A stretch of DNA of 64,000 nt, taken from positions 186,001 to 250,000 of the forward strand of contig NZ_FCNV02000008.1 of assembly GCF_001544615.1 (NCBI RefSeq), given 5' to 3'. The translations under genes and the position numbers were made by a program. Below the pieces are notes generated by a model. The model saw nothing but the letters and a program-made list of their open reading frames with translations. It did no database searches and was not told where the DNA came from. Shown here in pieces: positions 1-64,000 of this stretch; position 1 is the first letter of the stretch; every line of letters begins with the position of its first letter. This DNA is from Caballeronia concitans. Lineage in GTDB: Bacteria > Pseudomonadota > Gammaproteobacteria > Burkholderiales > Burkholderiaceae.

Positions 1-1046
1 AAGCCGCGGAATTCGAGCGTCGCATGCGGGGCGCGTTACCCCCCAATTGGCGCGATGCCGCGCATGCGCTCGTACGCGATGCCGATCATGCAAGGCAGAA
101 CATCGCGACGCGCAAGGCGTCGCAGAACGCCATCGAAGGACTCGCGCGCGTGTTGCCCGAATTGCTCGGCGGGTCGGCGGACTTGACCGGATCGAATCTC
201 ACGCGATGGAAAGACGCGACCGACGTGACTGCATCGTCCGAACGCGGCAACTATCTTCACTACGGCGTGCGTGAGTTCGGCATGAGCGCGATGATGAACG
301 GCGTCGCATTGCATCGCGGCTATCTGCCGTTCGGCGGGACCTTCCTCACGTTCTCCGACTATTCGCGCAACGCGCTGCGCATGGCCGCGCTCATGAAGAC
401 GCGCACGGTGTTCGTCTTCACGCACGATTCGATCGGTCTCGGCGAAGACGGCCCCACGCATCAGCCGATAGAACATGCCGCGAGTCTGCGCCTCATTCCA
501 GGGCTCGACGTGTGGCGTCCATGCGATGCAGTAGAAACCGCGCAAGCGTGGGTCTGCGCGGTGGAGCATGACAGGCCGGCGTGTCTGCTGTTGTCGCGTC
601 AGAACCTGCCCTTCGTGCCGCGCGATGAGGCGCAGATCGACGGCATCGAGCGCGGCGGCTATGTGCTCGCGGATTGGCCCGGCGCATGCGAGCGTGATGC
701 GCGGCGCGTGGTGTTGATCGCGACGGGATCGGAAGTCGCGCTCGCGCTCACGGCCATCGAACCGCTGAAAAACGAGGGCATTCTTGCGCGCGTGGTGTCG
801 ATGCCATCGACCACCGTGTTCGATCGTCAATGTCACGCGTGGCGCGAGCGCGTGCTGCCCGAGGGCGTGCCGCGCGTGGCGATCGAAGCGGGCGTCACGG
901 CGTTCTGGCGGCAATACGTCGGATTGAAGGGCGGCGTGGTGGGCATCGACCGCTTCGGCGAATCGGCGCCCGCGAGCGAACTCTATGCGCATTTCGGCGT
1001 GACGGTTGCGGCCGTCATCGATGAAGCACGCCGCGTCGCGGCATGA
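1..1046 (+). CDS. tkt: Transketolase, C-terminal part (5' truncated by window edge)
   Basis: Transketolase is a thiamine-diphosphate enzyme that moves two-carbon ketol units between sugar phosphates in the pentose phosphate and Calvin cycles. The reading frame is open from the window edge, so the N-terminal TPP-binding half lies outside. About 347 residues are visible. The pyrimidine-binding domain is recognised by GLGEDGPTHQPIEH, and the C-terminal domain by ATGSEVALAL and by GIDRFGESAPASELYAHFG near the end. Only 21 bases separate it from the aldolase gene, so the two are probably one transcript. The pair order tkt-fba matches the tail of proteobacterial cbb operons, so cbbT is a possible name; that is inferred from context because RuBisCO and phosphoribulokinase are not visible. 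Confidence 0.95.
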   Translation, partial: AAEFERRMRGALPPNWRDAAHALVRDADHARQNIATRKASQNAIEGLARVLPELLGGSADLTGSNLTRWKDATDVTASSERGNYLHYGVREFGMSAMMNGVALHRGYLPFGGTFLTFSDYSRNALRMAALMKTRTVFVFTHDSIGLGEDGPTHQPIEHAASLRLIPGLDVWRPCDAVETAQAWVCAVEHDRPACLLLSRQNLPFVPRDEAQIDGIERGGYVLADWPGACERDARRVVLIATGSEVALALTAIEPLKNEGILARVVSMPSTTVFDRQCHAWRERVLPEGVPRVAIEAGVTAFWRQYVGLKGGVVGIDRFGESAPASELYAHFGVTVAAVIDEARRVAA

Positions 1047-1067
1047 AAGAGAGAACGGAGAACGACG

Positions 1068-2105
1068 ATGGCATTCATCGCATTGAGGCAACTGCTGGAC
1101 CACGCAGCGGAACACAGCTACGGCGTGCCCGCGTTCAACGTCAACAACATGGAGCAGGTCCACGCGATCATGCAGGCCGCCGAGGTCACGAAAAGCCCGG
1201 TGATCTTGCAGGCGTCGGCGGGCGCGCGCAAGTATGCGGGCGAGGCGTATTTGCGGCATCTGGTGCTCGCGGCGGTCGAGGCGCATCCGGACATTCCCGT
1301 GGTGCTGCATCAGGATCACGGCGCGAGTCCCGCCGTGTGCCAGCAGGCCATTCGTTCGGGCTTCACGTCGGTGATGATGGACGGCTCGCTCTTGCCCGAT
1401 CAAAAGACGCCCGCCGATTACGACTACAACGTGGACGTGAGCCGCCGCGTGGTGGATGCGGCGCATTCGGTCGGCGTGTCGGTGGAAGGCGAGCTTGGAT
1501 GCCTGGGGTCGCTCGAGACGGGACGCGCCGGTGAGGAAGACGGTGTCGGCGCAGAGGGCGCGCTGGGTCACGATCGCCTGCTGACCGATCCCTATGAAGC
1601 GCGCGCTTTCGTCGATGCAACCGGCATCGATGCGCTGGCAATAGCGATCGGCACGTCGCATGGCGCGTACAAGTTCAGCCGCGAGCCGACGGGCGATATT
1701 CTCGCGATCGACCGCATCGCCGAGATCCATGCGCGCATACCGGATACGCATCTCGTGATGCACGGGTCGTCGTCGGTGCCGCAGGAATGGCTCGATGTGA
1801 TCCGCGAATACGGCGGCGAGATTCCATCGACGTTCGGCGTGCCGGTCGCGGAGATTCAGCGCGGCATTGCGAATGGCGTGCGCAAAGTGAATATCGACAC
1901 GGACATACGCCTTGCGATGACCGGTGCGATGCGGCGCGCGATGGCGTCGGCGAAATCGGAGTTCGATCCACGGCACGCGTTGAAGGCGGCGACAGCGGCG
2001 GCGCGCGATCTGTGCATCGACCGGTTTCGCGCGTTCGGGTGTGAAGGGCAGGCGGAGCGGATCAGGCCAATGGCGATGGAGGCGATGGCGAAGCGGTATC
2101 GGTGA
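1068..2105 (+). CDS. fba: Class II fructose-1,6-bisphosphate aldolase (Calvin-cycle type)
   Basis: This zinc-dependent aldolase joins dihydroxyacetone phosphate and glyceraldehyde 3-phosphate to fructose 1,6-bisphosphate (or the reverse). The 345-residue product has the usual length of the Calvin-cycle subtype. Visible motifs are HQDHG with metal-binding His, [22 protein letters not shown] and NIDTD for the phosphate site. The start is supported by a GGAG ribosome site just upstream. It follows the transketolase gene by 21 bases. It is the last gene of that operon, because the next gene runs the other way and ends 8 bases beyond the stop. A housekeeping glycolytic role cannot be excluded, but the tkt neighbour favours cbbA. 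Confidence 0.95.
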
Positions 2106-2113
2106 GGAAGCGC

Positions 2114-2491
2114 TTACGCGGATAACGCGTCTTCCAGATACCCGGCAAGTTCGCGATCGGCAGTCAGGAACTTCAAGTCTTCCGTCAGCGCTTGCGCAAC
2201 GAGCAGCCGGTCGAACGGGTCACGGTGAAGATGCGGCAAGTGCCGTACGGCTCTGGCATGCGCGAGCCGTACGGGAAGCTCGATGAACGGGTGATGTTCC
2301 ACTTCGTCGATTGCGTATTCAGCGCGCGGCTCCAGCTTGCCGCGCGCAGCCTTGATGGACATTTCCCAGATGGTGGCCGTGCTGACGTACACCGTCTGCG
2401 CCTCCTCGATCGCGCGCCTGAGCCGAGGCGTCAGGCGGCGATCTTTGGAGACGCGCCAGATATAGACGTGGGTATCGAGCAATACACGCAT
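2114..2491 (-). CDS. VapC-like PIN-domain toxin
   Basis: The 125-residue protein is a PIN-domain ribonuclease of the VapC type, the toxin half of a type II toxin-antitoxin pair. The N-terminus MRVLLDTHVYIW carries the first conserved acidic residue of the fold, and STATIWEMSIKAARGKL is the typical second segment with its conserved Glu. A late Asp-rich segment (DPFDRLLVAQA, then LTADREL) supplies the remaining acidic residues. Its start codon overlaps the stop of the antitoxin gene by one base (TGATG), so translation is coupled. The RNA target cannot be told from sequence. Confidence 0.88.
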   Translation of the reverse strand: MRVLLDTHVYIWRVSKDRRLTPRLRRAIEEAQTVYVSTATIWEMSIKAARGKLEPRAEYAIDEVEHHPFIELPVRLAHARAVRHLPHLHRDPFDRLLVAQALTEDLKFLTADRELAGYLEDALSA

Positions 2492-2793
2492 CAGCGGCTC
2501 TCTACTCTGGCGGTGACGTCTTCGGGAAACAGCGGGCCGTAGAACTCTTCGATGATGTCGTCCGGCAGCGGTTTAAAGGCTTCGTCGTCGAACGCGCTCT
2601 CGTCCGCGGGATCGAACACGATAATCGATCCGCCCGCTTTATTGCCATGCTTGTCGACGAAGTTGCCTACTGACCGGACTTTTAGCAGTAACGTTGGATA
2701 TTCGCCGCCGATAGCCACGTCTTCGCCTTGCGCCACCATTTCGAGCACTTTATGTAAATCCTTCTGCGCTTCCTGAATAGTGAGAATATGCAT
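2491..2793 (-). CDS. Phd/YefM-like antitoxin
   Basis: This 100-residue acidic protein lies immediately upstream of the PIN toxin and overlaps it by one base, the standard antitoxin-first order. The N-terminal MHILTIQEAQKDLHKVLEMV segment resembles the Phd/YefM DNA-binding fold. The C-terminal half is rich in Asp and Glu (DPADESAFDDEAFKPLPDD) and would wrap around the toxin. Such antitoxins usually repress their own promoter, so the roughly 90-base gap before the next, divergent gene at 2883 is the likely operator; no clear palindrome was picked out. Identification rests mainly on order, size and charge. Confidence 0.75.
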   Translation of the reverse strand: MHILTIQEAQKDLHKVLEMVAQGEDVAIGGEYPTLLLKVRSVGNFVDKHGNKAGGSIIVFDPADESAFDDEAFKPLPDDIIEEFYGPLFPEDVTARVESR

Positions 2794-2882
2794 GAGTGAT
2801 CCTTATGAGTTGAAAGAGCCTTCATGCTAGCCGAGCCGACGGGAACCGCCAATATGCCAAACAGCCAATTGGGAGCTCTCTC

Positions 2883-3431
2883 ATGCCCACCGAATCTCCA
2901 GTCGCGGAACTGGGCGCGCTCGCACCCGCATTCACGCTTCCCGCGACGGACGGAAGCACCTGGTCGCTGGACTCACTCAAGCGCTCGAACGGCCTCGTGA
3001 TCGTCTTCATGTGCAATCACTGTCCGTATGTAAAAGCGACGCTTGCGCACCTCATCCGCGACGCCATCGATCTCGAGAAAATAAACATCGGCATGGCAGG
3101 CATCAATTCGAACGATGCAAGCATCTATACCGACGATTCCTTCGACCGCATGATTGCGTTCGCAGACGAATGGCGCTTGCCGTTTCCTTATCTTCACGAT
3201 GAATCGCAGGAAGTCGCGCGCGCATACGGCGCGGCGTGCACGCCCGAATGTTTCGGCTTCGACAAGAGCATGCGTTTGCGCTATCGCGGACGTATCGATG
3301 CATCGCGCAACGAGCCGTTAAACGACGCACGCCGCGACCTCTATGAAGCGATGCGCGCCATCGCCGACGGCCACGATCCCGAAGGCGAGCAATATCCCGC
3401 GCTAGGCTGCTCGATCAAATGGAAGCGTTAG
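2883..3431 (+). CDS. Thioredoxin-like / AhpC-TSA family protein
   Basis: The 182-residue protein belongs to the thioredoxin-fold group related to peroxiredoxins (PRX-like, alkyl hydroperoxide reductase/TSA). The active-site motif is FMCNHCPYVKA with Cys44 and Cys47, a CxxC pair typical of this subgroup rather than of classical peroxiredoxins. There is no signal peptide, so a cytoplasmic thiol-redox role is likely; the substrate is unknown. A GAGCTCTC-like purine-poor leader precedes the start. Its stop overlaps by four bases with the stop of the convergent dihydropteroate-synthase-like gene, so there is no room for a terminator between them. Confidence 0.85.
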   Translation: MPTESPVAELGALAPAFTLPATDGSTWSLDSLKRSNGLVIVFMCNHCPYVKATLAHLIRDAIDLEKINIGMAGINSNDASIYTDDSFDRMIAFADEWRLPFPYLHDESQEVARAYGAACTPECFGFDKSMRLRYRGRIDASRNEPLNDARRDLYEAMRAIADGHDPEGEQYPALGCSIKWKR

Positions 3432-4828
3432 CGCTTCTTCATCGTCGAACCGGGCGCATGCCACGCGGTGAGATCCTCTTGCGGCCGGTCCACCTCGCAT
3501 CCCCAATCGAGCGGCTGATCCTGATCGAAGCGCTTGCCGAGCTGCCACGCTATCTCCGCGCGCGCGAGCTGCACGCCCATGTAGAACGCATGACCGCCAT
3601 CGGCTTCGAGCTGCAATTGCGGATAAAGCGCGAACGGGTCCGTTTCCAGCCGATGCCCGTCGCGGTTATAGACGTGTATGCCTTCCGCCGAAACCTGCAC
3701 GCGAAAATTCGGATCGCGCACGGCGGCAGCGAGCGCGTCGATTTCATCGGCGCTATATGGAAACGGGCGCTTCGCATGCAGCGCGGACAGATCGCTGCTG
3801 ATGCCCTTCGGCAGCGTCTGCGTTTCGCGCGCGGCATGCATCACGCGACGCGCGACATCGGCTTCACGCACCGCCCGTCGCGCGTGCAAACTGACCGACG
3901 TCGTCAGCACCGCCGACACGCGCAACTCGGCGGCCATGCCGAGCAGCACCGCGTTGATGCCGCTCGTGTCCGCTTCGGTGAGTTCGGTGACGTTGCCCAC
4001 GCCCATCATGATCGCGATATCCGCATGACGCTCGCGCAAACTCACATAACGCGCGATGGAAGCGGCCAGGCCGAACGGAATCGGATCGAGAATGGGATCG
4101 GCGAGAAAGGGACGATTGCGCTTTCGCATGACGTCGATGGCCGCATCGAGCGACGCCGTATCGCGCGGCTCGCGCGGCACGAGGATCGGCGTGCACGCGG
4201 CTTCATCGGCGATCCATAGCGTATCGATGTTCAGGCTCATCAGATAATCCGCGCCCGCGCGCGCACCGCGCAAGAGCTCGTCATCGAGCATCGAATCCAC
4301 GCTCACGCGATAACCCTGTTCCTTCAACATCGCGACCGCATCTTCGAGATGCGGAAACGGCGTCTCGGGCAAACAGCCGATATCGATTACATCCGCGCCC
4401 TGGCTCGCATAATCGCGCGCGCGTGCGGCAATGCCGTCGAGGTCGAGACGCGGCGCATCGACGATCTCCGCGAAAATCTCCGTCTCGTAGCGCGATAAAT
4501 CCACATGACGTGCCTCGCGCCCGAAGAACTGCGGTAAGTCCTTCACTTCTTCGGGACCGCGTTCCACCTTCACGCCATAGTGTTCCGTGAGTGCATCGAG
4601 ATCGCCGCGGCATCGTCCCGGCACGATCATGCGGCTCGTGCCTTCGGTGAGCGGCAACGCAACGCGTCGGCGGATCATGTCGGCGGTCATCAGTCCCGCA
4701 ACCTGCAAGCCTATCTCGCGCACTTCCCATGTGAATGGCGACGCCGCGCTCACGGGCGCAATGCCTTCGAGCACGCGAAAAAGACTTTGCTCGGCAAGCC
4801 GGCCGGTCAGGAAGACGATGTGTTCCAT
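3428..4828 (-). CDS. DUF6513/dihydropteroate-synthase-like protein of the H4MPT cluster
   Basis: The 466-residue protein has an N-terminal domain starting MEHIVFLTGRLAE (the domain I know as DUF6513), then a TIM-barrel segment from about residue 125 that resembles dihydropteroate synthase (GADVIDIGCLPE, YRVSVDS, and RPFLADPILDPIPFG). In bacteria and archaea that make methanopterin this protein travels with the pathway genes and is suspected to act in a pterin condensation step; the exact reaction is not shown by sequence. It is the last gene of a three-gene minus-strand unit: its start lies 22 bases inside the end of dmrB, which implies coupled translation. The C-terminal 100 residues are not recognised. 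Confidence 0.8.
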   Translation of the reverse strand: MEHIVFLTGRLAEQSLFRVLEGIAPVSAASPFTWEVREIGLQVAGLMTADMIRRRVALPLTEGTSRMIVPGRCRGDLDALTEHYGVKVERGPEEVKDLPQFFGREARHVDLSRYETEIFAEIVDAPRLDLDGIAARARDYASQGADVIDIGCLPETPFPHLEDAVAMLKEQGYRVSVDSMLDDELLRGARAGADYLMSLNIDTLWIADEAACTPILVPREPRDTASLDAAIDVMRKRNRPFLADPILDPIPFGLAASIARYVSLRERHADIAIMMGVGNVTELTEADTSGINAVLLGMAAELRVSAVLTTSVSLHARRAVREADVARRVMHAARETQTLPKGISSDLSALHAKRPFPYSADEIDALAAAVRDPNFRVQVSAEGIHVYNRDGHRLETDPFALYPQLQLEADGGHAFYMGVQLARAEIAWQLGKRFDQDQPLDWGCEVDRPQEDLTAWHAPGSTMKKR

Positions 4829-5406
4829 GCGAGCCTGAGTTGCACGAGCCGTCGATCGAGCGCGGCGCGCAGGTCATCGAGCGTATAGGCGACGGTCGTA
4901 TGTTCGATGCGCGCGAGCCGCTCGACGTTCTCGAATTCGATCGCGCGCGGCCGCACTTCGACCCATTCGTGCGGCGTCTGCGTGATGACGGAGGGCGCCG
5001 TATCGCATGCGAAGACGATGCCCGGGACGCATTGCTTGCCCGCTTGCGCGAAGAGATTCGTGGGCAGCGTATCGGAGATGCCGAACGCGCACTTCGCGAC
5101 GGTGTTGCTCGTCGCGGGCGCGATCACCACGGTGTGATAGTCGCCGTTATACAGCATGCCCACAGGCACGCTGCTCGCGCTGTTGTCGCGAAAGACCTTG
5201 AAGTGCTCACGCAGTTTATTGATGGGCCATCCGTAGAGCGGCAGCACTTCCTCGCCCGCCGATGACAGGAACAGATCGCAGCCCGGCAGGCGCAATGCAA
5301 GGTCGATCGATTCCTCGATCATGTGACCGGACCCCGTCACGCACCATGCGAAGCGCGCATCGGGCTTGAATTCATCGAGCCGGCGGGCGGGCGTCGGCTG
5401 CGTCAT
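4807..5406 (-). CDS. dmrB: Dihydromethanopterin reductase, flavoprotein (DmrB-like)
   Basis: DmrB reduces dihydromethanopterin to H4MPT using flavin, the last step of cofactor synthesis; the enzyme from Burkholderia xenovorans was characterised structurally as a flavin-containing protein cage. This 199-residue protein has the flavoprotein fold expected: CVTGSGHMIEES near the N-terminus binds the phosphate, and VVIAPATSNTVAKCAFGISD matches the flavin-binding PATxNT motif of the Dfp/archaeal flavoprotein family. Its start overlaps the regulator stop by four bases (ATGA) and its end overlaps the next gene by 22. Assignment to DmrB rather than to another flavoprotein rests on the motif plus location in the H4MPT block. 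Confidence 0.78.
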   Translation of the reverse strand: MTQPTPARRLDEFKPDARFAWCVTGSGHMIEESIDLALRLPGCDLFLSSAGEEVLPLYGWPINKLREHFKVFRDNSASSVPVGMLYNGDYHTVVIAPATSNTVAKCAFGISDTLPTNLFAQAGKQCVPGIVFACDTAPSVITQTPHEWVEVRPRAIEFENVERLARIEHTTVAYTLDDLRAALDRRLVQLRLAWNTSSS

Positions 5407-7433
5407 GCGTCGTTGGGCGCGGACGAATCATGCGACAGCCGTATATGCAGCCGATGCATCTTGCGATACAGCGTATTGCGGCTGATGCCGAGCACCTTCG
5501 CGACATTGCTCACGTTCCAGCGATGTTCGTCGAGCAGCAGCAGAACGGTCTCGCGCTCCTTGACCTGGATCGCGTTGAGCGCGCTCATTTGAGCATCGTC
5601 GGTGAGATGCGCAAGCGGCGCCGGCTGCGGGGATGGCGTGGCGCTCATCGCGCGCGCCGACGCACCGTTCAATATTTCCGGCGGCAGATGCGCGCAACGA
5701 ATCTCGGGGCCGTCGCATAGCGCGATGGCCATTTGCAGCACATGCCGCAGTTGCCGGATATTGCCGGGCCACGGATAGTTGAGCAGCGCTTGCCGCGCTT
5801 CGGCGCTCAACGTGGGCGGGTCTTCGCATTCCGTTTCGAGAATATGACCGATGAGCGCGAGCGCATCGGCACGTTCGCGCAACGGCGGCAGATTGATCTC
5901 GATACCGTTGAGCCGATAGTAAAGATCCTCGCGGAACATGCCGTTCTGCACGAGTTCGATGAGATTGCGGTGACTCGCGCTGATCAGCTGAAAGTCCACC
6001 TTCACGGTAGTTTCGGCACCGAGCGGCGTGACCTCGTGTTCTTCGAGCACGCGCAAGAGACGCGCTTGCAGCGTGAGCGGCATGTCGCCGATCTCATCGA
6101 GAAAGAGCGTGCCGCCGTTGGCCTGCACGATCTTGCCACGCCGTCCTTCACGCTGCGCGCCGGTGAACGCGCCCGCGCGATAGCCGAACAACTCACTCTC
6201 GATCAGATTCTCCGGCAACGACGCGCAATTCACCGCGACGAACGCACCGCTTCCGTTCGGGCTGATGCTATGCAGCGCATTGGCGAACACTTCCTTGCCG
6301 GTGCCCGTCTGTCCGCGCAGGATGATCGGGATCTTGCGTTGAATGACACGCGCGGCAAGCTGAATTTGCGAAGCCATGCGCGGATCGCCGAACTCCAGAT
6401 GCGAGAGCTTGTCGAGCCGCCCTTGGCCCGCCGTATCGCGCGTCTCTTTGCGGCTGGGCTTGGCGCGCGAATCGTTCATCAGGATGCGGGTGCCGCTATT
6501 CGCCGCTTCGCGCGGCGTCTGTGCAGTGAGAAAGAAACGACTGTTCGCTTTCGCGCTATACACGGTCACCGGATGAAACGAGCCACGAATGCTGCGCGCA
6601 ATCATGTCTTCGAGCGTAGCGTTGAACGCTTCCTCGATACGCTTGCCGCACAGTTCAGCGGGCGAGCGCAGGTCGAGCTGAAACAATGCGCTGCGGCTCG
6701 CGGCGAGCACGATGCCTTCATCGCTCACGGCGAGTTTGCCCGCGTGCAGCGTGCCGACGAATTCCGGCCGGCTATGAAAGTGGATCATGTTCGCGTGCCG
6801 ATAGCGCGCATCGATCAGACGATTTTCGATCATCTGCCGCGACATGCCGACGAGCACCAGCGAATGCTGCTGCAACAGCTTCGAGCGGCTCGTGACGTCG
6901 AGTACGCCGACGACCCCGCCGCGTTCGTCGAAAATCGGCGCGGCGGAACAGGTGAGGGACGTATAGCGCGGATAAAAGTGCTCGTGCTGACATACGGCGA
7001 TGCAGTCGCGCTCGATCAGGCATGTGCCCATGCCGTTCGTGCCGGCTTCGCGTTCGCTCCAGAGTGCGCCGACGCGCAGGCCATCGGCGGCGACGGCTTC
7101 GCCGAACGGCACCGACGACACCTGATGCACGATGACGCCGTCCGAATCGACGAGTACGACCGCGAGTTCGGGGTCCGCGAGTTGCTGATACAGCGTGGTC
7201 ATCTCGAGCTTCGAACACGCGATGAGATCGCTCGCAGCCTCGCGACGCTCAGTGAGTTCGCGTTGCGTGAGCACGGGCGGCATCACGAAACGGCCAGGGT
7301 CGAGATGGAATTCGGTGAGGCAGCGCGTCCACGATTGGGCGACCGAGTCACTCGCACGCCGCGAAGCCAGCGGGTTATTGACGATGTTCAGCACTTCCCG
7401 GACATGCGTATCTACGTCAGCAAGCGACGACAT
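5403..7433 (-). CDS. Sigma-54-dependent activator, GAF / AAA+ / Fis (AcoR-like)
   Basis: This 676-residue bacterial enhancer-binding protein activates RNA polymerase carrying sigma-54. An N-terminal sensory region with a GAF-like segment (about residues 70-215) is followed by a linker and the AAA+ domain with Walker A GQTGTGKE (374-381), the sigma-54 contact loop GAFTGA (421-426) and Walker B GGTLFLDEIG (440-449). A Fis-type helix-turn-helix ends the protein (WNVSNVAKVLGISRNTLYRKM, about 639-659). The order resembles AcoR-type regulators, which often sense small alcohol or aldehyde metabolites; the ligand here is unknown. It is the first gene of a unit with dmrB. Candidate -24/-12 promoters before fae and xoxF make it a good candidate regulator of formaldehyde oxidation (inference). 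Confidence 0.95.
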   Translation of the reverse strand: MSSLADVDTHVREVLNIVNNPLASRRASDSVAQSWTRCLTEFHLDPGRFVMPPVLTQRELTERREAASDLIACSKLEMTTLYQQLADPELAVVLVDSDGVIVHQVSSVPFGEAVAADGLRVGALWSEREAGTNGMGTCLIERDCIAVCQHEHFYPRYTSLTCSAAPIFDERGGVVGVLDVTSRSKLLQQHSLVLVGMSRQMIENRLIDARYRHANMIHFHSRPEFVGTLHAGKLAVSDEGIVLAASRSALFQLDLRSPAELCGKRIEEAFNATLEDMIARSIRGSFHPVTVYSAKANSRFFLTAQTPREAANSGTRILMNDSRAKPSRKETRDTAGQGRLDKLSHLEFGDPRMASQIQLAARVIQRKIPIILRGQTGTGKEVFANALHSISPNGSGAFVAVNCASLPENLIESELFGYRAGAFTGAQREGRRGKIVQANGGTLFLDEIGDMPLTLQARLLRVLEEHEVTPLGAETTVKVDFQLISASHRNLIELVQNGMFREDLYYRLNGIEINLPPLRERADALALIGHILETECEDPPTLSAEARQALLNYPWPGNIRQLRHVLQMAIALCDGPEIRCAHLPPEILNGASARAMSATPSPQPAPLAHLTDDAQMSALNAIQVKERETVLLLLDEHRWNVSNVAKVLGISRNTLYRKMHRLHIRLSHDSSAPNDA

Positions 7434-7772
7434 GAGGGCGTGTCTCCGTGGCGCCGCGTTCCGGTTGCGCGTCCCGCGCAGTCAGCCGACGCCGAATCTG
7501 TTGTGATATTCACTGGCGCCGCGGCTCGCGTGCGAATGCCGTCGTGTCTTGCGTGCTGTTGCTGCCTGCCGCACGCGTGCGCGCCTCGTAGCCGGGCTTA
7601 TGCCTCCGTTCAGGACCCCGGTTCTCAAAAACTGTACATCCTATGACGCGCAGGTTCAATAAGTAGTCGCATAGAGACGGCATTTGCGCCCGTTTTTTGC
7701 TTGTCATGATGGCTTAAACCCTTACGGATTCCTTTAGCGCTTCAGCGCGAAATAATTGGCGAGGTCATACAC
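7434..7772. other. 339-base divergent intergenic region
   Basis: No gene is supported here. It separates the divergent sigma-54 activator gene and folB and must hold both promoters. Short open frames in it lack ribosome sites and recognisable products. A T-run at about 7694-7699 and TTGTCA near 7701 are weak promoter-like elements. I found no GG-N10-GC sigma-54 site. Confidence 0.6.
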
Positions 7773-8243
7773 ATGGGCCGATTCGATCCGATCCGCGAAG
7801 CCGTTGGCGACGCCTTCACCGAAGAGCACAACGCGCCGATGGATATCGTTTATATCGAAGGACTCACGGGACAAACGGTGATCGGCATCGACAAGAGTGA
7901 GTTGCACGATGCGCAAACCGTGCGCATGAGCCTCATGATCGGCACGCCGTCGCTACGCGCATGCACGACGGATCACATCGACGACACCATCAATTACGCG
8001 GCGGTGCGCGAGGCCATTCACGCGCTGCTTGCATCGCACCGCGTGCAATTGCTCGAGGCGCTCGCGGAGCGCATCGCGCAAATGGTGATTGCGGAATTCG
8101 GCGCGCACTGGGTGAAGATCACGCTCGCGAAGCCCGCCAAGTTCGATGACGTCGATGCGGTCGGCGTGGTGATCGAGCGCCGGCGTTCGTGGTCCGCCAC
8201 GCCGGGCCTCGGCTGGATCGGGCGCGGATATGTACCGCAATAA
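7773..8243 (+). CDS. folB: Dihydroneopterin aldolase (FolB family)
   Basis: FolB cleaves 7,8-dihydroneopterin to 6-hydroxymethyl-dihydropterin, an early step shared by folate and methanopterin synthesis. The 156-residue protein shows the family core: MDIVYIEGLTGQTVIGI, then RMSLMIGTPSLRACTTDHIDDTINYAAV with the substrate-site Glu/Asp and Tyr region, and the C-terminal VKITLAKPAKFDDVDAVGVVIERR. It is about 30 residues longer than the Escherichia coli enzyme because of an N-terminal extension; a start at the internal Met (residue 23-24) is possible, but a GAGG site supports the longer form. It sits alone on the plus strand inside a minus-strand H4MPT block, which suggests a methanopterin-dedicated copy. 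Confidence 0.9.
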   Translation: MGRFDPIREAVGDAFTEEHNAPMDIVYIEGLTGQTVIGIDKSELHDAQTVRMSLMIGTPSLRACTTDHIDDTINYAAVREAIHALLASHRVQLLEALAERIAQMVIAEFGAHWVKITLAKPAKFDDVDAVGVVIERRRSWSATPGLGWIGRGYVPQ

Positions 8244-8273
8244 GGTACCGCAGTGAAGCGCCAATGAAGCGGC

Positions 8274-8654
8274 CTATTTCCCCGTCGATGTACGCTGCAC
8301 GATGCCGCAAGCCTTGAAGGCATCACGCTGAAGGTCACGGAATTTCTTGGTCTGCGCCTTCGCGCGATCCACTCGAAATTCCGCACCGCCTTCGCCGCCG
8401 AGCGTGGCGTATTTGGAGAACGTCGACTGTTCGACGTAGTCGTCGTAATTGAGCACTTGCGCGATCTTGTCGATTGCGCACGAGCACTTATAGACGTTCA
8501 CGAAGTCATGTCCGTTGTCGTCCATGCAGCTCAACACGTATTCGACGCGGCCTTCCGTCGGATAGTCATGCCCTTGCGCCGGCGCGCCGAATGACAGCGG
8601 CGAGATGAGTGCGAGCGCGGCCAGCATCGCGAGCGCGCGGCAACGTGGGATCAT
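8274..8654 (-). CDS. Small secreted Cys-containing protein next to fae
   Basis: I do not recognise a named family. Choosing the Met at 8654, with a GCGAGG ribosome site upstream, gives 126 residues and a good signal peptide (MIPRCRALAMLAALALISP, cleavage near SFGAPAQG). The mature part holds four Cys residues (SCMDD, YKCSCAID, KACGI), suggesting disulphides or a redox or metal role in the periplasm. The sequence has no CxxCH haem site. It follows fae by 87 bases on the same strand and is probably cotranscribed. A role linked to periplasmic methanol or formaldehyde oxidation is only inferred from position. An earlier Met at 8732 would bury the signal peptide and is unlikely. Confidence 0.72.
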   Translation of the reverse strand: MIPRCRALAMLAALALISPLSFGAPAQGHDYPTEGRVEYVLSCMDDNGHDFVNVYKCSCAIDKIAQVLNYDDYVEQSTFSKYATLGGEGGAEFRVDRAKAQTKKFRDLQRDAFKACGIVQRTSTGK

Positions 8655-8741
8655 TCGGTGAACCTCGCTTGGTCGTTGCATACGTCGATGATGAGCGGCC
8701 GATGCTTCTGCGGTGCACCGGCCGTTTGACACGTTACATCA

Positions 8742-9251
8742 TCACGCCGGCGCGAAAGGATGCGCGACGGAACCCTTTCTCGCTACCACGTCCGATGCCT
8801 TTGGTTCGCCCGCGACCGCACGCTTGATCGACTCCTTCGTGGCCTGATAGTTGAACTCCTGAATCTTCTTGTCGTCGGACGCTTCCCAGTGAATGAACAC
8901 GCCGACGCAGATGAACAGGTCGTCGGCTTCGTCCGCTGGAATGGTGCCGTCCTCGACGCAATCCGCCACGGCCAGCGCCACCGCATGCTGTGCAGGGCCG
9001 AACATCTGTACGGCCTGTTTCGCTCCCTTGATGGTCACCTTGTTGAAGAGAATCGTGTTCGGCTTCGTGATGAGATTCGGTGCGACCACAGCCAACAATG
9101 ACGTGAAGCCGTCCTTGTTGTTCGTGAGTGCGTTGCAGAACGCCGTTTCGGCAGCGGAACCTCGCGGTCCGATGATCAAGTCGATGTGTGCGACCTCGTT
9201 GCCCTCGCCGACCAGCGACTCTCCTATCATGACGCGGTTGATCTTGGCCAT
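8742..9251 (-). CDS. fae: Formaldehyde-activating enzyme
   Basis: Fae condenses formaldehyde with H4MPT to methylene-H4MPT, the entry reaction of the pathway, in the cytoplasm. The 169-residue product has normal length. It starts [17 protein letters not shown] and carries the conserved catalytic His in [11 protein letters not shown] (His22). [17 protein letters not shown] and the [12 protein letters not shown] segment are also typical of the family. The start at 9251 is set by a strong GGAGG site; longer forms upstream are not plausible. A 190-base gap separates it from the preceding CitG-like gene, enough for its own promoter, and a sigma-54-like site lies in that gap at 9395-9410. Confidence 0.97.
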
Positions 9252-9394
9252 GCTGTTCCTCCAGTGATGGGTGGTTCTTGGGACGATCGACTTGCTGTCG
9301 AATCGCGGCGGCGTTCGGAGCCGCGCAAGACTCTTCGGTACTCTCCTGCACTCAGGCGCTGCAAAAACGGGCGGCATAACCGCGCACTTCCTAA

Positions 9395-9410
9395 ACAGGA
9401 ACCGTGCCAA
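9395..9410 (-). promoter_or_regulatory. Candidate sigma-54 (-24/-12) promoter of fae
   Basis: Read on the minus strand, TTGGCACGGTTCCTGTTT matches the -24 consensus TGGCACG exactly, followed by four bases and CTGTT in place of TTGCW. The -12 element has GT where GC is preferred, so it is imperfect. It lies between the CitG-like stop and fae, correctly oriented, about 130 bases before the start codon. Confidence 0.45.
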
Positions 9411-9441
9411 TTTTCATGAGGGACGTGTCGCGCATGGTTCA

Positions 9442-10287
9442 TTACGCGGTCATCAGCGCGACGAAGAGCGTCGCGACCGCGAGGTCCGCGCTGGTGCCGG
9501 GATTGATGCCGCGTGCCTTGAGCTCGGCGTCCCATGCGTCGAGCGCGGGATCGGCGGCAAGACGGCCGGCAGCGCGCCAGCGTGCGTCGTGCGCGGCTGC
9601 ATCGCGCGTGACACTTTGCGCCATCGCCGCGCCTTGCTTGCGCACTATGTGCGAGTCGGGCCACTTGCCTAGAAAGCTAAGGAATATCCCTAGTATTGCG
9701 GTGTTTTCTTCGATGCTTACGCGTTGCGCTTCATTGAACACATCCGCGAAACCATTTGCGTACTGGCGCGCGATGCTGTCGCGGTCGGCGGCGAGCGTCA
9801 TGGCGGCGCGCAAGTCCACGGTCGGCGCTTCATGCACGGATTGCTCGGGCGCGTCCCCTAAGCCGCCCGGATTCGCAATGGCGATCGCGCGATAGGCGAG
9901 GCGGGCATCGTCGAGATCGAGCGATGCAAGCACGCGTTGCGTTTCGCGATGCCAGCTTGCAGCGTCGATGTGCGCATCGTTCGGCAGATGTTCGAGCGCC
10001 GCGCATAACGGCGCAGCCAGCAGCACGATGCCGAGATTCGTATTGCAGCCGACGGCGTCGAACGTGCGGCGCACGGCATCGAGAATGCGCGCGCCCACGC
10101 TCGCGCCCTGCGTGAAGAGACCAGCCGCCGCCGTTCCCGCGCTCACGATGAACTGCGCCGATGTCATGCCGTGTCCCGCGCTCGCAACGCTTACGTTGCC
10201 CGGCTTCGCGCATTCGACATCGAGCCGGCATGCACGCAGGAACGCTGCGCGTGCGCGTTCGTTTCGTGAATGATCAGGCGTGTCCAT
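9442..10287 (-). CDS. CitG-like triphosphoribosyl-dephospho-CoA synthase family protein
   Basis: The 281-residue protein (start MDTPDHS at 10287) resembles the CitG/MdcB family, which makes the prosthetic group precursor triphosphoribosyl-dephospho-CoA. Visible motifs are AKPGNVSVASAGHGMT near the N-terminus (family KPGLVS/H motif), TNLGIVLLAAPL (conserved NxG) and NPGGLG. There is no citrate lyase or malonate decarboxylase here. Homologues sit in H4MPT clusters of methylotrophs, so a ribosyl- or phosphoribosyl-transfer step in methanopterin assembly is plausible but unproven. The start lies 14 bases inside the end of the preceding ATP-grasp gene, indicating translational coupling. Confidence 0.8.
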   Translation of the reverse strand: MDTPDHSRNERARAAFLRACRLDVECAKPGNVSVASAGHGMTSAQFIVSAGTAAAGLFTQGASVGARILDAVRRTFDAVGCNTNLGIVLLAAPLCAALEHLPNDAHIDAASWHRETQRVLASLDLDDARLAYRAIAIANPGGLGDAPEQSVHEAPTVDLRAAMTLAADRDSIARQYANGFADVFNEAQRVSIEENTAILGIFLSFLGKWPDSHIVRKQGAAMAQSVTRDAAAHDARWRAAGRLAADPALDAWDAELKARGINPGTSADLAVATLFVALMTA

Positions 10288-11227
10288 CGCGACCGGCGAG
10301 CGAAAGCGCGCGTTGCGGTGCAGCGAATGGCGCACACTTGCGATCCAGCAGATCATCGGCGAGCAAGGAAGCGATATCGAACGATGTCACCGATTGCAGC
10401 CCGCGCCACGCCGCTACGCCGTTCACTTCGAGCACGAGCGGACGGTCGCCGTCTTCCGCGCACGCGATCAGATCGACGCCCGCGTAATCGAGGCCGAGCG
10501 CGACGCTTGCGCGTACGGCAATGTCCGCGAGCGAGGGCGTCAGTTCGGCAGGCTCGCACTGCGCGCCGCGCGCGAAGTTGTGCACCCAGCCGTCGCCGCC
10601 CACGCGCTTCATCGCGGCGACCGCTTGCGTGCCGATCACGAGCACGCGCCAGTCGAAGCCGGGCCTGCCGCCATCGACATAACGCTGAAGATAAGCCACT
10701 TCATTGAACGCCGTGAGCGATGGAAGCGCTTCGCAAGCATCGTCGCCGAGCAGTTGCAAGCCCTTGCCTTGCGATCCGAAGAGCGGCTTGATCACGACCT
10801 TGCGGCTCGCTGCACGCTCGCGCATCAACACGCGTTGCGCGAACGCGCGCGATTCGCCGGCCCACGTCGCGGGTGTCGGCACGCCATGGCGATTGAGCAG
10901 AAAGCTCGTCATCGACTTGTCGACGCTGCGTTCGATGGCGCGCGCATCGTTATAGACGGGCACGCCGCTTTCGCGCAACGCATGCAGGATGCCGAGCCGC
11001 AACGTCACCTGTTCGAAGGTGCCGCCCGCGATGCCGCGCACGAAAACCGCGTCGGGCAACGTGTGACCGAATCCGGGTATCGCGATGCCGTGCGGCTTCC
11101 ATGTCGTATCGATGCGGCAATCCGCGAGATCGACGCAACGCGCCTCCACGCCGCGCGCGCGAAACGCTTTCTTCAGGCGGTTCGTGTGCCAGCCCGTCTC
11201 GTCGGTCATGATGGCGATGCGTGTCAT
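10274..11227 (-). CDS. RimK-like ATP-grasp ligase of the H4MPT cluster
   Basis: The 317-residue protein starts MTRIAIMTDETGWH and has the RimK-like ATP-grasp layout: pre-ATP-grasp domain, then KVVIKPLFGSQGKGLQLL (nucleotide-binding Lys and glycine loop, around residue 155), WRVLVIG, and the metal-binding end GLDYAGVDLIACAEDG...LVLEVNGVAAWRG (Asp and Glu-x-Asn). Such enzymes make amide or ester bonds by acyl phosphate chemistry. In archaea a relative (MptN) adds glutamate to H4MPT; whether this bacterial enzyme uses glutamate is unknown. It overlaps the mch stop by four bases (ATGA) and runs 14 bases into the next gene. Confidence 0.87.
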   Translation of the reverse strand: MTRIAIMTDETGWHTNRLKKAFRARGVEARCVDLADCRIDTTWKPHGIAIPGFGHTLPDAVFVRGIAGGTFEQVTLRLGILHALRESGVPVYNDARAIERSVDKSMTSFLLNRHGVPTPATWAGESRAFAQRVLMRERAASRKVVIKPLFGSQGKGLQLLGDDACEALPSLTAFNEVAYLQRYVDGGRPGFDWRVLVIGTQAVAAMKRVGGDGWVHNFARGAQCEPAELTPSLADIAVRASVALGLDYAGVDLIACAEDGDRPLVLEVNGVAAWRGLQSVTSFDIASLLADDLLDRKCAPFAAPQRALSLAGRDGHA

Positions 11228-12210
11228 GACGCCTGCCATTGCGCGTCGAGCAGCGCCCGTTCGAGCTTTCCGCCGTGATACGTCGCGCCGCTTTCGAGGC
11301 TCGATACCCACACTTCGGCGGGCGCGAAGAGCGCGGCATCGATCTGATAGAAGTCGTAGTTGAACGACTTGAAGATCTCCGCGAACGGCTTGCCGTAATC
11401 GCGCGCATTCGACGACGGCAGTTCGTTCGCGAGCTTCTTCGCGACGGCATCGCTCTTCACGGTGAGATGCACGCGGCCGCCATAAAGGATCGCGTCGTTG
11501 GTGCGGCCCATCGCCTGCACGCCATCGGGCGAGGGCGGTGGTAACGGCGCATTGCCGCTTGCATCGACGATCTCGTTCAGATCGACGCCGATCGCATGCG
11601 TCTTGTGCAGCGCAACTTCGACGACACGCGCAACGACCTGCACCGTCCCCGCGACAGATTGCGTCGGCGTGACCGCGATCACCAGATTGGCGGGCGCGAG
11701 GCCGCAATCGTTCAGCACCTTGTCGATGACGACTTGCGGCGGCAAGCGGTCCACTTCCATCACGAGCGCGCCGCGATCATGACGGTCGCGATAGCCGAGT
11801 TCATCGAAGAGCGGCTCCTTGCACGCAAGCGCGCGCGCGGGACCTGAACCGAGCGAGAAGAACTTCTTGCCGCCGGTTTGCTCTTTCGTCGCGGAAAGGC
11901 TCCAGCCCGCATATTGACTGCCGAGGCACGCGAGCACCGGATTCGATGCATGCACTTCGATGAAGCTCGGCCAAAGCGGTGCGGCATCGAACGCGATGCG
12001 CCGCGATACGCGCCCGAGGCCGCCCATGCAGATGCGCGCGATCAACACGCCCGCATCGATGCTGCCCGCTGCGTTCACGCCTGCATCGACGATGATGGTG
12101 CCGCCCGCCGTGCGATTGAGTTCGACGTGAAGACGCTCGGCGTCGTCGATAAGCCTTTGGACGAGCGCCTCGCTGAGTGCATTGACGCTGAGTGATGAAG
12201 ATAAAGTCAT
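11224..12210 (-). CDS. mch: Methenyl-H4MPT cyclohydrolase
   Basis: Mch hydrolyses methenyl-H4MPT to formyl-H4MPT, the third step of the formaldehyde oxidation route. The 328-residue product is of normal length. Recognised segments are SLSVNALSEALVQRLI at the N-terminus, AGVLIARICMGGLG, KEQTGGKKFFSLGSGPARAL, the Glu-rich REELGYRDRHD-type segment here read as FDELGYRDRHDRGAL, and GRTNDAILYGGRVHLTV. The start MTLSSS overlaps the upstream ATP-grasp stop by four bases, and its own stop overlaps the next start likewise. This tight packing indicates one translationally coupled operon. Confidence 0.96.
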   Translation of the reverse strand: MTLSSSLSVNALSEALVQRLIDDAERLHVELNRTAGGTIIVDAGVNAAGSIDAGVLIARICMGGLGRVSRRIAFDAAPLWPSFIEVHASNPVLACLGSQYAGWSLSATKEQTGGKKFFSLGSGPARALACKEPLFDELGYRDRHDRGALVMEVDRLPPQVVIDKVLNDCGLAPANLVIAVTPTQSVAGTVQVVARVVEVALHKTHAIGVDLNEIVDASGNAPLPPPSPDGVQAMGRTNDAILYGGRVHLTVKSDAVAKKLANELPSSNARDYGKPFAEIFKSFNYDFYQIDAALFAPAEVWVSSLESGATYHGGKLERALLDAQWQAS

Positions 12211-13370
12211 GAGTCGATGTCGTTGATACGTTGCAGAAGACGCGCCCGTTCGCGTTCGAGTTCGATGCGCAATGTATCGAGTGTCGATGCAGCCGTGCTC
12301 ACGGTGCAGACCGGCATGCCCGCTTCGATTCGCGCGCCGGGCAAGGGCACGTCGTGGCAGGCGGGATCGTTGAAGCAGGCATCGCTGAATGCGTTCGTTA
12401 CGGTGAAGCCGTGCGGCGCGAACACCACACACTGTCCCGCTATGGTTGCGGGCGTGCGCGTCCACATGTCCGCATTGAGTGGCAATTCGCCGTCGAGACA
12501 GGCTTCGACGTGCGCGCCGATCAATCCGCGCGGCCATGCATCGGGCCACGCAGTTTCGTAAAGCGCCATGGTCGATGAAGGGCGCGTGTTGATTTCGAGC
12601 ACCTGAAACGTGTCGGCATCGAGCAGGAAGTCGATGCTGTTCAGGCCAGTGAGATCCGTTTGCCACACGATCGTTTCGATTGCGTGAACGATGCGCTCGG
12701 CCATATCGCGCGGCAACGCAATGGGTCCAAGCGAACCCGCGTGCACGAAAGGCAGCGTGCCCGCCGCCACCGTGAGTTGTTCCGCGAAGCCGATGACCGC
12801 GACTTCGCGATGCGCTGCAACGAACAGCGCGGACATCGAACGGCCTTGAGAAAGCCGCTGAAAATAGGCGTCGGCGTGAAGTTGATGCACGTCGCGCGCA
12901 TGCTCGATATGCGTGCCGCCACAGCCATCCGAACGCTTCACGAGCCATCCGTCCGCATTTTCGGGCGGCGTGAAACGTACTTCCGGATGCGGAATATGCG
13001 CTTCATCGAGCAACGCGAAAAAGCGCCGTGGATTGCGCACCGCGAGCGCTTGCGCGCCATTGCCGATGAAACGCGGCACGCGTGGCGAACGGCTCAGTTC
13101 CATTGCGAGCGGCTCGAGTCCGCTCGTCACGATGAGGCCCAGCATGCGCGGCAGGCGTGCGGCGCATTCGAGCGCATCGTAGAGACGCGCGCGATCGATC
13201 GATAAACCATCGCCGCCGATATCGAACCACATGCCCGCGTGTGCGCGCGTATCGCGATCGCCGAAGATATCGAGCGCGACCACGTTGAGGCCCGCGCGCT
13301 CGGCTGATTGCGCGAGCAGACGCGCGGACAATCCGGCTACCGCGACGCGCGGCGCACGCGAGGTCATCAT
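12207..13370 (-). CDS. Second ATP-grasp protein of the H4MPT cluster
   Basis: This 387-residue protein begins with a short Rossmann-like segment (APRVAVAGLSARLLAQSAERAG) followed by an ATP-grasp core: GWLVKRSDGCGGTHI (nucleotide loop, about residue 140), SALFVAAHREVAVIG, and the metal site LNSIDFLLDADTFQVLEINTRPSSTMALYE. The last 100 residues (AGQCVVFAPHGFTV ... GMPVCTVS) resemble the C-terminal part of predicted ATP-grasp proteins found in methylotroph H4MPT clusters. The substrate is unknown; a ligase step of methanopterin assembly is inferred from context. It overlaps mtdB and mch by four bases each. Start at 13370 or at the adjacent Met at 13367 cannot be distinguished. Confidence 0.83.
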   Translation of the reverse strand: MMTSRAPRVAVAGLSARLLAQSAERAGLNVVALDIFGDRDTRAHAGMWFDIGGDGLSIDRARLYDALECAARLPRMLGLIVTSGLEPLAMELSRSPRVPRFIGNGAQALAVRNPRRFFALLDEAHIPHPEVRFTPPENADGWLVKRSDGCGGTHIEHARDVHQLHADAYFQRLSQGRSMSALFVAAHREVAVIGFAEQLTVAAGTLPFVHAGSLGPIALPRDMAERIVHAIETIVWQTDLTGLNSIDFLLDADTFQVLEINTRPSSTMALYETAWPDAWPRGLIGAHVEACLDGELPLNADMWTRTPATIAGQCVVFAPHGFTVTNAFSDACFNDPACHDVPLPGARIEAGMPVCTVSTAASTLDTLRIELERERARLLQRINDIDS

Positions 13371-14296
13371 GAGTCTTGTCCCGCGACGATGGCGCGCGCT
13401 TCGTCGAACGCTTCGGGAAAGCCGAGATAGACGGGCTTGCCGCCGGTCCGCATGCGCACGAAGAGGCGATGTTCCGCCTGATACTTCACGTTGCCGATGG
13501 CGAGCGCGCCGATGCCGATGGCGTCCGAACGCGGCGCGCCTGCGAGCGGCTTGCCGTCGTCCATGACGTTGACGCCCGCGATGCCTTCGGGCGGCACGGC
13601 GTTGACATCGGCGGCAATGAGCAGATGTTTTGCGTGGGCGAGATCGGCGGCGGTCATCACCTGCACGCCGGCTACGGCGGTGGCGAAGACGATTTCCGCG
13701 CGCGCGAGTTCGCGATGCAAGTGCTCGGGCGTTCCTGTCGCGACGCCCACCGTGGCGATATCGAAGCGCCGGTTGATCTCGTCGCTCACTTGCGTGGCGC
13801 GCGACTGACTCGAATGGCTTGCAACGGCGACATCCGCCCCGAGCGATGCGGCCATCGCCGCCGCCACGCGTCCGACCGCGCCGGTGCCGCCGAGTATGAG
13901 CAGACGTTTGCCGTCGAAGCCCACGTTATGCACGGCCTTCAGATGCTTTTCAGCGAGCGCGACGAGCGCCGCGGCGGTCGTGTAGGCGCCGCTCGGATCG
14001 GCGAATACGGAGACTTCGAAGGGCGGCACCATCGCATTGCGCGCGCGTTCTAGCATGTCGGCGGCGAGCATGACATCGCGTCCGCCGATGAAGATGCCTG
14101 TGCGCGAGACGCCTTTGGGTCCGCGCGAAAAGATGGCGTCTTGAGTGAGTTGCACGACGCTGTCGATATCGACATTGCAATACGGCACGAGGATTTGATA
14201 GCCGGCGTCGGCTGCCATGTTGACATCGAACGGACTCATCTGCGGCGTGCTCGTGAACATGTGCAGGACATGGGGTCTTTCGGTGGCTTCGGGCAT
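13367..14296 (-). CDS. mtdB: NAD(P)-dependent methylene-H4MPT dehydrogenase
   Basis: MtdB oxidises methylene-H4MPT to methenyl-H4MPT with NAD+ or NADP+. The 309-residue product starts MPEATERPHVLHMF at 14296. It shows the catalytic-domain signature TPQMSPFDVNMAADAGYQ, GPKGVSRTGIFIGG and the Rossmann nucleotide loop LLILGGTGAVGRVAA at about residue 140. Downstream segments ADVNAVPPEGIAGVNVMDDG and SDAIGIGALAIGNVKYQ are typical of MtdA/MtdB. MtdB is preferred over the NADP- and THF-using MtdA because of the surrounding H4MPT genes. It lies 43 bases downstream of the beta-RFAP synthase gene and overlaps the next gene by four bases. Confidence 0.93.
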   Translation of the reverse strand: MPEATERPHVLHMFTSTPQMSPFDVNMAADAGYQILVPYCNVDIDSVVQLTQDAIFSRGPKGVSRTGIFIGGRDVMLAADMLERARNAMVPPFEVSVFADPSGAYTTAAALVALAEKHLKAVHNVGFDGKRLLILGGTGAVGRVAAAMAASLGADVAVASHSSQSRATQVSDEINRRFDIATVGVATGTPEHLHRELARAEIVFATAVAGVQVMTAADLAHAKHLLIAADVNAVPPEGIAGVNVMDDGKPLAGAPRSDAIGIGALAIGNVKYQAEHRLFVRMRTGGKPVYLGFPEAFDEARAIVAGQDS

Positions 14297-14339
14297 GGTG
14301 ATGGACTCGTATCGATTGGAATGAGGGCGGCCGTGTTCT

Positions 14340-15386
14340 TCAGGCGGCGTCTGCGCCCGGCTGTCGATGACCGGCTGCGCGCCATGTTGCGCCGCGATTG
14401 CGCGCGGTCGCGATGGAGAACGCAAGCGATGCGTTTCGCGTGCCTTGCTGCGTCGCTCGTTGCGCCGTTTCGAGCGCGCGTTCCGCGGCGTCGGCACTTG
14501 CGACGAATGCGAAACCCACGGGTCCCCACGACGTTTGCCCGATGCCGGCTTTCTGTTCGGCGGCTACGGCGTCGAGTGCGCGGGCCACGTCGGGGCTTGC
14601 GAACACGCCGCCTTGCACGGGCGCGAAGTATTCGCCGATGGTCTGCTGCATCGTCGTGATGGCGCTGGCGAAGGTATCGAAGTCGCTCTCGGCGACGGCG
14701 GGCAGGATCTGCATCAACGCGAGATGCGAGAGATGCGCGGCGAGCGAAGCGGGGAAGGGCGCAAGCGCTGCGAGGCCGCGTTTTTCGGCGTCGCCGTGAA
14801 GACCTTCGCGGGAGGTATCGTCGATGAGCAGGATGCGCCAGGCATCGGGAAACGCGTGACGCGCGAGTAGCGGCGGGATCGTCGAGTGAGTTGGCGCGGT
14901 GCTGCGTCCGCCATCGACGATCAATCCGCCGTGATCGAAGCCATGAATGCCGATGCCGGAGCGGCCGCCCCGGCCGAGCATGTGCGCGATGTCGGCGGTG
15001 CTGATGTCGTGTCCCGTGATGCGGGCGAAAGCGGTTCCGAGCGCGAGTGCGAGTTGCGTGCCGGAGCCTAGGCCGGTGTGGGCGCGCGGTGTTTCGTGCA
15101 CTTCGATTTCGACGGGACGCGGTTCGTTGAGCGCTGCGCGCAGGCGTTCGAGATGCGATTCGATGCGTTCGCGCTGCGCTTGCGTCGTGATGCCGTGGAC
15201 GTGCGATGTGCGTTGCTGCGCGAGCCTTGCGGTGATGCGCGTGTCGTGTCCGTCGATGACGAGGCCGACGCTGCCGAAGGCGCGGCCCAGCGAGCCGTTC
15301 GGATCGATGAAGCCGAGATGCAGCCGGGCAGACGCCGAAAGGGTGATCGCCGGGGGCGGCGATAGGCGGCTTTTGTCGGTTTGCAT
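14340..15386 (-). CDS. Beta-ribofuranosylaminobenzene 5'-phosphate synthase (GHMP family)
   Basis: Beta-RFAP synthase couples a p-aminobenzoate-type ring to phosphoribosyl pyrophosphate with loss of CO2, the first committed step of methanopterin synthesis. The 348-residue product (start MQTDKSRLSPPP, with AGAGGGAG upstream) has the GHMP-kinase-like fold: ARLHLGFIDPNGSLGRAFGS at the N-terminus and the glycine-rich loop AHTGLGSGTQLALALGTA near residue 140. SGIGIHGFDHGGLIVDGG and IGQTSWGPVGFAFV are further family hallmarks. It is the first gene of the long minus-strand H4MPT operon. Its promoter must lie next to or inside the inverted repeat region beginning at about 15489. Confidence 0.9.
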   Translation of the reverse strand: MQTDKSRLSPPPAITLSASARLHLGFIDPNGSLGRAFGSVGLVIDGHDTRITARLAQQRTSHVHGITTQAQRERIESHLERLRAALNEPRPVEIEVHETPRAHTGLGSGTQLALALGTAFARITGHDISTADIAHMLGRGGRSGIGIHGFDHGGLIVDGGRSTAPTHSTIPPLLARHAFPDAWRILLIDDTSREGLHGDAEKRGLAALAPFPASLAAHLSHLALMQILPAVAESDFDTFASAITTMQQTIGEYFAPVQGGVFASPDVARALDAVAAEQKAGIGQTSWGPVGFAFVASADAAERALETAQRATQQGTRNASLAFSIATARNRGATWRAAGHRQPGADAA

Positions 15387-15488
15387 GCGGGCGTGGGCTC
15401 CCTCTTTGGGCCGGGACTTGGGCCCCCGTTTTAGGCAAGTCCTGTACCAGGACGCGGGTTTTTTTTGCCTTTTCTGGCGAGGTGTCGC

Positions 15489-15717
15489 TTCGTTTATTCG
15501 CGTTGGTCTATTAGTGCGCCCCTCCCCGGGGCGGGGGTTACTTTCTTTGCTGCTGCAAAGAAAGTAACCAAAGAAAGCAGCTTTTCGGGCCCGAAGCACT
15601 GACTGTATGGTCACTCCGTAGAACCAGATTGGCACTCAGCTTGACACAGCCTTGAATCACCTTCCGCGCCCGCTGAGCGCCACCCCATGCGAGCCCCCTG
15701 GCTCGTTAACACCGTCG
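15489..15717 (+). repeat. Left arm of a long imperfect inverted repeat
   Basis: This arm matches the reverse complement of 15893-16121 over nearly its whole length with scattered mismatches. Shared blocks include the CCCCTCCCCGGGGCGGGGGT box, the hairpin at 15537-15568, CTCCGTAGAACCA, TTGGCACTCAG and CACCTTCCGCGCCCGCTGAG. A 175-base spacer separates the arms. Translations of this sequence resemble short spurious proteins I associate with Paraburkholderia and Caballeronia genomes, so it is probably a dispersed repeat. Confidence 0.88.
15537..15568. repeat. Perfect hairpin inside the left arm
   Basis: GTTACTTTCTTTGC, loop TGCT, GCAAAGAAAGTAAC: a perfect 14-base stem. Its partner in the right arm at 16042-16073 has one mismatch. 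No T-run follows, so it is unlikely to be a simple terminator. Confidence 0.9.
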
Positions 15718-15892
15718 GGCACTGGCGCGTACGTAGAAATAGAAAACGCACACGTTAGCCACAAAGCACCAAGCACACACGCAAACCGCAAACTCCAACT
15801 GCAAGCCATGCGCGCGAACCACCACGAGTGAGAGTTAGCGGTGGCGAGTGACTGTCGTTGAAGCTTGCGCGATCGCGCGGCGCGTCGTGTAC
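15718..15892. other. Spacer between the inverted repeat arms
   Basis: No gene or transposase is visible in these 175 bases. They contain an A/C-rich stretch and a CGCGATCGCGCG-type palindrome near 15869-15880. The absence of a coding region means that any mobility would have to be non-autonomous. Confidence 0.6.
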
Positions 15893-16121
15893 CGACGGTG
15901 TTGTCGAGCCCGGGGGCTCGCATGGGGTGGCGCTCAGCGGGCGCGGAAGGTGATTCAGGGCTGTTTCAAACTGAGTGCCAACGTGGTTCTACGGAGTGCA
16001 ACATCAAAAACGAAGTGCGGGCGAAAAAGCTGCTTTCTTTGGTTACTTTCTTTGCAGCAGCAAAGAAAGTGACCCCCGCCCCGGGGAGGGGCGAGCTAAT
16101 AGACCGACGCGAAAAAACGAA
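15893..16121 (-). repeat. Right arm of the long imperfect inverted repeat
   Basis: Reverse-complement partner of 15489-15717. It contains a near-perfect copy of the hairpin (16042-16073, one mismatch) and the GC-rich box GGGTCACTTTC/CCCCGCCCCGGGGAGGGG. Arm identity is lowest around the segment corresponding to 15586-15617. Confidence 0.88.
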
Positions 16122-16142
16122 GAAACGAAGAAACGAAGAAAC
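16115..16142 (+). repeat. Short tandem repeat, unit AAACGAAG
   Basis: Three full copies of the 8-base unit AAACGAAG plus a partial fourth, at the outer edge of the right inverted repeat arm. It may be a slippage-prone tract; no gene spans it. Confidence 0.85.
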
Positions 16143-16170
16143 AAAGGCCGCCGCGTAAGGCAAAAAAACC

Positions 16171-16545
16171 TCAGTCATATTTGATGTAACGAAACCGCTG
16201 ATCCCCGGAAGGGGTCCCCTCGAGGGCGCCGCCCTCTTTCCCCGGCTGCCATTGCACGACCTCTTCGATCTTCGAAGCCAGAGCAAAGTCCTTATCAGTA
16301 ATGCCCTTGGCAGAATGCGTCTTGAGCTTCACGACGACAAACGCATACGACACCGTCAAATCCGGATGATGCCAGGCCGCTTCGGCCAGATGCCCCACGG
16401 TATTCACTACCATGAGCGTCCCTTTCCATCCTTCCGTTTTGATCTTGCGCCTGAGCCAACCATCCTCGAGATACCAATGCGCGAGCAATCCGGTCAGACG
16501 TTGCTGAATCTCGTCGTCGGTATAAACCTTCTCGGTCTGAGTCAT
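16171..16545 (-). CDS. Pterin-4a-carbinolamine dehydratase-like protein
   Basis: The 124-residue protein belongs to the PCD/DCoH family, which dehydrates 4a-hydroxy-tetrahydropterins. The family core is visible as GHLAEAAWHHPDLTVSYAFVVVKLKTHSAKGITDKDFALASKI, with the paired His of the active site (HHPDL) and the third conserved His in KTHSAKG. The start at 16545 is set by a GGGAGG site. It is divergent from xoxF across 385 bases. In an H4MPT/methanol block a role in pterin repair or in protection of the C1 carrier is plausible, whereas phenylalanine hydroxylase recycling, the classical role, has no partner gene here. The C-terminal 25 residues after VVQWQPGKEGG are an extension relative to the core. 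Confidence 0.88.
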   Translation of the reverse strand: MTQTEKVYTDDEIQQRLTGLLAHWYLEDGWLRRKIKTEGWKGTLMVVNTVGHLAEAAWHHPDLTVSYAFVVVKLKTHSAKGITDKDFALASKIEEVVQWQPGKEGGALEGTPSGDQRFRYIKYD

Positions 16546-16930
16546 GGCGATACCTCCCCGGGCAAGAACACACAGAGTCAGTATGCACGCGCAAAGCGGC
16601 CAGAGGCAAAGAGAAACCTGCTGCAATGCGTCAACAGCGAAGTGAAGCAAACGCTGTCTCAAACAAACAGAACATTTCGCGTATTTGACACAGTATGTAT
16701 CGCTCATCCAGGCACGCATACGCAGCAAGTCACCACGCGCAGCCGCAAACCACCCCGCGCGCAAGCGTTTTAAAAACCGGCATGGAATATGCAATTGGCG
16801 TCGATACACAAAACGTCCGGCCATGACCGGGCAATGCGAATACGCGTTACCTGCATCCAGAAGGCGCGCACGATGCAAGCCGGTAGCGTGGTCATCCCTG
16901 GGTCGGAGGCATCACCTTTCTGGAGGAGAC
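16546..16930. other. 385-base divergent promoter region, pcd / xoxF
   Basis: No gene is supported. It must hold promoters for both flanking genes. A sigma-54-like site lies at 16778-16795. CTGT-N9-ACAG occurs at about 16654-16670 and TTGACACAG at about 16685-16693; these are possible activator-binding elements but neither is established. Confidence 0.6.
16778..16795 (+). promoter_or_regulatory. Candidate sigma-54 (-24/-12) promoter of xoxF
   Basis: CCGGCATGGAATATGCAA gives the invariant GG (16779-16780), ten bases, then GC (16791-16792). Agreement with TGGCACG-N4-TTGCW is fair: CGGCATG and ATGCA. It lies about 140 bases before the xoxF start. Confidence 0.4.
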
Positions 16931-18739
16931 ATGAACTTACGCACCCTGGTTCTTGGACTGGCGGTGGTCGCGACGGCAGGCCTGAATTCGTATGTGGCGC
17001 AGGCCGATCCACAACTCGACAGCCTCATCAAGAATCCCTCGAATTGGGCAGCGCAAGCGGGCGATTATTCGAATCACCGCTATAGCACGCTCAAGCAAAT
17101 CAACGAGAACAACGTCGGCAAGCTACAGGTTGCCTGGACCATGTCCACCGGCGTGCTGCGCGGTCACGAAGGCTCGCCGCTCGTCATCGGCGATACGATG
17201 TACATTCACTCGCCGTTTCCCAACAAGGTCATCGCCATCAACCTGAAGGACCAAACCTTCATCTGGCAATACCAGCCCAAGCAGGATCAGCAAGTCATAT
17301 CGGTGATGTGCTGCGATACGGTCAACCGTGGTCTCGCTTATGGCGACGGCAAGATCTTCCTCCAGCAAGCCGACACGAAACTCGTCGCGCTCGATGCCAA
17401 GACCGGCGATGTTGTATGGAGCGTTCAAAACGGCGATCCCAAGAAAGGCGAAACCAATACCAACGCCCCACACGTATTCGGCGACAAGGTGCTGACCGGT
17501 ATCTCCGGCGGCGAATTCGGCGTGCGCGGCCGTCTCATCGCGTACAACATCAAGGACGGCAAGGAAGTCTGGAAGGCCTTTAGCACAGGCCCCGACGATG
17601 AGATGCTGCTCGACCCGCAGCAAACGATGACCTGGACCGACGGCAAGATGACGCCGATCGGCGCCGACTCGTCCATCAAGAGCTGGCAGGGCGATCAGTG
17701 GAAATACGGCGGCGGCACCACATGGGGCTGGTACGCATGGGATCCGAAGCTCAACCTTGTCTACTACGGCACGGGGAATCCCGGCACCTGGAACCCGACA
17801 CAGCGCCCCGGCGACAACAAGTGGTCCATGTCGATCTTCGCGCGCGATCTCAATACGGGCAAAGCGAAATGGGTCTATCAAATGACGCCTCACGACGAGT
17901 GGGACTATGACGGCGTCAACGAGATGATCCTCTCGGACCTGAACATCGGCGGAAAGAAGGTGCCCGCGATCGTTCACTTCGACCGCAACGGCTTCGGCTA
18001 TACGCTGAATCGTGAAACGGGCGAATTGCTTGTCGCGCAGAAGTACGACCCGGCAGTGAATTGGGCCGATAGCGTCGATCTCAAGAGCGGCTTGCCGATT
18101 CGCAATGCATCGTATTCGACGCAAAAGGCCGGTCCGGATCACAACGTCAAGGGCATCTGTCCCGCGGCGCTCGGCTCCAAGGACCAACAGCCTGCCGCGT
18201 TCGATCCGGGCACGAGTCTCTTCCTCGTACCGACCAACCACGTCTGCATGGATTACGAGCCGTTCCAGGTCGATTACGTGTCCGGTCAGCCGTTCGTCGG
18301 CGCAACGCTCTCGATGTATCCCGGTCCGAACCAAAACGGTTCGATGGGCAACTTCATCGCGTGGGATGCGGCCAAAGGCAAGATCGCATGGTCCAAGCCG
18401 GAGCGGTTCTCGGTGTGGTCCGGCGCGCTCGCAACGGCAGGCGGCATCGTGTTCTACGGCACGCTCGAAGGCTATATCAAGGCGGTTCGCATCAAGGACG
18501 GCAAGGAGCTGTGGAAGTTCAAGACGCCGTCGGGGATCATCGGCAACGTGTTCACGTATCAGTATCAGGGCAAGCAATACGTCGGCGTGTATTCGGGTAT
18601 CGGCGGCTGGGCCGGCATCGGCATGGCAGCCGGACTCGAGAAGTCGACGGAAGGTCTCGGCGCGGTCGGCGGCTATCGCGAACTCGCCAAGTACACGGCG
18701 CTCGGCGGCACGCTGTTCATCTTCGCCATCCCGAGTTGA
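16931..18739 (+). CDS. xoxF: Lanthanide-dependent PQQ methanol dehydrogenase
   Basis: XoxF oxidises methanol in the periplasm using PQQ and a lanthanide ion and reduces cytochrome XoxG. The 602-residue precursor has a signal peptide ending near YVAQA-DPQ. Recognised features are the adjacent Cys pair Cys127-Cys128 (VMCCDTV) that forms the vicinal disulphide over PQQ, tryptophan-docking GDxKWG-like repeats of an eight-bladed propeller, and [11 protein letters not shown] with catalytic Asp325 followed two residues later by Asp327. That second Asp is the hallmark of lanthanide-type XoxF; calcium-type MxaF has Ala there. The start has a GGAGGA site. It is followed by xoxG and xoxJ, and no mxaI-like small subunit is visible. 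Confidence 0.97.
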
Positions 18740-18764
18740 TGCAACCTTCCTGACCTGAGCAGTC

Positions 18765-18799
18765 ATGCGCGGCGGCAACTCACTCACGCCGCCGCGCAT
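18765..18799 (+). terminator. Strong hairpin between xoxF and xoxG
   Basis: ATGCGCGGCGGC, an 11-base loop, then GCCGCCGCGCAT form a perfect 12-base stem 25 bases after the xoxF stop. No T-run follows, so it is better read as an mRNA-stabilising or partial attenuation hairpin than as a full terminator. Confidence 0.65.
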
Positions 18800-18840
18800 A
18801 TCCGCTTCAAAGCACGATCATTATTCAAGGAGACAAGCGC

Positions 18841-19254
18841 ATGAAAGGCCGATCACTCTTGGTGTTGTCGATAACGCTCGTTGCGTCTTCAGGCTTGCTT
18901 GCCCAGACCGATTCAGGGCAGATGAAGCCGGTGGCGTACAAGGTCGTCGACGGCAACAAGGTCGACAACGATACGCTGCAGGGCTGGCGTACGTGGCGTG
19001 CGCTTGCATGCGAACGCTGTCACGGGGCAAGGCAGGAGGGCATGGTCGGCCCTTCGCTGATCGATGCTTTCAAAACGCTCGACAAAACCGAATTTCATCG
19101 CACTGTATTTGGCGGCCGCGTAGAGAAGGGTATGCCCGACTTCAGTTCGAGTCAGATGATGCAAAAGAACTGGGAGAATCTTTACGCGTATCTGAAGGGA
19201 CGTTCCGACGGCAAAATCAATCCGGGCGACTTGCAGGCGATCGATGCCAAATAG
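18841..19254 (+). CDS. xoxG: Cytochrome c, XoxF electron acceptor
   Basis: XoxG accepts electrons from XoxF in the periplasm and passes them to the respiratory chain. The 137-residue precursor has a short signal peptide (MKGRSLLVLSITLVASSGLLAQ) and one haem site CERCH at residues 57-61. The likely distal Met is in GRVEKGMPDFSS, about 40 residues on. The start is preceded by AAGGAGA. It is small compared with many XoxG proteins (often 150-200 residues) but the position directly between xoxF and xoxJ makes the assignment firm. A strong hairpin separates it from xoxF and may lower its expression relative to the enzyme. Confidence 0.92.
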   Translation: MKGRSLLVLSITLVASSGLLAQTDSGQMKPVAYKVVDGNKVDNDTLQGWRTWRALACERCHGARQEGMVGPSLIDAFKTLDKTEFHRTVFGGRVEKGMPDFSSSQMMQKNWENLYAYLKGRSDGKINPGDLQAIDAK

Positions 19255-19296
19255 GCACGTCGACGTTAGATGACCGCGTTCACTCCCGGAGGCTTC

Positions 19297-20217
19297 ATGT
19301 CTTACCGTCAAGCCAGCGGCGCGCTGTTTCGTTCGATGTTTCGTTTGATGACCACCTGTTTTACGGCACTTGCAGCGCAAGCGGCGTTTGCGCAAGGCGC
19401 GGGCGCGCCGCCTCCCAATCTGCCGAATAACGACGGCGCGGACGGCGTGCTGCGCGTATGCGCCGATCCGAACAACATGCCGCTCTCGAACCAGAAGGGC
19501 GAAGGTTACGAGAACAAGATTGCGAGCCAGATGGCGAGTGACTTCGGCTACAAGCTCGAATACACGTATTTCCCGCAGCGCATGGGCTTCGTGCGCAATA
19601 CGCTGCGCGAAAAGGTGCCCGATACCGACCGCTATAAGTGCGATCTGATCATCGGCGTGCCGAAGGGCTATGAACTCACTGCGACCACGCGGCCGTATCT
19701 GCATTCGACATATGCAATGGTCCTGCCCAACCGACCCGAGTACGAAAGCATCAAGACGCCGGCGGACCTCATCAATCTGCCGCCCGATCAGCTCAAGAAG
19801 ATGAAGCTCGGCATCTTCGTGAAGAGTCCTGCGGTGGACTGGCTGCTGAGAAATAACCTCATCGATCAGGCTGTGTCGTATCAAGGGCAAAGCGGCGATC
19901 CGGAAGCGTTTCCCGGCGAGATGATCGAGCGCGATCTTTCGAAAGGCAATGTCGATGCCGCATTCGTTTGGGGCCCTATTGCAGGCTATTTCGTGAATCG
20001 CTCTGATAACAAGGTGAGGCTCGTGGCCTTTCCGCCTCAACCGGGCATACGCTTCGATTTCGAAATCTCGATGGGCGTGCGTTATGGCGAAAAGGCATGG
20101 CGGGACAAAGTGGACAACTGGATTGCATCGAACCAGCCGAAGATCGATCAGATTCTGACGAGCTATCAGGTTCCGTTGCTGCCGCTACAGCCGATGCAGC
20201 CGGCGCAAACGCAATGA
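19297..20217 (+). CDS. xoxJ: XoxJ periplasmic binding-protein-like
   Basis: XoxJ is a periplasmic substrate-binding-protein-like partner of XoxF, thought to help activate or mature the dehydrogenase; it does not belong to a transporter. The start at 19297 (MSYRQASG) is chosen because GGAGG lies just upstream, giving 306 residues with a signal peptide ending near AFAQG. The family-type core is VLRVCADPNNMPLSNQKGEGYENKIA, then YFPQRMGFVRNTL, KCDLIIGVPKGYE and FVWGPIAGYF. It follows xoxG by 42 bases and overlaps the next gene by four bases (ATGA), so all four genes form one coupled unit. Confidence 0.92.
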   Translation: MSYRQASGALFRSMFRLMTTCFTALAAQAAFAQGAGAPPPNLPNNDGADGVLRVCADPNNMPLSNQKGEGYENKIASQMASDFGYKLEYTYFPQRMGFVRNTLREKVPDTDRYKCDLIIGVPKGYELTATTRPYLHSTYAMVLPNRPEYESIKTPADLINLPPDQLKKMKLGIFVKSPAVDWLLRNNLIDQAVSYQGQSGDPEAFPGEMIERDLSKGNVDAAFVWGPIAGYFVNRSDNKVRLVAFPPQPGIRFDFEISMGVRYGEKAWRDKVDNWIASNQPKIDQILTSYQVPLLPLQPMQPAQTQ

Positions 20218-20981
20218 GCGCCGCGCATGTGGTGTTTCGCGCGCTCGCGACGGCGTGCGCGCTCGCCGGTGCCTTGTCGATCAATGCATTCGCCGCCGAT
20301 GCGCCGCCCGCATCGGCGGCTGCGCCGGACATTGCGCCAGCCGAGCGGTTGCTTTTCATGCAGCCGCATATGACGGGCATCGATCCTCAGACGGAACTCG
20401 ATTACGCAGTGGATTATTCGGGCCCGCCCGCCAAGGTCAGCGATACGTTGCGCGTGCTCGTGATGAGTCCCGGCAATAACAAGAACGACGCGCGCGTGAC
20501 CGATCGCACAGGCAACGTCGATGTGCCAGGCGGCCTGCCATGCAATCCCGTCATCATTTATTTTCTCGAACACGATATCGCCGAGATGCAGCAATTGACC
20601 GGTGGACAGCGCCGCTATTTCCAGCAGCGCGTTCGGCTTGCGCTTGCCGCCGGTCCTGCGGTCACGCCCGTTTCTGGCGAGACACTCGGGATCAAGAACG
20701 GCAAGGGCGTCAAGGCGCGCCAGATCGTGATTCAGCCTTACCTCAACGATCCGAATGCCGATCGCTTTGCGCAATACACCGGCAAGCGCTATACGTTCGT
20801 CATTGCCGATGACGTGCCCGGTCGCGTGCTCCTCATTCGCACCGAAGTGCCCGGCGCGGGCAATGACTTCGCGCATCCCTTGCAGAAGGAGACGATTGCT
20901 TTCCAAGGCGCGCTCAAGAATATTTCGCCGCCTGCAAGCGCGCCCGTCAAGACGGGGAACGCACCGCGCGCGAGCCGGTGA
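20214..20981 (+). CDS. Unrecognised secreted protein of the xox operon
   Basis: I do not recognise this protein. The start overlaps the xoxJ stop by four bases (ATGA), giving 255 residues with a clear signal peptide (MSAAHVVFRALATACALAGA, cleavage near AFAADAPP). The mature part has an Ala/Pro-rich N-terminus, then a conserved-looking soluble domain with MQPHMTGIDPQTELDYAVDYSG, LRVLVMSPGNNKN, LPCNPVIIYFLEHDIAEMQQLTGG, RQIVIQPYLNDPNADRF and VPGRVLLIRTEVPGAG. It contains one Cys, no haem site and no membrane helix after the signal. Coupling to xoxFGJ points to a periplasmic role in methanol oxidation, for example in enzyme maturation or metal or PQQ handling, but that is inference. Confidence 0.82.
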   Translation: MSAAHVVFRALATACALAGALSINAFAADAPPASAAAPDIAPAERLLFMQPHMTGIDPQTELDYAVDYSGPPAKVSDTLRVLVMSPGNNKNDARVTDRTGNVDVPGGLPCNPVIIYFLEHDIAEMQQLTGGQRRYFQQRVRLALAAGPAVTPVSGETLGIKNGKGVKARQIVIQPYLNDPNADRFAQYTGKRYTFVIADDVPGRVLLIRTEVPGAGNDFAHPLQKETIAFQGALKNISPPASAPVKTGNAPRASR

Positions 20982-21005
20982 TTCGCTCCACGCTCTGCAC
21001 CACGC

Positions 21006-21980
21006 ATGAACTTCGTCCGTTCTCTCACGCTGCGTCAGCTTCAAATCTTCGTGATCACCACGCGCTGTCCCAGCTTCGCACGCGCGGCGGAAGAGTTGCA
21101 TCTCACGCAGCCGGCGGTGTCGATGCAGATCAAGCAACTCGAAGACGCCGTCGGCTTGCCGCTATTCGAGCGCGTTGCGCGCCGGCTCGCGCTGACGGAG
21201 GCCGGCGAGAAGCTGCAGCATCATGCGAGCCGCATCCTCGGTGAAATCAAGGACGCGGAAGACGCCATGATGTCGCTCACGCAAGCGGATAGCGGATCGA
21301 TTGCGGTGAGCATAGTGAGTTCCGCAACTTACTTCGCGCCAAAATTACTCGCGCTTTATTCGCAGCAATATCCAAAAGTCGATGTGCACTTTTCGGTGGG
21401 AAATCGCGAGACCTTGCTCAGGCTCTTGCAAGATAATGCAACGGATCTCGCGATCATGGGACGCCCGCCGCCCGAGCTTGGCACGACGGCCGAGCCGCTT
21501 GCCTATCATCCGCATGTGATCGTCGCGCCGCTGTCGCATCCGTTGAGAAATGCGCGTCGCTTCGACTTGCACGAACTCACTCACGACACGTTCCTGTTGC
21601 GTGAGCCGGGATCGGGAACGCGTGCCGTCGCGGAACATGTGTTCAAGCAGAATCTCTTCGTTCCATCGCGCAGCGTCACGCTCGGAAGCAACGAGACGAT
21701 CAAGCAGGCTGTCATGGCCGGCATGGGCGTGAGCCTCATTTCACTGCATACGCTTGCGCTCGAATTGCGCACGGGCGGCATTGCGGTGCTGGATGTGAAC
21801 GGCACGCCCGTCGAAAGAACATGGCAGCTCGTGCATTCGCGCTCGAAGCAATTGTCGCCCACGTGTCTCGCGTTTCGACGCTTTCTGCTCGAACATGCCG
21901 AGCCGTTTCTGGAGCGCGAGTATGCGGAGTTCGGCTTGCTGCGGCCCAGGCGTCTCGCGGATGCGGAAAGCGTTCGATGA
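21006..21980 (+). CDS. LysR-type regulator, CbbR-like
   Basis: The 324-residue protein is a LysR-family regulator. The N-terminal winged helix is SLTLRQLQIFVITTRCPSFARAAEELHLTQPAVSMQIKQLEDAVGLPLFER; the rest is the effector-binding domain. The wording of the DNA-binding region is close to CbbR, the activator of Calvin-cycle operons, as are segments such as GNRETLLRLLQDNATDLAIMGRPP. It starts 25 bases after the unrecognised secreted protein, and its stop overlaps the start of the next gene (ATGA), so it seems built into the xox/quinoprotein unit instead of standing divergent from a target as most LysR genes do. Regulation of cbb genes or of the xox unit are both possible. Confidence 0.9.
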   Translation: MNFVRSLTLRQLQIFVITTRCPSFARAAEELHLTQPAVSMQIKQLEDAVGLPLFERVARRLALTEAGEKLQHHASRILGEIKDAEDAMMSLTQADSGSIAVSIVSSATYFAPKLLALYSQQYPKVDVHFSVGNRETLLRLLQDNATDLAIMGRPPPELGTTAEPLAYHPHVIVAPLSHPLRNARRFDLHELTHDTFLLREPGSGTRAVAEHVFKQNLFVPSRSVTLGSNETIKQAVMAGMGVSLISLHTLALELRTGGIAVLDVNGTPVERTWQLVHSRSKQLSPTCLAFRRFLLEHAEPFLEREYAEFGLLRPRRLADAESVR

Positions 21981-22912
21981 CAATAGCGTCGATGCTGCGC
22001 GCGTTGGCGTTATCGGCAATGCTTGCGTTAGGCGCCGCGAGCGCGCATGCGGAACCGGCGCTTGCGGTGCAGCAGATTACACCGGGCAATTACGCGCATC
22101 GCGGTCACGACGATGTCGCGACGCCTGCCAACGGCGGCGATATTGCCAACGTGGGCTTTATCGTCGGATCTCGCTGCGTGGCGGTCATCGACACGGGCGG
22201 CACGCTCGCCGAAGGGCGGCAACTTCGCGCCGCTATTCGACGCGTCACGCCGTTGCCTGTGTGCTATGTCATCAATACGCACATGCATCCGGATCATATC
22301 TTCGGCAATGCGGCGTTCAATGACCATCATCCGCAATACGTCGGCAGCGCGAAGCTCGCGGAAGCGGAGGCGGCGCGCGCGGACAACTACTTGCGAGCGT
22401 TGCATCGAGAGCTTGGCGCGGTGGCGGACGGCAGCGAAATCATCCCGCCGACCTTGTCGGTAGACGGAACCATGACACTCGATCTCGGCGAACGCACGCT
22501 GACGCTGCAATCATGGAAAACAGCGCATACCAACAACGACATCACGGTATACGATGAGAAGAGCGGTACGTTATGGCTCGGCGATCTGCTTTTCGTCGGA
22601 TGCATACCGGTGGTGGACGGAAGCATTGTCGGCTGGCTTGAAGATATCGCGCGCATTAAGCAGATGAATCCGCGCTATGTAGTACCGGGACATGGTCCGC
22701 TGAATGTCCCGTGGCCGCAATCGCTGGATGCGGAGGAACAGTACCTTGCCGAACTGGCGCGCGATGTGCGAGCGGCCATCAAGCGAGGCGAAACCATTCA
22801 AAAAGCCGTCGATACGATAGGCGTGAATCAGCGCGGCAAGTGGCTGCTGTACGACGTCTATCATCGCCGCAACGTGACGGCGGCCTATGCGGAACTCGAA
22901 TGGGAGCAGTAG
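21977..22912 (+). CDS. Metallo-beta-lactamase-fold hydrolase, quinoprotein relay type
   Basis: The 311-residue precursor (start overlapping the LysR stop by four bases) has a signal peptide ending near ASAHAEP. The metal site is intact: NTHMHPDHIFG supplies the HxHxDH motif, TAHTNND, LWLGDLLF and VPGHGP supply the other ligands. It fits the zinc metallohydrolases that accompany PQQ alcohol dehydrogenases and a SoxYZ-like carrier (called quinoprotein relay system). The substrate is unknown. A SoxYZ-like gene follows 17 bases downstream and a second fold member comes after that, so the three likely act together in the periplasm. Confidence 0.88.
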   Translation: MTIASMLRALALSAMLALGAASAHAEPALAVQQITPGNYAHRGHDDVATPANGGDIANVGFIVGSRCVAVIDTGGTLAEGRQLRAAIRRVTPLPVCYVINTHMHPDHIFGNAAFNDHHPQYVGSAKLAEAEAARADNYLRALHRELGAVADGSEIIPPTLSVDGTMTLDLGERTLTLQSWKTAHTNNDITVYDEKSGTLWLGDLLFVGCIPVVDGSIVGWLEDIARIKQMNPRYVVPGHGPLNVPWPQSLDAEEQYLAELARDVRAAIKRGETIQKAVDTIGVNQRGKWLLYDVYHRRNVTAAYAELEWEQ

Positions 22913-22929
22913 CGGCAGAGGAGGACATC

Positions 22930-23778
22930 ATGACGAGTCGACCCATTGCAGCGTTCGCGGCATTGTTCGTGACGCTTGCCCCCTGCATCGCGCAAGCCGC
23001 TCAGCCCGACGACGATCCCGATAAGGTCGCGCGCTGGCTCGACTTCAAGGAAGGCACGTTCAAAGGCCGCACGATCGATACACATGGCGATGCCGTCATC
23101 AAACTCGATGCACCCGCGCGCGCCGCCGATGCTGCCGTTGTTCCCATCGCGATCAATGCGCAGTTTCCACAAACGCCTTCCCGTTATATCAGCAAGGTCT
23201 ATCTATTCATCGACGAGAATCCGGAGCCGTATGCAGGCTCATTCGAATTCACGCCGGAGTCGGGACTGGCAAGCATAGAAACACGCGTGCGCGTGGAGGA
23301 CTACACGTTCATGCGCGTGATAGCCGAGACGAACGACGGACATCTCTATAGCGCAGTACGTTTCGTCAAGGCATCGGGCGGCTGTTCGGCTCCTGCAGGC
23401 AAGGACGATGAAGCGGGCGAACGCGAGGCCGGTGCCGTGCGTCTTCAGGCCGAAGGCAAGCCCGCAGCGGGCAAGCCCGAACTCGCTCAATTGATGGTGC
23501 GTCACCCGAACCGAACCGGCATGGCGATGAATCAGGTCACGCGCAATTACGCTACGGCCTATTTCGTGCGCAAGGTTGCCGTGACATATGCAGGCAAGCC
23601 GGTGATGACCGCGAACGTGAACTTTTCGATCAGCGAGAACCCGAATTTCCGCTTCTATTTCGTGCCGAGCGGAAGCGGTGAATTGAAGGCGCATATCGAG
23701 GATACGAAGAACAAGAACTTCGAAGGCGTGGTCGCGATCGACGCGCAATCGGCCCCGCAAACATCGGCGATGAAATGA
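22930..23778 (+). CDS. SoxYZ-like carrier protein associated with quinoprotein dehydrogenases
   Basis: This 282-residue exported protein (signal peptide ending near IAQAAQP) fuses a SoxY-like and a SoxZ-like domain. In sulphur oxidation SoxY carries intermediates on a Cys in a GGCGG tail. Here the corresponding tail is at the domain junction: KASGGCSAPAGKDD, with one Cys at about residue 155. The second half (LAQLMVRHPNRTGMAMN ... FSISENPNFRFYFVPSGSGELKAHIEDTKN) is SoxZ-like. No other sox genes are present, so the load is probably not sulphur; families of this type sit beside methanol/ethanol quinoproteins. A GAGG site precedes the start, and the next gene overlaps by four bases. Confidence 0.88.
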   Translation: MTSRPIAAFAALFVTLAPCIAQAAQPDDDPDKVARWLDFKEGTFKGRTIDTHGDAVIKLDAPARAADAAVVPIAINAQFPQTPSRYISKVYLFIDENPEPYAGSFEFTPESGLASIETRVRVEDYTFMRVIAETNDGHLYSAVRFVKASGGCSAPAGKDDEAGEREAGAVRLQAEGKPAAGKPELAQLMVRHPNRTGMAMNQVTRNYATAYFVRKVAVTYAGKPVMTANVNFSISENPNFRFYFVPSGSGELKAHIEDTKNKNFEGVVAIDAQSAPQTSAMK

Positions 23779-24707
23779 CGCCACGTTGCGTGAGAGCCTT
23801 CATAGGCGCGCTGCTGTTCGCGTTCGTCGATGTGGCGATGGCCGCGCTCGCCGGCATGCCTGCGCCCGTCGCTATCGCGCCGGGCGTGTATGCGTTCATC
23901 GGCACCGCCGATGCGGTTGCGCCCGCGAATCACGGCATCGTCGCGAACAATGGCTTTATCGTGGGGCCGAGCGGCGTGACGGTGATCGATACGGGGCCGT
24001 CTTATCGCTATGGACGCGCGATGATCGAAGCCATTCGCAAGGTCACGCCTTTGCCGGTGAAGCTCGTCATCATCACGCATCAGGCGCCGGAGTTCGTATT
24101 CGGCGCGGCTGCATTTAGGGATCGCGATGTGCCCATACTCGCGCACGCTCGCACTGCGCAACTGATTAAAGAGCGATGCTCGATCTGTCTCGCGAACTTG
24201 CGCAAGACGCTGGGCGAAGACGAGATGGCCGGATCGCGCGTGACCGTGCCGGATCGCACGGTCAATGGCACGACGGAAATCGAAAGCGGCGGACGCAAGC
24301 TGCAATTGCTGCATTTCGGTCCGGCCAGCACGCCCGGCGATCTTGCGGTGCTCGATACGCAAACGGGTGTGTTGTTCGCGGGCAGTCTCGTTTCGAATGG
24401 ACGCATTCCCGAACTGCGCAACGAGCACATTCCCGGCTGGCTCAGCGCGCTGGACAATTTGCGCGCGCTGGATCTCACGGCCGTCGTGCCCGCGTTCGGC
24501 GCGCCGCTGAATGGCGACGACGTCATGCAGACAGGCGTTTATCTGCGCGAACTGGATGCGTCGGTCAAGCGCGCTTACAAGAGCGGCGTGGGTCTTACCG
24601 ATGCGATGCATTCGGTGCAAGTCCCCGCCTTTAGCGGCTATAAGCTCTATGCCATTGCCCAGCCGCAGAACGTGCAGCGGCTTTATCTTCAGTTGGAGAA
24701 GCAATAG
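23775..24707 (+). CDS. Metallo-beta-lactamase-fold protein with degenerate metal site
   Basis: The 310-residue precursor has a signal peptide (MTPRCVRAFIGALLFAFVDV) and aligns along its length with the hydrolase at 21977. At each metal-ligand position it differs: THMHPDHIFG becomes THQAPEFVFG, TAHTNND becomes PASTPGD, LGDLLF becomes AGSLVS, and VPGHGP becomes VPAFGA. Only the first His is kept. It is therefore probably not a standard metallohydrolase and may be a pseudoenzyme or partner of the neighbour, possibly a recognised subgroup (quinoprotein relay protein 1). Two Cys sit close together (ERCSICLANL). The start overlaps the SoxYZ-like stop by four bases, so expression is coupled. Confidence 0.85.
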   Translation: MTPRCVRAFIGALLFAFVDVAMAALAGMPAPVAIAPGVYAFIGTADAVAPANHGIVANNGFIVGPSGVTVIDTGPSYRYGRAMIEAIRKVTPLPVKLVIITHQAPEFVFGAAAFRDRDVPILAHARTAQLIKERCSICLANLRKTLGEDEMAGSRVTVPDRTVNGTTEIESGGRKLQLLHFGPASTPGDLAVLDTQTGVLFAGSLVSNGRIPELRNEHIPGWLSALDNLRALDLTAVVPAFGAPLNGDDVMQTGVYLRELDASVKRAYKSGVGLTDAMHSVQVPAFSGYKLYAIAQPQNVQRLYLQLEKQ

Positions 24708-24764
24708 CGCCTTATTCGATGATTCGATGCATTAACGCCCACGACCACTCAGGAGACAACGACG

Positions 24765-25073
24765 ATGGCCCAACTCATGGCGCTCTATAAAACGCCTTCC
24801 GACAAGGCAGCATTCGACGCCCACTACGCATCGACGCATGCGCCGCTTGCCAAGAAAATACCTGGTCTCAAGCGCTATGAAATCAGCACCGGTCCCGTGA
24901 CGGTGGCGCAAGGCGAGTCGCCTTATCATTTGGTCGCGCTGCTGGAATTCGATTCACTCGATGCAATTCACTCGGGCCTGGCATCGCCCGAAGGCCAGGC
25001 GACGGCTGCGGATCTTGCGAATTTCGCGCACGCCGGCGTCGAACTCATCATGTTGGATACGAAACCCGCCTGA
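24765..25073 (+). CDS. EthD family protein
   Basis: The 102-residue protein has the EthD ferredoxin-like fold (dimeric alpha-beta barrel). MALYKTPSDKAAFDAHYASTHAPLAKKIPGLKRYE is the family's N-terminal pattern with the conserved HxPL-type segment, and LVALLEFDSLDAIHSGLASPEGQATAADL follows. EthD was named from ether degradation but the biochemical role in most cases is unknown. It has its own AGGAGA ribosome site 57 bases after the metallo-beta-lactamase-like gene and could be the last gene of that unit. It is followed by a convergent membrane-protein gene. Confidence 0.85.
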   Translation: MAQLMALYKTPSDKAAFDAHYASTHAPLAKKIPGLKRYEISTGPVTVAQGESPYHLVALLEFDSLDAIHSGLASPEGQATAADLANFAHAGVELIMLDTKPA

Positions 25074-25086
25074 GCTTGAGCGCGAA

Positions 25087-25833
25087 TCAGCGCGGTGTGC
25101 CCGGGTCGGCCATGTCGTCCGACTCGACATCCGGATCGGGCACGCTCAAGTCTTCGCGCCGATGATTGATCACGAGGAACACACTCATCAACACGAGAAA
25201 GGCCACGACGAGCAGGGTTGCGTTGAAGAACACGCGCTCATAGCCCAGCTCCGAAACATTGATGAACCAGTACGGATAGAAATCCGACGTGCTGCCGCGC
25301 CATAGCGTGATGAACAAATAGCAAAGCGGATAGACGAGCCATAACGCGCATCGTCGCCATGACAAGTGAAAGCGCGGCACGAACAAAAGCCAGTAGAGCG
25401 CTGCAAGCAAAGGCACGATGGTATGCAGCGCCTCATTGACGAGCGCGCGATACCCCGACGGCGTCCACCAGAAACGCAGCAGCGTGTTGTACGCGATGCC
25501 CACGAACACGATATACACCGCGACCGCCGTCACGACAGGCGGTTGCCGAAAGAATCGCGCGACAGGCGACTGCGCGCGCGTGGCGACGCATGTGAAGCAC
25601 AAGGCCGTGAGCAGCACGGTCAGATTCGTCAGATAGCTGCTCATGCGCGCGAGGCCGTCGATGACAGTGAGTCCGCGACCGAGCGAACGCGCGATGCTCA
25701 GGTCCGTCTGCGCGGCAATGGCGAGCCACGCGATCATGGCGATGGCGGCGGCCATTGCAAGCGATGCCGTGCTCGGCGTGTGAAGCGGCAACGCGTGTTC
25801 GTTCGCTTTAGAGTGAGTTTGAGGCTTTCGCAT
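25087..25833 (-). CDS. Pr6Pr family membrane protein
   Basis: The 248-residue protein has about six or seven hydrophobic spans (for example AMAAAIAMIAWLAIAA, YLTNLTVLLTALCFT, VVTAVAVYIVFVGIAY and LLVVAFLVLMSVFLVI). The pattern SYLTNLTVLLTAL, RALVNEALHTIVPLLAALYWLLF and STSDFYPYWFINVSELG is that of the Pr6Pr family (FAR-17a/AIG1-like). Some members of the superfamily are hydrolases, but the role of bacterial members is unknown. It is convergent with the EthD gene across 13 bases and divergent from the MFS gene. There is no evidence linking it to C1 metabolism. Confidence 0.85.
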   Translation of the reverse strand: MRKPQTHSKANEHALPLHTPSTASLAMAAAIAMIAWLAIAAQTDLSIARSLGRGLTVIDGLARMSSYLTNLTVLLTALCFTCVATRAQSPVARFFRQPPVVTAVAVYIVFVGIAYNTLLRFWWTPSGYRALVNEALHTIVPLLAALYWLLFVPRFHLSWRRCALWLVYPLCYLFITLWRGSTSDFYPYWFINVSELGYERVFFNATLLVVAFLVLMSVFLVINHRREDLSVPDPDVESDDMADPGTPR

Positions 25834-26010
25834 GGGCTCATTCTATCGACGCATTCGAAGGCGTGCCGGAGCCGTTTCCGGGTATCCCCGCGTTGCGGAG
25901 GCGTCCTTTGTTGCGTACTCTCACGCGAGTCGTAAGGTTCGCTATGTGAATCGCTGTTCGTATCGCGAACATTCGGCGAATATCTGGCCTCTCAACATAA
26001 AGGGAATGAA

Positions 26011-27375
26011 GTGAGCAGAAGTCCAAGCGTGAACGTTCAGACGTTCATCAACGAGCATCCGTTCTCGCCGTTTCAGTGGCTCATCTTCGGGATGTGCTTC
26101 GTCATTGTCCTGCTGGATGGCTTCGATACGGCTGCAATCGGCTTTATCGCGCCGTCGCTGGTGACGGAATGGCATATCAGCCGCCCCGCGCTCGCGCCGG
26201 TGCTGAGCGCGGCGCTCTTCGGCCTTGCTGCGGGTGCGCTGCTGTCGGGGCCGCTGTCGGATCGCCTGGGCCGTCGACTGATGCTGCTTTCATCGGTGAT
26301 TCTCTTTGGCGTCGCGTGTTTTGCATCGGCCTATTCGGCGGATATCACGCAACTCACGACGCTGCGCTTCGTCACGGGCCTGGGCCTCGGCGCGGCGATG
26401 CCCAACGCCGTCACGATGATGAGTGAGTTTTGCCCCGATAATCGGCGCGCGACGCTCATCAATCTGATGTTCTGCGGCTTTCCGTTGGGCGCGGCGTTCG
26501 GCGGCTTTCTCGCGGCGTGGATGATTCCGCATTTCGGCTGGCGCAGCGTGCTGTTTCTGGGCGGCGTCGCGCCGCTCGTGCTGTCCGTGCTGCTGCTTCT
26601 TACGCTGCCGGAATCGGTGCGTTACATGGTGGCGAAGGCGAAGCCCGTCGAGAAGATTCGCGCGACGCTCGCACGCATTTCGCAAGACGCGCGCAACGCC
26701 GGTTCTTTCTTCATGACCGAAGCGGCGCCTGCGGTTCAAGGGCAGAGCGGCATGAGCGTGGTGCTCTCGCGTTCATACATCGTCGGCTCGATCATGCTGT
26801 GGCTCGCCTATTTCATGGGCCTCGTGATCTTCTATGCATCGATCAACTGGATGCCGATTCTGCTCAAGGAATCCGGACTCAATCCGCAACGCGCGACGCT
26901 CATCTCCGCATTGTTCCCGCTCGGCGGCGTGGGCGCGGTGTTGCTCGGCGTGCTGATGGACAAGTTCAACGCGAACCGCATCATCGCCGCATGTTATGCG
27001 TTGACGGCGGTGAGCGTGTACTGCATCGGTCAGGCCGCAGGCAACGTGGGTTTGCTCGTGCTGGTGGTGTTCCTCGCGGGCGTGTTGATGAACACGGCGC
27101 AATCGTCGATGCCCGCGCTCGCCGCCGCGTTTTATCCGACGCAAGGGCGTGGTACTGGCGTTGCGTGGATGCTCGGCATCGGGCGCTTTGGCGGTATTGC
27201 GGGGTCGTTTCTTGTTGCCGAGTTGACGCGGCTGCACTTCACGTTTGGCGGGATCTTCGCGGTGATCGCGGTGGCGGGATTGGTGTCGGCGGTGGCGTTG
27301 CTCATCAAGCAGGCGGCGCATCCGCAAGCTAAGACTGCAGCCGAGCTTAAGGCTACGGGGCCGGTGGGGCATTAA
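26011..27375 (+). CDS. MFS transporter, aromatic acid:H+ symporter type
   Basis: The 454-residue protein has 12 predicted membrane helices and belongs to the aromatic acid:H+ symporter branch (PcaK/BenK-like) of the major facilitator superfamily. Marks are LLDGFDTAAIGFIAPSL in helix 1 (the D-G-x-D motif), the loop GPLSDRLGRRLMLL, and PESVRYMVAKAKP in the central loop. The start codon is GTG at 26011, supported by AAGGGA upstream. No aromatic-degradation genes are nearby, so the substrate is open; small carboxylates or vanillate-type methoxy aromatics, whose demethylation yields C1 units, are guesses. The gene has no obvious operon partner. Confidence 0.9.
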   Translation: MSRSPSVNVQTFINEHPFSPFQWLIFGMCFVIVLLDGFDTAAIGFIAPSLVTEWHISRPALAPVLSAALFGLAAGALLSGPLSDRLGRRLMLLSSVILFGVACFASAYSADITQLTTLRFVTGLGLGAAMPNAVTMMSEFCPDNRRATLINLMFCGFPLGAAFGGFLAAWMIPHFGWRSVLFLGGVAPLVLSVLLLLTLPESVRYMVAKAKPVEKIRATLARISQDARNAGSFFMTEAAPAVQGQSGMSVVLSRSYIVGSIMLWLAYFMGLVIFYASINWMPILLKESGLNPQRATLISALFPLGGVGAVLLGVLMDKFNANRIIAACYALTAVSVYCIGQAAGNVGLLVLVVFLAGVLMNTAQSSMPALAAAFYPTQGRGTGVAWMLGIGRFGGIAGSFLVAELTRLHFTFGGIFAVIAVAGLVSAVALLIKQAAHPQAKTAAELKATGPVGH

Positions 27376-27634
27376 GGGCTTTCTTCTCTCTCTCGTTTCG
27401 ATGAGGAGTCTCGCCTCGCGTGGCTTCGGCTGCGCGAGGCGATTTGGTTTTATGTACCGGTTCATGCAGTGCTTCCTCCACCCACTTACGACAACCCCTG
27501 TCGCTCCCAACCAACCCCACGTCGCATTCCCCCCAACGTGTGAAGTAAAACCGTCCTACTCTCCCCCAACGGCCGCGTGCATCGCGACGAGACGCACGCG
27601 CGCAGCCGCCCACGAATCCAAGGAGACGAATGAG

Positions 27635-28831
27635 ATGAGCACGAACCGCGGCGTCGTATATCTAGGCCAGGGCAAAGTCGAAGTCCAGTCCATCGACTAT
27701 CCGAGAATGGTCGATCCCCGCGGCCGCGACATCGGCCACGGCGTCATTTTGAAAGTCGTCAGCACGAACATCTGCGGCTCGGACCAGCATATGGTTCGCG
27801 GCCGCACCACCGCGCCCATCGGCCTCGTGCTCGGGCACGAAATCACCGGCGAAGTCATCGAAATTGGACGCGACGTGGAGACGCTATCCATCGGCGATCT
27901 CGTCTCCGTGCCGTTCAACGTCGCATGCGGCCGCTGTCCCACATGCAAGGCGCAGCACACCGGCGTGTGCCTCAACGTGAACCCGTCGCGCGCGGGCGGC
28001 GCGTATGGTTATGTGGACATGGGCGGATGGATCGGCGGACAGGCCGAGTACGTGATGGTCCCGTACGCCGACTTCAACCTGCTCAAGTTCCCCGACAAGG
28101 CGCAGGCGATGTCCAAGATCCGCGACCTCACCTGTCTCTCCGATATTCTTCCGACCGGCTATCACGGCGCGGTCATGGCGGGCGTGAAGCCGGGCGCGAC
28201 CGTCTATATCGCGGGCGCGGGGCCGGTCGGCATGGCGGCGGCTGCATCGGCGCGTCTGTTGGGCGCGGCCTGCACCATCGTCGGCGACATGAACGAAGAG
28301 CGCCTCGCGCATGCGCGCAAGATGGGCTTCGAGACCATCGATCTCTCGAAAGACGCGACGCTCGGCGAGCAGATCGAGCAGATTCTCGGCAAGCCCGAAG
28401 TGGATTGCGCCGTGGATTGCGTCGGTTTCGAAGCGCACGGACACGGAAGCGAGCACAACGCCGAAGCGCCCGCGACCGTGCTCAACTCACTGATGGAAAT
28501 CACGAAGGCAGCAGGCGCGATCGGCATTCCAGGCCTCTATGTCACCGACGACCCCGGCGCCGCCGATGCCGCCGCGAGAAAGGGCAGCCTGAGCATCCGC
28601 TTCGGGCTCGGCTGGGCCAAGTCGCATTCGTTCCATACGGGACAAACGCCGGTGATGAAATACAACCGCAATCTGATGCAGGCGATTTTGTGGGACCGTT
28701 TGCCGATAGCGGATATCGTGAATGTATCGGTGGTCACGCTCGACGAAGCGCCGGAAGGTTATCGCAAGTTCGATGGTGGCGCGCCGCGCAAGTTCGTCAT
28801 CGATCCGCATGGGTTGCTCAAAGCGGCTTAG
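27635..28831 (+). CDS. fdhA: Glutathione-independent formaldehyde dehydrogenase
   Basis: FdhA is a zinc medium-chain dehydrogenase that oxidises formaldehyde to formate with tightly bound NAD and needs no glutathione, as in Pseudomonas putida. The 398-residue product has normal length. It shows CGSDQHMVRGRT (catalytic zinc Cys), GLVLGHEITGEV, the structural zinc cluster CGRCPTCKAQHTGVC, the NAD loop YIAGAGPVGMAA and the characteristic PTGYHGAVMAGV. The start follows AAGGAGACGAATGAG. It is convergent with gbdR, with a strong hairpin between. In pseudomonads fdhA is part of the glycine betaine regulon, so here it probably detoxifies formaldehyde from betaine demethylation. Confidence 0.95.
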   Translation: MSTNRGVVYLGQGKVEVQSIDYPRMVDPRGRDIGHGVILKVVSTNICGSDQHMVRGRTTAPIGLVLGHEITGEVIEIGRDVETLSIGDLVSVPFNVACGRCPTCKAQHTGVCLNVNPSRAGGAYGYVDMGGWIGGQAEYVMVPYADFNLLKFPDKAQAMSKIRDLTCLSDILPTGYHGAVMAGVKPGATVYIAGAGPVGMAAAASARLLGAACTIVGDMNEERLAHARKMGFETIDLSKDATLGEQIEQILGKPEVDCAVDCVGFEAHGHGSEHNAEAPATVLNSLMEITKAAGAIGIPGLYVTDDPGAADAAARKGSLSIRFGLGWAKSHSFHTGQTPVMKYNRNLMQAILWDRLPIADIVNVSVVTLDEAPEGYRKFDGGAPRKFVIDPHGLLKAA

Positions 28832-28840
28832 TAAAGAACA

Positions 28841-28864
28841 AAGCGCCTCTAGAAAGAGGCGCTT
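28841..28864 (+). terminator. Terminator hairpin after fdhA
   Basis: AAGCGCCTCT, loop AGAA, AGAGGCGCTT: a perfect 10-base stem 9 bases after the fdhA stop, followed by GCTTTTC. It lies between convergent fdhA and gbdR and may serve both directions, although the T-run is short. Confidence 0.8.
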
Positions 28865-28886
28865 GCTTTTCATGCGCTGAGAGAAT

Positions 28887-29882
28887 TCAAGCGACCATGA
28901 CCGGCACGGCACTCAAAGGCGGCACCTGCTTTCTGCGCTCGCGCGTGGGCGCGGTGCCGAACGCATCGCGATAACTCTTCGAAAAGTGACATGCGGACTG
29001 AAAGCCGCACGCCATCGTGATGTGCATGATCGACATGTCCGTCTGCAGCAGCAATTCGCGCGCGCGTCTCAGGCGCAGCGTCAGATAGTAATGCGTCGGC
29101 GTCATGCCGAGATGCTCGCGAAAAAGACGCTGCAATTGCCGTTGCGACATGCCCGCCAGCCGCGCGAGTTCTTCGCGCGAAAGCGGTTCCTCGATGTTGT
29201 TCTCCATCAGCGAGATCACTTCGAACAAGGACTTGTTCGCCGATCCGAGCCGCGCCACGAGCGGCATGCGTTGTTGCGCGCTGGTGTCCCGCACGTGTTC
29301 GACGATGAACTGTTCCGCGATCTGCGTGACTCGCGCCGTGCCGACACGCGCGGCGATCAGATTGAGCATCATGTCGAGCGGCGCGACTCCGCCCGTACAC
29401 GTCACGCGATCGCGATCGATCACGAATAACTCTTTGAGAAAACGCGTGTCGGGAAACTCTTCCTTGAGCGCCGACATGTTCTCCCAGTGAATGGCGCACG
29501 CATAGCCCGCAAGCAATCCGGCGCGCGCAAGCGCATACGTTCCCGTACAAAGACTGCCGAGCACGCTGCCCGTGCGCGCGAAGCGACGCAATGCGGAGAG
29601 ATGTTCGGGCGTAGTCGAATGCTGCACGTCGATGCCGCCCACCACGAACACGATATCCGGCTGGCCCACGCATTCCACCGGTCCCGTATCGACGGAAAGC
29701 CCATTGCTTGCCGCAACGGGTCCGCCCGTGGGACTGACGATAGACCATCGATAGAGCGGCTGCCCCGTCAGGTAATTCGCCATGCGCAGGACTTCCACTG
29801 CGTTGGTGAACGCGATCATCGTGAAGTTCGGCAGCGGCATAAAGGCGAAGTGCGACAGCGACGCCGTGCGATCGGGAGACAT
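28887..29882 (-). CDS. gbdR: GlxA-type AraC-family regulator of glycine betaine catabolism
   Basis: GbdR activates glycine betaine and dimethylglycine catabolism in pseudomonads and burkholderias. The protein has an N-terminal DJ-1/PfpI-like (GATase1) sensing domain (FMPLPNFTMIAFTNAVEVLRMAN ... LGSLCTGTYALARAGLL) and two AraC helix-turn-helix motifs at the C-terminus (LARLAGMSQRQLQRLFREHLG and ITMACGFQSACHFSKSYRDAFG). The start at 29882 gives 331 residues and has AAGGAATC upstream; a start at 29978 (363 residues) is closer to the length of Pseudomonas GbdR and cannot be excluded. It is divergent from the glyA operon, its likely target. Confidence 0.88.
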   Translation of the reverse strand: MSPDRTASLSHFAFMPLPNFTMIAFTNAVEVLRMANYLTGQPLYRWSIVSPTGGPVAASNGLSVDTGPVECVGQPDIVFVVGGIDVQHSTTPEHLSALRRFARTGSVLGSLCTGTYALARAGLLAGYACAIHWENMSALKEEFPDTRFLKELFVIDRDRVTCTGGVAPLDMMLNLIAARVGTARVTQIAEQFIVEHVRDTSAQQRMPLVARLGSANKSLFEVISLMENNIEEPLSREELARLAGMSQRQLQRLFREHLGMTPTHYYLTLRLRRARELLLQTDMSIMHITMACGFQSACHFSKSYRDAFGTAPTRERRKQVPPLSAVPVMVA

Positions 29883-30316
29883 GTGGGAATTGATTCCTTG
29901 GAATCTATAGTTCGACGCCGAGACTTGCGGCGTGGTGTCACTCCAGCATTTTGTTTTCAAGTGCAACTTGCATGCCATCAGGCTAAACCCTGAATATTCA
30001 AGCCGCGCTTATCAATGTCTTCAAAGCACGCACTATTGCGGCGCGAACACGCGTGCTAAAAGCACTGACTCAGCGCACGAGCGTGCCGCCATAGTGCAGT
30101 GCATCCTTAAGGAGAAGCGTCCTACACCCAAAGCGATTCGGCCACTTGTCGAAAACAGACGCGCATGTCGGAAAAGGCCAAGAACACGTCTGAATTCGTA
30201 AATTGACCGGCAAGGCGAACGTCAAGAATAGACGCAAGCGATGAAGGCTCACGCGGCGCAAGGCACGCAACCCAGGCTTCATCCAATGATCGTTCTTACC
30301 TGACCACGGACCTGCC
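29883..30316. other. 434-base divergent control region, gbdR / glyA-gbc operon
   Basis: No gene is supported here. It should hold the promoter of gbdR and the main promoter of the betaine operon with GbdR sites. A TTGACC at 30203-30208 is a possible -35 element for glyA, without a convincing -10. I saw no riboswitch-like fold. Confidence 0.55.
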
Positions 30317-31591
30317 ATGTCGAACTCGAATCCCTTCTTTGAAGCGCCGCTCGCCGCGCGCGATGCCTCCGTACGCGGCGCCATCCTTCGGGAACTGGAA
30401 CGCCAGCAATCGCAGATCGAATTGATCGCGTCGGAAAACATCGTGTCGCGCGCCGTGCTCGAAGCGCAAGGCTCGGTGCTCACGAACAAGTATGCGGAAG
30501 GGTATCCGGGCAAGCGCTATTACGGCGGCTGTGAGTTCGTCGATGAAGTCGAGTCGCTTGCCATCGATCGCATCAAGCAACTCTTCAACGCGAAGTTCGC
30601 CAACGTGCAGCCGCATTCCGGCGCGCAGGCCAACGGCGCCGTGATGCTCGCGCTCGCGAAGCCGGGCGATACCGTGCTCGGTATGTCGCTCGACGCGGGC
30701 GGTCACCTCACACACGGCGCGAAGCCGGCGCTGTCGGGCAAGTGGTTCAACGCGGTTCAATATGGCGTGAATCGCGACACCATGCTGATCGACTACGAGC
30801 AGATCGAGGAGCTGGCTGAGCAGCACAAGCCGTCGCTGATCATCGCGGGTTTCTCGGCTTACCCGCGCAAGCTGGACTTCAAGCGGCTGCGCGCAATCGC
30901 CGATCGCGCCGGTGCGAAGCTCATGGTCGACATGGCGCATATCGCGGGCATCATCGCGGCGGGGCGTCATGACAATCCGGTCGATCACGCGCATGTCGTC
31001 ACGTCGACCACGCACAAGACGCTGCGCGGCCCGCGCGGCGGCTTCATCCTGACCAACGACGAAGACATCGCGAAGAAGATCAATTCCGCCGTGTTTCCGG
31101 GGCTGCAAGGCGGTCCGCTGATGCATGTGATCGCGGGCAAGGCCGTTGCGTTCGGCGAAGCGTTGCAGCCCGAGTTCAAGACGTATATCGACAACGTGCT
31201 CGCGAATGCACAGGCGTTGGGCGAAGTGCTGAAGGCGGGCGGCGTCGATCTCGTCACGGGCGGCACGGACAACCATCTCTTGCTCGTCGATCTGCGTCCC
31301 AAGGGTCTCAAGGGCAATCAGGTTGAACAGGCCCTCGAGCGCGCAGGCATCACGTGCAACAAGAACGGCATTCCGTTCGATACCGAGAAGCCCACGGTCA
31401 CGTCGGGCATTCGCCTGGGCACGCCCGCGGGAACCACGCGCGGCTTCGGCGTGGAAGAGTTCCGCGAAACCGGACGCCTGATTCTCGAAGTCTTCGATTC
31501 GTTGCGCGAGCATCCCGAAGGCGATCCGCAAACCGAACAACGCGTGCGCCGCGAGATCTTCGCGCTGTGCGAGCGCTTCCCCATCTACTGA
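30317..31591 (+). CDS. glyA: Serine hydroxymethyltransferase
   Basis: GlyA interconverts glycine plus methylene-THF with serine, using PLP. In the betaine pathway it takes the final glycine and the C1 unit from sarcosine demethylation to serine. The 424-residue product has normal length. It carries [64 protein letters not shown] and the PLP Lys234 in [14 protein letters not shown]. As first gene of the glycine betaine cluster it is a dedicated copy (often glyA1), separate from the housekeeping gene expected elsewhere in the genome. Confidence 0.95.
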
Positions 31592-31611
31592 GCACACGGA
31601 GCAAACAAGCG

Positions 31612-32583
31612 ATGAGCACTTTGCACGACTCCAGCATCATCATCGACGGACTCAACATCTCGAAGTTCGAGCGCTCCGTGTTCGAAGACATGCGCAAGGG
31701 TGGCGTCACTGCCGTCAATTGCACGGTCTCGGTGTGGGAAGACTTTCAGAAGACCGTCGACAACATCGCGGAAATGAAGCAGCAGATCCGCGAATACAGT
31801 GAGATTCTCACGCTCGTGCGCACGACCGACGACATTCTCCGCGCGAAGAAAGAGAACAAGACCGGCATCATCTTCGGCTTCCAGAATTCGTATGCGTTCG
31901 AGGACAACCTGGGCTATATCGAAGTGTTCAAGGAGCTGGGCGTGAACGTCGTTCAGCTCTGCTACAACACGCAGAACCTCGTCGGCACCGGCTGTTATGA
32001 AGCCGATGGCGGTCTCTCCGGCTATGGCCGCGAAGTGATTCAGGAAATGAATCGCGTGGGCATTCTGGTGGATCTCTCGCATGTGGGCGCGAAGACGTCG
32101 TCGGATGCCATCGCGTGTTCCAAGAAGCCTGTTACTTACTCGCATTGCTGTCCGTCGGGCTTGAAAGAGCATCCGCGCAACAAGACCGATGAACAGCTGA
32201 GAGAGATTGTCGATGCGAACGGCTTCGTCGGCGTGACGATGTTCGCGCCGTTCCTGAAGAAAGGCCCGGACGCGACGGTCGACGATTATCTCGAAGCAAT
32301 CGAATACGTGATCGATGTGGTCGGCGAAGACAAGGTCGGCATCGGCACGGACTTCACGCAAGGCTATAGCACCGAGTTCTTCGACTGGATCACGCACGAC
32401 AAGGGCCGTTATCGTCAATTGACGAACTTCGGCAAGGTGGTGAATCCCGAAGGCATTCGCACCATCGGCGAGTTTCCGAATCTCACTGCCGCGATGCAGC
32501 GCGCAGGCTGGAGTGAATCGCGCATCAAGAAGGTGATGGGCGAGAACTGGCTGCGCGTATTCGGCGAAGTGTGGAACGTCTGA
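31612..32583 (+). CDS. M19 membrane-dipeptidase-like protein with altered metal site
   Basis: The 323-residue protein belongs by sequence to the renal (membrane) dipeptidase family M19, and a homologue is present in dgc clusters of pseudomonads. The later metal ligands are visible: VDLSHVG, PVTYSHC and GIGTDFTQGY. However, the first metal motif DGHND of active dipeptidases reads DGLNI here, and the bridging Glu position reads GFQNSYAFE. Loss of these ligands suggests it does not hydrolyse dipeptides as usual, and its role in dimethylglycine catabolism is unknown. No signal peptide is present. It lies 20 bases after glyA and 22 before the next gene. Confidence 0.88.
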   Translation: MSTLHDSSIIIDGLNISKFERSVFEDMRKGGVTAVNCTVSVWEDFQKTVDNIAEMKQQIREYSEILTLVRTTDDILRAKKENKTGIIFGFQNSYAFEDNLGYIEVFKELGVNVVQLCYNTQNLVGTGCYEADGGLSGYGREVIQEMNRVGILVDLSHVGAKTSSDAIACSKKPVTYSHCCPSGLKEHPRNKTDEQLREIVDANGFVGVTMFAPFLKKGPDATVDDYLEAIEYVIDVVGEDKVGIGTDFTQGYSTEFFDWITHDKGRYRQLTNFGKVVNPEGIRTIGEFPNLTAAMQRAGWSESRIKKVMGENWLRVFGEVWNV

Positions 32584-32605
32584 CCATAAGAACGAGGAAC
32601 CCGCG

Positions 32606-33148
32606 ATGCAACCGCAACTGCCTATCGACGTCGATGCACAAACCGGCGTCTGGACCACCGACGCGCTGCCGATGCTCTACGTGCCGCGCCATTTCTTCAC
32701 GAACAATCACGTCGCCGTCGAAGAAGCGCTCGGACGCGAGACGTATGCCGAGATTCTCTATAAAGCCGGCTACAAGTCCGCTTATCACTGGTGCGAGAAG
32801 GAAGCGGCGAAGCACGGCATCGTCGGCATGGCCGTGTTCGAGCACTACCTGAAGCGTCTTTCGCAGCGTGGCTGGGGTCTCTTCGATATCGTCGAATCCG
32901 ATCCGCAAAGCTCGATGGCGCGTATCCACTTGCGTCATTCGTCGTTCGTGCTCGCGCAGCCCGGCAAGCAGGGCAAGCTCTGCTACATGTTCGCGGGATG
33001 GTTCGCAGGCGCGATGGACTGGGTCAACGACACCGCGCCCGATAGCGCGAAGAAAGGCCCGCGCTCGCGTTCCATCGAAACGCAGTGCGCCGCCGAAGGC
33101 CACGACCATTGCGTGTTCGAAGTGTCGCCGCTGCACGTCCACGCATAG
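32606..33148 (+). CDS. DUF5943 / V4R-like protein of the dimethylglycine cluster
   Basis: The 180-residue protein is conserved beside dgcA in betaine-degrading bacteria. The family I recall is DUF5943, with a C-terminal 4-vinyl-reductase-like (V4R) fold. Visible segments are MLYVPRHFFTNNHVAVEEALG, YKSAYHWCEKEAAKHGI and, in the V4R-like part, MFAGWFAGAMDWV followed by ETQCAAEGHDHCVFEVSPL. The QCxxxGxxxCxF pattern is typical of V4R domains that bind small molecules or zinc. The function is not known; a sensory or assembly role is possible. It sits between the M19-like gene and dgcA on one transcript. Confidence 0.85.
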   Translation: MQPQLPIDVDAQTGVWTTDALPMLYVPRHFFTNNHVAVEEALGRETYAEILYKAGYKSAYHWCEKEAAKHGIVGMAVFEHYLKRLSQRGWGLFDIVESDPQSSMARIHLRHSSFVLAQPGKQGKLCYMFAGWFAGAMDWVNDTAPDSAKKGPRSRSIETQCAAEGHDHCVFEVSPLHVHA

Positions 33149-33210
33149 CACGGATAGCACGCATCGCGCATAGAAAGCATCGAGGCATATTCAATCTTAG
33201 GTGGACCGCC

Positions 33211-35274
33211 ATGCGTTACCCGAACCTTTTCAAGCCGCTCACGCTGAACAAGTTGACCTTGCGTAACCGCATCGTCAGCACTGCGCATGCGGAGGTTTAT
33301 GCCGAACCGGGCGGCCTGCCCGGCGATCGCTATATCCGCTATTACGAGGAAAAAGCGAAGGGCGGCGTGGGACTGGCCGTGTGCGGCGGATCGAGCCCGG
33401 TATCGATCGATAGCCCGCAAGGCTGGTGGAAGTCGGTGAACCTGTCGACCGACAAGATCATCGATCCGCTGTCTCGGCTCGCCGAAGCCATGCATCGTCA
33501 TGGCGCGAAGATCATGATTCAGGCGACGCACATGGGCCGCCGCTCGGCATGGCATGGCGAGAACTGGCCGCATCTGATGACGCCGTCGGGCGTGCGCGAG
33601 CCGGTGCATCGCGGCAACGCGAAGATCATCGAAGTGGAAGAGATTCGCCGCATCATCGAAGACTTCGCGGCCGCCGCGAAGCGCGTGAAGGACGCGGGCA
33701 TGGACGGTGTCGAGATATCGGCGGCGCACCAGCATCTCATCGATCAGTTCTGGAGTCCGCGCACGAACTTCCGTACCGACGAATGGGGCGGCTCGCTCGA
33801 AAACCGCCTGCGTTTCGGCGTGGAAGTGCTGAAGGCCGTGCGCGAAACGGTCGGCGCGGACTTCTGCGTGGGCCTGCGCATGTGCGGCGACGAGTTCCAT
33901 GAAGACGGCCTCGATCACGAGCAACTGAAAGAGATCGCGCAGGCGATGGCCGAAACGGGTCTCATCGATTACATCGGCGTGATCGGTTCGGGCGCGGATA
34001 CGCACAACACGCTTGCCAACTGCATGCCGCCGATGGCGCTGCCGCCCGAGCCGTTCGTGCATCTCGCGGCCGGCATCAAGTCGGTCGTGAAGCTGCCGAT
34101 CATGCATGCGCAAAGTATTCGCGATGCAGGCCAGGCCGAGCGTCTGCTTGCGAACGGCATGGTCGATCTCGTCGGCATGACGCGCGCGCAGATTGCGGAC
34201 CCGCATATGGTCATCAAGATTCGCGATGGCCGCGAAGACGAGATCAAGCAGTGCGTGGGCGCGAACTATTGCATCGATCGTCAATACAACGGTCTCGATG
34301 TGCTGTGCGTGCAGAACGCGGCGACATCGCGTGAAGCGATCATGCCGCATGTCATCGAAAAGACGCGTGGCCCGAAGCGCAAGGTCGTGGTCGTGGGCGC
34401 GGGTCCCGCAGGACTCGAAGCAGCACGTGTTGCGCGCTCGCGCGGGCATGATGTCGTGCTCTTCGAAAAGAACGATTACGTCGGCGGGCAAATCATGCTT
34501 GCTGCAAAGGCGCCGCAGCGCGAGCAGATGGCGGGCATCGTGCGCTGGTTCGACATGGAAACGAAGCGGCTCGGCGTGGACCGGCGTCTCGGCGTGGCTG
34601 CCGACGACAAGGCGATCATGGCCGAGAAGCCGGACATCGTCGTGCTCGCGACGGGCGGCTCATCGTTCACGGATCAGGTGCCGGCGTGGGGCGTGGAGCA
34701 AGGTCTCGCCGTGAGTGCGTGGGACATTCTCTCGGGCAAGGTCGAGCCCGGCAAGAACGTGCTCGTCTATGACGGCGTGAGCACGCATGCCGGCGCGGGC
34801 GTCGCGGACTTCATCTCGTCGCGTGGGTCGAATGTCGAGATCGTCACGCCCGATGTGAAAGTGGCCGATGACGTCGGCGGCACCACGTTCCCCATCTTCT
34901 ATCGACGCCTCTATGCGCAAGGCGTCATCCATACGCCGAACTACTGGCTCGACAAGGTGTACGAGGAAAACGGCAAGAAGATCGCCGTGCTGCGCAACGA
35001 GTACACGGAAGAGCAGGAGGAACGCGCGGTGGATCAGGTGGTGATCGAGAACGGCTCCACGCCGAACGACGCGCTCTACTGGAAGCTCAAGCCGGAGTCG
35101 CTCAATCGCGGGCAAGTGGATGTGCAGAAGCTCTTCGCATCGGAAGCGCAACCGTGTCTTTCGGAAGAGCTTGGCAACGGACGATTCCTCCTGTTCCGCG
35201 TCGGCGACTGCATCTCGATGCACAACATCCACGGCGCGATCTACGACGCGCTGCGTCTTTGCAAGGACTTTTGA
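33211..35274 (+). CDS. dgcA: Dimethylglycine demethylation protein A
   Basis: DgcA is a flavoenzyme of the Old Yellow Enzyme/trimethylamine dehydrogenase type that, with DgcB, turns dimethylglycine into sarcosine plus a C1 unit. The 687-residue product has an FMN TIM barrel (about 1-360; RNRIVSTAHAEVYAEPGG, AHQHLIDQFWSPRTN), an iron-sulphur segment, and a Rossmann domain starting RKVVVVGAGPAGLEAARVA at about residue 390. The cluster segment reads QCVGANYCIDRQYNGLDVLC: Cys348, Cys354 and Cys366 match the trimethylamine dehydrogenase pattern, but the second Cys is Ala351. The start follows AGGTGG. Electrons probably pass to DgcB and the adjacent ETF. Confidence 0.93.
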   Translation: MRYPNLFKPLTLNKLTLRNRIVSTAHAEVYAEPGGLPGDRYIRYYEEKAKGGVGLAVCGGSSPVSIDSPQGWWKSVNLSTDKIIDPLSRLAEAMHRHGAKIMIQATHMGRRSAWHGENWPHLMTPSGVREPVHRGNAKIIEVEEIRRIIEDFAAAAKRVKDAGMDGVEISAAHQHLIDQFWSPRTNFRTDEWGGSLENRLRFGVEVLKAVRETVGADFCVGLRMCGDEFHEDGLDHEQLKEIAQAMAETGLIDYIGVIGSGADTHNTLANCMPPMALPPEPFVHLAAGIKSVVKLPIMHAQSIRDAGQAERLLANGMVDLVGMTRAQIADPHMVIKIRDGREDEIKQCVGANYCIDRQYNGLDVLCVQNAATSREAIMPHVIEKTRGPKRKVVVVGAGPAGLEAARVARSRGHDVVLFEKNDYVGGQIMLAAKAPQREQMAGIVRWFDMETKRLGVDRRLGVAADDKAIMAEKPDIVVLATGGSSFTDQVPAWGVEQGLAVSAWDILSGKVEPGKNVLVYDGVSTHAGAGVADFISSRGSNVEIVTPDVKVADDVGGTTFPIFYRRLYAQGVIHTPNYWLDKVYEENGKKIAVLRNEYTEEQEERAVDQVVIENGSTPNDALYWKLKPESLNRGQVDVQKLFASEAQPCLSEELGNGRFLLFRVGDCISMHNIHGAIYDALRLCKDF

Positions 35275-35289
35275 CGAGGGCATTGCGCG

Positions 35290-37203
35290 ATGAACCCCGT
35301 GTTTGTCATCACCGTCTTGTTGTGGGCTTCGGTAGCGGGCCTCGCCTTCGCGATCATGCGGCGCGCCGCTTACTGGCGCGAAGGACGCGCCACCGTTGCA
35401 GGCGCTTATGGATGGGCCAATCTTTTCACCATCCCCAAGCGCTATTTCGTGGACTTGCATCATGTCGTGGCGCGCGATCCGTATATCGCAAGGACGCACG
35501 TCGCGACAGCGGGCGGCGCGATTCTCGCGATGGCGCTCGTGTTTCTCAACTATGGCCTCGCGATTTATTCGCCGTGGCTCGACAAGCTGATCTTCGTCGC
35601 GGCGCTGATCATGCTGACCGGCGCGTTCTTCGTGTACCGGCGCAGGCATGGTGCGAAGGAAGTGCCCGCGCGTCTGTCGCACGGACCGTGGGACAGCCTG
35701 CCTCTGTTGCTCGGCTCGTTCGCGCTCGGACTCGCGTTGTTCATGCTGCTGCCTGCATCGTGGATGTCGGGTGCGCTTGCGATCATCGTCGCATTGCTGA
35801 TCGGCGCGGGCGCTTACACGATGACCTTCGGCGCGGCACGGGGCGGCCCGATGAAGCACGCGATGGCGGGTCTCCTGCATCTCGCGTTTCATCCGCGCCA
35901 GGAACGGTTCAAGGCGAAGCACGAGGAAGACGTGGTGCCGCCCACGGCATTGAAGAAGCCCGTGCTCGATGCGAAGGAATACGGCGTCGGCAAGCCCGTT
36001 GAATTTCGCTGGAATCAGTTGTTGAGCTTCGATGCATGCGTGCAATGCGGCAAGTGCGAAGCCGCGTGTCCCGCGTTCGCATCCGGTCAGCCGTTGAATC
36101 CGAAGAAGCTGATTCAGGACCTCGTGACCGGCATGGTCGGCGGCACGGATGCGGCTTATGCGGGCAGTCCCACGCCGGGCATTCCCATCGGCAAGCATGC
36201 GGGCGCGCCGGGCAAGCCGCTGATTTCGAGCATGATCGAAGCCGATACCATCTGGTCCTGCACCACGTGCCGCGCTTGCGTGCAGGAGTGCCCGATGTTG
36301 ATCGAGCATGTGGATGCCATCGTCGATATGCGCCGCAACCAGACGCTCGTGGAAGGCGACGTGCCGGGCAAGGGCCCGATCACGCTTGCGAATCTGCGTG
36401 AGACGGGCAGCGCGAACGGCTATGACATCGGTGCGCGCTACGACTGGTCCGTGGACTTGCAGGTGCAGGTCGCGCAGCCGGGGCGTGCTGTCGATGTCTT
36501 GCTGATAGCGGGCGAAGGCGCGTTCGACATGCGCTATCAACGCACGCTGCGTGCGTTCGCGAAGGTGCTGAACAAGGCGGGCGTCGATTACGCGGTGCTC
36601 GGCGGCGTGGAAACCGATACGGGCGATACGGCCCGCCGCCTGGGCGATGAAGCCACGTTCCAGCAGTGCGCCACGAAGCTGATGGATACGCTTTCGCGCT
36701 ACACGTTCAGGCGCATCGTCACGACGGACCCGCACGTGCTGCATAGTCTGCGCAATGAATATCGCGCGCTCGGCGGCTTCTACGAAGTGCAGCATCACAC
36801 GGCGTTCATGGCCGAGCTCGTCGCGGGCGGCAAGCTCACGCCCAGAGCGGCTGCGGTGCTCGCGGACAAGAAGATCACGTATCACGATCCCTGCTATCTC
36901 GGCCGCTATAACGGCGAAACCGAGGCGCCGCGCAAGCTCCTGAAGACCATCGGCATCAAGGTCGTCGAGATGGAACGTCATGGCATGCGTGCGCGTTGTT
37001 GCGGCGGTGGCGGCGGTGCGCCGTTGACCGATATCCCTGGCAAGCAGCGCATTCCCGATATCCGTATCGCGGATGCGAAGTCGGTGGGCGCGGATGTGGT
37101 CGCAGTCGGTTGCCCGCAATGCACCGCGATGCTCGAAGGCGTGGTCGGTCCTCGCCCCGAAGTGCTCGACGTGGCGGAGCTGGTCGCCGCAGCGCTGGAG
37201 TAA
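35290..37203 (+). CDS. dgcB: Dimethylglycine demethylation protein B (membrane Fe-S electron carrier)
   Basis: The 637-residue protein has an N-terminal membrane domain (DUF3483) of several helices over about residues 1-190, then two 4Fe-4S motifs, CVQCGKCEAACP (about residues 249-260) and CTTCRACVQECP (about 324-335). A cysteine-rich C-terminal part resembles heterodisulphide reductase subunit D, with DPCYLGRYNG and RCCGGGGGAP (about residue 570). It is thought to move electrons from DgcA to ETF or quinone in the membrane during dimethylglycine demethylation. It begins 15 bases after dgcA and ends three bases before etfA, within one operon. Confidence 0.92.
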   Translation: MNPVFVITVLLWASVAGLAFAIMRRAAYWREGRATVAGAYGWANLFTIPKRYFVDLHHVVARDPYIARTHVATAGGAILAMALVFLNYGLAIYSPWLDKLIFVAALIMLTGAFFVYRRRHGAKEVPARLSHGPWDSLPLLLGSFALGLALFMLLPASWMSGALAIIVALLIGAGAYTMTFGAARGGPMKHAMAGLLHLAFHPRQERFKAKHEEDVVPPTALKKPVLDAKEYGVGKPVEFRWNQLLSFDACVQCGKCEAACPAFASGQPLNPKKLIQDLVTGMVGGTDAAYAGSPTPGIPIGKHAGAPGKPLISSMIEADTIWSCTTCRACVQECPMLIEHVDAIVDMRRNQTLVEGDVPGKGPITLANLRETGSANGYDIGARYDWSVDLQVQVAQPGRAVDVLLIAGEGAFDMRYQRTLRAFAKVLNKAGVDYAVLGGVETDTGDTARRLGDEATFQQCATKLMDTLSRYTFRRIVTTDPHVLHSLRNEYRALGGFYEVQHHTAFMAELVAGGKLTPRAAAVLADKKITYHDPCYLGRYNGETEAPRKLLKTIGIKVVEMERHGMRARCCGGGGGAPLTDIPGKQRIPDIRIADAKSVGADVVAVGCPQCTAMLEGVVGPRPEVLDVAELVAAALE

Positions 37204-37206
37204 CGC

Positions 37207-38367
37207 ATGAACACGATCAAACGAATCGATCCGCGCAGGCCTTTTATCGTCACGGCAGAAGGGCTCAAGCGCATCACGCTCGGTGAAATCGGCGACGGCG
37301 GTGACGTTCAGGCGTTCGCGCATGGCGGCCACAAGAGCGACGTGAAGCCGCGTCGCACGACGAAGCCCGCGCGCCGCTCGATGCTCGTCGCGGCGCATAC
37401 GGATCGCGGCGCGCTCGACGATCACGCGCGTCAGGCGCTCGCGGCCGCCGCGTTGCTCGCGGATGACGAGACAGAAGTGGTGCTGATCGCGTTCGGCGCG
37501 TTCAGCGACGATGCGGCATCGCTCGGTGCGGATCGCTATATCGCACTCGATGCGTTCGATCGCCGCCGCTATGCGCCCGATGAAGAACTGCGCGCACTGG
37601 CTGCATGCGTGGCGGCATTCGCGCCCGCGCATGTCTTCATGCCCGACAACGCAACCGGCGATGGCGATCTCGGCCGCCGTTACGCCGCGCAAGCGGACGC
37701 GAGCATCGCAACGAATATCGTCGAGATCGATGCATCGCATGTTGCATCGTATGCGCACGCGGGCCGCGCGTTTGCCACGCGCGCATTGGCCGATGTGATG
37801 CTGCTCGCGCCGAACGCCGTCGATGCAAAGCTGCCCTTCGTCGGCGCAGGCGAGCGCGTGGCGAGCGAGGGCATCGTGCCCGCCTCGACTGAAAGCGCGT
37901 ATGTCGATCTCGGCATCGAAGAGATGGACGCGGCGCAAGTGGCGCTGGAAGAAGCCGACTTCATCATTTCCGCGGGCAACGGCGTGTCCGACATCCCTGC
38001 ATTCGAAGCGCTTGCGAGCACGTTGGGCGCGGCGATCGGTGCGAGCCGCGTGGCGGTGGACGACGGCAAGTTCACGCGCGACAAGCAGATCGGCGCAACG
38101 GGCAAGACCGTGGAAGCGAGCGTCTATATCGCGTTCGGCATCTCGGGGGCTGTGCAGCACTTGCAGGGCATCAAGGATTGCCGGCATGTGATCGCCGTGA
38201 ACCTCGATGCGAGCGCGCCCATCGCGAAGCGCGCGAATCTCACCATCGTCGCGGATACGCAAGAGACCATCAAGGCGTTGACCGATGCCGCCGCCGCTGC
38301 GCGGGCCGCGCGTGCGAGCGGTGCGTCGATCGTCGAAACATCGCTTGCGGAAGGAGCGTTCGCATGA
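37207..38367 (+). CDS. etfA: Electron transfer flavoprotein alpha subunit
   Basis: This ETF alpha (FixB-like) subunit is part of the electron path from dimethylglycine or sarcosine oxidation to the quinone pool. The 386-residue protein has an unusual N-terminal extension of about 60 residues ending in a basic stretch (HKSDVKPRRTTKPARRS). The FAD-binding C-terminal domain is clear: IISAGNGVSD, IGASRVAVDDGKFTRDKQIGATGKTVEASVYIAFGISGAVQHLQGI and VIAVNLDASAPI. It is a dedicated paralogue of the housekeeping ETF. It begins three bases after dgcB, and its stop overlaps the start of etfB by four bases. Confidence 0.9.
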   Translation: MNTIKRIDPRRPFIVTAEGLKRITLGEIGDGGDVQAFAHGGHKSDVKPRRTTKPARRSMLVAAHTDRGALDDHARQALAAAALLADDETEVVLIAFGAFSDDAASLGADRYIALDAFDRRRYAPDEELRALAACVAAFAPAHVFMPDNATGDGDLGRRYAAQADASIATNIVEIDASHVASYAHAGRAFATRALADVMLLAPNAVDAKLPFVGAGERVASEGIVPASTESAYVDLGIEEMDAAQVALEEADFIISAGNGVSDIPAFEALASTLGAAIGASRVAVDDGKFTRDKQIGATGKTVEASVYIAFGISGAVQHLQGIKDCRHVIAVNLDASAPIAKRANLTIVADTQETIKALTDAAAAARAARASGASIVETSLAEGAFA

Positions 38368-39122
38368 AGATAGCCGTACTCGTTTCCGTGGGGCGTCATC
38401 CGGTCAGCGGCACGGCGCGCTATAGCCGCAACGATGCAGCGGCGCTCGCCATCGCGCTGGATATCGCAAAAGCACATCATGTGCAACTCGATGTGCTGCA
38501 TGCAGGCGATCCCGCGAATCCCGCGCTCGCCGAATATCTCGCACTCGGCGCGCCGCGTGTGGAAGTGCTGAATACATCGGGCGATGCCTGCGCCGCGCTC
38601 GCACAACGTCTCGCGGGCTACGACCTCGTTCTGACCGGCACGCGTGCCGAAGGCGCATTCGATAGCGGCACGCTGCCTTACAAGCTCGCGCATGCGTTGA
38701 ACGTGGCGCTCGTCGGCTCGGCCGTGGATGTGAACGTGACGAGCGAAGGCGTGGAAGTGCGCCAGTTCATGCCGAAGGGTCTGCGACGGCGCGTGCGTGC
38801 GCCGTTGCCCGCGCTCGTCGCCGTGCATCCGCTTGCGAATGCCGCGCCGCGCTATGCGTATGCGCGCATGAAAGAAGGCCGCGTGGCGCCTGTCGCGGCC
38901 ACCGCGCCGGTGGACGAGGAGCCGTGCGCATGGACGCTCGGCGCCGTCACTGCGAGGCCCAAGCGCCTGGCCGCGCCCGAGAAGCGTTCGGGCCACTCGC
39001 GCATGCTGTCCGCGACGACGACGGAAAGCCGCGGCGGCAGCGTCGTAATTGAAGGGAGTTCCGTCGAAAAAGCACAAGTGATTCTGGCGTATTTGCGCGA
39101 GCATCAACTCGTCGATTACTGA
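38364..39122 (+). CDS. etfB: Electron transfer flavoprotein beta subunit
   Basis: This is the ETF beta (FixA-like) partner of the preceding subunit. The 252-residue product starts MKIAVLVSVGRHPVSGTARYS, whose layout matches the N-terminus of ETF beta, and has the family's YDLVLTGTRAEGAFDSGTLPYKLAHAL segment. GGAG lies just before the start, which overlaps the etfA stop by four bases (ATGA). The C-terminal end (SSVEKAQVILAYLREHQLVDY) resembles the helix of ETF beta that docks to dehydrogenases. Gene order alpha then beta is the reverse of most housekeeping etf loci but usual for this catabolic group. Confidence 0.9.
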   Translation: MKIAVLVSVGRHPVSGTARYSRNDAAALAIALDIAKAHHVQLDVLHAGDPANPALAEYLALGAPRVEVLNTSGDACAALAQRLAGYDLVLTGTRAEGAFDSGTLPYKLAHALNVALVGSAVDVNVTSEGVEVRQFMPKGLRRRVRAPLPALVAVHPLANAAPRYAYARMKEGRVAPVAATAPVDEEPCAWTLGAVTARPKRLAAPEKRSGHSRMLSATTTESRGGSVVIEGSSVEKAQVILAYLREHQLVDY

Positions 39123-39180
39123 TTTCGACGCACAAGCAGGCGAGCAGACACACGGGCCAAAAGCGATGCAGGAGCACACG

Positions 39181-40476
39181 ATGAAAGTTTCGGCAGACGT
39201 TCGCGCAATGATCGAACGCCGCAAGAAGGGCTATACGCTCGAAGCGCCGTTCTACACGAGCGAGGAGATTCACGCGCTCGATATGAAGGCCATCTTCGGG
39301 CAGCACTGGATTCAGGTCGCGGTCGAGCCGGACCTGCCCGAGCCCGGCGATTACACGACGGTCGAGATCGGCGATGACTCGATCCTGATCGTGCGCGACG
39401 ACGACATGCAGGTGCGCGCGTTCCATAACGTCTGCCGTCATCGCGGCGCGCGCCTGTGCAATGAAGAGAAGGGTTCGCTCGGCAATATCGTGTGCCCGTA
39501 TCACAGCTGGACGTATAGCCTGAACGGCGATCTCATGTTCGCCGAGCACATGGGCGACCAGTTCGACCGCTGCAAGCACAGCCTGAAGAAAGTACACGTG
39601 CAGAATCTCGCGGGCCTCATCTTCATCTGTCTCGCCGATGAACCGCCCGCCGATTTCTCCGTCATGCGCGAAGCAATGGAGCCTTATCTGCTGCCGCACG
39701 GTCTCAAGGATTGCAAGATCGCGGCGAGCATCGACATTGTCGAAGAAGGCAATTGGAAGCTCACGATGGAGAACAATCGCGAGTGCTATCACTGCGTCGC
39801 GAATCATCCCGAGCTGACCATTTCGCTCTATGAATACGGCTTCGGCTATCAACGCTCGCCCGCCAACGAAGAAGGCATGGCCGCATTCGAGCGCACCGTG
39901 ATCGAGCGCTCGAAGCAATGGGAAGCGATGAATCTGCCGTCCGCTGAAATCGAACGCCTGGCCGATCTCGTCACCGGCTTTCGCACGCAACGGCTGCCGC
40001 TCGATCGCGACGGCGAATCGCAGACGCTGGATGCGAAGGTCGCATCGAAGAAGCTGTTGGGCGGCTTCGAGCGCGCGGACCTCGGCGGACTGTCGTTCTG
40101 GACGCAGCCGAATTCGTGGCATCACTTCATGAGCGATCACATCGTCACGTTCAGCGTGATTCCGCTTTCCGCGGGCAAAACGCTCGTTCGCACGAAATGG
40201 CTCGTGCATAAGGATGCGCAGGAAGGCGTGGATTACGACGTCGATAATCTCACGGCCGTGTGGCGCGCGACGAACGATCAGGACCGCACGCTCGTCGAAT
40301 ATTCGCAACTCGGCGCATCCAGCAGCGCATACGAGCCGGGTCCGTACTCGCCGTTCACGGAAGGCCTCGTCGAGAAGTTCTGCGAGTGGTACATCGCGCG
40401 TCTTCACGACTATGCGGACGCACCCGACGAGAAGCTCGCATCGCATGGCGAGAAAGTCGTTTCCTTCATGCGCTAA
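39181..40476 (+). CDS. gbcA: Glycine betaine monooxygenase, Rieske oxygenase subunit
   Basis: GbcA is the terminal oxygenase that removes one methyl group from glycine betaine to form dimethylglycine and formaldehyde. The 431-residue product carries the Rieske 2Fe-2S ligands in CRHRGARLC (Cys84, His86) and CPYHSW (about 104-107), and the mononuclear iron site in ENNRECYHCVANHPE (two His near 200). The start at 39181 is preceded by AGGAG, while an upstream Met at 39166 would place that site inside the gene. The reductase gbcB follows by 20 bases. GbcA and GbcB start the catabolic route that continues with the upstream dgc genes. Confidence 0.95.
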   Translation: MKVSADVRAMIERRKKGYTLEAPFYTSEEIHALDMKAIFGQHWIQVAVEPDLPEPGDYTTVEIGDDSILIVRDDDMQVRAFHNVCRHRGARLCNEEKGSLGNIVCPYHSWTYSLNGDLMFAEHMGDQFDRCKHSLKKVHVQNLAGLIFICLADEPPADFSVMREAMEPYLLPHGLKDCKIAASIDIVEEGNWKLTMENNRECYHCVANHPELTISLYEYGFGYQRSPANEEGMAAFERTVIERSKQWEAMNLPSAEIERLADLVTGFRTQRLPLDRDGESQTLDAKVASKKLLGGFERADLGGLSFWTQPNSWHHFMSDHIVTFSVIPLSAGKTLVRTKWLVHKDAQEGVDYDVDNLTAVWRATNDQDRTLVEYSQLGASSSAYEPGPYSPFTEGLVEKFCEWYIARLHDYADAPDEKLASHGEKVVSFMR

Positions 40477-40496
40477 GCGCGTTAGAGAGGCACAAC

Positions 40497-41690
40497 ATGA
40501 TGCGCGATCAGGCGACGTTCGAGCCGGCAGCCAGCCGCGTGACCCAGCCGAAGTTCTGGGGCGCGCTGCCCGCGCGCTGGAACAGCGATACCGACGACGA
40601 GCTCGTCTGCTGTCATGTGCGGCAGGAAACGCATGACGTGAAGAGCTTTTTCTTCAGAGCGCCCGATGAACGCGCGTTCGTTTTCGAGCCGGGACAGTTC
40701 ATCACGCTGGAACTGGAAATCGACGGCGAGCCGATCAATCGCTGCTACACGATCTCGTCGGCGCCCACGCGCCCGCATACCATTTCCATTACCGTGAAGC
40801 GCGTGCCGGGCGGGAAGGTATCGAACTGGCTGCATGACAACGTGGTGGCGGGATCGCGTGTGCGCGTGCTCGGGCCATCGGGCGAGTTCACGTGTGCGCG
40901 GCATCCGGCGCGCAAGTATCTGTTTCTGTCGGCGGGATCGGGCATCACGCCGCTCATGTCGATGAGCCGCGCGCATCACGAACTCGGCGACGATGCGGAC
41001 ATCGTGTTCCTGCACAGCGCACGCACGCCGGACGACATCATCTTCGCGCGCGAGCTGGATCTCATTGCGTCGAATCATGCGAACTTCCGGACCGCGTTCG
41101 TGTGCGAGCGCGTGGGCGCGCGCACGAATTGGCCTGGAATCACGGGGTTTTTGAGCTTGCCGCTATTGAAGCTCATTGCGCCGGACTATCTCGACCGCGA
41201 GATTTTCACGTGCGGTCCCGCACCTTATATGAAGGCCGTGCGCGATCTGCTCGATGAAGGCGGCTTCGATCGCAAGCACTATCACGAAGAGAGTTTCTCG
41301 TTCGAAACGATTGCCGAAGTGGCGTCGCAACTCACGACCGCGCATGTCGCCGATGCGCTCGCCACCGATGGCGAACTCGTCGAAGGCAACGGCTTTGCGT
41401 CCGCGCCGATCGACACCGCGATCGACACGACGTACAAGGTCACGTTCGCGAAGAGCCGGCGCGAGATCGAGTGCGGCAGCGGCGAACACGTGCTGGACGC
41501 CGCGAAGAAAGCGGGCGTGCGCTTGCCGTCGTCCTGCACGCAAGGCATGTGCGGTACGTGCAAGGTGAAGCTCGTATCGGGCGAAGTGGCGATGAAGCAT
41601 GCGGGCGGCATTCGTCAGCGTGAAATCGATCAGGGCATGGTGCTGCTGTGTTGCAGCAAGCCGTTGAGCGATCTCGTCGTCGAAAAGTAA
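40497..41690 (+). CDS. gbcB: Glycine betaine monooxygenase, ferredoxin reductase subunit
   Basis: GbcB passes electrons from NAD(P)H to GbcA. The 397-residue protein has, in order, an FAD-binding barrel (FEPGQFITLELEIDGEPINRCYTISSAP), an NAD domain (YLFLSAGSGITPLMSM, and EIFTCGPAPYMK), and a C-terminal plant-type 2Fe-2S domain with CTQGMCGTCK (Cys about 347, 352 and 355) and a fourth Cys in LLCCSK. The start has AGAGAGG upstream; the first of two adjacent Met codons was chosen. It is the last gene of the demethylation operon before a separate binding-protein gene. Confidence 0.94.
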   Translation: MMRDQATFEPAASRVTQPKFWGALPARWNSDTDDELVCCHVRQETHDVKSFFFRAPDERAFVFEPGQFITLELEIDGEPINRCYTISSAPTRPHTISITVKRVPGGKVSNWLHDNVVAGSRVRVLGPSGEFTCARHPARKYLFLSAGSGITPLMSMSRAHHELGDDADIVFLHSARTPDDIIFARELDLIASNHANFRTAFVCERVGARTNWPGITGFLSLPLLKLIAPDYLDREIFTCGPAPYMKAVRDLLDEGGFDRKHYHEESFSFETIAEVASQLTTAHVADALATDGELVEGNGFASAPIDTAIDTTYKVTFAKSRREIECGSGEHVLDAAKKAGVRLPSSCTQGMCGTCKVKLVSGEVAMKHAGGIRQREIDQGMVLLCCSKPLSDLVVEK

Positions 41691-41800
41691 GCGAGGCAGC
41701 ACGTCGTTTCTTGACAACTGCATGTCGCAAAAGCGCGTTACTGGGCAATTCTGGCTGGCGATTCTGACTGCACGGCGTGGGGCCGCAAAGGGGAAACCAT

Positions 41801-42655
41801 ATGAAAGCGATGAGAAGACTGTTCGTGCTGGGCGCGATGAGTGCGGCCCTGGCTGCGAGCATGGGGGCAAGCGCCGATACGAAGCCGACCATCAAGATCG
41901 GCTACGTGGAAGGCTGGGACGATAGCGTGGCGACGTCGAACGTGGCGGCGCGCATCATCGAAAAGCGGCTGGGTTATCAGGTGCAGCTCGTGCCCGTCGC
42001 AGCGGGCGTGATGTGGCAAGGCGTGGCGCGCGGCGATCTGGACGCGACGCTCTCCGCATGGCTGCCGGTGACGCACGGCGCATACTGGAACAACTTCAAG
42101 TCGAAGGTCGTGAATCTCGGGCCGAATTTCAACGACGCGAAGATCGGCCTGATCGTGCCGGATAACGTCGATGTATCGAGCCTCGCCGATCTCGAAGCGA
42201 AGAAGGCGGAGTTCGATTCGCGCATCGTCGGCATCGATGCGGGCGCGGGCGTGATGCAAAAGACGAGCGAAGCGATCAAGGCGTACAACCTCGATTACAA
42301 GCTGCTGCCGAGTTCGGGCAGCGCGATGACGGCGGAACTGGCGCGCTCGGAAGCGGCCAACAAGCCGATCATCGTGACGGGCTGGAAGCCGCACTGGATG
42401 TTCGCGAAGTACAAGCTGAAATTCCTCGACGATCCGAAGAAGGTGTTCGGGGAAGCGGAGCATGTCGATAACGTCGTGAATCCGGAACTGGAAAAGAAGG
42501 CGCCGCCGGTGGTCGCGTTCCTCAAGAAATTCCAGTGGAAGCCGGGTGAGATCGATAGCGTGATGCTCGCCACGCAGAATGGCGAGAAGCCGGCTGCCGC
42601 GGCCGATGCATGGATCAGCGCGCATGGGGACCGGGTGGATAGCTGGGTGAAGTAA
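41801..42655 (+). CDS. Glycine betaine/proline-type ABC substrate-binding protein (orphan)
   Basis: The 284-residue precursor has a signal peptide ending near MGASADT and belongs to the OpuAC/ProX-type substrate-binding family. Typical segments are KIGYVEGWDDSVATSNVAARIIE, LSAWLPVTHGAYW, and ELARSEAANKPIIVTGWKPHWMFAKY with the Trp residues that cage the trimethylammonium group. AAAGGGG lies ahead of the start at 41801. It is an orphan: no permease or ATPase gene is adjacent, so it probably serves a choline/betaine/carnitine transporter encoded elsewhere, as the Pseudomonas orphan binding proteins do. A strong terminator follows. Confidence 0.9.
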   Translation: MKAMRRLFVLGAMSAALAASMGASADTKPTIKIGYVEGWDDSVATSNVAARIIEKRLGYQVQLVPVAAGVMWQGVARGDLDATLSAWLPVTHGAYWNNFKSKVVNLGPNFNDAKIGLIVPDNVDVSSLADLEAKKAEFDSRIVGIDAGAGVMQKTSEAIKAYNLDYKLLPSSGSAMTAELARSEAANKPIIVTGWKPHWMFAKYKLKFLDDPKKVFGEAEHVDNVVNPELEKKAPPVVAFLKKFQWKPGEIDSVMLATQNGEKPAAAADAWISAHGDRVDSWVK

Positions 42656-42674
42656 GTTGGTTCGAAACTCACTG

Positions 42675-42702
42675 AATAGCGCCGCTTTCGAGCGGCGCTA
42701 TT
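42675..42702 (+). terminator. Rho-independent terminator of the betaine region
   Basis: AATAGCGCCGCT, loop TTCG, AGCGGCGCTATT: a perfect 12-base stem with a stable tetraloop, followed by TGTTTTTG. It lies 19 bases after the binding-protein stop, between it and the convergent purU. Confidence 0.93.
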
Positions 42703-42727
42703 TGTTTTTGATGCGGCTTTTAAAGGT

Positions 42728-43603
42728 TTAACGCAGCACCACCGTCCTTTCCCCATTGATAAACACACGCCGCTCGACGAACGCCTTCACCGCGCGCGCC
42801 AGCGTGATGCATTCGACATCGCGTCCCGTGGCCAGCAAGCGATCCGGGCTATACGAATGATCGACGCGTTCCACTTCCTGTTCGATGATCGGGCCTTCAT
42901 CGAGGTCATCGGTCACGAAATGCGCGGTCGCACCGATGAGCTTCACGCCGCGCGTATGCGCCTGATGATACGGCTTCGCGCCCTTGAAGCCCGGCAGAAA
43001 CGAGTGATGGATATTGATCGCGCGGCCCGCCAGCTTGCGGCTCGTCTCGCCGGAAAGAATCTGCATGTAGCGCGCGAGAATCATCAGTTCCGCGCCGGAC
43101 GTGTCGAATAGATCGAGCAGACGCGCTTCCTGCTGCGGCTTGGTATCGGCGGTAATGGGCAGATGATGAAAGCGCAGGCCATGCTGTTCCGCGAGCGGCG
43201 CAAGGTCCCTATGATTCGAAGCGATACCGACGATATCCATCTTCAGCTCGCCCATGCGCCAGCGGAACAGCAGGTCGGCGAGACAGTGCTCCAGCTTCGA
43301 CACCATGATGAGCACCTTCGGACGCACGGCGAGATCGTGTATGGCCCAGGTCATCGAAAAGCGTTCGGCGATGGGTCCGAATTCGCGTTGCAGCATGGCG
43401 AGATCGAGCGTTTCATCGCGCTTCGCTGCATGGAAGACGCAGCGCACGAAGAAGCGTTCGCTGAAGTCGTCGTCGAATACGGTGAGTTCGTCGATATAGC
43501 CATGATGCCGCTCCAGAAAGCCGACGATGGCGGCCACCTGTCCCGCCGCGCTCGGACACGCGACGGTAAGCACCAGTTGATTGAGGCGTGATTCGGCTGA
43601 CAT
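42728..43603 (-). CDS. purU: Formyltetrahydrofolate deformylase
   Basis: PurU hydrolyses 10-formyl-THF to formate and THF, balancing one-carbon pools. The 291-residue product (start at 43603 with GGAG six bases upstream; an earlier Met at 43615 exists) has an N-terminal ACT domain (LVLTVACPSAAGQVAAIVGFL) and a formyltransferase-like domain with KMDIVGIASNHRDL, INIHHSFLPGFKGAKPYHQA (catalytic His) and GATAHFVTDDLDEGPIIEQ (catalytic Asp). It is convergent with the betaine-binding gene. In this setting it can release formate from C1 units entering THF through sarcosine demethylation. Confidence 0.95.
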   Translation of the reverse strand: MSAESRLNQLVLTVACPSAAGQVAAIVGFLERHHGYIDELTVFDDDFSERFFVRCVFHAAKRDETLDLAMLQREFGPIAERFSMTWAIHDLAVRPKVLIMVSKLEHCLADLLFRWRMGELKMDIVGIASNHRDLAPLAEQHGLRFHHLPITADTKPQQEARLLDLFDTSGAELMILARYMQILSGETSRKLAGRAINIHHSFLPGFKGAKPYHQAHTRGVKLIGATAHFVTDDLDEGPIIEQEVERVDHSYSPDRLLATGRDVECITLARAVKAFVERRVFINGERTVVLR

Positions 43604-43731
43604 GCGCGGCTCCATTGCAGATGATCGTCGCCGCAGATCGGCGAGCGTGCCGCTAGTAGAGCAAACGCGCCGGGCGCGGGGATAGAAGAGATGCGCCGTC
43701 GCGATGGAACGGAAGCGCCAGCGCGGGGCAC

Positions 43732-44775
43732 TCAGACGACGAGCTGGTCGAGCGCGTCGCGCGTCGCAGGCGCCACGAAGTGACGGATGGTCCGAATCTG
43801 CGTTTCATCGATGAGCTTGTTGTCCTGATAGATGCCGAGCATCTTGCGCATGCGATCGAGAATGATCGCGTGAACGACCGATACGTCTTGCCCGTAATCG
43901 ACAGCGCGGGCGGTGACGAGGCGGTCGATCGAGCTCACGATGGCGAGCACTTCGTCGGTCCAGCCCGGGTAGACCTGAAGAAACGGAATGACGATGCGTT
44001 CGATGTCGCCCGCATCGAGACCGGGATACCAGAGGGCCAGAAGCCGCCGGCGCGCCGTCTGCAGCCACGGCCCCGCGATGTCCGTCTGGCTGTTGGTGAA
44101 GCTGCCGCGATGTGAGCGGTGTTCAGTGAGAACCTCGTCGATGTTGGCGAGCTCGCCGCCCGCGGCCATGACCGCGGCGAGATAGCCGATGTCTTCGGCG
44201 CTCCGTGCGGTTTCATCGAACCGGATGTCGTGTGCCCGAACGAACGAGCGCCGCACCATGAGCGTGCCGCCGCTTATTGTGTTGACGCCGTCGAGCAGGC
44301 GAGCCTTGATATTCGCGTCGCCCTGCGCGCAATAGGCGACGCCGTCAGGCACGTCGCCGAACACGCTCGCATGCGATCCCGCCGCCGCGAGGCGATCAGA
44401 ATTTCGGAAAGCCGCGACCTGAGCGGCAAGCCGGTGTGGTACCGCGCGGTCGTCGGAGTCCACGCGGGCGATGAATTCGCCCCGTGCCGCGTCGAAGCCC
44501 GCGTTCGACGCGGCGCTGATGCCCTCGTTGCGGTCGAAGCGGATGAGGCGGATGCGCGGATCGTCGCCGGCTGCCTGCCGGGCGGCGGACAGCGTCTGAT
44601 CGGTCGAGCCGTCATCCACGACGATGAGCTGCCAGTCTTCGAGCGTCTGACGCTGAATCGAGGCGATTGCTTCACCGATGAACGGTTCGGCATTGAAGGC
44701 GGGAATGACGACGGTGACCAGGGGCGATGATGACAAGGCGGTCTTGGGCGTTAAGGGTTCGAACTGAACCGACAA
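43732..44775 (-). CDS. GT2-family glycosyltransferase, start codon uncertain
   Basis: This is an inverting family 2 glycosyltransferase of the GT-A fold. The core reads VTVVIPAFNAEPFIGEAIASIQRQT, LIVVDDGSTDQT, NEGISAASNAG and the DXD-type metal site VDSDD, followed by GGTLMVRRSFV. The acceptor sugar is unknown. No ATG lies upstream of the catalytic core. TTG codons at 44775 (347 residues, used here) and 44736 (334 residues) are possible, neither with a strong ribosome site. An ATG far upstream at 45195 would add residues antisense-like to the neighbouring gene and is rejected. It is downstream of the AACS-carrier-thioesterase gene on the same strand, 244 bases away. Confidence 0.8.
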   Translation of the reverse strand: MSVQFEPLTPKTALSSSPLVTVVIPAFNAEPFIGEAIASIQRQTLEDWQLIVVDDGSTDQTLSAARQAAGDDPRIRLIRFDRNEGISAASNAGFDAARGEFIARVDSDDRAVPHRLAAQVAAFRNSDRLAAAGSHASVFGDVPDGVAYCAQGDANIKARLLDGVNTISGGTLMVRRSFVRAHDIRFDETARSAEDIGYLAAVMAAGGELANIDEVLTEHRSHRGSFTNSQTDIAGPWLQTARRRLLALWYPGLDAGDIERIVIPFLQVYPGWTDEVLAIVSSIDRLVTARAVDYGQDVSVVHAIILDRMRKMLGIYQDNKLIDETQIRTIRHFVAPATRDALDQLVV

Positions 44776-44968
44776 CCAGGCGAACGGGAGGACTCGACGC
44801 AGGAATTGGCCGGGCCGTTTCCGGCCGGCCGGAGCCGGCTTTTTTACAGATGCGGAAGTATGCGCAAGCGTCAGGTATGCGCCTATCGGGCTTGTCTTAA
44901 TTCGAACAAGTTCGATCGACCCGCACGCGTCTTTGCAGTATCGCAATGAAACCGGGTAAGGAAGGAAG

Positions 44969-45005
44969 CGCGTCCGATCCTCGAAAGGTGGCCGGACCGG
45001 ACGCG
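44969..45005 (-). terminator. Possible terminator hairpin after the fusion enzyme gene
   Basis: CGCGTCCG and CGGACGCG form an 8-base stem around a 21-base loop, 14 bases after the stop of the fusion gene. Read on the minus strand it is followed by CTTCCTTCCTT, a weak T-run. Confidence 0.4.
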
Positions 45006-45019
45006 TGCACAGGCGGAGG

Positions 45020-48000
45020 CTAGATACTCGATAACACCTGCGTGAGCGCGAGCGCGACCGTTGCGAGCTGCGGTTCCACGACGAGATCGGTGTGCCGCCC
45101 TTCCACCTGCATGATGCGCAAGCCGTGCTTCGCGACGCGCCGCCACACCGGCAGCGGATCGCCGCGATCGTCCTGCTGGATCGACGCGCGCACATAGACG
45201 ATCGGTCCGCCGAGGTAACGACGCGGCTTGTAGGTCGTCATCGCGACGCGCATGGATTCGCGCACGAGCATCAACGGCTTCGGCAGGCCGCGCGCTTCGG
45301 GACCGGGACGCTGCGCCGTCTGGCCGAAGCGCATGCGCACGCGGTCGGTCATCGCCAGCGCCTTGCCGCGCACGTAGTCGACGCGCTCACGCCCGCCGAG
45401 CGCACGAAACTCGCGCATGCGGTATGCGAACATGCTGGCCTGATAGCGCGTCCACGCGGTGAGCGGCAGACAGCGCTCGTGCACGTAGGTGTCGAGCAGG
45501 CAGAGCATTTCGATCTTCTCGCCCGCTTTCACGAGCTGCTGCGCGATCTCGAATGCAACCAGCCCGCCGAACGAATAGCCGACGAGCGCATACGGCCCGC
45601 TCGGCTGCACGCCGCGCATGCGCAGGACGTACGCGCGCGCCATGTCCTCGACGCTGCGCTGCGGCACTTCATCGCCGTCGAGACCTTGCGCCTGCAGGCC
45701 GTAGACCGGGCGCTCGCTCTGCAGCGTGCCCGCGAGCGTGAGGCATTCCATCACCGAGCCGGTAATGCTGTGCACCATGAAGAGCGGCCGCCCGCGTCCC
45801 GCGCGCATCTGCACGAGGGACGAGCTTTCCGCGCTCATGCTCGGATCGGCGGCGATGACGGCCGCGAGCCGCGCGATGGTCGGCGCGACGATCAGCGTTG
45901 CAATCGGCAGCGTGCGATTCGTCGTGCGCTTGATGTCGGCCAGCATGCGCGCCGCGAGCAGCGAATGGCCGCCGAGTTCGAAGAAGTTGTCGTCGCGGCC
46001 GATCGGCGAGAAGCTGAAATACTGTTCCCACAGCGCGCATAGATACGCCTCGATGCTGTCCGCCGACTCGCCGGGCGCGGGCAATTCGGTCGCCGCGCGC
46101 GAGAGCAGCGGATGGTCGCGGATGCCTTCGAGACAGTCCGGATTCGCAAGCGACGACACGTTGCGCGCGGGCAGGCCGTTGACGGCATCGCGGGCCGCGG
46201 CCTCGGACGGCTTGCCGTTGTGCGTGAGCGGCAGCCCCGCCACCTGCACGATGACATCGGGCACGAGCGCCGCCGATCCGTTGCGCGTCAACTCGCGCCG
46301 GATGCGGATGGCGAGCGTCGCGTTCAGTTGCGCGCCGTCGCGCAGCACGAGCAGCAGCACGATGCGCTGGCCGCCATCGCCCGCGCGCGAACCGGTCTGC
46401 GGCACGGCCATCGCCTGACGGATCTCGGGGATTTCGCTCAAAATCCGATAAATCTCGCCCGGACTCACGTTGATGCCGCGCACGTTGAGCACGCCGTCGC
46501 TGCGGCCATGCAGACGCGCGCCGCCATCCGGCGAGAATTCGATCACATCGCCATGCGTCCAGACGCCCGCGTTTTCCGCGAAGTACGCCTTGTGGAAGCG
46601 CGAGCCGTCGTTGTCACCGAAGAAACCGAGCGGGCGCGACGGAAACGGATTCGTGCAGACCAGCTCGCCGGGCATGTTCGTCGGCGCGCCATGATCGAAC
46701 GCCTGCACGTCGAGCCCGAGCGTCTTGCATTGCGCCTCGCCCGCATGAACGGGCAGGTTCGGATTGCCGAGCACGAAGCAGCCGATGATGTCCGTGCCGC
46801 CCGAAATCGACTGCAACTGCAGCGGCTTCACGTGCCGATGCACCCACTGGAATTGCGTGTCGTAGAGCACGGCGCCGGTAGACATCATCGCGCGCAGGGC
46901 GGACAGGTCGTAGAGCACGCCGGGTTCGAGACCGGCATCTTCGTTCATCTTCAAGTAGGCGGGGCTGGTGCCGAACACCGTCACGCGCTCGTTCGCGACG
47001 ATGCGCCATAACGTGTCCACCGCCGCCACCGGGCCGTCATACGTGACGATCTGCACGCCCGACGCGAGCGCGGACAACTGCCAGTTCCACATCATCCACG
47101 AGCAGCTCGTGAAGAAGAACAGCTTGTCGTCCGGGCCGAAATCGCTGTGCAGCCGATGTTCCTTCACGTGCTCGATGAGCGTCCCGCCCGCGCCGTGCAC
47201 GATGCACTTGGGCTTGCCCGTCGTGCCCGACGAAAACATGATGAAGAGCGGATGGTTGAACGGAAAGCGCCGCCAGGTGAAGCGCGCCGGGTCGCCGAGC
47301 GCGATCAGTTCGCGGACCTCGTGCTGGCGCGTCGTGACCGTGCTCGGCAGCGGCGTTTCGTCGAGACAGACGATGTCCGTGAGCGTCGGCAGGGCGGCCG
47401 CCACCGCGGCGACGTGCGCACTGAGCGCGCCCGCGGTATCGAACGAACGCTGCATGGTGTGCGCGAACAGCATGCGCGGCGCGAGCGGCGCGAAGCGATC
47501 GAGGATGGCCTGCACGCCGTTCTCGGGCGCGGCGGTGGACAGCGTCGCGCCGAGCGCGGTGACGGCGAGCGCGGTGGTGATCGCTTCGGCGTCGTTGCGC
47601 ATGATCGCGACCACGCGGTCGCCGGGTTTCAGCCCGAGTTCGCGCAACGACTGCGCGAGCCGGATCACGCGCTCGCGCAATTCGCCGCGCGTATAGGCGA
47701 CTCGGGCGCCATCGGCGTAACAGGCGACGAGCGCGGCGGCGTCATCGGGCGCGATGCCCGGCGCGAGCAGATTCTCGGCGTAGTTCAGTTCGACGTTGGG
47801 AAAAAAGCGCGCGGTTTCGATTTCATCGCCGACGCATACGGGTTCGGCCATACCGGACCATTCGAGCCCTTCAGCCGATTCCAGAAAACATTGCCAGAAG
47901 AGCCGGTATTTCCGGGCGGAGTAATCGTGAAATGCGGAATAATCGTCGAAGCGCTCTCCTGTCAGCTTCCCGAAGCTGTCGATAAAGCGTGTCATGCGTG

Positions 48001-48163
48001 AGCGCGATATGCGCTCAGGCGTCGGCTCGTAAAGGGACTGGCGCAAATAGAACTGCGCACTCTCTCGAATGGCGTTTTGACGTTCCATCTCTCGAAGCAC
48101 CTGTAATTGCACGGCGTTATAAATTTGTAATGTGCTCGGCAATTCGCTCCGGAAATCTCTCAT
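45020..48163 (-). CDS. Acetoacetyl-CoA-synthetase-like / carrier / thioesterase fusion
   Basis: Three modules are visible in about 1047 residues. The first is an adenylating domain of the acetoacetyl-CoA synthetase type (FFPNVELNYAENLL; AMP-binding FSSGTTGKPKCIVHG at about 311-325; GELVCTNPFPSRPLGFFGD; C-terminal NGKPSEAAARDAVNG). The second is a peptidyl/acyl carrier domain with the phosphopantetheine Ser in DDNFFELGGHSLLAARM (about Ser734). The third is a thioesterase with LVGYSFGGLVAFEI (nucleophile about Ser864) and a late catalytic His in VEGRHTDLV. It could activate a beta-keto or other carboxylic acid, load it on its own carrier and release it. The product is unknown. Start codons at 48256, 48163 and 48088 are all possible. 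Confidence 0.88.
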   Translation of the reverse strand: MRDFRSELPSTLQIYNAVQLQVLREMERQNAIRESAQFYLRQSLYEPTPERISRSRMTRFIDSFGKLTGERFDDYSAFHDYSARKYRLFWQCFLESAEGLEWSGMAEPVCVGDEIETARFFPNVELNYAENLLAPGIAPDDAAALVACYADGARVAYTRGELRERVIRLAQSLRELGLKPGDRVVAIMRNDAEAITTALAVTALGATLSTAAPENGVQAILDRFAPLAPRMLFAHTMQRSFDTAGALSAHVAAVAAALPTLTDIVCLDETPLPSTVTTRQHEVRELIALGDPARFTWRRFPFNHPLFIMFSSGTTGKPKCIVHGAGGTLIEHVKEHRLHSDFGPDDKLFFFTSCSWMMWNWQLSALASGVQIVTYDGPVAAVDTLWRIVANERVTVFGTSPAYLKMNEDAGLEPGVLYDLSALRAMMSTGAVLYDTQFQWVHRHVKPLQLQSISGGTDIIGCFVLGNPNLPVHAGEAQCKTLGLDVQAFDHGAPTNMPGELVCTNPFPSRPLGFFGDNDGSRFHKAYFAENAGVWTHGDVIEFSPDGGARLHGRSDGVLNVRGINVSPGEIYRILSEIPEIRQAMAVPQTGSRAGDGGQRIVLLLVLRDGAQLNATLAIRIRRELTRNGSAALVPDVIVQVAGLPLTHNGKPSEAAARDAVNGLPARNVSSLANPDCLEGIRDHPLLSRAATELPAPGESADSIEAYLCALWEQYFSFSPIGRDDNFFELGGHSLLAARMLADIKRTTNRTLPIATLIVAPTIARLAAVIAADPSMSAESSSLVQMRAGRGRPLFMVHSITGSVMECLTLAGTLQSERPVYGLQAQGLDGDEVPQRSVEDMARAYVLRMRGVQPSGPYALVGYSFGGLVAFEIAQQLVKAGEKIEMLCLLDTYVHERCLPLTAWTRYQASMFAYRMREFRALGGRERVDYVRGKALAMTDRVRMRFGQTAQRPGPEARGLPKPLMLVRESMRVAMTTYKPRRYLGGPIVYVRASIQQDDRGDPLPVWRRVAKHGLRIMQVEGRHTDLVVEPQLATVALALTQVLSSI

Positions 48164-48820
48164 TTCCCGGTGGTGCGCGTGATTGCCGGAGGCAGGTTCA
48201 CTTCCTCGTCCTTGAGAGTACCGCGAGCTAAAGCGACGCAATGTGCGAGCAACCACAAAAGTGTGCGGCGTTTCAGGAAAGAACGCCCTTGCATTTTTGC
48301 AAGAAATTATGCTTTAGCGCTTTTTGTACGGAAAGAACTACCCCATTCGGTGCGGAGCGCATACAAATGGTGCCTTGCAGAAGGAAGTATTCCGGCTGAA
48401 TGGGGACGATTTCTGCGGAAAGTAATTGCTTACACAAAAAAATATGAGGAAATAGATCCGTGCTATCCATTCCGCAGATGTATTTCGGGGCCGTAACAAT
48501 GGGATGCGGATTCGCCGCGAAATTAGCTTTTCACCATTAATCGAGACGCGGTACTTGTTTGAAGAACATGCAGCACTATTTATCGCGATACGGTAAAACC
48601 CGCATTTTTGGTCAAAATCGCCATCTGGGCGACATAATGAGACGCGCCCGTCCATATCCACGCACGCGTAATCGCGCAAGACGCAAAGCCCATCTATCTT
48701 TAATTTGAAAGCGCATGCAAGCGGGCTACCGCTGCATACCGATTCGCGCGACGCGGCGATTCCGCTTTCTTTCGGCCACAACATCGCCGCGCATTCAAAG
48801 ATCGCGGCAAAAGACTCGCG
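48164..48820. other. AT-rich intergenic region upstream of the fusion enzyme
   Basis: No gene is supported in this roughly 650-base gap between two minus-strand genes. Base composition is visibly lower in GC (close to one half) than the surrounding two thirds, especially at 48290-48620. Overlapping open frames on both strands (48170-48496 plus, 48338-48784 minus) have no ribosome sites or recognisable products. It likely holds the promoter of the fusion gene and may be of foreign origin. Confidence 0.6.
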
Positions 48821-51115
<2,295 letters not shown>

Positions 51116-51174
51116 GATGAAAAACGCTCCTGATCTGGCTGAACGGACGCCACGGTCCGTCGTGCAATATCACC

Positions 51175-51205
51175 AGTATCGACCTTCCAACGTTTGGAAG
51201 GTCAA
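51175..51205 (-). promoter_or_regulatory. CueR-type operator/promoter of copA
   Basis: On the minus strand TTGACC (-35) and GATACT (-10) are 19 bases apart, the long spacer typical of MerR-family promoters. The spacer carries the perfect dyad ACCTTCC-N7-GGAAGGT at 51182-51202, matching CueR sites. It lies 60 bases before the copA start. Confidence 0.87.
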
Positions 51206-51222
51206 GGAGCGATCGAGCGTTT

Positions 51223-51873
51223 TCAAGTGCGCGATGAACCGTCGAGCGTGGCGAGCATTGCGTCGGCGAGTGCGCCGGCTGCGTCGCCGCCGCGCCGGCG
51301 CAGGCCGTCGATTGCGCCGATGCGGTCGGCATCCGCCTTGTTCTGCGAGAGCTTGGCCTTGCCGACGAGCCGCGTCACCTCGATCTCGATACCGACGATC
51401 GCGGACAACATCTGGTCGATGAAATCGCGCGGCGCGTCGCCCATCTTCCACGGCGCGGGCTCGCCGGCTTCCATCTTGCGCGTGAGCCGCGCGACGACGC
51501 CGCGCACATAGGCTTCGTCGTCCCGAACCGTGATGCGGCCATGCGCGTGAACCACGGCGTAATTCCACGTCGGCACCTGCCGATGCGTCTCCTGCTTGCT
51601 CGGATAAAAGTTCGGCGAAATGTAGCCGTCATCGCCCTGGAAGATCACGAGCACGTCTTCGCGCGGCGCGACTTCCCGCCAGACCGGATTCGCCCGCGCC
51701 ACGTGCGCGCGCAGCGTGCCGTGCTCGCTGGCGGCGGCATCGAACTCGAACGGAATGTGGTTCGCGTCGAGACCGTTCGGCCCGTGCGTGACCAGCGCGC
51801 CGAACGGGTTGGCGGCGATCAGCGCGTGCAGAACGTCGGTGCGGTTTTCTTCGAAATGGGCGGGCAAATACAT
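51223..51873 (-). CDS. PaiB-like FMN-binding protein
   Basis: The 216-residue protein (start MYLPAHFEEN at 51873) belongs to the PaiB family, annotated as FMN-binding negative transcriptional regulators with a split-barrel flavin fold. MYLPAHFEENRTDVLHALIAANPFGALVT and the core YISPNFYPSKQETHRQVPTWNYAVVHAHG are family marks. PaiB was linked to repression of sporulation and protease genes in Bacillus, but most proteobacterial members are uncharacterised and may simply be flavoproteins. It lies upstream of copA on the same strand but the copA promoter sits between, so they are probably separate units. Confidence 0.9.
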   Translation of the reverse strand: MYLPAHFEENRTDVLHALIAANPFGALVTHGPNGLDANHIPFEFDAAASEHGTLRAHVARANPVWREVAPREDVLVIFQGDDGYISPNFYPSKQETHRQVPTWNYAVVHAHGRITVRDDEAYVRGVVARLTRKMEAGEPAPWKMGDAPRDFIDQMLSAIVGIEIEVTRLVGKAKLSQNKADADRIGAIDGLRRRGGDAAGALADAMLATLDGSSRT

Positions 51874-52154
51874 CCTGGCGACTCGTCGAGGGTAAAGAAA
51901 ACAGGAAAACGACACGAAACTCCGATACTACGCGATGCCGGCGCACGCGGCTTGCTAGCCGTATGGCATAGGCAAAACGCACCGGATCGTGCCCGAATCT
52001 GCAACGAGCTTGCCTATAGTCAGCGGATACGATAAAACGCGAATTCTGAGATGGCGCCGGGCTGGCTCTGCGACGGCGGACGAGGCGGGGCGTTGGATCG
52101 TCGCTCATCGCCCACGCGCGCCCGATGCAAAACAAGAACCGGATTCCAAATCGA

Positions 52155-53621
52155 ATGAACCAAGAACGACGCTGGACGCTACCGCTCAACGCCGCTGTCT
52201 GGCTGGCTGCCGGCCTGACCGGAGCGGGGCTGCTCGGCGGTTGCGCCGCCGAAAAGGCGCCCGAGGCCAAGACCAGCGGCGGCTGGGTGAAGGACCAGGT
52301 CGCGGATGCCTATACGTTCGGCTTTCCGCTCGTCGTGTCGGACATCGCGCGCGAGCGGGCGAGCGGCAGCGCCGGCCAGCCGGGCCGCGCGCCGCTCAAC
52401 ACGTTCCGCCATGCCACCGCGCTGCCGCCCGTGGGCGCGAGCGGCTGGCCGAGCGTCGATACGCTCGATTCGACCGCGTGGCTCGATGTATCGGCCGAGC
52501 CGGTCATCGTCTCGCTGCCCGCCGCGCCGCGCGGCCGCTATCTCGACGCCCGCGCGTTCGACGCGTGGACCAACGCGCTCTATTCCAGCGCCGACACGAC
52601 GCCGTATCCGAAAATGCAACTGATCGCGTTCGCGCCGGCCGGATGGACGGGCCCGCTGCCCGCCAACGCGACGCGCGTCGAAACGCGCACGCGCTACGTG
52701 TGGCTGTCGGTGCGCGTGCGCGTGAACGGCCCGCGCGACGTGCGCGAGGCGCGCAAGCTGCAAACGGCGATGCGCATCGAGACGCTCTCGCCCGCCAAAG
52801 GCGCGGACGGCGATACGACGTCCGTGGTCACCGGCGCGTGGCCGGGGAATCTGAGCGGGCAGCAGGCTGCGGTGCCGCCGCTGCCTTCCGCGTCGCCGAC
52901 GGCATCGCCGGGTGCGCAGGCCGAAGCGCTCGACGCGAACGCGTTCTTCGCGCGGCTCGCCCGATCGCTCGACGCCAATCCGCCCGCCACCGCCGATACG
53001 CCCGCCATGAATCGCCTCGCCTCGCTCGGCGTGAAGCCCGGCGAGCCGGTGCAGTTCAAGAAGACCGACGCGCCGCTGCTCGACTCGGGCCTCGCCGATG
53101 CCCGCACGCGCCTCGCGACGGTTCCCACGAACGCGATCACGAAAAACGGCTGGACCTGGTTCGGCGATGGCGTCGGCATATATGGAACCGACTACATCCT
53201 GCGCGCCTATCTCGCGCGTCATCAGATGGCGGCGACCACGAAGGAAGGCGAAGTGAAGCCGGTCGCGCATCTCGACAGCGAAGGCCACGCGCTCAACGGC
53301 GCGAACCGTTATGTCATGCATTTCGCGCCGAACCAGCTTCCGCCGGTGCGCGGCTTCTGGTCGCTCACCGCGTACACGAAGGACGGCGCACTCGCCGATG
53401 ACAAGCTCGCGCGCATCGCGCTGTCGGACCGCGACCGGCTGAAGAAGAATCGTGATGGCTCGATCGATGTGATCGTGTCCGCCGAATCGCCGGGCAAGGC
53501 GCACGCGTCGAACTGGCTGCCCGCGCCCGACGGCGAATTTCAACTGACGATGCGCCTCTACGCGCCGAAGCCGCAGGCAAGCGACGGCACGTGGGCGCCG
53601 CCGGCCATCGAGCGGCAATAG
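52155..53621 (+). CDS. DUF1254/DUF1214 lipoprotein
   Basis: The 488-residue protein has a lipoprotein signal with lipobox near GLLGGC (Cys30), so it is probably anchored in a membrane facing the periplasm. The first half fits DUF1254 (VADAYTFGFPLVVSDIARERASG, RHATALPPVGASGWPSVDTLDSTAWLDVSAEPVIVSLP). The end fits DUF1214 (NRYVMHFAPNQLPPVRGFWSLTAY, ADDKLARIALSDRDRLKKNRDGSIDV). The biochemical role of the family is unknown. A start at 52125 would add ten residues ahead of the signal and is less likely. It stands alone between a divergent PaiB-like gene and the DUF748 gene. Confidence 0.88.
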   Translation: MNQERRWTLPLNAAVWLAAGLTGAGLLGGCAAEKAPEAKTSGGWVKDQVADAYTFGFPLVVSDIARERASGSAGQPGRAPLNTFRHATALPPVGASGWPSVDTLDSTAWLDVSAEPVIVSLPAAPRGRYLDARAFDAWTNALYSSADTTPYPKMQLIAFAPAGWTGPLPANATRVETRTRYVWLSVRVRVNGPRDVREARKLQTAMRIETLSPAKGADGDTTSVVTGAWPGNLSGQQAAVPPLPSASPTASPGAQAEALDANAFFARLARSLDANPPATADTPAMNRLASLGVKPGEPVQFKKTDAPLLDSGLADARTRLATVPTNAITKNGWTWFGDGVGIYGTDYILRAYLARHQMAATTKEGEVKPVAHLDSEGHALNGANRYVMHFAPNQLPPVRGFWSLTAYTKDGALADDKLARIALSDRDRLKKNRDGSIDVIVSAESPGKAHASNWLPAPDGEFQLTMRLYAPKPQASDGTWAPPAIERQ

Positions 53622-53736
53622 CCTTTCAGCGCGCAAAGACCAAAAGTTTTGACAACGTGGGCGGGGTGCATCGTCGTATACTCGGGCATCCCCTTCCGAA
53701 CGGCGATCCCGCGCGCACGCGCCGCCCTCGCATCGA

Positions 53737-56700
53737 ATGTCAAGCACCACGAAGTCAACCTTCACTACAGCCGGGCGAACGCTGCGCGACGTCGTCCATG
53801 CGCGGCGCACGCGGCGCATCACAATCGGGCTCATCGTTGCATTGCTGATCATCGGCGCGCTCGGTTTTTTCGTCGCGCCGCCGATCATTCGTCACGTTGC
53901 CGAAACGCAGCTCGCTCAACAGCTCGACCGGCCGGTGACCATCCGCCGCATCACGCTCAATCCGTACACGCTGCGCTTCGAAGCCGACGACGTGCATATC
54001 GGCGAATCGGCGGCGAACGTGGCGAAAACGCCGGGCGGCGCGGAAAATTTCGTCGATGTCTCGCGGCTCGTCGTGCGCACGTCGTGGGCGTCGCTTTTCA
54101 GGCTCGCGCCCGTTGTCGATGAACTGAAGATCGACTCGCCGCGCGTCAGAATCGCGCGTTACGACGCCGAGCATTTCAATTTCTCCGATCTGATCGCGAA
54201 GTTCTCGAAGCCGTCGCCCACGCCGTCGAACGGCCCGGCGCGCTTTTCCGTGTCGAATATCCGGCTGGAGAACGGGCGTATCGAGTTCGACGACAGGCTG
54301 ACGAACGCGAAGCATGTGATCGATCGTTTCGCGCTCGGCATCCCGTTCATTGCAACGTTGCCTTCCGCGACGGATATCTTCGTGACGCCGCTTCTGCAGG
54401 CGCGCATCGACGGCTCGCCGCTCGTGATCAAGGGCCGCACGAAGCCGTTCGCGACTTCCCGCGAATCGGAAATCGCGCTCACGCTCGACGGTCTCGACAT
54501 GCCGCAGGTGGCGTCGTATGCGCCGGCGTCGGTGCCGGTGATCGTGAAGGGCGGACGGCTTTCGACCGACCTCAACGTGCGATTCGCGTTTGCCGGCGAC
54601 GTGCCGACGATCCGCATCGACGGAACCGCGAATCTCGCCGATGCCGCCGTGACGGATCGCGCCAACGCGCCGCTCGTCGCGGCCCGCGCGCTGCACGTGA
54701 AGATCGCGGACATGGAGCCGTTGCGAAACGTGTATCGCTTCGATGAGATCGCGCTGTCCGCGCCGGACGTGCATCTGGCGCGCGACGCGTCGGGGGCGCT
54801 GAACGTGAGCAAGCTCGCGCCGCCTTCGAAGCCCGAGGACAAGAAGCCCGCCGACACCAAAGACACGACGCCGCCGTTCGATCTTGCCATCCGTCATCTT
54901 TCCATCGACGGCGGCAAGATCACGCTCGACGACCGTTTGCTGAAACAGCCGGTGCAGGGCGCGCTGACCGGCATCGCGGTGACGCTCGACGGCTTTTCGA
55001 CGCTTTCGAAAACGCCCGCGCGCTACACGCTGAAGACCGCGTTCGACAAGGGCGGCGCGCTCGATGCCTCCGGCAACGTGACGCTCGCCGCCAAAACCGC
55101 CGACGCGAAGCTCGCGCTCGATGCGTTCGCGCTCTCGCCGCTGCAGCCGTATATCGCGAATGCGGTGGCGGCGCGCGTCGCGGGCGGCACGCTCGGCGCG
55201 AATCTGCCGATGTCGGTGGACTGGTCGAAGCCGGACGCGGCCATCAAGGTCGGCGCGGGCGACGTGAAGCTCGATTCGCTCACGCTCGTGCCGGCGAACG
55301 TCACGGGCGCCGCGCCCATCAAGCTCGGCTCGGCGGTCGCGAAGATCAGTCAAGTGGATGTCGCCGCGCGCACCGCCGCGCTCGACAGCGTGCAGGTGAA
55401 CGGCCTTTCGCTCGACGCGACGCGCCGCAAGGACGGCAGCATTGATCTCGCCGCGCTCGCCGGTCCGCACGAAGCCGCGCCGGAGGCCAGCGCCACGCGC
55501 AAGATCCAGAAGGCGCAGGCGGCGGGTCCCGCATGGCGCTACCGGATCGGCGAGATTTCGCTGGACAACGCATCGGCGAATATCGTTGATGAGACGCCCG
55601 CGCGGCCGGTGAAGCTGCATGTCGCGCCGATATCGGTCAAGGTCGCGCAGTTCAGCGACGACCTCTCGAAGCCGCTCGCCGTCGACGGCAAGCTCACGCT
55701 GAACGGCAAGGGCGCGCTCGGCGTGACGGGCAACGTCACGGTCAGCCCGCTCAAGCTCGCGCTGCACGTGAAAGGCGATCAGGTCGATGCGTCCGCGTTC
55801 GAGCCGTATTTCGGCGACAAGCTCAACGTCGCGGTGACGGGCGCGTACCTGAACGCGAACGGCGACGTGGCGATGTCGGGTAGCGGCAAGACGCTCGCGG
55901 CATCGTACAAGGGCGACGTGTCGCTCACGGACGTGCGCATGCTCGACAAGGCGACCTCCGACCGCTTCGCCGGCTGGAAGCTGCTCGGTCTTTCGAACGT
56001 GAAGGCGTCGTACGGCGAGCGCGGCACGGACGTCGAAGCGGCGCGCATCACGTTCGCGAATTTCTACGGCCGCGTGCTGCTGGATTCGCAGGGCAAGCTC
56101 AACCTGAAGAACGTCGTGGTGAGCGACAATGGCCAGGCGCAGTCGGTGACGCAGCCGGCTTCGGCGTCGGCCTCCGCGCCGGTCGCGGCGAGCGCGCCGC
56201 AAAGCACCACGAAGTCGGGGCCGCCCGTGAACATGCGCTTCGGGCAGCTCGTGCTGCAGAACGGCCGCGTCACGTATAGCGACAACTTCATCAAGCCGAA
56301 CTACACGGCGAATCTGGTCGCCATCAACGGGACGATCGGCGCGTTCGGCACGCATTCGACGACGTCCGCGCCGGTCGATGTCACCGCCAAGCTCGCGGCG
56401 AACGGGCCGGTGTCGATCAAGGGGCAGGTGAATCCGCTGATCGAAAAGCCGGCGCTCGATCTGACCGCGAGCGCGCACGGTGTCGAACTGACGAATCTCA
56501 CGCCGTATTCCGCGAAGTACGCGGGCTATCCGATCACGAAGGGCAAGCTCAACGTCGATCTGCACTACATGCTCGCCGACGACAAGCTCACCGCGAACAA
56601 TCACCTGTTCATCGATCAGTTGACGTTCGGCGATCACATCGACAATCCAAGCGCGACGAAGCTGCCCGTGCGGCTCGCGGTATCGCTGCTCAAGAATTCG

Positions 56701-57414
56701 CGCGGCGAGATCGACGTGAACATTCCGATTTCCGGATCGCTGTCGAATCCGGAGTTCTCGATCGGCGGGCTCGTGTGGCAGGCCATCCTGAATCTGGTGC
56801 AGAAGGCCGTGACCGCGCCGTTCACGCTGCTCGCGCACGCGTTCGGCGGCGACGGCGCGGAGTTGAACTACGTCGAATTCGATGCAGGCTCGGCCACGCT
56901 CGGCGATACCGCGCAGAAGAAGCTCGACACCATCGCGAAGGCGCTGGCGGACAAGCCGTCGATCAGGCTGGAGGTGACGGGCCGCGTCGATCCGAAGGTG
57001 GACGAGCCCGGCTTGCGCAGCGCGTGGGTGGACGCGCAGGTGAAGCGCGCGAAGGTGCGTGATATGTCGGGGAATGGCGAGGCCGTCGACTGGTCGGCGG
57101 TGAAAGTGTCGGGCGACGACTACGACAAGTATCTGACGAAGGTGTACAAGTCGGCGGACTTCAAGAAGCCGCGCAACATGATCGGTTTGACGAAGAGCTT
57201 GCCCGATGCCGACATGAAAGCCGCGCTGATGCAAAACGCCCCGGTCGATGACGCATCGTTGCGCGATCTGGCGCAGCGTCGTGCGCAGGCGGTGCAGGAG
57301 TACTTCGACGGGAAGATCGACAGCAGCCGGATTTTTGTCGTCGCGCCGAAGCTGGATACGACGGGCATCGACGACAAGGGCGCGGGGAGTCGGGTGGAAC
57401 TGGGGCTGAAGTGA
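53737..57414 (+). CDS. DUF748 / AsmA-like envelope protein
   Basis: The 1225-residue protein has one N-terminal membrane anchor (ITIGLIVALLIIGALGFFVA, about residues 29-48) and a very long periplasmic part. DUF748 modules are recognised by RPVTIRRITLNPYTLRFEADDVHIGE near the start, and by repeats of DLAIRHLSIDGGKITLDDRL and NMRFGQLVLQNGRVTYSDNF. This is the AsmA/TamB-like fold of long beta-rich envelope bridges, thought to assist lipid or protein transfer to the outer membrane. The C-terminus (LNYVEFDAGSATLGDTAQKKLDTIAKAL) looks like an OmpA-type peptidoglycan-binding segment. Two Ala/Ser/Pro-rich linkers near residues 370 and 810 separate the modules. Confidence 0.88.
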   Translation: MSSTTKSTFTTAGRTLRDVVHARRTRRITIGLIVALLIIGALGFFVAPPIIRHVAETQLAQQLDRPVTIRRITLNPYTLRFEADDVHIGESAANVAKTPGGAENFVDVSRLVVRTSWASLFRLAPVVDELKIDSPRVRIARYDAEHFNFSDLIAKFSKPSPTPSNGPARFSVSNIRLENGRIEFDDRLTNAKHVIDRFALGIPFIATLPSATDIFVTPLLQARIDGSPLVIKGRTKPFATSRESEIALTLDGLDMPQVASYAPASVPVIVKGGRLSTDLNVRFAFAGDVPTIRIDGTANLADAAVTDRANAPLVAARALHVKIADMEPLRNVYRFDEIALSAPDVHLARDASGALNVSKLAPPSKPEDKKPADTKDTTPPFDLAIRHLSIDGGKITLDDRLLKQPVQGALTGIAVTLDGFSTLSKTPARYTLKTAFDKGGALDASGNVTLAAKTADAKLALDAFALSPLQPYIANAVAARVAGGTLGANLPMSVDWSKPDAAIKVGAGDVKLDSLTLVPANVTGAAPIKLGSAVAKISQVDVAARTAALDSVQVNGLSLDATRRKDGSIDLAALAGPHEAAPEASATRKIQKAQAAGPAWRYRIGEISLDNASANIVDETPARPVKLHVAPISVKVAQFSDDLSKPLAVDGKLTLNGKGALGVTGNVTVSPLKLALHVKGDQVDASAFEPYFGDKLNVAVTGAYLNANGDVAMSGSGKTLAASYKGDVSLTDVRMLDKATSDRFAGWKLLGLSNVKASYGERGTDVEAARITFANFYGRVLLDSQGKLNLKNVVVSDNGQAQSVTQPASASASAPVAASAPQSTTKSGPPVNMRFGQLVLQNGRVTYSDNFIKPNYTANLVAINGTIGAFGTHSTTSAPVDVTAKLAANGPVSIKGQVNPLIEKPALDLTASAHGVELTNLTPYSAKYAGYPITKGKLNVDLHYMLADDKLTANNHLFIDQLTFGDHIDNPSATKLPVRLAVSLLKNSRGEIDVNIPISGSLSNPEFSIGGLVWQAILNLVQKAVTAPFTLLAHAFGGDGAELNYVEFDAGSATLGDTAQKKLDTIAKALADKPSIRLEVTGRVDPKVDEPGLRSAWVDAQVKRAKVRDMSGNGEAVDWSAVKVSGDDYDKYLTKVYKSADFKKPRNMIGLTKSLPDADMKAALMQNAPVDDASLRDLAQRRAQAVQEYFDGKIDSSRIFVVAPKLDTTGIDDKGAGSRVELGLK

Positions 57415-57507
57415 GCACCGTTAGCCAAACGGACGATCTGGATGAAGAAAGGAATGCAAACTAATATCGGCGACACCGGGAACGAAGAAGAGAACGGGAG
57501 TCAGCCG

Positions 57508-57945
57508 ATGGGAACGCCTTATGAGAAGGACGTCGTGGCGTGGGCCGAAGAACAGGCCGCGCTGCTGCGTGCGGGGAAATTTGCGTCCATCGATATCGAG
57601 CATATCGCTGAGGAAATCGAGGACGTGGGGAAAACCGAATCACGCGAGTTGCGAAGCAGATTGGCAGTGCTGCTCGCGCATTTGCTCAAATGGCAATGTC
57701 AGCCGGAGCGGCGAAGCAGGAGCTGGACGAGCACGATCCGCACGCAGCGAAGGGAAGCGCTGTTCGTGTTGAAAGAAGCGCCGAGCTTGCGGCGGCGCTT
57801 CGATGATGTCCAGTGGCTCGATCTGGTCTGGTCGAAAGCGCGAGCGCAAGCCGAAGCGGAGACGGGCATCGACTTCGATACGTTTCCAGAGAGTTGTCCC
57901 TGGCCGATGGCGACGGTGCTTGAAGAGGAATTCTTGCCCGACTAG
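57508..57945 (+). CDS. DUF29 family protein
   Basis: The 145-residue protein matches DUF29 in length and sequence: MGTPYEKDVVAWAEEQAALLRAGKFASIDIEHIAEEIEDVGKTESRELRSRLAVLLAHLLKWQ is the family's conserved N-terminal half, and FPESCPWPMATVLEEEFLP its usual end. The start at 57508 was chosen because GGGAG lies before it and family members begin at this Met; an open frame from 57442 would add 22 residues without similarity. The function is unknown; the family is widespread in cyanobacteria and proteobacteria and often mobile. It is convergent with the DHA2 exporter gene, three bases apart. Confidence 0.87.
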   Translation: MGTPYEKDVVAWAEEQAALLRAGKFASIDIEHIAEEIEDVGKTESRELRSRLAVLLAHLLKWQCQPERRSRSWTSTIRTQRREALFVLKEAPSLRRRFDDVQWLDLVWSKARAQAEAETGIDFDTFPESCPWPMATVLEEEFLPD

Positions 57946-57948
57946 CAC

Positions 57949-59520
57949 TCAATGCGCCCCCGCCGCCGCCCCGCCTCCACCGCCTTTCGCCACCTTGGTA
58001 ATCCAGATCAGCGGAATGATCAGGATGAAAATCACCGCCGAGATCAGAAAGATATCGTTCAGCCCCATCATCGCGGCTTGCGAGTTGACGGTGAAATTGA
58101 ACATGCCGCGCGCCTGGGCTTCGCTGATATCGAGCGTCGATTGCGACATCCCCAGCGACTGCAGGAACGCCGGGTTATAGATGTTCGCCTGCTCGGTGAG
58201 CCGCTCGTGATGCAGCGCGATGCGGTTATCCCACGCATTGCCCGCGAGCGACGTCCCTACCGCGCCGCAAAACACGCGCGCGAAGTTCGATAATCCCGCC
58301 GCCGCCGGAATTTTCGATGGCGGCAAGCCCGACAGCACGATCGCCGTGAGCGGCACGAAGAACATCGCCATCGGGATGCCTTGCAGCAACGTCGGCAGCA
58401 CGAGATGGAAGGTGTCGATCTCGATCACATACTTCGAGCGCAGCCAGAACACGAACGCGAAGCCGACGAACGCCATCGTCGCGATCACGCGGGCGTCGCT
58501 GCGCGGCAGCACCTTGCCCATCACCGGCGCGAGGATCACCGCGAACACGCCGAGCGGCGCGGTGACGAGACCGGCATCGACGGAACGGTAGTTGAGATAC
58601 TGCTGCATCCATTGCGGCAGAAGCACGAGATTGCCGAAGAACACGCCATACGCGACCGATATCGCCACCGTGCCGCCGAAGAAATTGCGCCCGGCGAAGA
58701 GCTTCAGATCGACGACGGGATTCGCCTCCGTCAGCTCCCACGCGACGAAAAACGCGAACGCGATGGCCGCGATGACCCCGAGCACGACGATCACCGGCGA
58801 CGAGAACCAGTCGAGGTCCCGTCCCTTGTCAAGCATGATCTGCAGCGACGCGACCCACGTGACGAGCAGCCCGAGGCCGATCACGTCGATGGGCGCCTTG
58901 CGCGTCGGCGATTCGCGATCGCGGTAGATGATCCACGTCACGCCCGCCGCGAAAATGCCGACCGGAATGTTGATGTAGAAGATCCACGACCACGAATAGC
59001 TGTCGGTGATCCAGCCGCCGAGCGCGGGGCCGGCGATCGGGCCGACCGTCGCGGTCATCGCCCAGAGCGCGAGCGCCATCGACGATTTCTCCTTCGGATA
59101 TGAGCCGAGCAGAATCGCCTGCGAAAGCGGAATGAGCGGCCCGGCGACCGCGCCCTGCAGCACGCGCGCCACCAGCAGCACCGGCAGATTCGGCGCGAGC
59201 CCGCACAGCCACGACGACAGCACGAACATCAGGATCGCGCCGACGAACAGCCGGATCTGCCCGAGCCGCTGCGTGAGCCAGCCTGTGAGCGGAATCGAAA
59301 CCGCGTTCGATGCCGCGAACACGGTGATGACCCACGTGCCTTCGTTGACGGACACGCCGAGATTGCCGGAGATCGTCGGAATCGCGACGTTCGCGATCGA
59401 CGAATCCAGCACGTTCATGAAGGTCGCGAGCGCCACGGCGAACGTGGCGAGGACGAGTTGCGCGCCTTGAAGCGGCGGCGCGGCGGGCGGCGCGGCGTTG
59501 GCTGACGGCGGCGTGCTCAT
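57949..59520 (-). CDS. DHA2-family (EmrB/QacA) multidrug MFS transporter
   Basis: The 523-residue product (start MSTPPSAN at 59520) has 14 predicted membrane helices and belongs to the DHA2 drug:H+ antiporter branch. Marks are MNVLDSSIANVAIPTISGNLGVS in helix 1, GWLTQRLGQIRLFVGA in loop 2-3, and GPALGGWITDSYSWSWIFYINIPVGI (motif C and following). It resembles EmrB but no EmrA-like membrane fusion protein gene lies beside it, so it may work alone or with a partner elsewhere. It is expressed away from the amino-acid binding protein gene that precedes it on the same strand, 153 bases upstream. Confidence 0.92.
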   Translation of the reverse strand: MSTPPSANAAPPAAPPLQGAQLVLATFAVALATFMNVLDSSIANVAIPTISGNLGVSVNEGTWVITVFAASNAVSIPLTGWLTQRLGQIRLFVGAILMFVLSSWLCGLAPNLPVLLVARVLQGAVAGPLIPLSQAILLGSYPKEKSSMALALWAMTATVGPIAGPALGGWITDSYSWSWIFYINIPVGIFAAGVTWIIYRDRESPTRKAPIDVIGLGLLVTWVASLQIMLDKGRDLDWFSSPVIVVLGVIAAIAFAFFVAWELTEANPVVDLKLFAGRNFFGGTVAISVAYGVFFGNLVLLPQWMQQYLNYRSVDAGLVTAPLGVFAVILAPVMGKVLPRSDARVIATMAFVGFAFVFWLRSKYVIEIDTFHLVLPTLLQGIPMAMFFVPLTAIVLSGLPPSKIPAAAGLSNFARVFCGAVGTSLAGNAWDNRIALHHERLTEQANIYNPAFLQSLGMSQSTLDISEAQARGMFNFTVNSQAAMMGLNDIFLISAVIFILIIPLIWITKVAKGGGGGAAAGAH

Positions 59521-59673
59521 GCGTTTCCAATGAAAGCGCCGCGACATTCGGGCCGCGGCGGGTTGGTCGATCCGCAAGTGTGCCTGTTGTCAGCGAATGT
59601 TGCTGGCCAGGCGGACGATGCCTCCAGCTATGACGCGTCGCACGCGCGGCGCCGCCACCGCGCATGCGTTGGC

Positions 59674-60456
59674 TTACTTCGCCGAAATATCGATATTGCC
59701 CAGATACTTCTTCGCGTACTTGTCGATGGTCCCGTCCGCCTTGACCTTGGCGATTGCCGCGTTCAGCTTGGTCTTGAGCGCATCGTCGCCCTTGCGGATG
59801 CCGTACGCAATGCCGCTGCCGAGAATCTTGTCGTCCCGCACCGGCGCGCCGACGAACGCGAAGCCCTGGCCGTCCGGCTTCGAGAGAAAGCCGCTTTGTC
59901 CGGCGGGCGCGAGCACGAGCGTCGCATCGAGGCGCCCGGATTTCAGGTCCGTATAGACCTGGTTCTGGTCCTGATACGGCACGACCTTCACGCCTTCGTT
60001 CTCCCAGTGCGCCTTGGCGAACGTCTCCTGAATCGAGCCTTGCAGCACGCCCACGCTCTTGCCTTTCAGCGATGCCGCCGTCGGCTCGATGCCGCTGCCC
60101 GCCTTGGCGATCAGTTGCGTCGGCACGCGATACACGACCGTCGTGAAATCGATCGCCTGGCGGCGCTGTTCGGTGGCGTTCATCGCGGAGTTGATCGCGT
60201 CGAACTTGCGGCCCTGCAGCGCGGGAATGAGGCCGTCGAACGAGGTCTCGACCCACTTGCACTGCATCTTCGCGGCGGCGCAGACCGCGTTGCCGACGTC
60301 GATGTCCAGCCCTTCCAGCTCACCCGTCGCCGACTTCGATTCGAACGGCGGATATTGCGCTTCAAGGCCGAAACGCAGCGTGTCGGCGGCATGCGCGATG
60401 CCGCTCGCGATGGAGCATGCGAAAACGAGCGCGGCCGCAATGTGGTTCTTCTTCAT
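59674..60456 (-). CDS. Lysine/arginine/ornithine-type ABC substrate-binding protein
   Basis: The 260-residue precursor has a signal peptide ending near IAHAADT and belongs to the family 3 extracellular solute-binding proteins for basic amino acids. Key segments are LRFGLEAQYPPFESKSATGELEGLDIDVGNAVC, CKWVETSFDGLIPALQGRKFDAINSAMNATEQRRQAIDFT and KGKSVGVLQGSIQETFA. Specificity for Lys/Arg/ornithine is suggested by similarity to ArgT/HisJ; other polar amino acids are possible. Permease and ATPase genes are not adjacent. It follows the aminotransferase gene by 24 bases on the same strand, so the two may be cotranscribed. Confidence 0.9.
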   Translation of the reverse strand: MKKNHIAAALVFACSIASGIAHAADTLRFGLEAQYPPFESKSATGELEGLDIDVGNAVCAAAKMQCKWVETSFDGLIPALQGRKFDAINSAMNATEQRRQAIDFTTVVYRVPTQLIAKAGSGIEPTAASLKGKSVGVLQGSIQETFAKAHWENEGVKVVPYQDQNQVYTDLKSGRLDATLVLAPAGQSGFLSKPDGQGFAFVGAPVRDDKILGSGIAYGIRKGDDALKTKLNAAIAKVKADGTIDKYAKKYLGNIDISAK

Positions 60457-60480
60457 CGTAATGGTCTCCGGGAAACAAGG

Positions 60481-61635
60481 CTAAATCAGGCAAAGGCGGC
60501 GCGCGCCTTCGATGAGCGTGTCGTCGTCCTTCGCGAAGGAAAGACGAATGAGGCGATTGTCGGTGCCGTCGGTATAAAACGCCGACAGCGGAATGGTTGC
60601 GACGCGCGCCTCGCGAATGAGCCGCAGCACGAAGTCGCTGTCGCGCTCGTCCGAGATGCCGCTGTAACGCGCCAGCATGAAGAAGCTGCCCGCGCTCGGC
60701 AATAGCTCGAAACGCGAACCTTCGAGCGCCTTCGCCAGCACGTCGCGCTTGTGCTGATAAAACGGCCCGAGATGCAGATAGCTCGATTCGTCCGCGAGCG
60801 CTTCGGCGAACGCCATCTGCATCGGCGTATCGGCGGAAAAAGTCATGAACTGGTGAACCTTGCGAAGCTCGGCGGTCAGCGCGGCGGGCGCGAGACAATA
60901 GCCGACGCGCCAGCCGGTCACGTGATACGACTTGCCGAACGACGACACGATCACGCTGCGTTCCGCCAGCTCCGGATAACGCGCCATGCCGTGATGCAGC
61001 GCGCCGTCGAATACGACGTGCTCGTACACTTCGTCCGAGAGCACCACGATCTTCGTGCCGCGCGTGAGCGCCGTGAGCCGCTCGATGTCCGTGGACGTGA
61101 ACGCGCTGCCTGTCGGATTGTGCGGCGTGTTGACGAGAATCATGCGCGTCTTCGGCGTGATGGCGGCCGCGACTTCGTCCCAGTCGATGCTGAAATCCGC
61201 AGCCGACAGCTTGATCGCGATCGGCGTCGCGCCCTGAAGCTGCACGATCGGCGCGTAGCTGTCGAACGACGGCTCGAAGTAGATCACCTCGTCGCCGGGG
61301 TGCACGAGCCCGCTGATCGTCGCGTACAGGCCTTCGCTCGCGCTCGCGACGACCGTCACTTCCGTGCCCGGATCGTACTGCGCGCCGTAGAGCTTCTGCG
61401 TTTTCAGCGCGATCGCCTCGCGCAGCGCGAAGACGCCTGCCATCGGCGAGTACTGGTTATGTCCTGCCTGCATGGCTCGCGTGACGGCTTCGACGAGCTT
61501 CGGATCGCAGGCGAAGTTCGGCGCGCCTTGCGACAGGTTGAGCGCACCGTGTTCATCGGCGAGCTGGCCGATGACGGTGAAAATGGTTGTGCCGACGTTC
61601 GGCAGTTTCGACTCGGGAATGCAGGCGCTTTGCAC
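60481..61635 (-). CDS. PLP-dependent aminotransferase, methionine aminotransferase type
   Basis: The 384-residue enzyme is a fold-type I class I/II aminotransferase close to YbdL-type methionine aminotransferase and kynurenine aminotransferases. Motifs are GALNLSQGAPNFACDP, NQYSPMAGVFALREAIA, VNTPHNPTGSAF, the Asp of VVLSDEVYEHVVFDG, the PLP Lys in SSFGKSYHVTGWRVGY, and the C-terminal Arg in NRLIRLSFAKDDD. It probably makes 2-keto-4-methylthiobutyrate and similar acids. It is divergent from the LysR gene at 61751, which may control it, and 24 bases ahead of the amino-acid binding protein gene. Confidence 0.9.
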   Translation of the reverse strand: MQSACIPESKLPNVGTTIFTVIGQLADEHGALNLSQGAPNFACDPKLVEAVTRAMQAGHNQYSPMAGVFALREAIALKTQKLYGAQYDPGTEVTVVASASEGLYATISGLVHPGDEVIYFEPSFDSYAPIVQLQGATPIAIKLSAADFSIDWDEVAAAITPKTRMILVNTPHNPTGSAFTSTDIERLTALTRGTKIVVLSDEVYEHVVFDGALHHGMARYPELAERSVIVSSFGKSYHVTGWRVGYCLAPAALTAELRKVHQFMTFSADTPMQMAFAEALADESSYLHLGPFYQHKRDVLAKALEGSRFELLPSAGSFFMLARYSGISDERDSDFVLRLIREARVATIPLSAFYTDGTDNRLIRLSFAKDDDTLIEGARRLCLI

Positions 61636-61750
61636 GACGGGTGACTCCAGATTGCGTTCCGGCGATTCAACCGCGGCAATAAAGCGCCGACAATCGAAAC
61701 TTTGTCATACTAGCCATGCTTGCCGATCATGGCTACTCGCCAAAAACCCG

Positions 61751-62680
61751 ATGAAACCGCTGCCTTCCCTCGACGTGCTCAAGACCTTTCTGGTGGTCGC
61801 CCAGAAGCTGAATTTCACGCGCGCCGCCGACGTGCTCAACGTCACGCAAGGCGCGGTCAGCCGGCAGATCTCGGGGCTGGAGGCGCATCTCGGCTACGCG
61901 CTGTTCGTGCGGCAGGCGCGCGGCCTCGCGCTCACGCAACACGGCGCGCTGCTCGTCGCGCCATTGCAGCAGGCTTTCGCGCAGATCGGCGACGCGCTCG
62001 CCAAGAGCGGCAGCCAGTCCGGCACGCTGCGCGTGAAATGCCCGACGTGCGCGATGCGCTGGGTCTTGCCGCGCGTGATCCGCCTGCAGAACGAGCGGCC
62101 GGAACTGGTGGTGGAAGTGACGGCGTCGGTGTCGCATGGCGTCGAGTTCAACGCCGAACATTTCGATGCCGCCATCGTGTTCGGCGTGCCGGGCGTCGCT
62201 TCGTCGATGAAAGGCGTGACCGTGCATCATCTCTTCGACGAAGTGCTCACGCCCGTGTGCGCGCCCGAACTCTGGAAGCCGCGCAGGAACGCGACGCCCA
62301 CGCCCGACGACCTCGCCGGCAAGACGCTGCTGCACCCCACGCGCGATCGCCGGGACTGGCTCTTGTGGCTCGGCGCGTATGGCTACGCCGGTTTGCCGTC
62401 CACGAAGGCGCAGCATTTCGATACGCTCGACCTCGCCATCTCATCCGCGATGCAGGGGCTTGGCGTGACCATCGGCGATGTTTCGCTGATCGAGGAAGAC
62501 TTGCGCGCGAAACGCGTGATCGCGCCGTTCCCGCTGCGCGTGCCGAGCGGCGCGGCCTACTGCCTCGTGTATCCGGAGCGGCCGGCGCCGTCGCCCGCCT
62601 TGCAGCAGTTCGCGGAATGGCTCGAAAGCGAAGCCGCGACGACGCGCGAGCGGCTGCACGCTACATCCCGTGCTTCGTGA
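61751..62680 (+). CDS. LysR-type regulator, GcvA-like
   Basis: The 309-residue product has the LysR winged helix at the N-terminus (SLDVLKTFLVVAQKLNFTRAADVLNVTQGAVSRQISGLEAHLGYALFVR) and an effector domain with VKCPTCAMRWVLPRVIRLQNERPELVVEV, the layout of GcvA/TrpI-type regulators. The start at 61751 is the Met next to the conserved helix. It diverges from the aminotransferase gene with 115 bases between, the usual place for its operator, so the aminotransferase/binding-protein pair is a probable target. Its last 20 bases overlap the end of the convergent branched-chain binding-protein gene. Confidence 0.92.
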   Translation: MKPLPSLDVLKTFLVVAQKLNFTRAADVLNVTQGAVSRQISGLEAHLGYALFVRQARGLALTQHGALLVAPLQQAFAQIGDALAKSGSQSGTLRVKCPTCAMRWVLPRVIRLQNERPELVVEVTASVSHGVEFNAEHFDAAIVFGVPGVASSMKGVTVHHLFDEVLTPVCAPELWKPRRNATPTPDDLAGKTLLHPTRDRRDWLLWLGAYGYAGLPSTKAQHFDTLDLAISSAMQGLGVTIGDVSLIEEDLRAKRVIAPFPLRVPSGAAYCLVYPERPAPSPALQQFAEWLESEAATTRERLHATSRAS

Positions 62681-63821
62681 CGATGGTTTCCCACTGTCCG
62701 TTCTTCACCTGATACAGCGTCGATGACGCGTTCTTCAGCGCGCCCTTGTCGTCGAACGCGATCGGGCCGGTAATGCCTTCGAAGGAAATCTTCTTCAGCG
62801 CCGGCCGATACACCTTCGGATCGGCGGAATTCGCCTTCTCCATGGCGTGGATGGCGGCCCACGCGGCGTCGTAGCCGAACGGCGCATACGAAAGAATCGC
62901 GACGCCGAAGCGCTTCTGGAACTTGTCGCCGAACGCCTTGCCTTGCGGCAGCTTGTCGAGCGGACTGCCGTATTCCCAGGCCTGCGCGCCTTCGGCGGCA
63001 TCGCCCGCGAGCTTGAGGAAATCCGCGTCCATCACGCCGCCGCCGCCCACGAACTGCGCGTTCACGCCGAGCTGCTTCATGCGCTTGACGACGGCCGCCG
63101 CCTGACGATCCAGCCCGCCGAAAAAGATGAGATCCGCGTTCGCGGCCTTCAGGCGCGTGAGCTGCGCGCTGAAATCGACGGTCTGGTTGTCGCTGAATTC
63201 GCGCGCGACGATGTTGCCGCCCTTCGCCTTCACCGCCTTCTCGAACTCGTCGGCTTCGCCCTGACCGAAGGCCGTGCGATCGTCGATGATCGCGATGCGC
63301 TTCGCCTTCGTCGTCGTCACCGCGTAGACGCCGGCGTTGCCCGCGTTCTGCGCATCGCTCGAAATGACCGTGAAGACGTTCTCGAGGCCGCGCGTGGTGA
63401 TCGTGGGATTGGTCGCGGCCGGATCGATCATCGGGATGCCGGCGTTGTTGTAGATGGGCGAGGCGGGCAGCGTGGTGCCCGAATTGAAGTGGCCGACGAC
63501 GACCGCGACGCCGTCATCGACCAGTTTCTGCGCCGCCTGCACGCCGACGCGCGGATCGGCCTGATCGTCTTCCGCCGCGATCTCGAACTTCGCCGTTTTC
63601 CCGCCGATGCTGATTTTCTTCGCGTTGGCTTCGTCTAGCGCGAGTTGCACGCCGTTTTGGAGATCCTTTCCGTAACCCGCATTCGCGCCGGTGAGCGGCG
63701 CGGCGAAACCGACTTTCACCGTGACGTCTTCGGCTGCGGCCGTCATCGGCGCGACGGCGAAAGCGGCGATGGCGCAGGCCGCCAGCCATGCCGCCGGTTT
63801 GAGGTTCGTACGGATACGCAT
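62661..63821 (-). CDS. Branched-chain amino acid ABC substrate-binding protein
   Basis: The 386-residue precursor (start MRIRTNLK at 63821, with AGGAGAGG upstream) has a signal peptide ending near TAAAED and belongs to the Leu/Ile/Val-binding (LivJ/LivK) family. Typical segments are VKVGFAAPLTGANAGYGKDLQNGVQLALDEANA, EDDQADPRVGVQAAQKLVDDGV, VVGHFNSGTTLPASPIYNNAGIPMIDPAATNP and FGYDAAWAAIHAMEKA. Specificity within the group cannot be told. No permease genes lie between it and the window end; they could follow upstream outside the window. Its 3' end overlaps the LysR gene by 20 bases. Confidence 0.93.
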   Translation of the reverse strand: MRIRTNLKPAAWLAACAIAAFAVAPMTAAAEDVTVKVGFAAPLTGANAGYGKDLQNGVQLALDEANAKKISIGGKTAKFEIAAEDDQADPRVGVQAAQKLVDDGVAVVVGHFNSGTTLPASPIYNNAGIPMIDPAATNPTITTRGLENVFTVISSDAQNAGNAGVYAVTTTKAKRIAIIDDRTAFGQGEADEFEKAVKAKGGNIVAREFSDNQTVDFSAQLTRLKAANADLIFFGGLDRQAAAVVKRMKQLGVNAQFVGGGGVMDADFLKLAGDAAEGAQAWEYGSPLDKLPQGKAFGDKFQKRFGVAILSYAPFGYDAAWAAIHAMEKANSADPKVYRPALKKISFEGITGPIAFDDKGALKNASSTLYQVKNGQWETIVTKHGM

Positions 63822-64000
63822 GGTTTCCTCTCCTGTTGTGGTTTGGCAATCCAATCGAACGTGGCCGCCGCATTTATGCGTGACCACCGCATGGAACACG
63901 ACCAATTAGCCGCCGGCAAGACGGAATTCCCCTCGCCAGGACGGCGGACATGCGCAATGTAGGAAGCCAAATTCGCCGCGTCTTGTCGAATCGTCACGGA

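Follow-up and report, generated by a model that had tools for sequence, protein, structure and literature searches.

A methanol-oxidation and Calvin-cycle gene island of Caballeronia concitans with a CbbR-like regulator gene inside its xox unit

The window analysed here is a stretch of 64,000 nucleotides from Caballeronia concitans, with position 1 at C22:186001 and its end at C22:250000 (C22 being contig NZ_FCNV02000008.1). It covers part of an island of about 45 kb that forms one block and whose core gene order recurs in Caballeronia and Paraburkholderia. The run cbbL-cbbS-cbbX-cbbF-cbbP lies directly before position 1 and continues into the tkt-fba pair, so that the window opens with the tail of a Calvin-cycle operon, to whose cbbL gene pqqA is divergent:

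C22 ~180065-181555, colinear with tkt-fba: cbbL, RuBisCO large subunit
C22:181581-181997, colinear with tkt-fba: cbbS, RuBisCO small subunit
C22:182036-182947, colinear with tkt-fba: cbbX
C22:182960-184054, colinear with tkt-fba: cbbF, FBPase
C22:184099-184971, colinear with tkt-fba: cbbP, phosphoribulokinase
1-1046, + strand: cbbT, transketolase, 3' part (gene starts 1009 bases ahead of position 1, at C22:184992)
1068-2105, + strand: cbbA, class II FBP aldolase, last gene of the cbb operon (TIGR01521, 591.2 bits; cut-off 496.35)

The transketolase is recognised by TIGR00232 in its C-terminal half (24-1046, 401.6 bits) and by Pfam PF00456 in the N-terminal half before position 1. With these matches and the colinearity with cbbLSXFP, the pair is indeed of cbb type, as the original prediction had it, and the cbbL, cbbS and cbbP genes to be sought upstream are there, with cbbX and cbbF between them. 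RuBisCO (a single match in the genome) and phosphoribulokinase genes are present, which excludes the absence that had been named as grounds for abandoning a Calvin-cycle reading. Both cbbT and cbbA are missing from the P. phymatum island, and cbbT from that of G040.

The Calvin-cycle genes are flanked by genes of the tetrahydromethanopterin (H4MPT) pathway, several of whose biosynthesis homologues score under the curated cut-offs of their own models:

C22:169420-174144: FhcA, B, C and D, 11.9-16.6 kb before position 1
3428-4828, - strand: dihydropteroate-synthase-like protein (DUF6513) of the H4MPT cluster, by profile matches
4807-5406, - strand: flavoprotein (AfpA/dihydromethanopterin reductase-like), by profile matches
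7773-8243, + strand: FolB-like aldolase, by profile match
8742-9410 (ORF bounds), - strand: fae, formaldehyde-activating enzyme (251.6 bits; cut-off 118.05)
9442-10356, - strand: CitG-family protein of the H4MPT cluster
10274-11707 (ORF bounds; true start probably further in), - strand: MptN-type glutamate ligase
11224-12948 (ORF bounds), - strand: mch, methenyl-H4MPT cyclohydrolase (388.0 bits; cut-off 228.8)
12207-13370, - strand: ATP-grasp protein of the H4MPT cluster
13367-14497 (ORF bounds), - strand: mtdB, methylene-H4MPT dehydrogenase (MtdB-type; Pfam Mpt_N)
14340-15635 (ORF bounds), - strand: beta-RFAP synthase
16171-16560, - strand: pterin-4a-carbinolamine dehydratase

All core H4MPT enzymes had been placed within positions 1-24707; this holds for Fae, Mch and MtdB, while FhcABCD lie outside, upstream. 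The H4MPT biosynthesis genes also claimed are represented by homologues of RFAP synthase, the MptN-type ligase, FolB, the DHPS-like protein, the flavoprotein and the pterin dehydratase. The xox unit comes next:

16931-18739, + strand: xoxF, lanthanide-type methanol dehydrogenase, 602 aa, akin to XoxF structures
18841-19254, + strand: xoxG by position, c-type cytochrome with one CxxCH, under the cut-offs of the methanol-cytochrome models
19270-20217, + strand: xoxJ, periplasmic binding protein (TIGR03871, above cut-off)
20214-20981, + strand: conserved xox-unit protein with no Pfam match (searched as a longer ORF from 20097)
21006-21980, + strand: cbbR, CbbR-like LysR gene relocated into the xox unit (NF045990, 290.9 bits)
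21821-22912 (ORF bounds), + strand: quinoprotein relay metallohydrolase 2, by profile match
22711-23778 (ORF bounds), + strand: SoxYZ-like carrier, by profile match
23775-24707, + strand: second copy of the quinoprotein relay metallohydrolase, by profile match

The nearest solved structures to the XoxF protein are the XoxF entries 6dam and 6oc5, and its motif HDEWDYDG contains D-x-D, as in 6dam, which we take to be the lanthanide mark of methanol dehydrogenase. Together with the adjoining cytochrome and xoxJ genes, the metallohydrolases and the SoxYZ-like carrier, this kinship supports the predicted lanthanide methanol dehydrogenase operon.

The CbbR-like regulator reported inside this unit is the LysR gene at 21006-21980. 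Its score is under the NF045990 cut-off of 450, which no gene of the genome reaches; the name of that model points to Rhodobacter-type CbbR. In a tree of 39 rows, made of 32 CbbRs and 7 paralogues and of no other LysR families, CbbRs and paralogues split at 100/100, and the 11 xox-unit CbbRs form one clade (100/98) among the CbbRs and apart from the paralogues, grouping with regulators that elsewhere are divergent to cbbL. The second CbbR-like gene of the genome (on C16) groups with the paralogues. A divergent placement beside the cbb operon was not found here; cbbR lies 27 kb from cbbL on the same strand.

Across 150 genomes of the family, cbbL (at least 86%) occurs in 25 and the xox-unit CbbR (at least 77%) in the identical 25. 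Both are on one contig in 21 of these (on different contigs in 4), at 24-29 kb in 19 genomes and 15-16 kb in 2; this shared and mostly fixed arrangement argues that the association is not due to chance. Among 58 Caballeronia genomes, the relocated CbbR is present in all 37 that bear cbbL and absent from 8 of the 9 that bear xoxF without cbbL, so its presence follows cbbL and not xoxF. In G081, G116, G197 and G199 cbbR alone is gone from an otherwise present xox unit, G203 keeps broken pieces of it, and G174 retains CbbR without cbbL and has a xoxF with stops. The pattern comprises only about three independent losses, and in the three independent pairs on supported branches CbbR went the same way as cbbL in 2.7 of 3 on average (sign test, p 0.25).

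A putative CbbR operator was located at cbbL (C22:179902-179945), 27 kb from cbbR, whereas the operator profile found none at xoxF. This profile was trained, leaving one out, on the cbbL promoters of the other islands; its best site is at cbbL in 12/12 islands (41.3-63.0 bits, runner-up at most 3.9), with training sites that are the best matches to the window's operator within cbbL promoters and with close twins remaining in each leave-one-out set. Outside the training set, the best site was again at that place in three canonical cbbR-cbbL gaps (15.0-17.1), and P. phymatum scored 56.8. The profile thus predicts an operator at the cbb promoter, as expected of CbbR, with misses and weak cases. 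Of the 23 further named loci (L090-L112), only 5 have their best site both above 0 and no more than 130 bases from cbbR. A plain count of matches puts the operator of G100:C41 (23/44) under the shuffle maximum (24/44); that of G088 equals it, and those of G059, G004, G114, G097 and G138 exceed it by only 1-2. In G059 and G088, cbbA lies behind cbbR and is preceded, at a distance of 0.7-0.8 kb, by a weak CbbR-type site of 3.9 and -0.2 bits.

Upstream control may be exerted through sigma-54, for which three features are relevant:

5403-7433, - strand: sigma-54-dependent activator with GAF domain (Sigma54_activat, GAF, HTH_8)
16677-16703, + strand: conserved 27-nt element TCGCGTATTTGACACAGTATGTATCGC, candidate xoxF activator site
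16778-16793, + strand: sigma-54-type -24/-12 site CGGCATGGAATATGCA before xoxF

The activator, proposed here as the master activator of the island, is encoded in 12/12 island stretches. Before xoxF, both the 27-nt element (matching the reference form at 22-27 of its 27 positions) and GGCA-N7-TGC occur in 13/13 stretches, and sigma-54-type sites precede fhcB in 12/12 and pqqA in 12/12 where PqqA was recognised. The motif appears in 6.4% of 20,000 random 450-bp stretches, a control that does not extend to the shared ancestry of the promoters. Such sites, combined with an activator carrying a sigma-54 interaction domain, are the predicted hallmarks of a sigma-54-dependent regulon. In P. phymatum, a relative that bears the same island, published data support a dependence of fhcA on sigma-54 and an induction in nodules: fhcA falls by 3.5 log2 units in nodules of the rpoN mutant (PMC5979394, Table 3), and RuBisCO, FhcA and FhcD are reported as up in nodules (PMC5748707). 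In the tables examined, neither xoxF nor the cbb genes are listed as rpoN-dependent. Effects of rpoN in nodules may be indirect.

XoxF, formate dehydrogenase (on another contig; Fdh-alpha, 938.6 bits against a cut-off of 666.25), RuBisCO and phosphoribulokinase are all encoded in one genome, and this gene content supports the originally predicted oxidation of methanol to CO2 with refixation by the Calvin cycle. Methanol would be oxidised by XoxF with XoxG and XoxJ, using PQQ from the island's pqqA and pqqBCDE; formaldehyde would be converted to formate on H4MPT via Fae, MtdB, Mch and Fhc; and CO2, released by formate dehydrogenase, would be re-fixed by the cbb operon. On this reading, net growth on methanol and passage of label through the Calvin cycle would be expected. 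The position of cbbR suggests that methanol itself turns on carbon fixation, in a relay of two steps. The sigma-54 activator, responding to its inducer, would bind and switch on the xox unit, pqqA and the fhc(-pqqBCDE) run via their sigma-54 promoters; CbbR, co-transcribed with xoxF, would then bind the operator 27 kb away and activate cbbLSXFPTA, making carbon fixation an output of methanol oxidation. We regard this explanation as a whole as somewhat probable.

The same pathway might operate with no relay, if cbbR had its own promoter and sensed Calvin-cycle metabolites, its location being without regulatory meaning. CbbR proteins usually respond to metabolites, and the loss of CbbR alongside cbbL shows only that it serves cbb. 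More than 400 bp separate cbbR from the preceding gene in 2/12 islands and 5 of the 18 named loci, where cbbR may thus have a promoter of its own, but the distance is below 142 bp in the other 10 islands and below 100 bp in 11 of the named loci (188 and 203 in two). The position of cbbR is also held constant from Caballeronia through the G059/G088 lineage, and no operator score above 0 was obtained in the 19/19 named loci with relocated cbbR and without cbbL, whereas the divergent arrangement has its operator beside cbbR. On balance, we consider an autonomous cbbR rather unlikely.

Two other explanations concern the use of the island and not its wiring. Its main role might be to detoxify or burn the formaldehyde that arises from methylated compounds of plants (betaine, choline, methoxy groups); RuBisCO would then act as a sink for electrons and CO2 and would not serve growth on methanol. 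A glutathione-independent formaldehyde dehydrogenase (27401-28831, above cut-off) adjoins the island, as do a GbdR-like regulator and a glycine-betaine-monooxygenase-like protein, both under cut-off, and the nodule induction of P. phymatum island genes in the data cited above would fit as well. This is nonetheless improbable: the island includes PQQ genes and a unit for a lanthanide-type methanol dehydrogenase, and G059 and G088 lost the H4MPT genes yet retain xox, pqq, cbbR and cbb together, which indicates that cbb goes with methanol oxidation and not with H4MPT. Alternatively, methanol carbon might be assimilated by the serine cycle, the cbb operon being reserved for hydrogen or formate autotrophy. 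H4MPT with XoxF is the usual dissimilatory half in serine-cycle methylotrophs, but a serine cycle fed from formate requires formate-tetrahydrofolate ligase, of which no family member was found in the genome, and cbb shares a contig with the xox-unit cbbR in most genomes that have both; we hold this possibility to be very remote.

Methanol-fed fixation through XoxF is itself a known pathway type. The nearest case backed by experiment is the XoxF-CBB pathway of Sinorhizobium meliloti and Bradyrhizobium, with a 28.5-kb cluster on pSymB, for which the account in PMC12628762 gives growth and 13C label. XoxF methanol oxidation, formate dehydrogenase, type IC RuBisCO and adjacent PQQ and cbb genes on a megaplasmid are shared features, whereas formaldehyde is oxidised on glutathione there, according to that account, and on H4MPT in Caballeronia. 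The LysR gene of that cluster, whose product shares 35% identity with the window's CbbR, is a neighbour of cbb, divergent from cbbF and before pqqA; in the Caballeronia island the xox unit contains cbbR, and pqqA is divergent to cbbL. The H4MPT version with a relocated CbbR is new.

The prediction that follows is that life on methanol from plants, with rare earths and by way of the Calvin cycle, is open to a large group of beta-proteobacteria that associate with plants, P. phymatum and other nodule formers among them, which offers a possible reason for RuBisCO induction in their nodules. The island would also be a clean case of a regulator that changes operon and keeps its distant target, with natural losses as controls. 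As a tentative evolutionary scenario for Caballeronia and Paraburkholderia, which we rate as somewhat short of probable, the Calvin cycle would have shifted from hydrogen/CO2 autotrophy to methylotrophy when a divergent cbbR-cbb unit was split, cbb joining the H4MPT gene run and cbbR the methanol dehydrogenase operon; one methanol-responsive sigma-54 activator would drive oxidation, cofactor supply and, via the CbbR relay, CO2 fixation, and the system would be switched on in plant tissue.

Relatives show parts of this arrangement. Canonical operons (G004, G138, G100:C41 and Pandoraea terrae L093) have the cbbL-S-X..F-P-T order of the island and, by profile, the same operator motif, with CbbRs 48-67% identical to the window's; unlike in the island, cbbR is divergent from cbbL, and the stretches examined around them gave no xox or H4MPT matches. 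The H4MPT-xox island on plasmid pAZKH of Azoarcus sp. KH32C has the same H4MPT genes, a sigma-54 activator (56%) and a xoxF-G-J unit with metallohydrolases and SoxYZ; cbb and cbbR matches are absent at 1e-8 within the 37.8 kb examined, and DUF6513 overlaps DUF447 at the spot of Caballeronia's cbb operon. In Paraburkholderia hiiakae, P. oxyphila and P. sp. Tr-20389, partial cbb genes stand beside H4MPT genes; the genomes of the first two gave no RuBisCO match, cbbF-cbbP remaining. Two of the three stretches contain the sigma-54 activator. Their CbbR branches in the tree as sister to the clade of the window's CbbR (97/89), and its gene lies ahead of the H4MPT genes, on their strand.

The first position of the window falls inside a transketolase gene, upstream of which, and colinear with it, lie cbbL (PRK04208, 786.9 bits), cbbS (Pfam RuBisCO_small), cbbX (TIGR02880, above cut-off), cbbF (class 1 FBPase) and cbbP (499.8 bits, cut-off 362). 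RuBisCO and phosphoribulokinase genes are thus encoded where the original prediction expected them, just before position 1, and a reading of tkt-fba as an ordinary glycolytic pair is ruled out, as the pair forms the end of the cbb operon. The genome (6.17 Mb, 47 contigs, 99.97% complete), of which the window covers C22:186001-250000, has a single RuBisCO match, the cbbL of this island. Further upstream, beyond the cbb genes, stand mfn-type genes, FhcB-A-D-C, cytochrome b561 and pqqB-C-D-E (pqqB called by its place and by homology in relatives), and pqqA, of 24 residues, is divergent to cbbL. Together with the H4MPT genes and the xox unit of the window, the island covers about 45 kb (~C22:165557-210707). 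Because FhcB-A-D-C stand upstream of the window start, the claim that all core H4MPT enzymes lie within positions 1-24707 holds for Fae, MtdB and Mch and fails for Fhc, which is nevertheless part of the same island.

The methanol dehydrogenase finds its best structure matches among XoxF proteins and carries the D-x-D motif, the set leading from formaldehyde to formate is complete (Fae, MtdB, Mch, Fhc), and a formate dehydrogenase alpha gene is located on contig C19 (938.6 bits, above cut-off); no formate-THF ligase was found in the genome. From knowledge of these families, oxidation of methanol to CO2 with refixation is predicted, so that the proposed route from methanol through CO2 to the Calvin cycle is supported at gene level. 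The same working is known as the XoxF-CBB pathway of Bradyrhizobium and Sinorhizobium, for which growth, transcript, enzyme and 13C data are presented in PMC12628762, whereas here it is predicted from the genes. In S. meliloti the corresponding genes form a 28.5-kb cluster (PMC12628762), with glutathione-linked formaldehyde oxidation, in contrast to the H4MPT form of the island, and with a LysR gene between the cbb genes and pqqA, whereas cbbR of the island resides inside the xox unit. A commentary (PMC12997859) calls the CBB cycle as sole assimilation route uncommon in methylotrophs, and mentions methylotrophy genes on symbiotic megaplasmids of Burkholderia, citing a 2009 review. For Caballeronia and methanol dehydrogenase, an mxaF gene has been reported in a paper that nowhere uses the word RuBisCO (PMC8247643). 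In the literature searched, no paper was found that joins xoxF, the Calvin cycle and Paraburkholderia, nor any account of a xox operon that includes CbbR, the accessible part of PMC5023235 (CbbR with xoxF) included; PMC8305402, searched for the island genes, held no relevant passage. The XoxF-CBB pathway itself has thus been described before; as far as these searches reach, the variant that uses H4MPT and carries cbbR in the xox unit is new.

The association of the two gene sets is conserved. Among 150 family genomes, cbbL (at least 86% identity) occurs in 25 and the xox-unit CbbR (at least 77%) in the identical 25, of which 23 also encode a close fae; two further cbbL carriers, G004 and G138 (79-80%), have a divergent CbbR. 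Both genes share a contig in 21 of the 25, at a distance of 24.1-29.2 kb in 19 and of 15.4-16.1 kb in G059 and G088, and are separated by assembly breaks in the other four. The core order is kept in 12 stretches, namely nine full islands of relatives, the window and the reduced islands of G059 and G088. These last two have lost the H4MPT genes save a MtdB homologue (71%), retain xox, cbbR, cbb and pqq, and have cbbA relocated behind cbbR; an amino-acid-kinase gene, orf152 and the sigma-54 activator are also kept beside cbb and xox there (loci L043-L045 and L053-L054, respectively). Departures from the core order comprise the absence of cbbT in G040, and the metallohydrolase-SoxYZ tail is missing within the stretch examined in G047, G097, G065, G104 and G114. 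Named carriers (78-91%), at no fewer than 19 loci, belong to Caballeronia, Paraburkholderia, one Burkholderia sp. and 'Candidatus Burkholderia verschuerenii', the nearest among the matches listed being Caballeronia species. At 18 of the 19 listed named loci xoxF is directly upstream, the nineteenth ending at a contig edge, and all 18 genomes examined behind these loci contain RuBisCO.

The CbbR of the window (21006-21980) is 61-67% identical to other Burkholderiaceae CbbRs that are divergent to cbbL or adjoin cbbF-cbbP, about 65% identical to the matched pieces on C. necator plasmid pHG1 and 48% identical to the CbbR of G100:C41, a relative's contig. Phylogenetic analysis of 39 proteins, with the paralogues as root, groups the xox-unit CbbRs in a single clade (100/98), whose sister (97/89) comprises the CbbRs of P. 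hiiakae, P. oxyphila and P. sp. Tr-20389; the next branch (87/68, not firm) holds CbbRs encoded divergently to cbbL, those of G004, G138 and Pandoraea. Because of this branching order, the xox position of cbbR would most simply be a derived state. This tree and the genome search rule out that the xox-unit LysR is the second CbbR-like gene of the genome, or kin of that gene. In the sister lineage, CbbR, cbbF and phosphoribulokinase adjoin H4MPT genes (P. hiiakae L090, 4529-20926; P. oxyphila L091; P. sp. Tr-20389 L105), no RuBisCO match was obtained in the L090 and L091 genomes, and L090 retains a cbbS remnant. The same H4MPT-xox island on Azoarcus pAZKH gives neither a cbb nor a cbbR match, and its DUF6513 and DUF447 genes overlap at the place that the cbb operon occupies in the island. 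There, the place of cbbR within the xox unit is taken by a protein (locus L175:21948-22298) homologous to a small protein of the window without Pfam match (8274-8732; 50% over 90 residues, E 7e-25).

Natural losses offer a further view of the link between cbbL and cbbR. Among 58 Caballeronia genomes, cbbR, cbbL and xoxF are found together in 37, xoxF alone in eight, cbbR and xoxF with stops in one (G174), and none of them at the threshold used in 12, where G186, with a xoxF fragment, was placed. Among the genomes counted as having xoxF alone, G182 still carries a piece of cbbL, and G203 broken pieces of both cbbR and xoxF. Only cbbR is missing from an otherwise present xox unit in G081, G116, G197 and G199; in G178 the orf before the cbbR place is split in two pieces, G202 meets a contig end and the stretch of G182 is incomplete. 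Smaller genomes (3.9-5.1 Mb) with a partly broken xox unit are seen at loci L159 (G203), L161 (G174) and L158 (G178). Fisher's test over the 46 xoxF-bearing genomes gives 3e-8, a value that ignores kinship and is not taken as a probability. On the XoxF tree (32 rows, without G203) cbbL changes four times and cbbR five times, and supported branches carry only three independent pairs, with CbbR and cbbL agreeing in a mean of 2.7 of them (p 0.25); the direction of co-loss is consistent, with events too few for significance. G081-type genomes could alternatively represent a state before the arrival of cbb, a reading rejected on the tree, which nests them. In G081 and G116, the two genomes of this type inspected, the gap between DUF6513 and pqqA keeps the promoter stretch found upstream of pqqA in cbb-bearing islands, and Azoarcus has no gap at this place; we infer that the cbb operon was lost from G081-type genomes, rather than not yet having arrived.

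A predicted CbbR operator lies in the cbbL promoter, as a 44-nt motif at -163 that reads TAAGCGATCGCTTA, then AAGAAATTCGTGAATTC. Profiles trained on the other islands place the top site at cbbL in 12/12 (41.3-63.0 bits), the runner-up reaching at most 3.9; this 3.9-bit site (G059; -0.2 in G088) is behind cbbR, 0.7-0.8 kb before the relocated cbbA. A caveat is that the sites used for training were themselves chosen as the strongest matches within cbbL promoters, and that close twins remain in the training sets. Outside the training, P. phymatum scores 56.8 at cbbL, and in three canonical cbbR-cbbL gaps the motif is the top site of each 19-kb stretch (15.0, 16.9 and 17.1). By plain match count, two sequences do not beat the shuffle maximum (G100:C41, 23/44 vs 24; G088, 25 vs 25), G059 exceeds it by one (25 vs 24), and G004 and G114 (26 vs 24), G097 (28 vs 26) and G138 (27 vs 25) by two. 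At the other named loci (L090-L112), a top site above zero falls within 130 bases of cbbR in only 5 of 23. None of the 19 listed named xox-unit loci contains a site above zero, so that neither xoxF nor cbbR shows a cbbL-type site there. Regulation of xoxF by CbbR through the cbbL motif is rejected on this lack of a site at xoxF and on the absence of CbbR from 8/46 xoxF-bearing Caballeronia genomes.

Control of cbbR itself may come from the unit in which it resides. In the window, 24 bases separate the start of cbbR from the gene before it. Measured between match positions, this gap is below 142 bp in 10/12 islands, the exceptions being G104 and G124 with 510-652 bp, and at 18 named loci it is below 100 bp in 11, 188-203 bp in two and 419-690 bp in five. 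Judged from this spacing, a transcript shared by the xox unit and cbbR is likely in most loci and doubtful in those with large gaps; predicted terminators and sigma-70 promoters are about as frequent in the xox unit as in shuffled sequence (9 vs 8.0 and 2 vs 3.4, respectively). The island also encodes a GAF sigma-54 activator (5403-7433), and GGCA-N7-TGC, present in 6.4% of 20,000 random 450-bp stretches, is found in the 450 bp preceding xoxF in 13/13, fhcB in 12/12 and pqqA in 12/12 stretches with PqqA recognised (the search pattern gives no PqqA in G065 and G104), counts that represent conservation and not independent hits because the promoters are related by descent. A 27-nt element precedes xoxF in 13/13 stretches, and no activator motif common to xoxF and pqqA was detected beyond a weak GACAC/GTGTC half-site judged by eye. 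On P. phymatum pBPHY01 the island is present without cbbT and cbbA; the record used carries no locus tags, but the published gene numbers agree with its gene order (Bphy_6497 RuBisCO, Bphy_6505 FhcA, Bphy_6506 FhcD). RuBisCO is reported to be up in nodules, with FhcA up 1.9 log2 and FhcD up 3.9 log2 (PMC5748707), and in rpoN mutant nodules FhcA is at -3.5 log2 (PMC5979394, Table 3); the tables examined name neither xoxF nor cbb genes as rpoN-dependent. A relay in which the sigma-54 activator would drive the xox unit including cbbR, and CbbR would activate the cbbL operon 27 kb away, has about an even chance of being correct. The wider reading, that the Calvin cycle of Caballeronia and Paraburkholderia has been rewired from hydrogen/CO2 autotrophy to methylotrophy, with cbbR as relay and switched on in plant tissue, is put forward tentatively, at slightly less than an even chance.

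Between cbbA and a redoxin gene lie a PIN-domain protein and a small partner gene (2114-2793), the PIN gene recurring only in G124 among 17 other stretches compared. Window positions 27401-42000 encode a glutathione-independent formaldehyde dehydrogenase, a GbdR-like regulator, an old-yellow-enzyme-type oxidoreductase, an ETF alpha-like protein and a glycine-betaine-monooxygenase-like protein. This set is probably a cluster for the demethylation of betaine that adjoins the island and provides a second source of formaldehyde. A second, divergent Fae homologue is found elsewhere in this genome (G000:C35:365539-365979, 139.5 bits), and such divergent copies are the only Fae in 14/40 Fae-bearing family genomes.
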